Shown: one piece after another, positions 1 through 33,251 of the stretch
Numbering within the stretch: the first letter of the stretch is position 1
Layout: each line of letters starts with the position of its first letter
Notes under the pieces: model-generated
Seen by the model: the letters and a program-made list of their open reading frames with translations, nothing else
The model's database searches: none
What the model was told of the DNA's origin: nothing
IMG/VR virus record: IMGVR_UViG_3300043446_003870
Location: 1 to 33,251 of that record
Direction: 5' to 3' (one strand)
Length of the DNA stretch: 33,251 nucleotides
DNA from: a virus
Position numbers and translations under genes: made by a program

Positions 1-198
1 GACATCGGGGAACGACTCCCGGATCTCGGCAAGATGGACAATCTGCGATTGGTGTGGCGTGTCGAAACGCTGCTCGGGATGCCGACCGGGTGGGAGCGGG
101 CGTTTCTGAACCAGTGCGCTCTGGAGGCGTTTCGGGCCGAGGGGATGACCGCAGACGCCGAGGGGTGGTTCCGGCGCTCCCCGAGAGGTGCGCGATGA
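1..198 (+). CDS. C-terminal part of a gene cut by the left edge, possibly the end of the right-edge nuclease
   Basis: Frame 1 is open from the first base to TGA at 196-198, giving 65 residues with a Leu/Arg-rich start and an ending in Arg-Gly-Ala-Arg. No domain is recognisable alone. The stop overlaps the helicase start as ATGA, the same coupling seen at many junctions here, which supports real coding. The nuclease gene open at the right edge (from 32829) ends on a complete codon at 33251. Joining the edges would continue it directly into this frame and give a 206-residue protein. That join is inference. Confidence 0.6.
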   Translation, partial: DIGERLPDLGKMDNLRLVWRVETLLGMPTGWERAFLNQCALEAFRAEGMTADAEGWFRRSPRGAR

Positions 199-2030
199 GC
201 GCCGACGCGATCCGGGCGTTGACCGAGCGGGCGAACGTGGGCGCCCCGGTGGGCGAGATCGACCGCGAGCTTTCCCGGCTCCTGCCCGACGCGGCGCGGG
301 ATGCCGACGAGGCGGCGGTCGACGTGGCGCTGCGGGAGATGGGGCGGCTGCGCGGGTACGGGGGGATCGTGGCGGCGGCGGCGCGGACGGTGGCGCGGCT
401 GCGGAAGGAAGCGCGGAAGGTCAAGCGGTCAGATCCGGGGGGCGTTGACGGGGCGCCAGAGGGGTTCTGTATCGCCTCGGACATGGGCGGCGACGAGATG
501 ATTGCGGGCGCGTGGGCGCAGCTCCAGCCCCGCGAGGGGGAGAATCCGCCGCTGTACCGCCAGCCGGGGCGGTTGGTGCAGGTGATGAACGACGGGGAGA
601 TGGTGACGGTCGACGGTGACGGGCTACGCGCCCTGCTCGCCCACCGCTGCGCGTGGCACAAGTGGGTGACGGCGCCGGACGGGGGCGGGGGCTGGAAGCG
701 GATCGCGTTCCCTCCCCAGGATCTGACCTCGGCGATGTCCTCGGCGGCGATGGTCGCCGTTGCTGACCTGCCGGGGCTGGATGCGGTGGTGCGGGCGCCC
801 TACGTTGCTGCTGATGGCGAGGTGGTGACGCGCCCCGGCTACACCCCTCACGACCGGACGCTGCTCCTCCCCCATGCCCTCGACGTGCGCCGGATGCCGC
901 TGGCGCAGGCGGTCGAGGTGCTGCGCGATTGGCTGGCGGATTTCCCGTTCACCGACGAGGCGGGGTTCACCCACGCGGTTGGGGTGGCGCTGACGCCGTT
1001 GGTGCGCCGGATGATCAATGGGCCGGTGCCGCCCGTGCTGATCGAGGCGCCGAAGCCGCGCACCGGAAAGACGCTGCTCGCTCAGGCGCTGTGCGCCCCG
1101 GCGATGGGGTGGCCCGGTGTGCAGAACTGGCCGACGCAGCCGGAGGAGCAGGAAAAGACGGTGTTCGCGTCGGTGTTGAAGGCGCACGCGGCGACCATTC
1201 TCGACAACATCAAAGGCCGGGTAGACTCGCCCTCCCTGGAGGGGGTGACGACGGCTTACCCGACGTGGCGCGGGCGACCGCTCGGCACCTCGGAGGAACG
1301 GGAGGTTCCCCACCTGACACAGTGGGTTCTGACCTCCAACAATGGGTCGTTCCCCGAGGACATGATCGGGCGACTGGTGACGATCCGGCTGGATCGGAAG
1401 GTCGAGCGCCCCGATCTGGTGGACACGTCGAAGTTTCGGCACCCCCGGATCAAGGACTTCACCGAGGCCAACCGGGGCCGCATCCTGTCGGCGCTGCTGT
1501 CGCTGGTCAAGGCATGGACGGAGGCGGGGCGCCCCGCGCCGAGCTGCCCCGCGAAGGGGAGCTTTGAGGCGTGGCGCGAGGTGGTCGGCGGCATCCTCCA
1601 GCACGCGGGCCTCGACGGCTTCCTCACGGGTGCGTCGGCGTCGCGGGCCGAGATGGACGAGTGGCGCGCCCTGGTGGCGATGTGGGCGGCACGGCACGGG
1701 GCGGCGCGGGTGCGGCTCGGGAAGATCATCGAGATCTGCGATGAGAAGGATCTGGTACAGAACGACCTCGGCGGCGGCGGCGATCACGCCCGCCTGATCC
1801 GGCTCGGCGCGGCGGTCAAGGCCCGGACGGATCAGGTCTTCGATGTGGATCGGGCGCTGGTGTTGGAGGCGATGGGCGAGCAAGGGGAGGCGCCCGAGGC
1901 TACCCTCGACCGGTGCCGCTACGCGGGCGAGTTGGGCGGGGCGCGCCCCCTGCTGATCGGAATGTGGAAGATCGCCGCTCCGCGCACCATCGCCGGGGCG
2001 AAGATGTACTACCTGGAGCGCGTCGAGTAG
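195..2030 (+). CDS. Phage replicative helicase-type ATPase
   Basis: 611-residue P-loop NTPase, probably the replicative helicase or helicase half of a primase-helicase. Seen: a Walker A variant (APKPRTGKT, about residues 283-292, with Ala replacing the usual first Gly), a Walker B-like TILDN near 335, and a sensor-type LTSNN near 381, followed by RLVTIRLD. This P-loop, acidic and SNN order fits AAA+/SF3-like phage and plasmid replication ATPases. The N-terminal 200 residues are unassigned and no primase motif is clear. The ATG at 195 is chosen over the longer open frame from 54 because it overlaps the upstream stop as ATGA. Two copies of the dispersed motif lie inside (427 and 719), encoding RSDPGG and PQDLT in different frames. 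It lies just before the repeat-rich origin candidate, as expected for an initiator or helicase. Confidence 0.75.
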   Translation: MSADAIRALTERANVGAPVGEIDRELSRLLPDAARDADEAAVDVALREMGRLRGYGGIVAAAARTVARLRKEARKVKRSDPGGVDGAPEGFCIASDMGGDEMIAGAWAQLQPREGENPPLYRQPGRLVQVMNDGEMVTVDGDGLRALLAHRCAWHKWVTAPDGGGGWKRIAFPPQDLTSAMSSAAMVAVADLPGLDAVVRAPYVAADGEVVTRPGYTPHDRTLLLPHALDVRRMPLAQAVEVLRDWLADFPFTDEAGFTHAVGVALTPLVRRMINGPVPPVLIEAPKPRTGKTLLAQALCAPAMGWPGVQNWPTQPEEQEKTVFASVLKAHAATILDNIKGRVDSPSLEGVTTAYPTWRGRPLGTSEEREVPHLTQWVLTSNNGSFPEDMIGRLVTIRLDRKVERPDLVDTSKFRHPRIKDFTEANRGRILSALLSLVKAWTEAGRPAPSCPAKGSFEAWREVVGGILQHAGLDGFLTGASASRAEMDEWRALVAMWAARHGAARVRLGKIIEICDEKDLVQNDLGGGGDHARLIRLGAAVKARTDQVFDVDRALVLEAMGEQGEAPEATLDRCRYAGELGGARPLLIGMWKIAAPRTIAGAKMYYLERVE

Positions 2031-2036
2031 GGTCTG

Positions 2037-2232
2037 GGTGGGGTCTGGTGGGGTGGGGCGGTGCCTGCAAGGGTGCCGCCCCTTTGCTTTGGTGGGGTCT
2101 TGGTGGGGTCTACACCCTCTTTGGTGGGGTCTGGGTGGGGTCTACTGGCACCAGACCCCACCAAGAAAAGATCAGCGTGGTATGCTGCGAATGTTCGATT
2201 TTGAGTGGGCTTGGTGGGGTGTGGTGGGGTCT
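2037..2232 (+). repeat. Left iteron array (GGTGGGGTCT)
   Basis: Six exact plus-oriented 10-mers, one variant ending TGT at 2213, and one exact copy in the opposite orientation at 2153. Steps are 11 (2091 to 2102), 21, 11 (2123 to 2134) and 10 (2213 to 2223). The array starts 7 bases after the helicase stop. Confidence 0.85.
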
Positions 2233-2257
2233 AAAAGCCGGTCTGCGCCATAGTGGT

Positions 2258-2316
2258 AGAAAAAAAATATATGAATGTCCTGTACTCATGTATAGACATT
2301 CTATATTTTTTCTTCT
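2258..2316. repeat. AT-rich imperfect inverted repeat at the centre of the origin candidate
   Basis: The left arm is an A-run, then TATAT, then GAATGTC (2273-2279). The right arm is GACATTC (2295-2301), then TATA and a T-run. The seven-base inner arms match perfectly; the outer arms match with small bulges. It is by far the most AT-rich stretch nearby and lies midway between the two repeat arrays, which suits a DNA-unwinding element. Confidence 0.6.
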
Positions 2317-2340
2317 CTCTCACGCGTGGAGGTACCCAAA

Positions 2341-2480
2341 ACACCCCACCAGACCACACCAAAAACTGTTTAGAATGCTTGAACCGTGGTTCTTACAGGT
2401 GTGGTCTTGTGTCCGTAGACCCCACCCAGACCCCACCTAACACCTTGTAGACCCCACCAAGATTACATATAGACCCCACC
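2341..2480 (-). repeat. Right iteron array (AGACCCCACC)
   Basis: Four exact copies at 2417, 2428, 2449 and 2471 and variants at 2341 and 2351, all in the opposite orientation to the left array. One plus-oriented variant lies at 2398. Steps of 10, 11, 21 and 22 keep helical phase. Confidence 0.8.
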
Positions 2481-2515
2481 AGCCCAGTCTGCCCGCGCCT
2501 ACCCCGATGCCCTGG

Positions 2516-2573
2516 GGATCTGACCTGCTGCTCGGAGCGGTCGCGTGGGCGGGATGGGGGGGTTGTCAGATCC
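2516..2573. repeat. Inverted pair of the dispersed motif in a non-coding stretch
   Basis: A plus copy (2516-2525) and a minus variant (2564-2573) face each other and share nine complementary bases, so the stretch could fold into a stem with a loop of about 40 bases. The surrounding 2486-2635 holds no gene that can be supported. Confidence 0.6.
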
Positions 2574-2600
2574 GGGTGGGTAGGGTTGCACGCCGATGGT

Positions 2601-2623
2601 AGGTGGGGTAAGGTGGGGTAAGG
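2601..2623 (+). repeat. Tandem AGGTGGGGTA repeat next to the origin candidate
   Basis: Two exact head-to-tail copies of AGGTGGGGTA followed by AGG. The first eight bases resemble the iteron. One more copy occurs at 4258-4267, just after the gene ending at 4258. They may be outlying binding sites of the same protein. Confidence 0.5.
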
Positions 2624-2635
2624 AGCAACGCAACC

Positions 2636-2695
2636 ATGCTGGCCTTCCTGATCGCCACCTTCGCCGTTGTGGTGGTGGCGCGGGTGGCCGGCTAA
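2636..2695 (+). CDS. Putative 19-residue membrane microprotein
   Basis: ATG at 2636, with AAGGAG ten bases upstream (2620-2625), opens a 19-residue frame of nearly unbroken hydrophobic residues (Leu, Ala, Phe, Ile, Val) with one Arg near the end, enough for a single membrane span. No family can be assigned at this length. The ribosome site and composition argue for it; the shortness argues against. Confidence 0.35.
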   Translation: MLAFLIATFAVVVVARVAG

Positions 2696-2696
2696 A

Positions 2697-2736
2697 CCGA
2701 CTGACCGGTCAGAATCGAAACCGACCGGCCAGTCGG
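2697..2736. promoter_or_regulatory. Strong inverted repeat before the MazG-like gene
   Basis: Sixteen-base arms (2697-2712 and 2721-2736) match at 14 of 16 positions around an 8-base loop. The left arm contains the perfect 12-bp palindrome CTGACCGGTCAG. There is no T-run after it, so an operator or RNA hairpin in the leader of the gene at 2770 is more likely than an intrinsic terminator. Confidence 0.55.
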
Positions 2737-2769
2737 AATAAGTACTCACTGTAAGAACGGAGATAAGTT

Positions 2770-3138
2770 ATGGGCAATCAAACCAACATCGACCGCGCAC
2801 AGCTCGCCGCCCTCGCGGAGCAGCCCGCCCCTGCCGCCGGGATGGGCGACATCTGGGCCGACATCATCCCTGACCTGCCCGCCATCCTCCAGCCCTACGC
2901 GACCGAGCGGCGCCGGCAGGGGATCGAGCGGTACAAGACGCCCCTCCAGCCGCACAACGGGCGGGACGCGCTGTATGACGCGATGCAAGAGGCGCTCGAT
3001 CTGGTGGTGTACCTGCGGCAGGCGGAGATGGAGGAGTACCGGCGGGCGCACCTGGAGGAGATCAGCGGCGCCATGCAGCACGCCCTCGACGCCGCCCAAC
3101 TGATCGCCGAGATGATCGAGCGCCGGGGTGAGAAGTGA
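2770..3138 (+). CDS. MazG-like small alpha-helical protein, putative nucleotide pyrophosphohydrolase
   Basis: 122 residues. The centre reads RYKTPLQPHNGRD followed by DAMQEALDLVVYLRQ (about residues 57-88). This pattern resembles short phage proteins often annotated as MazG-like all-alpha NTP pyrophosphohydrolases, where the acidic residues of the EALD helix would bind metal. Such enzymes clean or adjust nucleotide pools. It is directly upstream of, and overlaps by 4 bases, a ThyX gene, which fits nucleotide metabolism. The full four-helix acidic set of a true MazG is not obvious, so activity is uncertain. The start is ATG with GGAG upstream. Confidence 0.55.
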   Translation: MGNQTNIDRAQLAALAEQPAPAAGMGDIWADIIPDLPAILQPYATERRRQGIERYKTPLQPHNGRDALYDAMQEALDLVVYLRQAEMEEYRRAHLEEISGAMQHALDAAQLIAEMIERRGEK

Positions 3139-3926
3139 TCCCCGCCCCCGGCTTCCTCCGGCTCATTGCCCACATGGGCAGCGACGCCTCGATCTGCCGC
3201 GCCGCCCGCCTCTCCTATGGGCGCGCCGACGCCGAGCGCACCTCCGCCGAGGATGAGCGGCTGATCCGTTACCTTGTACGCAACAAACACAGCTCACCTC
3301 TGGAACAAACGGCGATCCAGATCCATGTGAAGGCCCCGATCTTCGTGGCGCGCCAGTGGATGCGTCACCGCACCTGGGCGTACAACGAGATCAGCGCCCG
3401 ATACTCCGTGCTTCCCGACGAGGTGTTCGTCCCGGCCGCGCTTCACGAGCAGAGCCGCGACAACAAGCAAGGGCGGGGCGTGGCGCTGACCGGGCATGGC
3501 GCCGACGCTGCACTCGGCGGGATGCGCTATGCCCTCGATGTCGTCCGCGCCGTGTACAGAAACCTCGTCCTCAACCGGGGTGTCTCCCGCGAGGAGGCGC
3601 GCAACGTCCTACCCGTGGCGCAGTACACCGAGTTCGTGGCGACGGTGAACCTCCACAACGCGCTCCACTTCCTCGGCCTCCGCACTCATCCACACGCGCA
3701 GGCGGAGATCCGGGTCTATGCCGAAGCACTGGCGGGGATCGTCGCCGAGCTGTTCCCGCTGACCTACCGCGCATGGGCGGACTACCGACGCGACGCCGTG
3801 ACCCTGACGCAGGCGGAGGTCGAGGCGGTGAAGGCGATGATGGGGGGATGCCCCCCGGATCTGACCGGCCTGTCTGATCGCGAGCGCCGGGAGTTCCACG
3901 CCCTGTTCCCGATGGAGAAGCCGTGA
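3135..3926 (+). CDS. thyX: Flavin-dependent thymidylate synthase
   Basis: 263 residues. It makes dTMP from dUMP using methylene-tetrahydrofolate, FAD and NADPH, securing thymidine for phage DNA synthesis. The ThyX signature RHR-x7-S is present as RHRTWAYNEIS, about residues 77-87, followed by ARYS. HFLGLRTHPHAQ near 176 fits the conserved C-terminal half. Start is GTG at 3135, overlapping the upstream TGA by 4 bases. A motif copy (3857) lies near the 3' end, encoding PPDLT. Length is within the usual 200-260 range. Confidence 0.93.
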   Translation: MIPAPGFLRLIAHMGSDASICRAARLSYGRADAERTSAEDERLIRYLVRNKHSSPLEQTAIQIHVKAPIFVARQWMRHRTWAYNEISARYSVLPDEVFVPAALHEQSRDNKQGRGVALTGHGADAALGGMRYALDVVRAVYRNLVLNRGVSREEARNVLPVAQYTEFVATVNLHNALHFLGLRTHPHAQAEIRVYAEALAGIVAELFPLTYRAWADYRRDAVTLTQAEVEAVKAMMGGCPPDLTGLSDRERREFHALFPMEKP

Positions 3927-4258
3927 CCGCCCTACAACGCCTCGCCCTGTACCACGGGCAGCCATCGATCACCTTCCAGTATGACCGGCACTGGATCATG
4001 TACGGCGAGCGCCGGATCGGCGTCGCGCACGGGTGTAGCCCCTTCTACGACTGGCGCACCAACCCCGAGACACTCGCCCGCGCCGAACTGGCCTACCTCG
4101 ACCGCACCCGGCCCGCCGCCATCGAGTCAGAGCGCGAGCATATCGCTACCCTGCGCCGCCAGCTCGCCGAGTCCGAGGCGCACCTCGCCGCCCTGGAGGC
4201 GATGGCCGATCTCATGCTCGACGTTGACCCCCTTGCACCCGCCGAGGAGCAGGGGTAA
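3923..4258 (+). CDS. Hypothetical protein with C-terminal coiled coil
   Basis: 111 residues, GTG start overlapping the ThyX stop. The first half is rich in Tyr, His and Trp. Residues about 72-102 form a charged Glu/Leu/Ala stretch with heptad character, likely a coiled coil. No family recognised. Its tight coupling to thyX suggests the same transcript. Confidence 0.65.
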   Translation: MTALQRLALYHGQPSITFQYDRHWIMYGERRIGVAHGCSPFYDWRTNPETLARAELAYLDRTRPAAIESEREHIATLRRQLAESEAHLAALEAMADLMLDVDPLAPAEEQG

Positions 4259-4319
4259 GGTGGGGTATGCGGCGCCGGGGTCTGGTTGTTCCTCGGCACC
4301 GCATCTCCATCCCCGAGTC

Positions 4320-4532
4320 ATGAAGCCCTATCCGCCCCACTACCAGACGCCCCGGATCTTCACCTCCTCGCTGGCGGCGGTGGCGGATCGTGTCGGCCCT
4401 TGTACCCTCGGTCAGATCCGGGGGGACATGGAAAGCCTGCGCGCCGCCTATGGGCTGCGGACGCACGGCGAGGTGTTGGCGCTCCTGATCCGCAGCGCCG
4501 CCATCGATCTGCAAGAGGAGGTCAAGCCATGA
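4320..4532 (+). CDS. Hypothetical small protein, possibly DNA binding
   Basis: 70 residues from ATG 4320. The C-terminal half (SLRAAYGLRTHGEVLALLIRS) resembles the helix-turn-helix part of ribbon-helix-helix proteins, but this is a weak impression. A dispersed-motif copy lies inside (4410), encoding GQIRG. The stop overlaps the next start as ATGA, which supports this frame over a longer open frame running through 4258-4320. Confidence 0.55.
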   Translation: MKPYPPHYQTPRIFTSSLAAVADRVGPCTLGQIRGDMESLRAAYGLRTHGEVLALLIRSAAIDLQEEVKP

Positions 4533-4777
4533 CACAGCCCCGCGCAGACCTCCTCATCGCCCTCACCGACGCCCGCGCCGCCTACCTGCGCCCGTCGCCA
4601 GAGTGGCGCGCCCTGCACCGGGCCGAGCGGGCGCTCATGGACGGCTGGTGGTACATCGACGCCGGGAACGAGGCGCGGGCGGGCGAGAGCTTCACCACCA
4701 CCCTACGCGACCTCGCCGCCGTTGACCTGCCCGCCGCGTTGCGCGAACGGCTAATGACGGCGCGGAGCCTGCGGTGA
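4529..4777 (+). CDS. Hypothetical 82-residue protein
   Basis: ATG at 4529 overlaps the previous stop by 4 bases and its own TGA overlaps a GTG at 4774, so it lies in a coupled run of small genes. It is helical in character (RALHRAERALMDGWW, LRDLAAVDLPAALRERL) with no recognised family. Its position just before the terminase genes is typical for small accessory genes. Confidence 0.6.
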   Translation: MTQPRADLLIALTDARAAYLRPSPEWRALHRAERALMDGWWYIDAGNEARAGESFTTTLRDLAAVDLPAALRERLMTARSLR

Positions 4778-4836
4778 ACTACCCCATCTGCCTGTCGGTG
4801 CGCTATGATGGAGAGGTCTATGCACCCCGGATCTGA
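4774..4836 (+). CDS. Putative 20-residue microprotein ending inside a motif copy
   Basis: GTG at 4774 overlaps the previous stop as GTGA. The frame runs 20 residues and its TGA is supplied by the dispersed motif at 4829-4838 (CGG-ATC-TGA). It exactly fills the gap to the small terminase gene. It could be a translational coupler rather than a functional peptide. Confidence 0.35.
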   Translation: MNYPICLSVRYDGEVYAPRI

Positions 4837-4838
4837 CC
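4829..4838 (+). promoter_or_regulatory. Motif copy directly abutting the small terminase start codon
   Basis: GGATCTGACC is followed at once by ATG 4839. No other ribosome site is visible, so the GGA of the motif, seven bases before ATG, may act as a weak Shine-Dalgarno. The same arrangement occurs at 8894-8903 and 17037-17046. Confidence 0.6.
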
Positions 4839-5462
4839 ATGCCAGAGGCTGAACCCAAGCCGCCAAAGCCCCGCCTGCCGCCGGTCAACCCGAACGCCGA
4901 CCCCGTGTTGACCGAGAAGGCATACGCCTACTGGGCGGGACAGGGGAGGATCGGGACAAACGAGATCCTTACCAATGACCAGTTGGAGGAGATCTGCGAA
5001 CTGATCGCCTCCGGCACAGTGCGGGCGGTCGGGGCGTTCGCGCAGGTCATAGGGATCGGCCCGAACGCTGTCTCGTCTCTTCGGGGGGAAGGTCGCTCGG
5101 TCGCCGACCTGATCAACAACGCCCACGCCGCCGGGAGGAAGCCGCCCGCGCTGAACCCCCGGCAAGTGCGCGCCCTCTACATCATGCACCGGCTCTACAA
5201 GGCGGAGGGGCGCCGGGAGCAGGAGTTGACCAGCCTCGCCCTCGGGCTGATCGATGACCGGGGGCCGAACGCGCAGGCGACGATGATCCTCAACGCGACC
5301 GTCTACGCCGCCGAGGCCAACAGCATGACCCGCGTTGAACACCTCGCCGAGCAGCAGGAACCCGCCGCCGAGCCGACCCCGGCGCAGCGCCGCGCTTGGC
5401 TTGCCCGTGAGGCCGCCGCGCTCGGGATGACGCTGGTACCGAAGGCCGACCCGCAGACATGA
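4839..5462 (+). CDS. terS: Putative terminase small subunit
   Basis: 207 residues upstream of the large terminase gene. Residues about 45-100 are helical with a likely HTH (DQLEEICELIASGTVRAVGA, then GIGPNAVSSLRGEG), which would recognise the packaging site. The middle is helical, suitable for ring oligomerisation, and the tail is Ala/Pro-rich. Identification rests on position, size and HTH-like N-terminus. Another HTH protein of the packaging region is the alternative. Start is the ATG that abuts the motif copy. Confidence 0.65.
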   Translation: MPEAEPKPPKPRLPPVNPNADPVLTEKAYAYWAGQGRIGTNEILTNDQLEEICELIASGTVRAVGAFAQVIGIGPNAVSSLRGEGRSVADLINNAHAAGRKPPALNPRQVRALYIMHRLYKAEGRREQELTSLALGLIDDRGPNAQATMILNATVYAAEANSMTRVEHLAEQQEPAAEPTPAQRRAWLAREAAALGMTLVPKADPQT

Positions 5463-5473
5463 GATTTTCCGCA

Positions 5474-5490
5474 GGGGGCCGGTCGCCCCC
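5474..5490 (+). promoter_or_regulatory. GC-rich hairpin next to a ribosome binding site
   Basis: GGGGGC and GCCCCC form a perfect 6-bp stem around a 5-base loop, directly followed by AGGAG of the next gene. No T-run follows, so it is more likely a processing or translation-control hairpin than a terminator. Confidence 0.5.
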
Positions 5491-5501
5491 AGGAGAACAG
5501 T

Positions 5502-5687
5502 ATGCCTAAGCCTCAAGTCACGCAATCTGACGCAAGCCTCCAGACTATCATTGGGGCGCAGTTTGGATACTGCCCTCAGTGCGGCGCTCCGGGGCAGACG
5601 CGCGAGCGCCGCCTGTACGGCAACGACAAGTGCGGAAACGGCCACATCTACCCGTCAGGGGAGGCCATCTCTATCCGTGCAAAGTAG
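5502..5687 (+). CDS. Small zinc-ribbon protein
   Basis: 61 residues, start ATG after AGGAGA. CPQCG (about residues 24-28) and KCGNGH (about 43-48) give a Cys/Cys...Cys/His set that could hold one zinc. Such ribbons serve protein or nucleic-acid contacts, but the partner is unknown. It lies between the terminase subunit genes. Confidence 0.65.
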   Translation: MPKPQVTQSDASLQTIIGAQFGYCPQCGAPGQTRERRLYGNDKCGNGHIYPSGEAISIRAK

Positions 5688-5733
5688 ACGGCGCGGGTAG
5701 AGACAGAGGTTGTGGGCCACAGCGGAGGCAAAG

Positions 5734-5808
5734 ATGGGCGAGCGCGAGGATCGGGACTGGGTTCGCTTAGGGACGCTCGCCCCTGCGGTGGCGAAGGACA
5801 GCGTGTAA
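5734..5808 (+). CDS. Putative 24-residue peptide coupled to the large terminase
   Basis: ATG 5734 follows a good GGAGG site by a few bases. The frame is highly charged at the start and its TAA abuts ATG 5809 of the large terminase with no gap. A leader peptide controlling terminase translation is possible. No family. Confidence 0.4.
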   Translation: MGEREDRDWVRLGTLAPAVAKDSV

Positions 5809-7197
5809 ATGCACCCTGCCGCCTCGATTACCCCCCTCGACATCTACGCATGGTGTGAGCCTGCGGACGGGGGCATGTCGCCGGGGCAGCGCGCCTTTCA
5901 CCAGCACCCCGCCCGCTACCGGCGCTTGCAGGCGGGCAATCAGGTAGGCAAGTCGTACGCTGGCGCCGCCGAGGCATGGTGGGCGATGACGGGGACACAC
6001 CCCTACGCCCCCGCGCCCCCGGCTCGCCTCGGCTGGATCGTCATGCCCGACATGGACGGGGATTGGCCGAAGATCAGCAGCAAACTCCGCGAGCTGCAAC
6101 CGGGCAACGTCCTCGCCGAGCGGTGCCGCTATGACCCGGTGCGGGGCTACGTTTCTGGCGGGAAGCGTTGCATCGAACTCCGCTCCGGCTCGGTCTGCTA
6201 CCCGAAGTCGGGGACGCAAGACCCCCTCGCCCTGGAGGGCGGCACGATTGATTGGGTGTGGGTGGACGAGCCTCCCAAGCGGACGCACTGGCTGACCCTC
6301 TCACAGCGCGTCGCGGTGCGCGGTGGCAAAGTCTGGCTCACCTTCACCCCAATCGGGCGCCCGCTTGGGTGGTTGAGAGAGTACTTCGAGGGCAACCCCG
6401 ACAGCAACCCGCCGACCCCGCCCGCCCCGGATTGGGTAGAGATCCGTATCCGCCTGTCCCCGGAGAACTGCCCGCACCGCACCCCCGAGAACGTCGAGGC
6501 ACAGATTGCGCAGATGTCGCCCTGGGAGCGCCGCCAGCGTCGGGATGGAGATTGGGAAGGGCTGACCGAGGGCCGCCGGTTCGTGTCGTTCGGGGAGGGA
6601 TCGGTGGTCGATGACGCCTTCATCACCGCATTCAAGCCGGTAGACTTCCGGCTCACCTGGGATCACGGCGAGGGGACGGGGAACCAGATCGGCATCCTCC
6701 TCATCGGGGACGGGCGCCGCTGGATCGCCGCCGACGAGGTGATCAGCGAGAAGGGAAGCACGCCGGACATGGACGCCCGCCTCGCCCTCGACATGCTGAC
6801 CCGGTGGGGACTGGCCGTTGACCATGTGACCGCCGCGTTCGGGGATATCAACAGTGCGGGCAAAGCCGGGGCGGGCGCCTCGGTCAATGCCCTCCTTGAA
6901 GCCGCGTTCGCCCGCCTGACCCGCCGGAGCGCCGCCCCCTTTGAGATCCGGCGCCCGATGAAGAAGGCCGGGTCAGTGCTGGCCGGGGAGAAGGCGCTGA
7001 ACTCCCTGATCCGGGAGGGGCGATTCTTCACGACCGCGCACACCAAGAGCCTGAACGCCGCCCTCCAGCACTACACCGGGGCGGAGAAGGACTTGAAGCA
7101 CCCGCTCGACGCGGTACGCTACGGACTCTCGGACATCCTGCTGACTCCCCCCGGATCTGACCGGACTACCGCAACCCGCCCTATCATGGTAGTGTAA
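5809..7197 (+). CDS. terL: Terminase large subunit
   Basis: 462 residues. It is the ATP-driven DNA packaging motor with endonuclease activity, docking on the portal. Walker A is GNQVGKS (about residues 43-49), Walker B is VWVDEP (about 151-156), followed by a coupling motif near LTFTP. The RNase H-like nuclease half shows acidic residues in LTWDHGE (about 284), FGDINSA (about 346) and HPLDAVRYG (about 433). Length is normal. A motif copy at 7153 near the 3' end encodes PPGSD. The portal gene starts 5 bases later. Confidence 0.93.
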   Translation: MHPAASITPLDIYAWCEPADGGMSPGQRAFHQHPARYRRLQAGNQVGKSYAGAAEAWWAMTGTHPYAPAPPARLGWIVMPDMDGDWPKISSKLRELQPGNVLAERCRYDPVRGYVSGGKRCIELRSGSVCYPKSGTQDPLALEGGTIDWVWVDEPPKRTHWLTLSQRVAVRGGKVWLTFTPIGRPLGWLREYFEGNPDSNPPTPPAPDWVEIRIRLSPENCPHRTPENVEAQIAQMSPWERRQRRDGDWEGLTEGRRFVSFGEGSVVDDAFITAFKPVDFRLTWDHGEGTGNQIGILLIGDGRRWIAADEVISEKGSTPDMDARLALDMLTRWGLAVDHVTAAFGDINSAGKAGAGASVNALLEAAFARLTRRSAAPFEIRRPMKKAGSVLAGEKALNSLIREGRFFTTAHTKSLNAALQHYTGAEKDLKHPLDAVRYGLSDILLTPPGSDRTTATRPIMVV

Positions 7198-7201
7198 GCC
7201 C

Positions 7202-8914
7202 ATGCGAAGCGCCCTCCCGCCCGTCCCCGTCCCGCCGTGGCACACCGAGGCCGACACCGCCTGTCGTGAGGCCGCCGCCCTGCGCCGCCGCATGACCGAG
7301 GGCGCCTGGATCGCAGACGCCGGGATGCGTCAGGCGGACTTCTTCTCTGCCGAGGTACGCGAATACCTCCCCGCCCCGGTGACGAGCCGGAACGCCGCCC
7401 TCAACGTGTGGTCGCAGATCGCCACCCTCTACGACGACGCCCCGACCGTCGAGGTCGCCGGGAACCCCGACCTCGGCGGCGTGATCACCCCCGACCTCTG
7501 GCCGATGCGGCAACAGGCTCACCTCCTGCAAGTCGCCGCCAACGAGTGCCTGATCCGTATCGACACCGAGGAGAGCGAGGGGATCGGCTATCGCGCCGTC
7601 CCCGTCGATACCGTCGTGCTGCGTGGCTACGGCAAGTACCCGGCGAACCGCGCCCCCTTCAACCCGTGCCGCCACCAGCCCGCCCGCGTCGAGGAGTGCC
7701 GCCTGCGCCTCTCCCCATCCGGTCAGGGGATGGTCTGGACATGGGAGGTCTGGGATGTGTCAGATCCGGAGGCGCCGCTGTTCAGCATCTTCGTCCCCGC
7801 CAAGACGACGGGGGCGGACGGAAAGGAACAGGACGGATGGGCCGACGCGACCGCGCACTATGCCGGGGAGGCTGGATGGCCCGCGCAGTATCGCGACGCC
7901 GAGGGGCGCCCCGTCCTGCCCTACGTCCTCTATCATCGCCGGGTGTCCGACCGGCTCCTCGACCCGCTGACCGGGGCGGAGCTGGTCAACGGCACCCTCG
8001 ACGCGTCCGCGCTCTGGACATTCTGGATGAGCGCCGTTCGGGACGGTAGCCACCCCCAACGCTACATCATGGACGGGCATGTCCCCGCGAGCGCGAACAC
8101 TTCCGCCGGGGTCAGCAAGCTCGGCACCGACGCGATCCGCGCCTCGCCGCAGTTCATCCTGCCGATCCACGGCATCCGGCGCGGGGAGGAGTACACCAGC
8201 CCGAACGCTGGACAGTGGCAGCCCGCCGCCGATCCGGCGTCGCTGGCGACCTCGATTGAGGGCTACGAGGCGGGGCTGGCCGTCAGCGCGGGATTGTCCC
8301 CCGCCGATGTGTACCGTGGTACGTCGAACGGCTCCGGCTACGCGCTGGTAGTGTCGCAGAAGGGAAAGCGGGACATGCAGAAGAAGCTGATCCCGCCCTC
8401 TCGCAGCGGCGATCAGGTGCTTCTGGCGAAGGCGGCGGCGCTGCTCCAGGATCCCGCCCTGCCCGTCGATCCGGCGGCGTGGTCAGTCACCTATGGGATG
8501 ATCGGGGTCAGCCCCGAGGAGATCCTGAAAGAGCAGCAGGTGATCAAAGAGGATCTCGCGCTGAAGCTCACCTCGCGCCGCGCCGCGATCCGCACCCGCA
8601 ACCCGTCGATGACCGAGGCGCAGATTGACGCGCTGATCCAGGAGATCGACGAGGTCGAGGCCGACGACGGCGAGGACATGCCCGAGGATGACGCGGTGTT
8701 GACCGACCTCCTCACCCGCGCCCTGACCGCCGATCCCGTCGAGGCGCGCACCCTCACCCGCGAAGCCCTGGACATCCTCGGCGCCGATGTCGAGGAGGAC
8801 GCCGCCGAGGAAGTGCCCGGCGCCGCCCCCGCCCCGAGCGCCGCCCCCGCCCCGAGCGCCGAGCCTGCCGCCGACGTTGAGGACATGCTCCCCGGATCTG
8901 ACAATGCCAGTTGA
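7202..8914 (+). CDS. Portal protein
   Basis: 570 residues, placed directly after the large terminase as in most tailed phages. It forms the dodecameric ring through which DNA enters the head. The centre (about 230-400) has the mixed helix and strand pattern of portals, with LYHRR, NGTLDASALW and SIEGYEAGLAVSAGLSP. The C-terminus is acidic, then repeats Ala-Pro-Ser blocks (about 540-562), probably disordered. The motif copy at 8894 encodes part of the last six residues, and the next gene starts inside this one. Confidence 0.85.
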   Translation: MRSALPPVPVPPWHTEADTACREAAALRRRMTEGAWIADAGMRQADFFSAEVREYLPAPVTSRNAALNVWSQIATLYDDAPTVEVAGNPDLGGVITPDLWPMRQQAHLLQVAANECLIRIDTEESEGIGYRAVPVDTVVLRGYGKYPANRAPFNPCRHQPARVEECRLRLSPSGQGMVWTWEVWDVSDPEAPLFSIFVPAKTTGADGKEQDGWADATAHYAGEAGWPAQYRDAEGRPVLPYVLYHRRVSDRLLDPLTGAELVNGTLDASALWTFWMSAVRDGSHPQRYIMDGHVPASANTSAGVSKLGTDAIRASPQFILPIHGIRRGEEYTSPNAGQWQPAADPASLATSIEGYEAGLAVSAGLSPADVYRGTSNGSGYALVVSQKGKRDMQKKLIPPSRSGDQVLLAKAAALLQDPALPVDPAAWSVTYGMIGVSPEEILKEQQVIKEDLALKLTSRRAAIRTRNPSMTEAQIDALIQEIDEVEADDGEDMPEDDAVLTDLLTRALTADPVEARTLTREALDILGADVEEDAAEEVPGAAPAPSAAPAPSAEPAADVEDMLPGSDNAS

Positions 8915-9374
8915 GCGCGCAACCGCCAACGGGCGACCGGGCTACCGATGGGGCAAGGAGGGGAAGGTGTACACGTACACCCCCGGCTCCCGCACCTCCC
9001 GCGCCCGCGCCTTTGCGGCTGCGACTCGGCAAGGGCAGGCCGCCCGCGCTGCCGGGTACGTCGAGCGCACCTTCACCCCGCCCGCCGCTGTCGCCGCCGC
9101 CGCCCGCGCCGCCCTGGAGGTGCGCGCCGAGGCCGCCCCGTCCAATCGCGGGATGACCCCGGTAGGACTCGCCCGCGCCCGCGACCTCCAGAACCGCCGC
9201 CCCGTCTCCCTGGAGACGATCAAGCGGATGAACAGCTACTTCACTCGCCACGCCTCTGACAAGCAGGGCGCCACCTGGGCCGAGAAGGGCAAGGGCTGGC
9301 AAGCGTGGCAAGGATGGGGCGGGGACGCCGGGGCGCGGTGGGCGCGCTCCATCCTCGCCCGCTACGTTGACTGA
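8904..9374 (+). CDS. Conserved head-region protein
   Basis: 156 residues from ATG 8904, which abuts the motif copy and overlaps the portal end by 11 bases. The C-terminal half (RGMTPVGLARARDLQNRR, then KRMNSYFTRH and WQGWGGDAG) matches a domain I recall from phage head-morphogenesis regions of unknown biochemical role. The N-terminal half is Ala/Arg-rich. No Ser/His protease set is evident, so I do not call it a maturation protease. Confidence 0.65.
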   Translation: MPVERATANGRPGYRWGKEGKVYTYTPGSRTSRARAFAAATRQGQAARAAGYVERTFTPPAAVAAAARAALEVRAEAAPSNRGMTPVGLARARDLQNRRPVSLETIKRMNSYFTRHASDKQGATWAEKGKGWQAWQGWGGDAGARWARSILARYVD

Positions 9375-9396
9375 CCACCCAACCCACGGAGTTCTT

Positions 9397-10131
9397 ATGC
9401 CTACCGATGGCATCCCCCCGACCCTCCCCGCGACGCAGCAGTTCAAGGGGCGCACCCTCACCCCTGTTCCCGACGAGGATGGCGGGATGGTCTGGGCTGA
9501 CGAGTCCGGCGCGCAGTTCGTCCCGTACAGCCGCTTTTCCAAGATCGTCTCCGAGAATAAGACGCTGCGGGAGAAGGCGGGCGCCGCCCCTGCCGCCGTC
9601 GATGCCGACGCGCTCCGCAAGCAGATCCGGCAGGAGATGGAGGGCGAGTACAACGCGAAGATGCTGTCTCAGGCGGCGACGCTGGCGATCCTGCGCCACG
9701 GACTCGCCGACGACGACGAGACACGGGCCGAGACGCTCGACCGGTACAGCCGCGTTCAGCCCGACGCCGAGGGCAAGCGCCCGACCTATGACGAGTGGAT
9801 CAAGGCGCAGCGCGAGGCGGACGGGGGCAAGGGCGCCCGGTGGCTGCGGCCCTACATCGCCGAGGCGACCGCGCCCGCCACGCCGGAGAAGCCCGCCGCC
9901 CCTGTCGCCCCCGCGAAGGTCGAGGCGCCCGCGCCCGCCCCGAAGCCCAAGCCCACCAGCGACCCGAACGGCGGCGCCTCGCGCACGGTCGTTCCGCCCC
10001 TGTCGCGGGGGCTGACGGCGGAGGAGTTTGCCGCCCTCCCGCCCGCCGAGCAGCGCGCCCGCCGCGATGAGTTCTGGGATGCGATGGCGGCTGTGGGCAA
10101 GATCGCGCCCCGCCCCAAGCCCGCCCCTTGA
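9397..10131 (+). CDS. Putative scaffolding protein
   Basis: 244 residues, ATG after ACGGAG. Directly precedes the capsid gene, the usual place of scaffolding proteins, which guide procapsid assembly and then leave. A short coiled coil (KIVSENKTLREKAG, about 49-62) is followed by an acidic helical region, a long Ala/Pro-rich linker (about 155-195) and a basic C-terminus with KPKP. These are typical scaffold traits. No protease domain is visible. Confidence 0.7.
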   Translation: MPTDGIPPTLPATQQFKGRTLTPVPDEDGGMVWADESGAQFVPYSRFSKIVSENKTLREKAGAAPAAVDADALRKQIRQEMEGEYNAKMLSQAATLAILRHGLADDDETRAETLDRYSRVQPDAEGKRPTYDEWIKAQREADGGKGARWLRPYIAEATAPATPEKPAAPVAPAKVEAPAPAPKPKPTSDPNGGASRTVVPPLSRGLTAEEFAALPPAEQRARRDEFWDAMAAVGKIAPRPKPAP

Positions 10132-10168
10132 CAGATCGGGCCGAACCGGTAACGCTATGAATCAGTAA

Positions 10169-10241
10169 GCCATCGGGCGCCCGCCGTTATGGGTGTAGGC
10201 TGAGACGGTTCCACCTTCTCCCCTACGGAGCGCCCAATGGC
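10169..10241 (+). promoter_or_regulatory. Long-range stem that can sequester the capsid start codon
   Basis: The non-coding gap 10132-10236 contains GCCATCGGGCGCCC (10169-10182), which can pair at 12 of 14 positions with GAGCGCCCAATGGC (10228-10241). The second arm covers the end of the Shine-Dalgarno (ACGGAG, 10225-10230) and ATG 10237. The first arm also holds the perfect palindrome CGGGCGCCCG (10174-10183), so two folds compete. A translational switch for capsid expression is possible. Confidence 0.45.
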
Positions 10242-11181
10242 TAACGAAGTGACCAATGCCCTCCTCGTGTCCAACGGTGGACGCGAGGCGCTGATGATCG
10301 CGCAGAACTACCTCGATCAGCCGGTGTACGACGCCGCCGACTTCCGGAACCTCATGATCGAGGTGCCGTGGAGCCTGATCGGCACCGCGACCGCCAACAT
10401 CACCATCGACGCGGCCCCCGGCGCCTTCGCGGCGGCGTCGAGCGAGACGAGCGGCGGGATCAGCAACTCCGCCTACACGACCTCGAACTACTCGCTGACC
10501 ATCGCCCCGTACCGCAAGCAGTACCAGATGAGCGACCTGTTCGCCCTCACCGGCGGCGTGGTCGATCCCGGCACCCTGCTCCGCAAGCTCCAGCAGGGCG
10601 AGGGGCTGACCTACACCGACCTGCTGAACGCGCTGTACCCGAGCATCACGCAGAGCGTCAGCGACACCGGTCAGGACTTGACGGTGGATGACATCTACAC
10701 GGCGATGTTCACGCTGAACGCCGCCAACGTCGAGATCGGCGCGGGGATGGAGCTGGTGGCTGACCTGTCGCCCGTCCACTTCAACAACTTCCAGGCGAGC
10801 CTGCGCGGCGAGACGGGCGCGGTGCAGTTCCGCGACGATACGCAGCAGATGCTCATGGCGAAGTCCATCGGCTACAAGGGCATGTGGAACGGGATCGCCT
10901 TCTACCAGTGCGACAGCAAGGCGAGCGCCAACAGCGCCGCTGACGCCGTGTCCTGCCTGTTCACGCGGGGCGCGTTCAAATACACGATGGGCGACGCGGC
11001 GGCGCTGGCGCAGGCGAACATGATCGCCCCCGGCAACATCCTGCTCGCCTCGCGGTCGCTGGTCCTGGAGCTTTCCCGCGATGCCTCCAACGGCCTCTCG
11101 ACGGCGGTCGGCCACATGTACCCGGCGGTTGCCATCGCCAACGCGACGAAGGCCGTGAAGCTGGTGTTCGGCATCTCCTGA
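10237..11181 (+). CDS. Major capsid protein
   Basis: 314 residues following the scaffold gene. Ser/Thr/Ala-rich strands, then the SNYSLTIAPYRKQYQMSDL stretch (about 82-101) and GMELVADLSPVHFNNF (about 169-184) fit a capsid shell protein of the HK97 fold class, though the fold cannot be proved from sequence alone. The N-terminus (NALLVSNGGREALMIA) is helical, as in capsid N-arms. Good ACGGAG ribosome site. A motif copy lies just after the stop (11190-11199). Confidence 0.8.
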   Translation: MANEVTNALLVSNGGREALMIAQNYLDQPVYDAADFRNLMIEVPWSLIGTATANITIDAAPGAFAAASSETSGGISNSAYTTSNYSLTIAPYRKQYQMSDLFALTGGVVDPGTLLRKLQQGEGLTYTDLLNALYPSITQSVSDTGQDLTVDDIYTAMFTLNAANVEIGAGMELVADLSPVHFNNFQASLRGETGAVQFRDDTQQMLMAKSIGYKGMWNGIAFYQCDSKASANSAADAVSCLFTRGAFKYTMGDAAALAQANMIAPGNILLASRSLVLELSRDASNGLSTAVGHMYPAVAIANATKAVKLVFGIS

Positions 11182-11224
11182 TCCTCCCCGGATCTGACCA
11201 ACCACCCTCATCGGGAGTTCGCGC

Positions 11225-11926
11225 ATGTCTACCCGCCCCGTCCTTCGCCCCCCGTCCTCTGTAGACGCCGGGGCCGCCAACACCACCGACCACCGGCTCA
11301 ACCTCCCGCCCAACCGGTGCGGGCGGAAGTTCATCTACAGCCACGCCCCCTCCGCTTGGCAGTTCATGGACGAGGTGGGGTGGGTACCGTCCCTCGACAT
11401 GCACGCCGCCGTCCCCGGTGTGAACGGCGTGCCACAGTCCGGCGACATGTCCGGGCTGATCGCGCAGATCGGGATGAACGGGTCGGCGGTGATCAGCCCG
11501 AAGGACGCCCGCCTCGGCCCCTTCATGGACTACATCGTGCGGTACGAGACGGTGACCGGCACGCCGCACTACTGCCACGCCTGGGAGGAGCCGAGCATCC
11601 TCCCTGACCGGACGGTGGTCTGGGATCGCAAGGCGGCGGCGGCGGGACACCGCGCCTTCCTCGCCTACCTCCGCGACGAGTCCGGGCTGATCGACCCGAT
11701 GCATGAGGCGATCTATCTCCGCGAGCGCCAGAAGCAGGAGGAGAAGGTGAACAACCTCGCCGCCCGCCTCGGCGCTAACCCCGCCCTGAAGACCGAGCAT
11801 GACCGGGCGGTCAAGCGCCTCGACGACATGCGCGCCTCCTGGGAGGCGATGCAGGCGCGCCACGGTGACAAGCCTGCGCCGATGCCCGCTGGCACCATCC
11901 GGGCGAAGGGGCGCGCCGATGCCTGA
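11225..11926 (+). CDS. Hypothetical virion-associated protein
   Basis: 233 residues, ATG with CGGGAG upstream. No family recognised. Residues 30-150 are a mixed globular domain rich in His, Trp and Tyr. Residues about 175-215 form a charged coiled coil (RERQKQEEKVNNLAARLG onward). It lies between capsid and connector genes, so a minor head or connector role is plausible. Confidence 0.6.
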   Translation: MSTRPVLRPPSSVDAGAANTTDHRLNLPPNRCGRKFIYSHAPSAWQFMDEVGWVPSLDMHAAVPGVNGVPQSGDMSGLIAQIGMNGSAVISPKDARLGPFMDYIVRYETVTGTPHYCHAWEEPSILPDRTVVWDRKAAAAGHRAFLAYLRDESGLIDPMHEAIYLRERQKQEEKVNNLAARLGANPALKTEHDRAVKRLDDMRASWEAMQARHGDKPAPMPAGTIRAKGRADA

Positions 11927-12083
11927 GAATGACAAGCCCGTCACCTCCGGCGGGGAACGCCCCGGCACCCGTGAGAAGATGGACAGCTTCACCCGCACCC
12001 TGATCCAGAATGGCGCCTCCCCCGCCTATGCCGAGCGCAAGGCGCGGGAGACGGCCATTCGGTACGACCGCAACAACAAGTAG
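11919..12083 (+). CDS. Small hypothetical head-region protein
   Basis: 54 residues, ATG at 11919 overlapping the previous gene by 8 bases. Hydrophilic and helical at the C-terminus (AYAERKARETAIRYDRNNK). No family recognised. Overlap and codon use like its neighbours support it. Confidence 0.55.
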   Translation: MPENDKPVTSGGERPGTREKMDSFTRTLIQNGASPAYAERKARETAIRYDRNNK

Positions 12084-12117
12084 GCGCCGCGCCCCGCAAC
12101 GCGCCGAGGAGTGAGAC

Positions 12118-12846
12118 ATGGCCGAAGTCATCAGCACCACGGGCGGGACGCCCTCCCTCTTTCGCCGGATGCTCCGGCTCGCGGATATGGTCGCCACCAA
12201 GACCATCTCTGCGGCTGCGACCATCACCGCGAACTCCGGCCACTTCATCAGCCTCAACGGCGGCGCGTCTAACCGCAACGTCGACTTCGTGGCGGGGAGC
12301 AGCGAGCAGCCGGGGATGTGGTTCTGGATCAAGAACCACGGCAGCACCAACAACCTCGTCATCCGCGACTCCGCCGCCTCGACGCTGGCGACGCTCACCC
12401 CGAGCCAGTGGGCGATCTTCGCCTACACCGGCTCGGCGTGGCAGACCTTCAACCCGGCGACGGTGGCGGCGGCGGTGACGAGCATCGCCCCGACCTCGAT
12501 CACCCTCACCGACAACACCGCGTCGGCGCTGGACATCACCGAGGCGGCGAACTCCTATATCAAGTGCGTGACGACGGACGGGAGTGAGAGCGTCACCTTC
12601 GGTAAGCCGGTGCTGTTCAACGGCGGCATCGCCCCCGGCTCGCTGTTCAAGTCGACCGAGCAGACCGGCACCGGGAGCAGCCAGAACATCGCCCACGGCC
12701 TCGGGACGACGCCCTCGATGGTGTGGTGGGCGCCGTCGAGCCTGTCCGGGAACGCCGCCACCTTCGTCCCTGGCGCGCACGACGCGACCAACTGCAAGAT
12801 GACGGTGACGGCTGGCGAGAAGTTCTACATCTTCGCGCTGAAGTAA
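12118..12846 (+). CDS. Putative head decoration or fibre protein
   Basis: 242 residues, start after GAGGAG. Thr/Ser/Ala-rich with beta-type repeats, such as NLVIRDSAASTLATLTPSQW and AYTGSAWQTFNP. The C-terminal domain (IAHGLGTTPSMVWWAP, then FYIFALK) resembles C-terminal receptor-like domains of phage surface proteins. Position directly after capsid genes suggests capsid decoration rather than tail fibre. Confidence 0.55.
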   Translation: MAEVISTTGGTPSLFRRMLRLADMVATKTISAAATITANSGHFISLNGGASNRNVDFVAGSSEQPGMWFWIKNHGSTNNLVIRDSAASTLATLTPSQWAIFAYTGSAWQTFNPATVAAAVTSIAPTSITLTDNTASALDITEAANSYIKCVTTDGSESVTFGKPVLFNGGIAPGSLFKSTEQTGTGSSQNIAHGLGTTPSMVWWAPSSLSGNAATFVPGAHDATNCKMTVTAGEKFYIFALK

Positions 12847-12850
12847 GCCG

Positions 12851-13603
12851 TTGGCCCTCGCCCTCGCCATCACCAAGCCCCGGAGCGTCGAGCGCGGTCG
12901 CAACACCACGCTCACGCTCACGGTTACAGACACGCTCACGGGGACGGTACAGACCCCCTCGGCGGCGACGGTGGCGATCTATGACGGCAGCACTCAGATC
13001 CTGGGGGCGACGGCAGCAACCACCCTCGGCGCGGGTGGGTACTCGGCGACCTACAGCCTCTCCGCCACCACCATCCCGACCACGATCCGGCTCACGGATC
13101 AGTGGCTGGAGGTGTGGGTGGTGACGATCTCCGGCGTCGAGTACGAGTTCCAGGTCACCGGCTACCTCTGTCGGCGCGCCTACCACCCGACCCTCACCGA
13201 CAGCGACCTCATCGCGCTGCACCCGCAACTCTCCTCGATCCGCCCGCCGGGGTACACGACCTACGGAGCGTGGCTGGATGAGGCGAGCGCATGGGTAGAG
13301 ACGCGGCTGATCCAGCAGGGGCGCCGCCCGGAGCTGGTGTTCGATGTCTGGTCGCTCCGGTACGCACACCTGTACTACGCGCTGTCGCTGATCTTCCGCG
13401 CCCTGTCGTCGTCAGTGGGGGCGGGGCGGTATGCTGACCTCGCCGCCGAGTACGATGAGAAGGCGCATGACGAGATGCGGCGGCTGAAGTTCAGGTATGA
13501 CAAGGACCAGACCGGGACGGTAGACTACCCGGAGCAGGAGACGCAGAACGCGCCCATCGTGATCACCTCGGCGCCGGTCCGGCGCTATGGGTGGTGGCCG
13601 TGA
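12851..13603 (+). CDS. Putative head-tail connector with N-terminal Ig-like domain
   Basis: 250 residues from a TTG start 4 bases after the upstream stop; no strong ribosome site, so translation is probably coupled. Residues 1-105 read as a beta-sandwich (LTLTVTDTLTGTVQ, GGYSATYSLSA). Residues about 115-220 are helical with DSDLIALHPQL and LRYAHLYYALSLIFRAL, resembling adaptor proteins that plug onto the portal. The fusion of an Ig-like domain to an adaptor is a little unusual. Confidence 0.55.
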   Translation: MALALAITKPRSVERGRNTTLTLTVTDTLTGTVQTPSAATVAIYDGSTQILGATAATTLGAGGYSATYSLSATTIPTTIRLTDQWLEVWVVTISGVEYEFQVTGYLCRRAYHPTLTDSDLIALHPQLSSIRPPGYTTYGAWLDEASAWVETRLIQQGRRPELVFDVWSLRYAHLYYALSLIFRALSSSVGAGRYADLAAEYDEKAHDEMRRLKFRYDKDQTGTVDYPEQETQNAPIVITSAPVRRYGWWP

Positions 13604-14124
13604 GCGCGACCCCCGGCCTTGCTTCAGACGTTGCAACCCTGGAGGAGATCCACCGGGCCGTCGTCGCCGTCCTGACCCCGGTATCGTCTACCAGCCCCCA
13701 GGATCTGACCGATGCTGCGTTGGAGGGCGCGACCAACACCGGTACGGCCCGGATCATGGATCGCCTGCCCGTTGATCCAGAGGACGGCGCGCCCGTCCCC
13801 GAGCAGTATGCTCACCGGGGGGCTTTCCTCACCTTCCCGACTGAGGACAACGCACAGGACACGCGGGGGCGGGAGACAGAGGGGACACGGGTCACCGCCG
13901 TGCTGCACCTCCTGTACCGGCTCACCCCCGCCAACCAGACCGCCTCGACCTATGACGCGTGGCGATGGGAGGAGGCGATCCGGCGCCGCCTCCTGACCGC
14001 CCCGACCCTGCGCGGGTATCGCCCCCGGTACGTCGGGACGCAGCGCGGGATGTCCCGCACCGGCGCCGAGTGGCTGACCGCCGCCGTCACCTTCACCTTC
14101 TACCGCTACACCTGGGGAGCCTAA
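13600..14124 (+). CDS. Putative tail terminator or completion protein
   Basis: 174 residues. GTG at 13600 overlaps the preceding stop as GTGA and is preferred to GTG at 13591. The sequence alternates helix (LEEIHRAVVAVLTPV) and strands (VTAVLHLLYRL, AAVTFTFYRY), the fold type of tail terminators that cap the tail tube, and it lies just before the tail tube gene. A motif copy (13701) encodes PQDLT. Confidence 0.6.
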   Translation: MSATPGLASDVATLEEIHRAVVAVLTPVSSTSPQDLTDAALEGATNTGTARIMDRLPVDPEDGAPVPEQYAHRGAFLTFPTEDNAQDTRGRETEGTRVTAVLHLLYRLTPANQTASTYDAWRWEEAIRRRLLTAPTLRGYRPRYVGTQRGMSRTGAEWLTAAVTFTFYRYTWGA

Positions 14125-14613
14125 ATGGCCGAATCCTCTACCGTCCGCACCAAGCAAGACGCGATCATCACGATCAGCGACGGGACGACTACCTACACCG
14201 TGAGCAAGGAGGCGGGCGACTTCCAGACCTCGACGCCCCGGTTCAACGTGACCAGCGTCCTCGACCGGGGGCTGTTCACCAACGCGCCGACGCTCCGCAA
14301 GGGCGACGAGCAGCCGATCACGTTCGGGTTCAGCGCCTACCTGCGCGACTTCGGCAACGCGACGAGCCTCACGCTGCACGATCTGTGCAACGACCTCTCC
14401 GGCACCGTCGCCGCCGGGATGACCGGGCGCACCTCTGACAGCGACGTCAAGACTTGGCTTGTCACCTATACGGTTGACGGCACCTGGAACGGCGAGGCTG
14501 ACCAGGGGTTGCAGTTCGATCATTGCTTCCTGACCGCCTCGATCCAGGAGGGCGATCCTTCTGTGATCACCATCTCCGGTACGTCCTACCAGTCCACCCC
14601 CACCCTGATCTGA
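14125..14613 (+). CDS. Putative major tail (tube) protein
   Basis: 162 residues, ATG one base after the previous stop. Mostly beta: TKQDAIITISDG, TYTVSKEAGDF, KTWLVTYTVDGTW and DHCFLTASIQEGD. Size, strand content and position before the tail chaperone and tape measure genes fit the tube-forming protein of a long non-contractile tail. Confidence 0.65.
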   Translation: MAESSTVRTKQDAIITISDGTTTYTVSKEAGDFQTSTPRFNVTSVLDRGLFTNAPTLRKGDEQPITFGFSAYLRDFGNATSLTLHDLCNDLSGTVAAGMTGRTSDSDVKTWLVTYTVDGTWNGEADQGLQFDHCFLTASIQEGDPSVITISGTSYQSTPTLI

Positions 14614-14620
14614 GGCGAAC

Positions 14621-15178
14621 ATGAGCAGCACCTTTCAAGCAGCCCTCGACCTGCGCCTGATCGCCACCGAGCTGTACAGCGCGGGCAACAAGCGCGGCCC
14701 CCTCCCCGCCGAACTGCTGTCAAACATCCGCATGGCGACCGGCACCAGCGACGGGCAGATCAACAAGGCGTGGTACAAGGTCTACACCGGGATCGGCAGC
14801 AGCACGACGACCAGCATCGATCTGGTCGGCTCGCTCACCGACACCAGCGGCGACACCGTGAACTTTGATGAGGTGGTGCTGATCTTCATCCGCAACCTCA
14901 GCAGCACGGCGGCTAACTACCTGATGGTCGGCCCGCACGCTACCAACGGGTTCGGCGCGCTCGCCTCTAACCGGGGCTTCTGGGCGGATGCCTCTGACCG
15001 CAGCGTCATCCCGGCGGACTCGACGGCAGCCTCGACGGGCGGCGGCGCGTTCCTCCTGCTGTACAACGTCGCCGGTGTCTCTGCGGCGGCTGGCACCTCG
15101 GACATCCTCGCCATCGTGACCGGCGGCGCGGCGAGCGGTGCGACCTGGGAGATCCTGATCCTGGGCCGCGACAACTAA
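14621..15178 (+). CDS. Hypothetical tail-region structural protein
   Basis: 185 residues, start ATG 14621. Ser/Thr/Ala-rich with several strands (DEVVLIFIRNL, GAFLLLYNVAG, ATWEILILGRDN). It could be an alternative tube or decoration subunit, given its place between tube and chaperone genes. No family recognised. Confidence 0.55.
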   Translation: MSSTFQAALDLRLIATELYSAGNKRGPLPAELLSNIRMATGTSDGQINKAWYKVYTGIGSSTTTSIDLVGSLTDTSGDTVNFDEVVLIFIRNLSSTAANYLMVGPHATNGFGALASNRGFWADASDRSVIPADSTAASTGGGAFLLLYNVAGVSAAAGTSDILAIVTGGAASGATWEILILGRDN

Positions 15179-15201
15179 CCTCTCACACGGAGCGTTCTTC
15201 T

Positions 15202-15564
15202 ATGCCGACTCCCCCTCCCCACTTCGCCGCCGAGATCGCCGAGCAAGAGGCGATCCTCGACGCGCTCTATCCCGACTGGCGGCAACCCCCCGAGGTGCGC
15301 CGCAAGTCGGGCGGTTTCGGCCACCTCGCCCCCCTCGACGCCGAGAAGGTCAAGCGGGCGCTGAAGATCCGTGACCTCCGCCTGCGCGGGCGGTCTAACG
15401 GCGTGATCACGACCTGGGCCGAGAAGGACGGGCGGCAAGTCCCCTACGTCCATCCGGCGCCGGAGGGCGCGGTGGTGATCGACACCGGCAAGATCGCGCA
15501 GCTCGCGCACACACACCCTGACCTGTGGGCGAGCCTGCAAGCCGCCGGGGTGGTGCCGCGATGA
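15202..15564 (+). CDS. Hypothetical tail-region protein
   Basis: 120 residues, ATG with ACGGAG upstream. Hydrophilic, with basic RRKSGGFGHLAP and VKRALKIRDLRLRGR near the centre. No family recognised. Its stop overlaps the tail chaperone start as ATGA. Confidence 0.55.
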   Translation: MPTPPPHFAAEIAEQEAILDALYPDWRQPPEVRRKSGGFGHLAPLDAEKVKRALKIRDLRLRGRSNGVITTWAEKDGRQVPYVHPAPEGAVVIDTGKIAQLAHTHPDLWASLQAAGVVPR

Positions 15565-15929
15565 GCGCCCGTGTCTGGACACATGCCGGGGTGTCCTACC
15601 GGATGCCACCCTACCGCGCCTCCCTGGATCTGACCAAGCGGGCGGCGACCCTGAACCGCGACGGGGGGATCGAGGCGCAGGTCGAGAACCTCCCCCTCTA
15701 TCTCGCCATGATCGCCGCCTGCCTGCATGACCCGGCGCTGACCCTCCCCGCCGATCCCGATGAGGTCGAGGGCGCGCTCATGGACGCAGGCTGGACGCTC
15801 ATCGACATCATCACCGCCGCGACGGCATGTATGCGGGAGATGAACGACCGGCTCTACAAGGTCAGCGACGGGGCGGTCAAGGCGCGGGATTTTTCCTCGC
15901 CCCGGACGGAGCCATCGACTACCTCCTGA
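15561..15929 (+). CDS. Tail assembly chaperone, short form (G-type)
   Basis: 122 residues. By position before the tape measure gene and by the nested frameshift arrangement, this is the short tail assembly chaperone that keeps the tape measure soluble during tail building. The N-terminal half carries strands and a helix (LPLYLAMIAACLHDPAL, WTLIDIITAATACMREM). ATG 15561 overlaps the preceding stop by 4 bases. A motif copy (15626) encodes LDLT. Confidence 0.7.
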   Translation: MSARVWTHAGVSYRMPPYRASLDLTKRAATLNRDGGIEAQVENLPLYLAMIAACLHDPALTLPADPDEVEGALMDAGWTLIDIITAATACMREMNDRLYKVSDGAVKARDFSSPRTEPSTTS

Positions 15930-16120
15930 CCGGGGCGGGGATTGAGTACATGGGCCATCCAGACGCCGCATACGAACTCGATCCCGACGCACAAGCGCGC
16001 CTCCTCGGCTGGCTGTTTGCCCGCACCGAGAGGGCAACGCCGAAGAAGAAGGGGTCAGATCCGGGGGGCATGATCTCCGGCGTCGAGATGTTGAACCGCT
16101 TGCGAAGGGGGGCGGCCTAA
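15561..16120 (+). CDS. Tail assembly chaperone, frameshifted long form (GT-type)
   Basis: A -1 slip on the T-run at 15890-15894 (zero frame GAT-TTT-TCC) would carry ribosomes past the TGA at 15927 and continue as FLAPDGAIDYLLTGAG to TAA 16118-16120, giving about 186 residues. The extension has no start or ribosome site of its own, fills the gap exactly to the next gene at 16120, and contains a motif copy (16053, GSDPGG). This two-product arrangement is conserved across long-tailed phages. Confidence 0.7.
15889..15895 (+). promoter_or_regulatory. Slippery heptamer for -1 frameshifting (ATTTTTC)
   Basis: Five T residues let the Phe tRNA on TTT re-pair one base back. GC-rich sequence follows and could stall the ribosome, but no clear pseudoknot was worked out. 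Confidence 0.6.
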
Positions 16121-16557
16121 TGCCTGGGATCGCGTTCCCCGTCTACCTCGACAGCGTCTACAACATCCTCCTCGTCGAACATGGGCGCCCGCGCTCCCTG
16201 TCTGCCGCCGAGGTCGGCATCCTGCGGGACTACGCCGATCTCATCGTCGAGTACGTTCAGGATCAGTGGCCGGTGGACACGGGGACGAGCCGCGACGCAT
16301 GGGGCTACGATCTGGAGACACACCCTCCCCGGATCGGGTTCATCCTCGAAAACGAGATGGACTATGCGCCCTACGTTGCGCGCTCCGGCGAACCCGGCCC
16401 GCTGTTTGAGCGGCTGGTTCCCGAGGCGGTCCGCGCCTACTCTACCGATCTGGTGGACGAACTCGCCCGCGAGATCCGCCGCGCCGAGGCCGACCGGCGC
16501 CGCCGGGAGGAGCAGCGCAGCCCCGGATCGGCTACGTTATGGGGGAGGCGCGCATGA
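16120..16557 (+). CDS. Putative HK97 gp10-like tail or neck protein
   Basis: 145 residues, start overlapping the long chaperone stop (TAATG). Residues about 44-60 (YVQDQWPVDTGTSRDAWG) match the aromatic, PVDTG, Arg, Trp signature of gp10-like connector proteins. The C-terminus is a charged helix (ELAREIRRAEADRRRREEQ). Such genes usually precede the tube gene, so the position here is a little unusual. Confidence 0.55.
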   Translation: MPGIAFPVYLDSVYNILLVEHGRPRSLSAAEVGILRDYADLIVEYVQDQWPVDTGTSRDAWGYDLETHPPRIGFILENEMDYAPYVARSGEPGPLFERLVPEAVRAYSTDLVDELAREIRRAEADRRRREEQRSPGSATLWGRRA

Positions 16558-17036
16558 GCGACGTTGCTGTCACAACCACCGTTGACCTGAGCGGGACGAT
16601 CCAGCGGCGCCTCTCTGACGCCGAACGGAAGGTGCTGCGCCGGTTCCAGACCGACGCCCTCTCCTACATCACCTCCAAGTGGCGGGGCTGGCGATACGCT
16701 GGCCGACCGGTGGGCGCGCCCCGCAACGTCTCCCTCGCGAAGTGGAAGGGCAAGATCCAGAGTACCGAGGCCAACGTCATCGGCTGCGAGATCAGCAACG
16801 CGGCGAAGGCCTGGGACACCGGTCAGCCCTACGTCGGCGCCATCGAGCGGCGGCGCGGGGCCGGTTCAGAGGCGGAGAAGGTCATCGGCGAGGTCATTGA
16901 CGGCATCTGGCCGCAAGCCGTCGAGGATCTCACCCGCGCCGTCATGGCTGAACTCTGGCGCCCGGTCAAGCCACAGCGACTCCGCCGCACCAACGCCGCC
17001 GCCCCGACCGTCACCGCCGCGCCCATCATCCTGTGA
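16554..17036 (+). CDS. Hypothetical tail protein upstream of the tape measure
   Basis: 160 residues, ATG overlapping the previous TGA. Basic, with SKWRGWRYAGRPVGAPRN and a pattern (ISNAAKAWDTGQPYVGAIER) reminiscent of the gp10-like family, so it may be a paralogue-like partner of the preceding protein. The C-terminus is Ala/Thr/Pro-rich. Role not established. Confidence 0.5.
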   Translation: MSDVAVTTTVDLSGTIQRRLSDAERKVLRRFQTDALSYITSKWRGWRYAGRPVGAPRNVSLAKWKGKIQSTEANVIGCEISNAAKAWDTGQPYVGAIERRRGAGSEAEKVIGEVIDGIWPQAVEDLTRAVMAELWRPVKPQRLRRTNAAAPTVTAAPIIL

Positions 17037-17046
17037 GGATCTGACC
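17037..17046 (+). promoter_or_regulatory. Motif copy directly abutting the tape measure start codon
   Basis: It fills the entire 10-base gap between TGA 17034-17036 and ATG 17047, leaving no room for any other ribosome site. Confidence 0.6.
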
Positions 17047-19158
17047 ATGCCTGCGCCTACCAACGTCAAGGTCACCTTCACCGGGGATACCTCCCAACTG
17101 ACGGCGGCGTCGAAGCAGGCGAGCGCGGCGATTGCCTCGACGGGGCAGGCGGCAGACAAGGCGGCTGCCAAGATCAAGGCGATCAGTGACGATGCCGCCG
17201 ACGTTGGGGATAAGTTTGGCAAGGCGGGCGGGAGCGCGGCGAAGATGGCCGGGGCGCTGTCGCTCGTCTCCCCTGCCGCCGCCGACAGCGCCCGCAACCT
17301 CGCCGATCTGGCCGATGTCGGGGAACTCGCCGCCGAGGCCGCCGGGGCGCTCGGTCTGTCTATGTCCTCCATGCTCGCCATCGCTGCGCCCGTCGCCGTC
17401 GCCGTCGCCGCGCTCGGGGCGGTCTGGTACACCCTCAGTCAGCAGGCGAAGGCGGCGGAGGAGGCACAGAATAAGGCAGCCGAGGCCGCACAAAAGGCAG
17501 CGGAGATCGGCGCCCGGATCAATGAGAGTCAGACCAAGTGGCGCGACGCTGCCGCCATCGCCAGCGGGAAGGCGACCGAGGCCGAACTCAAACTGCGCGA
17601 CGCGGTAAACGAGATCACGGAGGCGTACAAACCTGCCATCGAGGCCGAGCGCGCACGCCTTGACGCAGCGAAGGAGGCGCGGGAAGCCAACGACCGCATC
17701 ATCTCGTCCGAGGCCGCCCTTACCGAAGCCGTCGTCAAGAGCGGAAAGACACGGGGCGAGGTACTGCAAGAGGCAGCACAGGCGCGGGATACTGCAGCGC
17801 AGCAAGAGGCGTCTGCAACAGCGAAGATCGCAGGACTGAACCAACAATATACGGCGACGGTGGGCGACGCAGCGCGGGCGCTCCAGGGATCGGCAAAGGC
17901 GGAAGAGAAGAAGGCGAAGGCGACGGCTGCAAGCATCGACATGGAGAAGGCAGCGGAGGCGGCGGCGCAGGCTCGGCGTGAGGCAGAGGAGGATCTGGCG
18001 AAACTATTGGAGGAGCGACGTCAGAAGGAGGAGGAGTACGCCGCCGCCATCGGGACAATCACCGGGGAGCGCGAGGACGCCGAGCAAAGCCTCCTGACGA
18101 CAGAGCAGCAGATCGAGAAGGAGCGGCAAGCAGCGCGGGCGCGGGTGCTGGCGGCGGCGTCGCAAGCCCTGGAGCTGGCGCGGGGCAACGGCATCAAAGA
18201 GGCGCAGATCCGGGAGGAGACTCAGGCGGCCCTTGCGGCTATCGACAATGAGGCGGCGCGCAAGCGGACAAAGGCCATAACGGATCAACAGGAGCGCGAA
18301 GCTGCGCTCATGGACGCTTACCGCGCCGAGACAGCGGCCAAACAGAAGGCGGCGCAGGAGGAAACCCGCGCCTCACTGATCGCGTTCGGGATGGGTGTCG
18401 CCGATCTGACGGGTCAGATCCTGGGGGCTGCGGCAGACAGCGCGAGCGCCGCCCTCGACGCCGCTATGACTGCTGCTGCCGATGCCGCAAGCCAGATCGA
18501 AGAGATTGACCGGCTCCTCGAAGGACTTGGAACGTCCACGGTGGACGCCGCCAAGCTCTCCGGCGATGCGCTGGTGGAAGCCTACCGGTCAGGGCAGGTG
18601 GCCGCCGAGGAACTGAGCGACGCGCAACGTAGCCAGATCGAGTCGCAGTTAGAGGCGGAGAAGGCGGCGGCGCAGGAACTACAGAAGGCGCAACAGGCGG
18701 CGGCGTTGTCGGCCTGGGAGGATCAGCACGCAGCGGCGCTGGCAACGGCGCTGCTCAACATCCCCCTCGCCGTCTCACAGGCGCTCGGGTCGGCCCCGTT
18801 CCCCTTCAACATCCCCCTCGCAGCGGCAGCGGGCGGGCTGGCGGCGAAGGCGGCGGCGGACGTTGCCAGCCAAGCGCCCCCATCCTTCCGAACCGGCTAC
18901 ATGCCCGATCAGCAGCTCGCCTACATCGAGCCGGGATCGGAGATGGTGGTTCCCGCCTCCGGGGTTCAGGCGATGGGCGGGCGACAGGCGGCAGAGCAGG
19001 CGTTCGCGGGGGTGGCGCCGAGCGGGGGCGCGCAGACCACCTATTTCACGATGGGGCATCGGGCATTCTCGGCGCTCGTTCAGGGGAGCGCGGGCAGACC
19101 CGGCCCCCTCCGGGATCTGACCATTCGGCCCGGTGCGGGTCGGCGACTGCGGCGATAA
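17047..19158 (+). CDS. Tape measure protein
   Basis: 703 residues. Sets tail length and is ejected during infection. Very rich in Ala, Glu, Lys and Gln, with long helical coiled-coil stretches (about 140-450) and two hydrophobic segments (about 102-127, and in LNIPLAVSQALG to PLAAAAGGLAAKAA near 575-605) that may span membranes. Located after the frameshifted chaperone. At the roughly 3 bases of tail per 20th of a nanometre implied by the 1.5 angstrom-per-residue rule, the tail would be near 105 nm. ATG 17047 follows the motif; the longer open frame from 16897 overlaps the previous gene and is rejected. Confidence 0.88.
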   Translation: MPAPTNVKVTFTGDTSQLTAASKQASAAIASTGQAADKAAAKIKAISDDAADVGDKFGKAGGSAAKMAGALSLVSPAAADSARNLADLADVGELAAEAAGALGLSMSSMLAIAAPVAVAVAALGAVWYTLSQQAKAAEEAQNKAAEAAQKAAEIGARINESQTKWRDAAAIASGKATEAELKLRDAVNEITEAYKPAIEAERARLDAAKEAREANDRIISSEAALTEAVVKSGKTRGEVLQEAAQARDTAAQQEASATAKIAGLNQQYTATVGDAARALQGSAKAEEKKAKATAASIDMEKAAEAAAQARREAEEDLAKLLEERRQKEEEYAAAIGTITGEREDAEQSLLTTEQQIEKERQAARARVLAAASQALELARGNGIKEAQIREETQAALAAIDNEAARKRTKAITDQQEREAALMDAYRAETAAKQKAAQEETRASLIAFGMGVADLTGQILGAAADSASAALDAAMTAAADAASQIEEIDRLLEGLGTSTVDAAKLSGDALVEAYRSGQVAAEELSDAQRSQIESQLEAEKAAAQELQKAQQAAALSAWEDQHAAALATALLNIPLAVSQALGSAPFPFNIPLAAAAGGLAAKAAADVASQAPPSFRTGYMPDQQLAYIEPGSEMVVPASGVQAMGGRQAAEQAFAGVAPSGGAQTTYFTMGHRAFSALVQGSAGRPGPLRDLTIRPGAGRRLRR

Positions 19159-19167
19159 GGAGGCGAC

Positions 19168-22100
19168 ATGGCTGAGATCGTACCTGACCGGATTCGCGGG
19201 CTACTGCTCCATGACCCCCGCTTCTGCGAGGCCAACCGCGCCCTCACGACGACCGAGGCTGCCCCCACCTTCGGCACCCCGGCGGCGTCCGGCTCCACGC
19301 CCCGCGCTCGCCTGGAGGCATGGACGGGCGCCTCGGACGCGGCGGGCGGGACGGAGGGCAGCGGCTACGATGAGCGGTGGGTCGAGTGCATCCGGGCGGG
19401 CGGTTCCCTCCCCGGCTCGGGGGCGGCGCGGATCTTGTGGTCTGACGCCGATCCGGCCAGTGCGGAACAGCGCGGGTGGATGCCGCCGAAGGTGGTGATG
19501 GACTTCCAGTGGGCGCGCTACGAGTCTGCCACCCTCACCTATCACCAGCCACACGCGATCGAACTGGCCGACCGGTCGCTGTTGCTCGCCTATGTCCGCG
19601 AGGTGTCGGGCGCCTCGACCACGATCCGCTGCATCCGGGTCGCCCCGGAGTCTGCCCCCGGTTCAGAGGTGGAGATCGCCGACGACACCTATCTGACCTA
19701 CGGACTGGCCGACTACGATACCGGCCCTGCACTGGTTCAGTTGCCGGACGGGCGGGTGCTGTGCTTCTACCTGACCCGCCGGAACTCCATCCTCCTGATG
19801 AACGTGCGCGCCTCCGAGGACAACGGCGCGACATGGACGCAGACCGTCAAGGAGGCGGGCGGGTTCGCGCTGACCGGGATCACCGCCTCGGCGGGGCTGC
19901 GGGTCGTGTACCACGGTGGCTACCTGACCTGCGTTGTCCAGATCGCGGCGAACCAAGCCTACCACTACGCGAGCGCCGACATGGGCGCGTCATGGTCGGC
20001 GATCAGCGGGGATAGCCCCCTCAATGCGCGGGGCGCTTGTCTGGTTGCCCTCCCCGATGGCGGCGTCGGGATGTTGTACGTCGAGGACTCGCATACCTAC
20101 CTGCGGTTCACCACGAAGTCAGGGCCGTTCGCCCCCTTCAACACGACCTCGTACATCCGGCTCGTCGTCTCAACAGCGTTCAATATCGCCGTCGATATCG
20201 ACAACGAGCGCGCCTACATCGCCGCCTGTGTCGCGCAGGATGGGTCGATATATTGCGCGTTCCGCTCCTCCGGCTCCTCGCCGGGATGCCGGATCAAACT
20301 GATCCGCTTCAACCCGATCCCGACTGCTGACTCATCCTCTGGCTACTCGACGGATCTACTCTGGGAGGACATCGAGGCCGCCGCCGCATCCTGGGATAGC
20401 GAACCCCTGACCTGGGGCGATGACAACGAGCGCATGATCGGCCTCACCCTCGCCCCGCACCTCGGCGGGCTGCGGCTGATCAGCGGCTACGAGGGGAGCG
20501 TTGGGGCAAAGACGGGTAGCCTCGGGATGCTCACCCTCGGCGGCTGGTCAACGCAGGTTGTGTCCGGTGTGACGTTCGGCATGTACAACGACGCGACGCA
20601 ATACGGGATCGCATACGTCCCCTTCACCCTCGCCTCTCTGGTAGCAGGCTGGACGCGCACCGGGGCGAGCGTCGCCACCCTGACCTCGACGGGCTACAAC
20701 CAGTCATTCGCCGGGGCCGCGACGGACTATTACAGCGTGACGGGCGGGGACTCCGGCTATCTGTTCGCGCTGTTCACCCATACGCAGAACAGCGGCGGCA
20801 GCCTGACCGCCGATGACTCCTTCGTTCACGCGCTCTGTACGGACGGGGCGACGACCGAGCATAACGTCAAGATCCGGTTTAGCAGCACCGGGGCGCGCAT
20901 GGTTGACCTCAACAATGCCAGTGCGACCCTCGGATCTGACCTGTCTGGGCTGACAGCGGGGACGGCGTATAACTTTATGATCTACATGAACCTTGATACG
21001 GTTTATGTCTGGTACAAGCTCACGACCGCGACCGCATGGACGCTCTGGCAGTCTGTCACCCCCACCTCCGCCAGCGTCGCCGCATCTGCCCTCTTTGAGT
21101 GGGGAACGAGCAGCACCAACGCGAGCAACGCGACTTGGGCGTTTGTCGGTGTCGCACACTACGCCGATCCGGTGGTGATCTCGCACTCGACGGTCATCGG
21201 CATCACCGGGCGCCCCCTCGGGACGCTCCCCGTCTATGTCTCGGCGGGGCTGTCGGTGCGGGCAACGCGGGCGCCGGTCATGGGGGGCGATCTCTGGCAG
21301 ATCCCGCTCCGCTATGGCTACGGCGCCGACACCCTCGATCCGCTCATCCAGTCCTCTCCCCGGCGGGGCTGGCGCAGCACCGCGACGACGGCGCAGATCA
21401 TCAAATGGGACATGGGGACAACCGCCCCCTTTGATTGCCCCGCCATCGGCCTGCATGTGAGCCGACCCCTCTGTGAGACGGTGACTCTCCAGGGGAGCGC
21501 CAACGACTCGACTTGGACCGACCTGATCACGCTGGACACGACCGAGGGGTTAGCCGCGCTCGACTTCACCCGCTCCGGCGACACGATCCGGCGCAACGGC
21601 GGGGACACTTCGGCGACCTATGTCCAGATGGACGAGCTGGTGGGCGGCTACGTCGTGCTGACCTCCGGCGGCACAGACTACGTCCGGCCCATCCTCTCCA
21701 ACAGCGAAGGGGTGTGGCGGGCAACGGGGCGGCAACTGTCGATCCGCATCGACGACCCCAACGGGACGGCCCCGGCCTCGGGCAAGGTGGCGATCATCCG
21801 GCCAGCCGCGACCCGGATCGCGTGGGCGGTGACGACCGGCTACCGGTACTACCGGCTGAACGTGGCGGCGCTGACGCAGGATGCAGACAGCCCCGGATAC
21901 CTCGCCCTCGGCGCGGTGACGGTCGGGCCGTTGCTGGTGTTTGGTCGCCAGTACTCGCAGGGGCGCACGGTCAGCGCGTCCATCGGGCAGGAGGTGACAA
22001 CGCTCACGAACGGGGCGCGCTCCGTCCAAAACCTCGCCCCGGTGCGGCGGGCGGTCGAGTTCTCATGGGCCGAGGCGAACATCAACACGGATCAGCTCTA

Positions 22101-22398
22101 CGCGGCGATCCCGGCGCAGGACTACGTTGCTGCTGTCACCTCGGGATCGGCGCTCGCCTCTCGGCACAGTGACGGGCTGATCGAGGGCGCGCTCCGGCGG
22201 CAGGTCGGGGCGCGGCTGCCTGTCGTCTACCTCCCCTCCCTGGCCTATGAGGCGGCGGGTTCATCCGTCCTGATCCGGGAAGGGCAGATGTACGGGTCGC
22301 TGATCTCGGATGTCCACACCCGCGTTGCTGCGCTTGGGAACGAGACAGAGGACGAGCTTGTCACCATCGGCACGGTGCGGATCGAGGAGCTGGTTTAG
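19168..22398 (+). CDS. Large tail-tip protein with sialidase-type Asp boxes
   Basis: 1076 residues after a strong AAGGAGG site. Residues about 100-430 hold two textbook Asp boxes, SEDNGATW (about 216-223) and SADMGASW (about 269-276), spaced as in six-bladed sialidase or BNR propellers. A jelly-roll-like region follows (about 500-670), then a discoidin-like stretch (VTLQGSANDSTWTDLITLD near 771-789, YRYYRLNV near 893). The C-terminus ends in small strands. This suggests glycan binding or cleavage at the host surface. The usual sialidase catalytic Arg triad was not confirmed, so it may only bind. Motif copies at 20932 and at the stop (22398). Confidence 0.7.
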   Translation: MAEIVPDRIRGLLLHDPRFCEANRALTTTEAAPTFGTPAASGSTPRARLEAWTGASDAAGGTEGSGYDERWVECIRAGGSLPGSGAARILWSDADPASAEQRGWMPPKVVMDFQWARYESATLTYHQPHAIELADRSLLLAYVREVSGASTTIRCIRVAPESAPGSEVEIADDTYLTYGLADYDTGPALVQLPDGRVLCFYLTRRNSILLMNVRASEDNGATWTQTVKEAGGFALTGITASAGLRVVYHGGYLTCVVQIAANQAYHYASADMGASWSAISGDSPLNARGACLVALPDGGVGMLYVEDSHTYLRFTTKSGPFAPFNTTSYIRLVVSTAFNIAVDIDNERAYIAACVAQDGSIYCAFRSSGSSPGCRIKLIRFNPIPTADSSSGYSTDLLWEDIEAAAASWDSEPLTWGDDNERMIGLTLAPHLGGLRLISGYEGSVGAKTGSLGMLTLGGWSTQVVSGVTFGMYNDATQYGIAYVPFTLASLVAGWTRTGASVATLTSTGYNQSFAGAATDYYSVTGGDSGYLFALFTHTQNSGGSLTADDSFVHALCTDGATTEHNVKIRFSSTGARMVDLNNASATLGSDLSGLTAGTAYNFMIYMNLDTVYVWYKLTTATAWTLWQSVTPTSASVAASALFEWGTSSTNASNATWAFVGVAHYADPVVISHSTVIGITGRPLGTLPVYVSAGLSVRATRAPVMGGDLWQIPLRYGYGADTLDPLIQSSPRRGWRSTATTAQIIKWDMGTTAPFDCPAIGLHVSRPLCETVTLQGSANDSTWTDLITLDTTEGLAALDFTRSGDTIRRNGGDTSATYVQMDELVGGYVVLTSGGTDYVRPILSNSEGVWRATGRQLSIRIDDPNGTAPASGKVAIIRPAATRIAWAVTTGYRYYRLNVAALTQDADSPGYLALGAVTVGPLLVFGRQYSQGRTVSASIGQEVTTLTNGARSVQNLAPVRRAVEFSWAEANINTDQLYAAIPAQDYVAAVTSGSALASRHSDGLIEGALRRQVGARLPVVYLPSLAYEAAGSSVLIREGQMYGSLISDVHTRVAALGNETEDELVTIGTVRIEELV

Positions 22399-22568
22399 GT
22401 CAGATCCGGGGGGGCCAACGACACACGGGGATGTACCCCGCAGGCGGGGCGCACCGCCCACCCGTCCGGCCAGCCGTCGCCGTCCTCGTCCTGCCCCCTG
22501 GATCTGACCGGGTTGCAGTCGGCGGGGGAGTGGAGTAGGCTTACCAAGAGGATCAGGATCGGTGCCAT
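22395..22568 (-). CDS. Putative small exported protein with a calcium-binding-type loop, antisense to the tail operon
   Basis: 57 residues on the minus strand, filling the only sizeable gap in the tail operon (22399-22561). The N-terminus (MAPILILLVSLLHSPADC) resembles a signal peptide. Next comes DEDGDGWPDGW, the Asp-x-Asp-x-Asp-Gly type loop of thrombospondin type 3 or EF-hand-like calcium sites. An upstream ATG at 22583 would add five residues. No strong ribosome site or promoter was found. Motif copies lie at both ends. It may be a cargo gene or an accident of non-coding DNA. Confidence 0.35.
   Translation of the reverse strand: MAPILILLVSLLHSPADCNPVRSRGQDEDGDGWPDGWAVRPACGVHPRVSLAPPDLT
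22398..22509. repeat. Inverted pair of the dispersed motif between tail genes
   Basis: A minus copy (22398-22407, followed by seven G) and a plus copy (22500-22509, preceded by five C and a T) can pair over about 15 bases with a loop of roughly 80 bases. The first copy begins on the last base of the upstream stop codon. The pair could act as a processing or termination structure on either strand. Confidence 0.6.
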
Positions 22569-24172
22569 ACCCAGATCGCACATCCCTCGCCTCTGGTCAG
22601 CAGCGCACGGTGCTGCGGTTGACCGTTGACGGGGTGGAGCGGTACTACACCGACGCCGCGATCTCGATCCCCGACAGCACCCCCGGCACGGTGGGGGAGA
22701 TCCAAACCCTCCCCGGCATGACAGAGCCGGACATGGTGGACGCGCTCGGGGAGGGTGGCGCGTCGCTTGGGATCGAGATCCTCGACCCGGCCAACTGGTC
22801 AGCCATCATCAAAGGGTTGTCCGGCGCGCCCGCCGAGGTATCGCAGATCATCGAGGGGCAAGACTGGACGGTGCGGCGCGTCATCCTGCGGGGGCGGGTG
22901 GACTCCCCGGTGTACGGCGCGGCAGGCGAGCCGATCCGGTTCGGACTCCAGTCTGCGCCCTGGCAAGATCGGGGGCTGCTCCCTCTCCCGTCATGGGTCG
23001 TCAGCGACGCGACATGGCCCCGCGCCACCTCCGCCCTCGCCTGCCCCGGCGACCTCCACGGGCTGTTTTATCCCGTCGTCATCGGCGATCCCGGCGCCGA
23101 CGCGAGCGCGACGACCGAGGCGGATTGGTATCCCCTTCCCGCGCTGATCGTTGAGATTGACGACAGCATCGACCCGCCCGACAACAGTGCTGCCTCCTGC
23201 GTCGTGCTGCTCGGCGCGGGCGTGCTTGGGTGCGTTGGGGATAACGTCGAGGTCTACAACGAGACGACGGGCGCGAGCGCCGGGGTGTCTCCCTTCATCA
23301 CCACCGACGCCGCCGGGGTGGATGTGACCTGCGTCGAGATCGCCGCCGCCGACATGCCGGTGGTCATGGGCGACGCGCTGTTCTGGCGCCCGTCCTCTGG
23401 CGGAAAGGCGGGGATCGCGGGAACCTCGACGGCGGGCGGGGCGATCCGGTGGCTACTGTCGTGGTCGTCGGCGGAGGTGGACCCGGGGCTGATGCAGTCG
23501 GCGGCGGATCGGCTCAACCGGTGGCGCGTCGGAGCGTACATTGACGAGCCGGTCAGCCCGTACCAGTGGGTGCAGGACAACCTCTTCTCGGTGCTGCCGG
23601 TGATGATGGTGGAAGGCCCGGCCGGGATCGGGCTGGCGATCCTCCCCGTTCTGCCCGCCGATGCTGACGGGGCCGAGACGGTCGATGTAGAAGCGGTCGG
23701 GGGCGAGCGCGCTTCAGAGGTGGCCGAGTCGTCGTGGCGGGACATCTCGACATCCCTGTCTTTACAATATGCCCCGGATGATCGGCTCGGGACGTACCGG
23801 CGCCGGATCGACCTCGACCCGACGATCTCCCGCGTTGTCGGCACCCGGCACCCTACGCCCTACGGTCGAGCAGCGGCACAGCTCCTCCCCGGTCTGCGCC
23901 CCCTGGATCTGACCTTTGATGCGGTCAGTGAACCGGCGACCGCGACTGCCCTCGCCGAGTACCACCTCCGGCAAGCGGCACAGACCAGCCGCGAGGTAGA
24001 CGTAACGCTACCGCAGGCGTACCAGACGCTACAGGCGGGCGATCTGCTGCGTGTGACACTGGCCGATGTCGGGTGGTCGGAGGTGCTGTGCGTCGTCGTC
24101 TCCGTCCCCCGGATCAGCGGCGCCGGGGTGTTCCGGCTTCGGACGATCCCTGATATTGTGAGGGCGATCTAA
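22562..24172 (+). CDS. Putative tail hub or baseplate protein
   Basis: 536 residues from GTG 22562. Follows the large tail-tip gene and precedes the fibre gene. The mixed beta domains with GEIQTLPGMTEPDMVD, GIEILDPANW and a C-terminal VDVTLPQAYQTLQAGDLLRVT are like hub proteins of siphovirus tail tips, which rebuild from circularly arranged OB-type and beta domains. No peptidase motif was recognised. A motif copy (23905) encodes PLDLT. Confidence 0.55.
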   Translation: MPYPDRTSLASGQQRTVLRLTVDGVERYYTDAAISIPDSTPGTVGEIQTLPGMTEPDMVDALGEGGASLGIEILDPANWSAIIKGLSGAPAEVSQIIEGQDWTVRRVILRGRVDSPVYGAAGEPIRFGLQSAPWQDRGLLPLPSWVVSDATWPRATSALACPGDLHGLFYPVVIGDPGADASATTEADWYPLPALIVEIDDSIDPPDNSAASCVVLLGAGVLGCVGDNVEVYNETTGASAGVSPFITTDAAGVDVTCVEIAAADMPVVMGDALFWRPSSGGKAGIAGTSTAGGAIRWLLSWSSAEVDPGLMQSAADRLNRWRVGAYIDEPVSPYQWVQDNLFSVLPVMMVEGPAGIGLAILPVLPADADGAETVDVEAVGGERASEVAESSWRDISTSLSLQYAPDDRLGTYRRRIDLDPTISRVVGTRHPTPYGRAAAQLLPGLRPLDLTFDAVSEPATATALAEYHLRQAAQTSREVDVTLPQAYQTLQAGDLLRVTLADVGWSEVLCVVVSVPRISGAGVFRLRTIPDIVRAI

Positions 24173-25548
24173 TGGCTGGTCGGCGTCAACCCCTCGCCTC
24201 TCCGTTCCTGCTGATCCAGGGCGGTACGAGGGCGAAGGTACGCACCCTGACGATCACCGGAGCGACGCTGACTGACAACGGCGGCGGCGAGGCGGAGCTA
24301 GTCATCTCCGGCGGCGGCGGGGGCGCATGGACGCTGACCGGGATCACCGGCACCGCGAGCCGGATCGCCGGGTTCAGCGCCCTGGGGGCGGCGACCTACT
24401 ACCAGATTGGCACCGACCTCCAGGCATGGGATCCTGACCTCGACGCCCTCGCCGCCCTCGGGAACGGGCTGCCCTACCGGTCAGGCGGGACATGGGGCGC
24501 CTATGGACTCGGCGATCTCTCCATCTCCGGCGGGTCGATCCTCGTCGATCAGGCGCGGGGGCTGCGGGAGACGGGCGGGCCGACCACGCTGACGATGGGG
24601 GCGGTCGCCGACGGGAAGCTGTTGGGCCGCAACGGTACGACCATCGGCGGCGTATCAATCAGCACCGGCCTGACCCTCTCCGCCGGGGCGCTCGCGGTCG
24701 ATACGACGACCATCGCCACCCTCGCCTCCGTTGCCGCTGCGTACCAGCCGCTTGACAGCGACCTGACTGCCCTCGCCGCCCTCTCGACCACGGGACTGGT
24801 AGCGCGCACTGGTTCAGCGACCTACAGCCCGCGCTCTATCCAGGGGGGCAGCGGCGTTACTGTTACCGATGGCAACGGCGTTTCGGGCAATCCAACCATC
24901 TCCTTCGCGGGCGGAACCGGGCAGGACGACGACCCCACTTCCGCTTACACCATCTCCATCACACCCTCCAACGCGACATTGGTCAGCCGAGATGCCGGGA
25001 TCACGGTGCGCGGCGCGTCGGCGGGCAATACCTCGGCGCGCCGCACCACCCTCCTGTCAGGGGCGACGGGCGACTTCTTCAGCGCCTCCTTCATCACCTG
25101 CCGCACCGAATGGACATCGGCAGGCGGAGACATCTCGTTCAAGTGGAGGATGATCACCTATACGTCCATCGCCGCGACGATGCGGATCAAGATGGGATTT
25201 ACAACGGCAGGACTCACCAGTGTTGACGCCGAGACAGCGGCGCGGCCTACTGCGATCTTCCGTTTTCTGACGGGATTGGGACATACAAACTGGATGTGCT
25301 ACAACCAAAACGCATCCGGCAGCGTCGAGACGGACAGTGGCGTAGCGGTCGCCATCAACACAGAGTATTTGATGGAGATCCGAACTAACGCTACAGAAAC
25401 AAAATACTATATCAACGGATCGCTTGTCGCCACTCACACCACCTACCAGATCCCGTCAACGTCCGATTTCGGCTATCAAGCCGGAGTCTACGCCGCTGGA
25501 AAGACGATCCATGTGGTCGGCGCTCGGATCACAAAGGCTTGGGCGTAG
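24172..25548 (+). CDS. Tail fibre protein
   Basis: 458 residues, ATG overlapping the previous TAA. The N-terminal half is made of Gly/Thr/Ser-rich repeats (TLTITGATLTDNGGGEA, GLTLSAGALAVDTTT, YQPLDSDLTALAAL), typical trimeric fibre shaft. The C-terminal part (about 300-458) reads as a compact beta domain (WRMITYTSIAATMRIKMGF, LMEIRTNATETKYYING), like ConA-type lectin heads. The 3' third has visibly lower GC and more A/T-ending codons than the shaft, a sign that the receptor domain was exchanged. Confidence 0.7.
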   Translation: MAGRRQPLASPFLLIQGGTRAKVRTLTITGATLTDNGGGEAELVISGGGGGAWTLTGITGTASRIAGFSALGAATYYQIGTDLQAWDPDLDALAALGNGLPYRSGGTWGAYGLGDLSISGGSILVDQARGLRETGGPTTLTMGAVADGKLLGRNGTTIGGVSISTGLTLSAGALAVDTTTIATLASVAAAYQPLDSDLTALAALSTTGLVARTGSATYSPRSIQGGSGVTVTDGNGVSGNPTISFAGGTGQDDDPTSAYTISITPSNATLVSRDAGITVRGASAGNTSARRTTLLSGATGDFFSASFITCRTEWTSAGGDISFKWRMITYTSIAATMRIKMGFTTAGLTSVDAETAARPTAIFRFLTGLGHTNWMCYNQNASGSVETDSGVAVAINTEYLMEIRTNATETKYYINGSLVATHTTYQIPSTSDFGYQAGVYAAGKTIHVVGARITKAWA

Positions 25549-25549
25549 C

Positions 25550-25747
25550 ATGGCATCACCGATCGGCGAATACTGGAAGCACCCCCAACACCCGACCCGC
25601 CGGATTACCCGGATTTGGATGGACGGAGACACGTTCAATGAGGACGGGACGCCGATCCGGTGGGCAGAGTTCGACGGCGACCGGACGTTGACGTACAACT
25701 ATGACGAGCTAACAGATTTCGGCTGGACACAGGAGCAAGCCCCATGA
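25550..25747 (+). CDS. Small hypothetical protein between fibre and lysin
   Basis: 65 residues from ATG 25550, one base after the fibre stop. Rich in Asp, Glu, Trp and Tyr, ending DFGWTQEQAP. Its stop overlaps the lysin start as ATGA. It could be a fibre chaperone or tip accessory by position. No family recognised. Confidence 0.6.
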   Translation: MASPIGEYWKHPQHPTRRITRIWMDGDTFNEDGTPIRWAEFDGDRTLTYNYDELTDFGWTQEQAP

Positions 25748-26328
25748 CGCCCATCTGTGTAATCTCCATCGGCCACGCTGGCCGCACCCCCCCGGATCGC
25801 GGCGCGACCTTTGAAGGCTTCTACGAGATCGACGGGATCCGGGCCTACGCCGCCGCCTGCGCCGCTCAACTCCGTACCCTCGGCTGGCGCGTCGAGGTGC
25901 GTGAGGGCAAGTACGCGACGGCGAAGGCGGAGGCCGACGCGCTCGGCGCCGTCGTCTACCTGAACGCCCACATCAACGCGGGGATGAGCGGGCGGGCTGA
26001 CCAGCGGGGCGAGATATTCTACGACTACCAGAGCAAGGCCAGCAACGGCCTCGCGCTCGCCGCCTCCATCGCCGACAAGCTCGACGACTGGACGCCGTAC
26101 CATGTCTACCCCAAGTCCTGCCGCCCCGACTCCAACGGGAAGCCCCGCGACAGCGACTATCAGGAGGCGTACGGCTGCATTCGGGGCGTGCGGGCGGTCG
26201 CCATCTGCTCCGAGCCGTTCTTCCTCGACGGCGCGCACCGCGAGCAACTGCGCTCGGCGGAGGGGCTGGCGCGGATCGGGGTGTCCATCGCGGACGGGAT
26301 CGACGCGTGGTATAAGGCGCGCCCATGA
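25744..26328 (+). CDS. Endolysin, N-acetylmuramoyl-L-alanine amidase (Amidase_3 type)
   Basis: 194 residues. Cuts the bond between muramic acid and the peptide stem of peptidoglycan, releasing progeny. The Amidase_3 pattern is visible: GHAG with His11, a Glu in ATFEGFYE (24 or 28), NAHIN with His76, and SEPFF with the likely catalytic Glu157. No signal peptide and no wall-binding domain, so it should need a holin, which is encoded next with a 4-base overlap. Confidence 0.85.
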   Translation: MTPICVISIGHAGRTPPDRGATFEGFYEIDGIRAYAAACAAQLRTLGWRVEVREGKYATAKAEADALGAVVYLNAHINAGMSGRADQRGEIFYDYQSKASNGLALAASIADKLDDWTPYHVYPKSCRPDSNGKPRDSDYQEAYGCIRGVRAVAICSEPFFLDGAHREQLRSAEGLARIGVSIADGIDAWYKARP

Positions 26329-26681
26329 CCCCGAATGAGCGCGACAAACTGTTAGAGCGGCTGGCCGAGGCGATGGTTGACCACGCCGAGACGAGCGCGC
26401 AGCAGCACGCCGATCTGCGCGTCAAGGTCGCCGAGATGCAGGCTACTCTCGGTCAGATCCGGGAGGCACAGAGGGAGACTTTGGGCGCAGCCGTCACGCT
26501 GCTGATCCGGCAGAGTACCGCCACCCCCTTCGGAACGGTGGCGCTGCTCGCCCTGATCGCCATCCTCGCCCTCACGTTGGCAGCCGTGGCCCTCGGATCT
26601 GACCAAGTGCTTTCGATCCTCGCCGGCAACGTGCGCCTCAGCGCCGCCTCGGATACCCTGCCTGCACCGGAGACACCATGA
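26325..26681 (+). CDS. Putative holin
   Basis: 118 residues. An amphipathic, coiled-coil-like N-terminus (about 1-60) precedes one strong membrane segment (GTVALLALIAILALTLAAVAL, about 69-89) and a short tail. Coil plus one span, next to the endolysin, fits single-span phage holins; a spanin-like role is less likely with no signal or lipobox. Two motif copies in opposite orientation (26451, 26595) flank the membrane segment. Confidence 0.65.
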   Translation: MTPNERDKLLERLAEAMVDHAETSAQQHADLRVKVAEMQATLGQIREAQRETLGAAVTLLIRQSTATPFGTVALLALIAILALTLAAVALGSDQVLSILAGNVRLSAASDTLPAPETP

Positions 26682-26881
26682 CCGACGCCGACCTCCACGC
26701 CGAGCGCCCCGCGATGGTCGCCCCGGCTACGCCCCGCACCACCCGCGCCCCTGCCGGAGAGGCGCAACGCTGCCTCTCACACTGGCTGACCCTGTACCGC
26801 CGCAACGCGCCTGCCGCTGACCGCGAGGCCGCGCTCGACGGTACGCTGACCCCTGACCCACTGACCCAGGAGAGGCAATAG
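26678..26881 (+). CDS. Small hypothetical protein downstream of the holin
   Basis: 67 residues, ATG overlapping the holin stop. N-terminal half is Ala/Pro/Thr/Arg-rich and probably disordered. The second half has one helix (CLSHWLTLYRRNA). No family recognised. Confidence 0.55.
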   Translation: MTDADLHAERPAMVAPATPRTTRAPAGEAQRCLSHWLTLYRRNAPAADREAALDGTLTPDPLTQERQ

Positions 26882-26882
26882 C

Positions 26883-27179
26883 ATGGCCGAAAGCTGGTGG
26901 GATGTTCGCATCTGCGACGACATGAGCAGCAATGCCCTGTACGGCGGGCTGATCGGGCTGCATCGTGGCGACCAGAACGTGGTAACCTGGGCGCCGATGG
27001 TGTCGGTGGTCGGCTGGAAGCAGTTCCTGATCGCCTGCAAGCACGGCAACAACACCGAGGTCGCCGCCGCCGGTTTGGCCCTGTGGGGTGGCTGGTGGAG
27101 CAACGAGATCGCGGCGCGGGGGCTGGTGGACGCGGTTCGCTCCAACGTCAAGGCGTGGCTACTGATTGAGAAGATTTAG
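26883..27179 (+). CDS. Hypothetical protein, last gene of the rightward late block
   Basis: 98 residues, start after AGGAG. Trp-rich (ESWWDV, LWGGWWSNE) with a helical C-terminus (AARGLVDAVRSNVKAWLLIE). No family recognised. Its TAG overlaps the stop of the convergent gene by 4 bases, and no rightward terminator was seen after it. Confidence 0.6.
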   Translation: MAESWWDVRICDDMSSNALYGGLIGLHRGDQNVVTWAPMVSVVGWKQFLIACKHGNNTEVAAAGLALWGGWWSNEIAARGLVDAVRSNVKAWLLIEKI

Positions 27180-27511
27180 GCGCCGTACCACGCCCGTTTG
27201 ATCAGCGCCCACCGATCCCGCCAGCGTAGCCGGGGCGGGGCGGGCGCTGGCAGGACGGGCGGGGGCGATAGGCTGGCGATGCTCTCGATGTTGAGCAGCG
27301 TCAGGCACAGCTCGGCCAGCCCCCGCGCCGTGCGTTTGCCCTCCGGCGTTATCGCCCGCGCCTCATCCTCGGTCGCGTCAGCGGCGATCCGGCGCAGGTT
27401 GTCCCGGCTCCTCTCGATCTGCGAGGCCAGCGACCACAACACTTCCGGCGAGGGGCGCAGCGGGGGCGGTGTGGGGGTAGTGGAGATGCGCTGCGGATCG
27501 GTCTGCGGCAT
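27176..27511 (-). CDS. Hypothetical protein, leftward
   Basis: 111 residues from the ATG at 27511; an in-frame start at 27538 lies within the terminator stem region and is less likely. A Pro-rich N-terminus is followed by helices (VLWSLASQIERSRDNLRRIA, and TARGLAELCLTLLNIESI) and a basic end (RLRWRDRWALIKRAWYG). No family recognised. It lies after a terminator, so its promoter is unknown; TACAAT just upstream of the start has no convincing -35. Confidence 0.6.
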   Translation of the reverse strand: MPQTDPQRISTTPTPPPLRPSPEVLWSLASQIERSRDNLRRIAADATEDEARAITPEGKRTARGLAELCLTLLNIESIASLSPPPVLPAPAPPRLRWRDRWALIKRAWYGA

Positions 27512-27536
27512 GGCCCTATTGTAGCGCCCCGGACGC

Positions 27537-27559
27537 AAAAAGCCCGCACAGGGCGGGCT
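27537..27559 (-). terminator. Intrinsic terminator for the leftward gene at 27595-27945
   Basis: On the minus strand, AGCCCGC and GCGGGCT form a perfect 7-bp stem with a 5-base loop, directly followed by TTTTT. It lies 35 bases after the stop of the gene it would end. Confidence 0.82.
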
Positions 27560-27594
27560 GGAGGTGGGGAGCGCCCCGCTTGGGGCGCTGTGGG

Positions 27595-27945
27595 CTACCA
27601 GAGCAGAGCGGCGAGGGCGGGCGCCCCGGCGGACTCGATAGCGGCGGCGCCACCGTCGAAGGGCGCGCCGTTCATCTGGGCGAGGTGGGCGGCGATGGCG
27701 CAGACAACCTCATAGGTGCGCCAGGACGCCACGGTGCGGTCGTTGACCGTCTTGGACTTGAAGGGGACGATGTTCTTGGCGAGGTCGGCGGCGTCCATCT
27801 GCTGAAGCAGATCGGCCCGATCCCAGTCCGGGGTCACGGCCTCGACGGCGCGCATGAGGCGCTGCTCGTCACCGATCAGGCGGCGGGCGATGCTCAGGGT
27901 GTCGGTCGAGGCGATGGTCATGCTGTCGATCTGGATGGCGCTCAT
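27595..27945 (-). CDS. Hypothetical leftward protein with its own promoter and terminator
   Basis: 116 residues, ATG after GGAG. Predicted mainly helical, with an Asp/Ala-rich middle and Ala/Gly-rich end. No family recognised. A complete transcription unit: sigma-70-type promoter at 27995-28023, inverted repeat in the leader and terminator at 27537-27559. A monocistronic unit with a strong promoter suggests high or early expression, as for a phage takeover or regulatory protein. Confidence 0.68.
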   Translation of the reverse strand: MSAIQIDSMTIASTDTLSIARRLIGDEQRLMRAVEAVTPDWDRADLLQQMDAADLAKNIVPFKSKTVNDRTVASWRTYEVVCAIAAHLAQMNGAPFDGGAAAIESAGAPALAALLW

Positions 27946-27960
27946 CTGGTTCTCCGGTTC

Positions 27961-27986
27961 GAGGCGGTTGGTTGTATCTCCGCCTC
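27961..27986. promoter_or_regulatory. Inverted repeat in the leader of the leftward gene
   Basis: GAGGCGG (27961-27967) and CCGCCTC (27980-27986) are perfect 7-bp arms around 12 bases, between the promoter -10 and the start codon. It could be an operator or a leader hairpin. Confidence 0.55.
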
Positions 27987-27994
27987 ACACTCTA

Positions 27995-28023
27995 TCTATA
28001 GCCGCATACCGCTACAGCGTCAA
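27995..28023 (-). promoter_or_regulatory. Sigma-70-type promoter for the leftward gene
   Basis: On the minus strand TTGACG (28018-28023), a 17-base spacer, then TATAGA (27995-28000). The -35 overlaps the stop codon of the upstream zinc-module gene. Confidence 0.72.
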
Positions 28024-29183
28024 GCGCCGCCACGAAGTTTTTTGCGATGGGCGTGGAACCCGCACAGCCCGCCCCGGAACGCGATCCGGCGGCACCCCTC
28101 CTCCGCACACACCCTCGCCTCTGACCGGGCAGGGAGGAGGTAGCCGGATTTGAGGAGCTGGTTGAAGTGCTGCGCGCATCCGCCCCGCTTCACTACAGAC
28201 GCTCCACACCCCCGGATCTGACACCTGCCAGGGTCGGGCGCGGGGATCAGGTCGAGGTCAGGGCGAGCGGTGGGCAGTTCACTGGCGCGCCCGTCGCGCA
28301 GCATCCGGCGATAGTGGTTCTCGCAGCAGTTCCGGGTACGGGTCGGCGCGTCGCACCCCTCGACAACGCACACACCCTCGACGGGGGCGCGCAGGATCAT
28401 CGCCCCGGCGTAGCCGTTGAGGTTGTGGCGGCGCGGCGCGGGCAGTTCATCTGCGCGGTTCTCTCGACGCAGCCGCCGGTAATGCGGCTCGCAGGCGTGG
28501 CGCTGATAGACCCTGCGCCCACACCCGACGACGACACACACCCCCTCGACGGGCGCGCCGATGACGAGGTGGTGGGGAGGGCGCCCGCGACCGCGCTTGA
28601 CCTCGACGGGCGCCGGAGGAGGCGGCGGAGGTGGAGCAGGGCGCTCGACGCGGGGGCGCGCCGGGGGCATCGAGGGGAGCGGCGCGGGAAGCTCGGCGAG
28701 GCGCTTGGCGTCGACCATCGCCTGATAGTGCCGCCCACAGCATCCCCGCTTGACCGGGCGCCGGTCACACCCCTCGACGCAGCAGATGCCATCACGACGG
28801 GGGCCGACAACGAGCAGCGTTCTCGGCGCAGGCGGGCGGGGCTTCTTCACACGAGGCGCAGGGGGCGGGCGCGGCGGCTTCGGGGGCGGGGAGGGCTTGA
28901 CCTTGACCGAGATGACCGGGCGCGGCTTGGGTGGGGGTGGGGAGGGCTTGACCTTCGCCACCTTCTCCGGCTTGACGGGCTTCGGGGGCGCAACGGTCAG
29001 ATCCGGGGGAGGCAGGTTCAGCACCCTCCGCGCCACCGGCTCCAGCGGCGGGGCGGCGCACCGGTAGCACAGCCACTCACCACAGAGGCCGCGCTTGGAG
29101 GGGCGCCGCTGAATACCATCGGTACACGACTCGCAAAACAGCGGGCGGTCAGGGTCGCCAGCCCAGGCAGGGCCGCTGCTCAT
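28020..29183 (-). CDS. Five-module zinc-binding protein with Pro-rich linker and AT-hook-like motif
   Basis: 387 residues. Five copies of C-x4-C-x9-C-x2-H start at Cys134, 216, 272, 321 and 359, most followed by Tyr-Arg-Arg and ELPAP or a close form. An N-terminal Cys cluster (17, 20, 34, 39, 42) may hold another zinc. Residues 60-125 are Pro/Lys-rich. RGRGRPP (about 197-203) resembles an AT-hook. Similar single modules occur in phage and bacterial proteins; a tandem array of five is unusual. Nucleic-acid binding is likely, and target unknown. ATG 29183 overlaps the sigma gene stop, so the two are coupled. Contains motif copies 28214 and 28995. Confidence 0.75.
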   Translation of the reverse strand: MSSGPAWAGDPDRPLFCESCTDGIQRRPSKRGLCGEWLCYRCAAPPLEPVARRVLNLPPPDLTVAPPKPVKPEKVAKVKPSPPPPKPRPVISVKVKPSPPPKPPRPPPAPRVKKPRPPAPRTLLVVGPRRDGICCVEGCDRRPVKRGCCGRHYQAMVDAKRLAELPAPLPSMPPARPRVERPAPPPPPPPAPVEVKRGRGRPPHHLVIGAPVEGVCVVVGCGRRVYQRHACEPHYRRLRRENRADELPAPRRHNLNGYAGAMILRAPVEGVCVVEGCDAPTRTRNCCENHYRRMLRDGRASELPTARPDLDLIPAPDPGRCQIRGCGASVVKRGGCAQHFNQLLKSGYLLPARSEARVCAEEGCRRIAFRGGLCGFHAHRKKLRGGA

Positions 29184-29989
29184 GACAACCACTTCAGCGC
29201 GGCGACGGCGCGGGCGGCCTCGGGGGTGTCCTTGCCGTGGATGTGGTCGGCGATCCGCTGGCGCGACATGTCGCAGATCTGGCCGATGCGCTGGCGGGAT
29301 GTCCCCTCGCTGGCGGCGATCATGGCCTGATCCTCGCCGGAGACGTACCGCAGGAAGATCGCGGCGTGGCGGGGATGGAGGGCATCGAGGGCGGCCCGGA
29401 TGCGCTCGCCCCGGATGGCATCGTCGGCGGCGTCGTCGGGGAGGGGGCCGCTTGACGCGAGCAGGTCGATCAGCCGCAGCTCGGGGCGGTCAGCGTAGGG
29501 CGGCGCGTCGAGCCGGAGCGCCCATACCCGCGCAGAGACGGGGGTGTGTCGCCCAGTCTGGACATCCCCGGCGCGGTCAACGCAGGTCAGGAGGGCAGCC
29601 CGCGCCCACCATGCCACCCAGGATCTGACCGTTGTTCCCCGGCCCGGCTCAAACCGACTGAGCGCCCGATACGCGCCGAGGCGGCAGGTCTGATAGATGT
29701 CCTCCTCCTCGACGCCCCGGCGGGCGTCATGGCGGCTGTACTTGGCGATTCGGATCAGGAAGGCGTCATAGCCGAGGATGATCCGCCAGTACAGCGCATC
29801 TGCGCGGGCAAAGAGGCGGGCGGCCTCTCCGGTGGCGGTGCGGCGCGCAGCCTCGACGCGCAGCCCGCGAGACTGGTCAGATCCGGGGGGCAGCAGGTCG
29901 AGCGCCTGCTGCTCATGTTGCTGCGCTGCGAGGACGAGCCTCACCGCCTCGGCGTCGTTCATCCTCTCGGTGCGGGGAGCGCCGTTCAT
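29180..29989 (-). CDS. Phage-encoded sigma-70 family factor
   Basis: 269 residues. Region 2 spans about 74-137: DAFLIRIAKYS, EEEDIYQTCRLGAYRALSRF, EPGRGTTVRSWVAWWARAAL, matching the core-binding and -10 recognition helices of sigma-70. RLDAPP to LIDLLAS (about 159-179) fits the region 3-4 link. Region 4 is about 198-250, with an HTH (AMIAASEGTSRQRIGQICDM). It would redirect host RNA polymerase to phage promoters. ATG 29989 overlaps the upstream stop as ATGA and is preferred to the start at 30025. Motif copy 29621 lies in the codons of the conserved TVRSWVAWW. Confidence 0.85.
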   Translation of the reverse strand: MNGAPRTERMNDAEAVRLVLAAQQHEQQALDLLPPGSDQSRGLRVEAARRTATGEAARLFARADALYWRIILGYDAFLIRIAKYSRHDARRGVEEEDIYQTCRLGAYRALSRFEPGRGTTVRSWVAWWARAALLTCVDRAGDVQTGRHTPVSARVWALRLDAPPYADRPELRLIDLLASSGPLPDDAADDAIRGERIRAALDALHPRHAAIFLRYVSGEDQAMIAASEGTSRQRIGQICDMSRQRIADHIHGKDTPEAARAVAALKWLS

Positions 29990-30270
29990 CGGCCCATCTC
30001 CTGCGCCGCCTGCACCCGGACACACCGGCGCACGATCTGCTCCGGCGTCGCGTCATGCTCGGCACAGAGCTGCGCGAGCGCCTTCGCGGTCGCCGGGTCG
30101 AACGGGACGGCCAGCACAGACGCGCCCTGGATCGGGGGCGGCGGCTTCACAGGCGGGGGCGCCGTCAGCCCGATGTCGGGCGGGGTGCGCTGGACGCAGC
30201 GGTGGATGAGGGCGAGGTACAGCACCCCATAGAGGGCGGCGGAGGTGAGGGTGAGGGTGAGGATGCTCAT
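29986..30270 (-). CDS. Small membrane-anchored protein, first gene of the sigma operon
   Basis: 94 residues after AGGAG. One N-terminal membrane segment (LTLTLTSAALYGVLYLALI, about 4-22), a Pro-rich linker, and a cytoplasmic-type helical domain (DPATAKALAQLCAEHDATPEQIVRRCVR, in two helices about 57-85). A membrane protein coupled directly to a sigma factor brings anti-sigma factors to mind, but there is no sequence proof. The C-terminal helices could equally be a DNA-binding fold. Confidence 0.65.
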   Translation of the reverse strand: MSILTLTLTSAALYGVLYLALIHRCVQRTPPDIGLTAPPPVKPPPPIQGASVLAVPFDPATAKALAQLCAEHDATPEQIVRRCVRVQAAQEMGR

Positions 30271-30287
30271 GCGCTTCTCCTACCCCT

Positions 30288-30317
30288 ATGCTATCCCCAA
30301 ACATTGTTCGCCGTCAA
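30288..30317 (-). promoter_or_regulatory. Leftward promoter of the sigma operon
   Basis: On the minus strand TTGACG (30312-30317), an 18-base spacer, TAGCAT (30288-30293). The left operator repeat (30298-30309) lies in the spacer. Confidence 0.6.
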
Positions 30318-30339
30318 GGGGTTGCATCAAACATTGTTC
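30298..30339. promoter_or_regulatory. Duplicated operator CAAACATTGTTC between divergent promoters
   Basis: Exact 12-base copies at 30298-30309 and 30328-30339, 30 bp apart, each centred on the near-palindrome AACA-T-TGTT. One sits in the leftward promoter spacer and the other in the rightward promoter spacer, so a bound repressor could block both. Confidence 0.68.
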
Positions 30340-30349
30340 CGGCTATACA
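30322..30349 (+). promoter_or_regulatory. Possible rightward promoter of the HTH gene
   Basis: TTGCAT (30322-30327), 16 bases, TATACA (30344-30349). The -35 is weak. Confidence 0.42.
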
Positions 30350-30368
30350 GGTGCGCGGGAGAGTGGTC

Positions 30369-30578
30369 ATGGAATGGCGCGAATGGGTGTTGAGGGCGGT
30401 TGGGGTCGAGGCACAGCGGCGGGCGCAGGGGATACGCGCCCCGATCTGCCGCAGCAGAGCAACAGCCTCGATGTGGCGGCGGGGGCTGGTGCGCCCTGGC
30501 ACAGAGGCGGCGGTGCGGGCGTGGGCGGGCGCGCTCGGCATGGACGCGGAGGAGGCGGTAGCGGCGTGGCGCGCATGA
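30369..30578 (+). CDS. Small HTH regulator (Cro-like)
   Basis: 69 residues from ATG 30369 with GGGAG upstream. The pattern from residue 20 on (GIRAPICRSRATASMWRRGL, then RPGTEAAVRAWAGALGM) fits a lambda-repressor-type HTH: a scaffold helix, a recognition helix around SRATASMWRRG and a hydrophobic third helix. It starts next to the duplicated operator and is the best candidate to bind it. Its stop overlaps the native methylase start as ATGA. Confidence 0.62.
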   Translation: MEWREWVLRAVGVEAQRRAQGIRAPICRSRATASMWRRGLVRPGTEAAVRAWAGALGMDAEEAVAAWRA

Positions 30579-30694
30579 CTCCCCGCCCTTACATATTCTG
30601 CGAGCCGTTCGCCGGGTCTGCGGCCATGACCTACTTTCTGTTAGGCGCGAAGCCGCCGATCTCCTACCTGTTTTTCCAGATCACAAAGTCGTGA
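30575..30694 (+). pseudogene. Broken native 5' end of the DNA methylase gene
   Basis: ATG 30575 opens a 39-residue frame. Residues 7-32 (IFCEPFAGSAAM to PPISYL) equal residues 2-27 of the intact methylase at 31330, with 24 of 26 residues identical. After codon 30668 the match stops and seven unrelated residues lead to TGA 30692. This is the native, ATGA-coupled, GC-rich start of the gene, cut off by the HNH insertion. Confidence 0.85.
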
Positions 30695-31266
30695 GGTGGA
30701 TCGATTGTACGACGGCAAGTCGCGCAATCGAGGTAACGAATGCCCATGTATGGCTTTGCCTGCTTTCCGCAGTCTTGTCGGCACTTGGGCCACCTATTGA
30801 ACAAAGCCTCATGCGTGTGCGTTGCATTGTGCGTTGCGTTGTCGGACACGAGTTCAAGATTTTCAATTCGGTTATCGTCTTTGATCCCATTCTTGTGGTG
30901 TACAACCTCCTTGCCGGTCAATAGACGCCCGAGATATTGCTCCATGACTAACCGGTGTTCTCGGATGTACCCCCTCTTGTTGATTGGGCCATTGTATCCA
31001 TCTGGTGGCCGAACCAAGATGTACCCCGCGCTGTTTTTTGTTCTATACCCGTTGAACTTTGGGCAGCCAGCCCCAGTCATTCGGGCTGACGATGCCTTCC
31101 TGGCCTCAATGGACATCGGGACTCTCGGCATCTTGCCATCGGCGTGGTTTTTCTTGCCAACCTGCCGCCTTCGTTCCCGCAAGCATGTTCTGGAGCAAAA
31201 GACGTTCGCACGACCACCCTTGGGCTTGCGGTTCACACTGGCACCACAGATGAAGCACTGGTACAT
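30664..31266 (-). CDS. HNH homing endonuclease
   Basis: 200 residues. N-terminal zinc finger (Cys4, 7, 24, 28), HNH core EHRLVMEQYLGR to VVHHKNGIKDDNRIENLEL (His104, His123, His124, Asn126, Asn132, Asn136), and C-terminal Cys pairs (162/166 and 181/184). HNH enzymes of this type nick or cut DNA and spread by gene conversion. The start at 31266 is chosen for the AAGGAGG six bases upstream. GC is clearly lower than all neighbours, a sign of foreign origin. The last codons and stop overlap the end of the duplicated methylase sequence (30664-30670), marking the insertion edge. Confidence 0.88.
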   Translation of the reverse strand: MYQCFICGASVNRKPKGGRANVFCSRTCLRERRRQVGKKNHADGKMPRVPMSIEARKASSARMTGAGCPKFNGYRTKNSAGYILVRPPDGYNGPINKRGYIREHRLVMEQYLGRLLTGKEVVHHKNGIKDDNRIENLELVSDNATHNATHTHEALFNRWPKCRQDCGKQAKPYMGIRYLDCATCRRTIDPPHDFVIWKNR

Positions 31267-31286
31267 ATCGCCTCCTTGCGCCCCAT

Positions 31287-31315
31287 ATCGTATCATGGTA
31301 TATCGGGTCTATCAA
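31287..31315 (-). promoter_or_regulatory. Promoter of the HNH gene
   Basis: On the minus strand TTGATA (31310-31315), a 17-base spacer, TACGAT (31287-31292), just upstream of the AAGGAGG ribosome site. The element therefore carries its own promoter. Confidence 0.6.
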
Positions 31316-31329
31316 CCCCATAGGCGCAC

Positions 31330-32400
31330 ATGATCTTCTGTGAACCGTTCGCCGGTAGTGCGGCAATGTCTTACTACCTTCTTGGCGCAAAGCCGCCCAT
31401 TTCGTATTTAGGAAGTAAGCAAAACTTCGCCCCCACCATCGCCGCCTGCCTCGGCCTCTCCCCGCGCCAGCGCCCCGCTGGGGTCGTTCTCGGGGAGATC
31501 GGGCCGATGGCGGCGGTTCATGCCGTGTTGGGCGGGGCGGTCGGGAGCGCGGCGGAAGTGGCGCAACTGCTCTTTGTGCATGGCGGTTCTGTGATGTCGA
31601 TGGGGACAAACCCGTTCGGGGGCAACCTGGAGGGATGGGAAGGGACAGAATTCGGGACAAGTTCCAAGCGCCCGCTACTGGATCGCCTTCCTGACGCGCT
31701 CGCCCTCCCCCACCCCCGCGCCGCCGAGGTCGCCGCGATCATCCGGGGTTGGGCCGGGGAGGAGCCGCGCCCGCTCTGGGAGCGCCTGCGCCGGGAGGGC
31801 TGGCCGTCGCTGATGCCGGTGCCGGGTGGGCGGTGGCTGGGGCCGCAGGCGGTAGAGGAAGTGGCGCGGCTGTTGTGGTGTGGGGTGCGGTCGTACAAGC
31901 GCGGCCAGCCCGAGAGCGGGTTCAAGGCGGCGGACTACCCGGGCGGCGGCAACCACGACGGCGGCGCCGAGTACCAGCCCGACAGCCCCGCGCCCGCTGT
32001 CGAGACCCTCCCCGCCTTCCCGCCCCTCGCCGTCTGGCAAGGGAGCGCCGATGCCCTCGCCCTCCCCGCCGACCTGTCGGGATGGGTGGTCTACGCAGAC
32101 CCCCCCTACCTCGGCGATGGAAGCCGGAAGATCACGGGCTACCCCCACGGCACCTGTAGCCGGGAGACGGTGGTGAGGCTGGCGCGGGAGTGGAGCGAGC
32201 GGGGCGCGACGGTGGCGATCAGCGAGTGCGTTGGGCTGGCGGGCGACCTCGGGGCGGGCTGGCACGAGGTTGAGATTACGCATGGTCGTAAGGGCCAAAA
32301 ACGTAGTTTCAGTGTGCAACAATCCGAGATTCTTACAATGAACCGCCCGCCCCAACACGCGCCGCACCGGGGGCAGGTTACACTATTCGGAGGAGCCTAA
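31330..32400 (+). CDS. DNA adenine methylase (D12/Dam type)
   Basis: 356 residues. Transfers methyl from S-adenosylmethionine to adenine N6, either protecting phage DNA or changing its regulation. SAM motif EPFAGSA (residues 5-11), a motif X-like YLGSK (26-30), and catalytic DPPY (257-260). The order SAM motif then YLGSK is inverted against classic Dam; I recall it from other phage methylases. ATG 31330 has no good ribosome site, and the native first six codons are lost. Near the 3' end (about 32272-32345) the codons again become A/T-rich. Confidence 0.82.
   Translation: MIFCEPFAGSAAMSYYLLGAKPPISYLGSKQNFAPTIAACLGLSPRQRPAGVVLGEIGPMAAVHAVLGGAVGSAAEVAQLLFVHGGSVMSMGTNPFGGNLEGWEGTEFGTSSKRPLLDRLPDALALPHPRAAEVAAIIRGWAGEEPRPLWERLRREGWPSLMPVPGGRWLGPQAVEEVARLLWCGVRSYKRGQPESGFKAADYPGGGNHDGGAEYQPDSPAPAVETLPAFPPLAVWQGSADALALPADLSGWVVYADPPYLGDGSRKITGYPHGTCSRETVVRLAREWSERGATVAISECVGLAGDLGAGWHEVEITHGRKGQKRSFSVQQSEILTMNRPPQHAPHRGQVTLFGGA
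31333..31410 (+). repeat. Recoded second copy of 26 methylase codons (first copy 30593-30670)
   Basis: Codon by codon, 24 of 26 residues are identical, but 16 of 26 codons differ, 14 of them synonymously, giving 21 base changes in 78. Changes mostly introduce A or T in the third position. Low-GC codons continue to about 31422, after which the usual GC-rich codons return. Confidence 0.85.
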
Positions 32401-32404
32401 CACT

Positions 32405-32464
32405 ATGCCCACGCTGCCTAACACTACCTCCCCGGATCTGACCTCCTGCTCGGTGAACCTGTGA
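32405..32464 (+). CDS. Putative 19-residue microprotein carrying a motif copy
   Basis: ATG 32405 after GGAGGAG. The frame contains the motif copy 32434 as SPDLT and its TGA overlaps the next GTG as GTGA. It may mainly couple translation of the next gene to the methylase. Confidence 0.4.
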   Translation: MPTLPNTTSPDLTSCSVNL

Positions 32465-32832
32465 GCGGGCGCCGGAAGAAGCCGCCGGAGCGCACTGTGC
32501 GGGGCGCTGACACCGGGCGCTGGACATGGGAGGGGGACTGGCGCACAACAGCGGCGGCGGCGCGGGCAGTGTCCCCCTTTGTCGCTGTCGGCATCGACAT
32601 CATCTCTTACCGGGCGGGCGGCGTAGAAATCGCCATCCGAAAAAAGGGGGACGGCGGCGTGGTGGAGGTCTATACCTACCCCGGCCTGCCGTGGCTCCCT
32701 ACCGATCTCGCTGCATATCTACACGCCCTGCGCGGGCATGGCCTTGTGTGGTCGCTAACAGTATTCCTGTTGAACGACGGCAAGGCAACGCTCGCAGCGT
32801 CATGGATGGGTGTCCGCCTGGAGGACGCATGA
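32461..32832 (+). CDS. Hypothetical protein upstream of the nuclease
   Basis: 123 residues from GTG 32461. The basic N-terminus (SGRRKKPPERTVRG) is followed by alternating strands and helices (SPFVAVGIDIISYRAGGVEIAIR, in two pieces). No family recognised. Its stop overlaps the nuclease start as ATGA. Confidence 0.6.
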   Translation: MSGRRKKPPERTVRGADTGRWTWEGDWRTTAAAARAVSPFVAVGIDIISYRAGGVEIAIRKKGDGGVVEVYTYPGLPWLPTDLAAYLHALRGHGLVWSLTVFLLNDGKATLAASWMGVRLEDA

Positions 32833-33251
32833 GCGGGCGCGGGAAGGATCTGGAGAAGCACTGCGAGAAACTGTTAGCCGCTACGGGCGGATTCTGGCAC
32901 CGGAATGAGCCGCCCGTACAGGCCGGTTACAAACTCCGGGGCGGCATCCCGGATTATGTTGCCATCCTCGACGGGCGCCCACACTACATCGAGTGCAAGG
33001 CGGGCGCGGGCGCGTCGCTCCGGCTCGGGTCGCTGGTGGCGCCGCTGGACGGGGCCGCCGAGCCTGCCGGGATCAGCTCGGCACAGTCGGCGGTCATGGA
33101 CGGGATCGAGCGGGCCGGGGGCGCCTGCTACGTCCTGGCGCGGCTGACGCACAAGGCGGGCGAGGTGGACGCGCTCATCCCGTGGCAGGTGTGGCGCGGG
33201 TGGCTGGCCTCGGGGCTGCGCTCGGCTACCCCCGCGATGCTGGCGGGGGCG
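32829..33251 (+). CDS. PD-(D/E)XK nuclease (VRR-NUC or resolvase type), cut by the right edge
   Basis: 141 residues visible, no stop before the edge. N-terminal helix (GKDLEKHCEKLLAA), then GGIPDYVAILDG and HYIECKAG (about 38-59), the Pro-Asp...Glu-x-Lys core of VRR-NUC and Holliday-junction-type nucleases. SSAQSAVMDGIERAGG is the following helix that often carries a conserved Gln. It probably resolves branched phage DNA before packaging. The frame ends on a full codon and would continue into the frame at position 1 if the ends join. Confidence 0.8.
   Translation, partial: MSGRGKDLEKHCEKLLAATGGFWHRNEPPVQAGYKLRGGIPDYVAILDGRPHYIECKAGAGASLRLGSLVAPLDGAAEPAGISSAQSAVMDGIERAGGACYVLARLTHKAGEVDALIPWQVWRGWLASGLRSATPAMLAGA

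Follow-up and report, generated by a model that had tools for sequence, protein, structure and literature searches.

The window, a stretch of 33,251 nucleotides (positions 1 to 33,251 of IMG/VR virus record IMGVR_UViG_3300043446_003870), carries a replication helicase/primase-like gene followed by a putative iteron-type replication origin, then thyX, the terminase gene, structural genes including the tape-measure gene, a gene with sigma-70 region 2 codons and, cut by the window end, the start of a Holliday-junction-resolvase-like nuclease gene. A short asymmetric DNA motif is dispersed over the whole stretch (Table 1).

Table 1. Motif copies and associated features of the window. Names beginning with G denote relatives of the window; G008 and C93 are the phages compared with it in detail.
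Position	Strand	Feature	Basis
195..2030	+	Replication helicase/primase-like gene just before the putative origin	Read from 54: phrog_10537 (unknown function, E 1.5e-53), phrog_19930 (DNA polymerase/primase, E 1.6e-18), no Pfam match; start as called
427..442	-	Motif copy	Exact core
713..728	+	Motif copy	Exact core
2031..2769	.	Putative iteron-type replication origin: intergenic, GC 0.57, CCCCACC 17 times in both orientations around an AT-rich inverted repeat (2258-2316), facing motif pair towards its downstream end	Cumulative GC-skew maximum in the 2001-3000 bin; origin function inferred
2510..2525	+	Motif copy, left arm of the facing pair in the putative origin	Exact core; closest pair of the genome
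2564..2579	-	Motif copy (GGATCTGACA), right arm of the facing pair in the putative origin	Pair also in G001, G008, C93
3851..3866	+	Motif copy, 3' end of thyX	Exact core; Thy1
4410..4425	-	Motif copy	Exact core
4823..4838	+	Motif copy directly before the ATG at 4839	Exact core
7147..7162	+	Motif copy, 3' end of terminase gene	Exact core; same place in G001, G006, G002, G008 and G004, absent in G005
7758..7773	-	Motif copy (GGATCTGACA)	Same place in G001 and G009, absent in G006, G002, G008, G004, G005
8888..8903	+	Motif copy (GGATCTGACA) before the ATG at 8904	Same place in the six relatives aligned there (G001, G009, G006, G002, G008, G004)
11184..11199	+	Motif copy	Exact core
12992..13007	-	Variant copy CCCCCAGGATCTGAG	Not in the initial annotation
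13695..13710	+	Motif copy	Exact core; core at the same place in G006 but not in G009, G002, G008, G005
15620..15635	+	Motif copy	Exact core
16053..16068	-	Motif copy	Exact core
17031..17046	+	Motif copy directly before the ATG at 17047 (no C run)	Exact core
18412..18427	-	Motif copy	Exact core
19107..19122	+	Motif copy, 3' end of the tape-measure gene	Exact core; same place in the two relatives aligned there (G006, G008)
20926..20941	+	Motif copy	Exact core
22398..22413	-	Motif copy	Exact core
22494..22509	+	Motif copy	Exact core
23899..23914	+	Motif copy	Exact core
26451..26466	-	Motif copy	Exact core
26589..26604	+	Motif copy	Exact core
28208..28223	+	Motif copy (GGATCTGACA)	
28995..29010	-	Motif copy	Exact core
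29615..29630	+	Motif copy inside the sigma-70 region 2 codons	Exact core
29875..29890	-	Motif copy	Exact core
32428..32443	+	Motif copy	Exact core
32829..33248	+	Start of a Holliday-junction-resolvase-like nuclease gene, cut by the window end; candidate partner, not shown to bind the motif	Alignment, present in the three phages compared; Foldseek of the C93 copy to Hjc/RecU

The motif exceeds chance expectation

The initial annotation, made from the sequence alone, described a 16-bp asymmetric motif with 24 exact cores and four one-base variants, and our counts confirm this observation. We found 24 exact GGATCTGACC (16 plus, 8 minus) and four GGATCTGACA, giving 28 sites, 18 plus and 10 minus, spanning 427-32443. 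Allowing up to one mismatch, the window holds 31 matches, against a mean of 3.64 and a largest count of 8 in 100 dinucleotide-preserving shuffles. The other three one-mismatch matches (1325, 16925 and 23320) lack the C run that precedes most sites, and we treat them as chance. A sequence logo carried information only from -6 to +9, which confirms the 16-bp extent, and showed no dyad. The C run is a preference rather than a fixed feature: 11 of 28 sites have CCCCC at -6 to -2, and 23 of 28 have at least four C there. A 29th site, GGATCTGAG at 13001 on the minus strand with CCCCCA before it, had not been listed.

To assess if codon usage could explain the copies, a condition that the initial annotation had set as a possible refutation, we compared the window with 200 synonymous-codon shuffles. 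These gave a mean of 12.8 and a maximum of 16 copies of GGATCTGA, against 29 observed; 11 of those are noncoding copies that the shuffle leaves in place, so that about 2 are expected in coding sequence against 18 seen. The initial annotation had noted that the motif is read in several frames inside genes; mostly two of the three are used, and for copies that point with the gene the third would put TGA in frame. As also annotated, one core (29621) falls in the sigma-70 region 2 codons and three (4829, 8894 and 17037) sit directly before an ATG.

The motif belongs to one phage lineage

The motif was carried by eight of nine viral contigs with 73-97% identical terminase, whereas 33 distant relatives hold 0-2 copies. 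A scan of species genomes for the 17-base form returned 16 stretches on 14 contigs, and the only contig with more than one copy was a phage contig. This 39.9-kb circular contig is held in a Gemmatimonadetes MAG, in which 24 of 25 exact cores lie on it. Outside it, the MAG holds 10 copies of GGATCTGA against 121 of the control GATCTGGA, although the host assignment of the phage contig is uncertain. A host-wide DNA uptake sequence or other genomic signature mirrored by the phage is therefore very unlikely and largely refuted, even though the density of about one site per 1.1 kb is similar to that of uptake sequences; a host outside the genomes scanned, or one with only the 8-base core genome-wide, is not excluded. 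We also infer that uptake of double-stranded DNA should not need the strand-wise regularity described below.

Each strand carries its own regularly spaced series

Plus-strand gaps in the window ranged from 0.97 to 2.8 kb (CV 0.27). The per-strand spacing CV was 0.32, against 0.73 after shuffling orientations (p<0.0002), with similar results in G008 and C93. The alternation of orientation is explained by two regular series laid over each other (strand-shift null, p = 0.38, 0.20 and 0.09). The two series are thus independent, and the two strands appear to be served separately. Sites were counted at 18+/11- in the window, 19+/19- in G008 and 19+/15- in C93.

The use of both strands bears on a rival reading, in which the sites are recognised by a phage nickase that makes site-specific single-strand breaks, now on both strands. 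Phages tf, phiKMV-like and T5-like have site-specific nicks at short asymmetric sequences, but in all of them the nicks lie on one strand only (PMC3517423). A nuclease gene is conserved here, yet it looks like a Holliday junction resolvase. We consider this reading unlikely.

Alternatively, the copies could serve one local purpose with no shared spacing function, close direct repeats being purged by deletion so that same-strand gaps look regular. Recombination between dispersed 17-bp repeats appears to have deleted segments in Cluster O phages (PMC4351075), and close opposite pairs are not avoided here. However, this does not explain the small largest gaps (2.8 kb on the window plus strand), nor the regular plus series across the structural genes (nine gaps, 1405-2511 bases, CV 0.19), where a deletion should be lethal and leave no trace. 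This explanation is improbable.

The strand specificity, use of both strands and regular per-strand spacing fit a Chi-like recombination signal as well as a priming signal. In this view, a helicase-nuclease or recombinase entering at a DNA end would recognise the motif in one orientation only, so that properly oriented sites would be needed within a few kilobases on both strands, and the phage would use it to spare or recombine its own DNA. The Holliday-junction-resolvase-like gene is shared by the three phages, and an AAA_24-type, Sak4-like ATPase by C93 and G008. Yet Chi is a host-wide signal, whereas the 17-base form is multi-copy only on the phage contig in our genome scan, and GGATCTGA has 10 copies in the MAG outside that contig, against 121 of the control, a comparison limited by the uncertain host assignment of the contig. 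A Chi-like role does not explain the facing pair described below, and no RecBCD/AddAB-type gene was recognised among the proteins scanned, which were only part of the genes. This is the main rival, and remains possible though doubtful.

Orientation is not tied to transcription

A repressor binding dispersed asymmetric sites and blocking transcription would be a further possibility: Cluster A phages carry 20 to 30 asymmetric 13-bp stoperators per genome (PMC6550527), and several copies here lie at gene junctions. A small protein with a weak RHH-type match is encoded at 29986-30270 of the window (E 0.0011, below the family's curated cut-off). However, stoperators predominantly follow transcription (PMC6550527), whereas here 47 sites run with and 40 against the gene they lie in over five genomes (homologous sites counted in each genome), and 18 with and 11 against in the window. 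The minus series is also regular in genomes where most genes are on the plus strand. No repressor or integrase was recognised among the genes scanned, though not every gene was covered. Binding by a phage regulator or silencer is unlikely. Some polarity exists at gene ends: sites within 80 bp of gene 3' ends mostly point with the gene (21 of 24) and near 5' ends against it (6 of 7). As 13 of the 21 are three conserved places counted in several genomes, and 3 of the 6 are one such place, the distinct places are 11 against 3 and 4 against 1. This polarity favours a regulator and is not explained by replication alone.

A facing pair lies in the putative origin

In the window, G008 and C93 the helicase genes are not alike and the iterons are phage-specific, yet in each the AT-richer intergenic stretch after that gene holds a facing motif pair, 49-51 bp start to start, which is the closest pair in each genome. 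Under random placement P is 0.005-0.008 per genome, although the stretch was chosen after the pairs had been seen. The cumulative GC-skew maximum falls in the 1-kb bin of the pair in all three. Both strands are used on both sides of the pair (C93 9+/6- and 9+/8-, G008 8+/8- and 10+/10-), although the genes run mostly one way. C93 encodes a Prim-Pol primase and a D5-type helicase, and G008 has a homologue of the Prim-Pol; no Prim-Pol was found in the window itself, which is a fragment.

A tentative replication signal

We tentatively propose that the motif is a strand-specific replication signal of this phage lineage, read on single strands or by a machine moving along one strand, and needed every couple of kilobases on both strands. 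The phage would start replication at an iteron origin just after its helicase/primase gene, where the facing pair would serve as the two initiation or priming sites, one per strand. Copies elsewhere would let complementary-strand synthesis start at many points on either displaced strand, or help forks restart. Our analyses establish the motif, its lineage restriction, DNA-level selection, the two independent strand-wise series, and the pair in an iteron-bearing stretch after the helicase gene at the GC-skew maximum. That the stretch is the origin, that the motif is a priming or initiation site and that a phage protein reads it are inferences.

Several points weigh against this proposal. No protein is shown to read the motif, and the skew sign (maximum, not minimum) is opposite to the usual sign at bacterial origins and would fit a terminus. 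If only lagging strands needed priming, sites should favour one strand per arm, and they do not. A motif-less sister phage, L129, exists without it, and known primase sites are mostly 3-5 bases.

The interpretation in the initial annotation is partly supported. A DNA-level, phage-wide signal unlike the known ones tested is supported; of the analogies it offered, uptake sequences, stoperators and start-associated sequences are not, while a Chi-like role stays open. The family-wide conservation, the strand-wise series and the link to an iteron region go beyond it.

A bolder form of the proposal, which we regard as doubtful but not excluded, is that the genome is tiled on each strand separately with a long, sequence-specified start signal, so that complementary-strand (Okazaki-like) synthesis would begin at fixed addresses roughly every 2 kb on both strands, with the origin pair as the founding copy. 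No cell or virus is known to us to programme its priming points over the whole genome by a motif of this length. If the replication reading holds, the family gives a natural system with site-specified initiation on both strands, in which what sets lagging or complementary start points becomes testable at fixed, predicted addresses. If it is a recombination signal instead, it would be a phage-owned counterpart of Chi that separates phage from host DNA. The strand-wise spacing test is also a cheap scan applicable to any genome.

Comparison with known systems

Dispersed short signals in phages are known, but none that we know of tile each strand separately at near-regular intervals and also occupy the putative origin. 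Chi sites (RecBCD/AddAB) likewise have an asymmetric core of about 8 bases; they depend on orientation and are needed on both strands, as may hold here, but they are a host-genome signal, whereas this motif is confined to one phage lineage and rare in the only candidate host, itself uncertain. Stoperators of Cluster A mycobacteriophages are also dispersed asymmetric sites that vary with the phage lineage (PMC6550527), but they are predominantly oriented with transcription, whereas here both strands are used and each is regular. The nick sites of phages tf, phiKMV and T5 are also short, asymmetric, dispersed and of unknown function (PMC3517423), but lie on one strand. The 17-bp repeats of Cluster O mycobacteriophages, of unknown function, occur in 34 near-invariant copies in Corndog, in and between genes (PMC4351075), but are palindromic and denser at one genome end. 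Start-associated sequences of Cluster K mycobacteriophages are conserved, short and closely linked to start codons, which only 3 of 28 copies here directly precede.

By analogy, the putative origin recalls that of RSF1010, which has iterons plus ssiA/ssiB recognised by its primase (PMC4234260). The RSF1010 sites are oppositely oriented, one per strand, beside replication genes, and the facing pair here shares this arrangement; a Prim-Pol type primase is also encoded in C93 and, as a homologue, in G008. Known ssi sites are stem-loops (PMC4234260), whereas single copies of this motif have no stem and only the pair as a whole can pair with itself (C93 and window), and here 11-19 copies per strand are spread over the genome.

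Occurrence and distribution of the motif

The initial annotation had described CCCCCNGGATCTGACC as occurring 28 times in 33 kb, in both orientations, and this observation held in count, strand and place for the core. Information is confined to positions -6 to +9 and the motif has no dyad. The C run is a preference, with 11 of 28 sites carrying all five C and 23 of 28 at least four. Chance was excluded in two ways. First, allowing up to one mismatch, 31 matches were found against a mean of 3.64 and a maximum of 8 in 100 dinucleotide shuffles. Second, synonymous-codon shuffles left about 2 coding copies of GGATCTGA in the window, where 18 are seen, and about 3 and 4 in two related phages, C93 and G008, where 28 and 36 are seen. 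Few weak sites exist (2, 4 and 5 in the window, C93 and G008), which speaks against gaps being filled by weak sites, so recognition of the core looks all-or-none.

To determine which phages carry the motif, we searched for relatives of the window, an IMG/VR virus record for which queries with parts of the sequence gave no DNA match in 50,697 phage records. Its terminase retrieved relatives at 73-97% identity as well as more distant ones. Of nine close contigs (L125-L133), eight hold 5 to 38 copies of GGATCTGA and one, L129 (11,958 bases), holds a single copy; L126, L127 and L131 look like near copies of each other, so the eight are not independent. Thirty-three distant loci (L134-L166) hold 0-2 copies each. 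On the terminase tree L129 sits inside the motif group as sister of L133/C93 (support 99/99), so the motif was probably lost there, unless the terminase gene was exchanged. No replacement motif was found among the most enriched 8-mers of L129, whose CCCTCACC copies are all on one strand and look codon-driven. Two further scans for contigs of the family, by the Prim-Pol and by the nuclease, added none, returning four distant Prim-Pol loci with 0-2 copies of GGATCTGA and the contig of G008 already in the set. In C93 the Prim-Pol gene lies at L190 18924-19787, on the minus strand.

We next asked whether the motif could be a host-wide signature mirrored by the phage. A complete scan of a genome collection (84,980 species) for the 17-base form gave 16 stretches. 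Thirteen contigs hold one match each, and one contig, JAGWYS010000005.1 of Gemmatimonadetes MAG REEB496, holds six. This contig is C93 (39,946 bases with a 69-base end overlap), a relative of the window phage that is complete as far as its circular ends show. It holds 24 of the 25 exact cores of the 3.8-Mb MAG and 34 of its 44 GGATCTGA, whereas a control word of the same dinucleotides occurs 121 times outside the contig, although codon effects may add to this difference. The 16-base form gave seven stretches in viral contigs: four copies each in two contigs of this lineage, one in a third, and one each in four others. On the genome scan and the MAG counts we rejected a host-wide motif. The MAG is at best a hint to the host, since of 298 Gemmatimonadota genomes searched, drawn from a larger group, it alone had a terminase relative.

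GATC is contained in the motif and occurs at 2.7-4.4 times its composition expectation in the motif phages (8.6-12.5 per kb in the window, C93, G008 and other motif contigs, compared with L129/G005), but at 0.47 times (1.6 per kb) in the motif-less sister L129. The loss of the motif may therefore go with a change in modification or restriction. GGCC is at about half the count expected from synonymous-codon shuffles in the window, C93 and G008 (172 vs 380, 249 vs 493 and 208 vs 464), as under restriction by a GGCC enzyme. A phage-encoded methyltransferase/nuclease pair acting on the motif was considered because both genes are shared by the three phages. However, the methyltransferase model was unusable (mean pLDDT 37) and the nuclease resembles Holliday junction resolvases. 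In the window, a D12-type DNA methyltransferase gene appears as a truncated copy and a full start (IFCEPFAGSAAM...KPPISYL twice) on either side of an HNH endonuclease gene, as if the latter had invaded it with a partial duplication.

Further features of the window
Coordinates	Strand	Feature
30566-31430		Truncated copy and full start of a D12-type DNA methyltransferase gene, with the HNH endonuclease gene between them
30664-31296	minus	HNH endonuclease gene
28020-29192	minus	390-aa frame with repeated Cys/His-rich units and no Pfam match

Turnover of sites

Aligned to relatives at 67-79% DNA identity (86-93% for the close relative G001), sites appear and vanish mostly by substitution; some of these places also have small gaps, and no insertion of a motif unit was seen. 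A few sites are kept in place: at the end of the terminase gene (kept in the relatives G001, G006, G002, G008 and G004, absent in G005), at the end of the next gene (kept in the six relatives aligned there) and at the end of the tape-measure gene (kept in the two relatives aligned there). Most others are not at matching places. Local turnover, in which a lost site is replaced nearby, has mixed support: 5 of 10 strand-by-relative comparisons reach p<0.05 with homologous sites counted in and 5 do not, and the relatives are not independent.

Each strand carries its own regular series

Orientations alternate more than shuffled labels allow (p 0.0018 in the window, 0.0004 in G008, 0.008 in the relative G009 and 0.00015 in C93), while four shorter contigs with 5-13 sites (G006, G002, G001 and G004) were not significant. 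We first took this alternation as a mechanism of its own, with facing or outward-facing units, but rejected it because sliding one strand's series along the other gives about as many alternations (p 0.38, 0.20, 0.09). The cause is that each strand's series is regular. The per-strand CV is 0.32, 0.50 and 0.50 in the window, G008 and C93, against 0.73, 0.79 and 0.80 with shuffled orientations (p at most 0.0002); G009, G002 and G001 agree (p 0.039, 0.039 and 0.013), and G006 does not reach 0.05 (p 0.081). Same-strand gaps under 1 kb are 2 of 27, 5 of 38 and 3 of 34, against 7.7, 11.4 and 9.8. The plus strand of the window has 17 gaps of 972 to 2,813 bases, with a CV of 0.27 overall and 0.19 across the structural genes, whereas its minus strand is sparser (10 gaps, 880-5,234). 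On the sliding test we take the strands as independent.

A scan of enriched non-palindromic 8-mers puts GGATCTGA first for strand-wise regularity in the three genomes. The scan found nothing comparable in 21 loci of 10 kb or more, comprising 17 distant terminase relatives and the four Prim-Pol loci (best p 0.014, n=11, in L164). One distant relative, L160 (IMGVR_UViG_3300025154_000153), has another dispersed asymmetric word, CGGTATCT, usually followed by G (26 copies in 21 kb), plus the palindrome CTCCGGAG (48 strand-summed, i.e. 24 places), but strand-wise regularity of the overlapping word GGTATCTG was not significant (p 0.11).

A proposed link to replication

The replication modules of the three phages differ. 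C93 has a D5-type helicase, G008 a DUF927 protein with a weak Cch-type HTH match and the window a helicase/primase-like protein, and tblastn finds no convincing similarity between them. Each gene is followed by an AT-richer intergenic stretch (GC 0.54-0.57 against 0.67-0.69) with its own iterons: CCCCACC 17 times in the window, where the stretch spans 2031-2769, AGGACAC 10 in C93 and TGCTACA 10 in G008. Towards its downstream end each stretch has a facing pair of the motif 49-51 bases apart, the closest pair in each genome. Random placement gives P 0.005-0.008 per genome, with the stretch chosen after the pairs had been seen. G001 has the same pair. Both strands carry sites on either side of the origin pair.

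The cumulative GC skew peaks in the 1-kb bin of the pair in all three phages, although the window is a fragment: by comparison with C93 and G008 it lacks the part between its end and its start, which there holds the AAA_24 ATPase, the Prim-Pol and a helicase. This looks like an iteron origin in which the iterons change with the initiator but the motif pair stays. Only three genomes contain this stretch and are long enough for the strand test. The sign of the skew is opposite to the usual one at bacterial origins, so a terminus is not excluded. As single-stranded DNA, the pair can pair with itself strongly in C93 (z -5.2) and weakly in the window (z -1.3).

A strand-specific need on both strands, over the whole genome and regardless of gene direction, fits replication or recombination better than transcription, and the origin pair favours replication. 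If a primer is laid 3' of each site on the strand that carries it, as described for RSF1010 (PMC4234260), the facing pair would send synthesis outward in both directions, and the dispersed copies would start complementary synthesis on displaced strands. The motif, its lineage restriction, the two strand-wise series and the facing pairs rest on direct observation of the sequences, whereas the origin, and any priming at the sites, are inferred, and we hold this reading only tentatively. The main rival, which we consider less likely, is a Chi-like signal; a Holliday-junction-resolvase-like gene is common to the three phages.

Two results stand against either reading. By gene calls from a simple script, and thus roughly, sites within 80 bp of a gene's 3' end in the window, G008, G009, G006 and G002 mostly point with the gene (21 of 24; 11 of 14 distinct places), and those near 5' ends against it (6 of 7; 4 of 5 distinct places). 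Coding tolerance for Pro-Gly-Ser-Asp or Asp-Leu-Thr tails may be the reason. In addition, the C run is weaker in G008 (8 of 38 sites with at least four C) and in G002.

Comparison with known systems

The initial annotation had likened the density of the motif to that of DNA uptake sequences, Chi sites, or the stoperators and start-associated sequences of some actinophages, but noted that the sequence fitted no known one; its interpretation as a whole was only partly supported. Within an open-licence library, literature searches on stoperator orientation, phage nicks, RSF1010 ssi sites and SaPI origins found no description of this pattern. Those for GGATCTGA with phage gave papers that were unrelated by their listing, those for overrepresented motifs on both strands and for Chi with phage genomes gave none, and that for repeated asymmetric sequences in both orientations gave only the Cluster O repeats.

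Stoperators predominantly follow transcription (PMC6550527), and transcription-coupled stoperators were rejected here on orientation. Nicks of tf, phiKMV-like and T5-like phages lie on one strand (PMC3517423), and this comparison fails because the motif occupies both. The Cluster O repeats are palindromic (PMC4351075).
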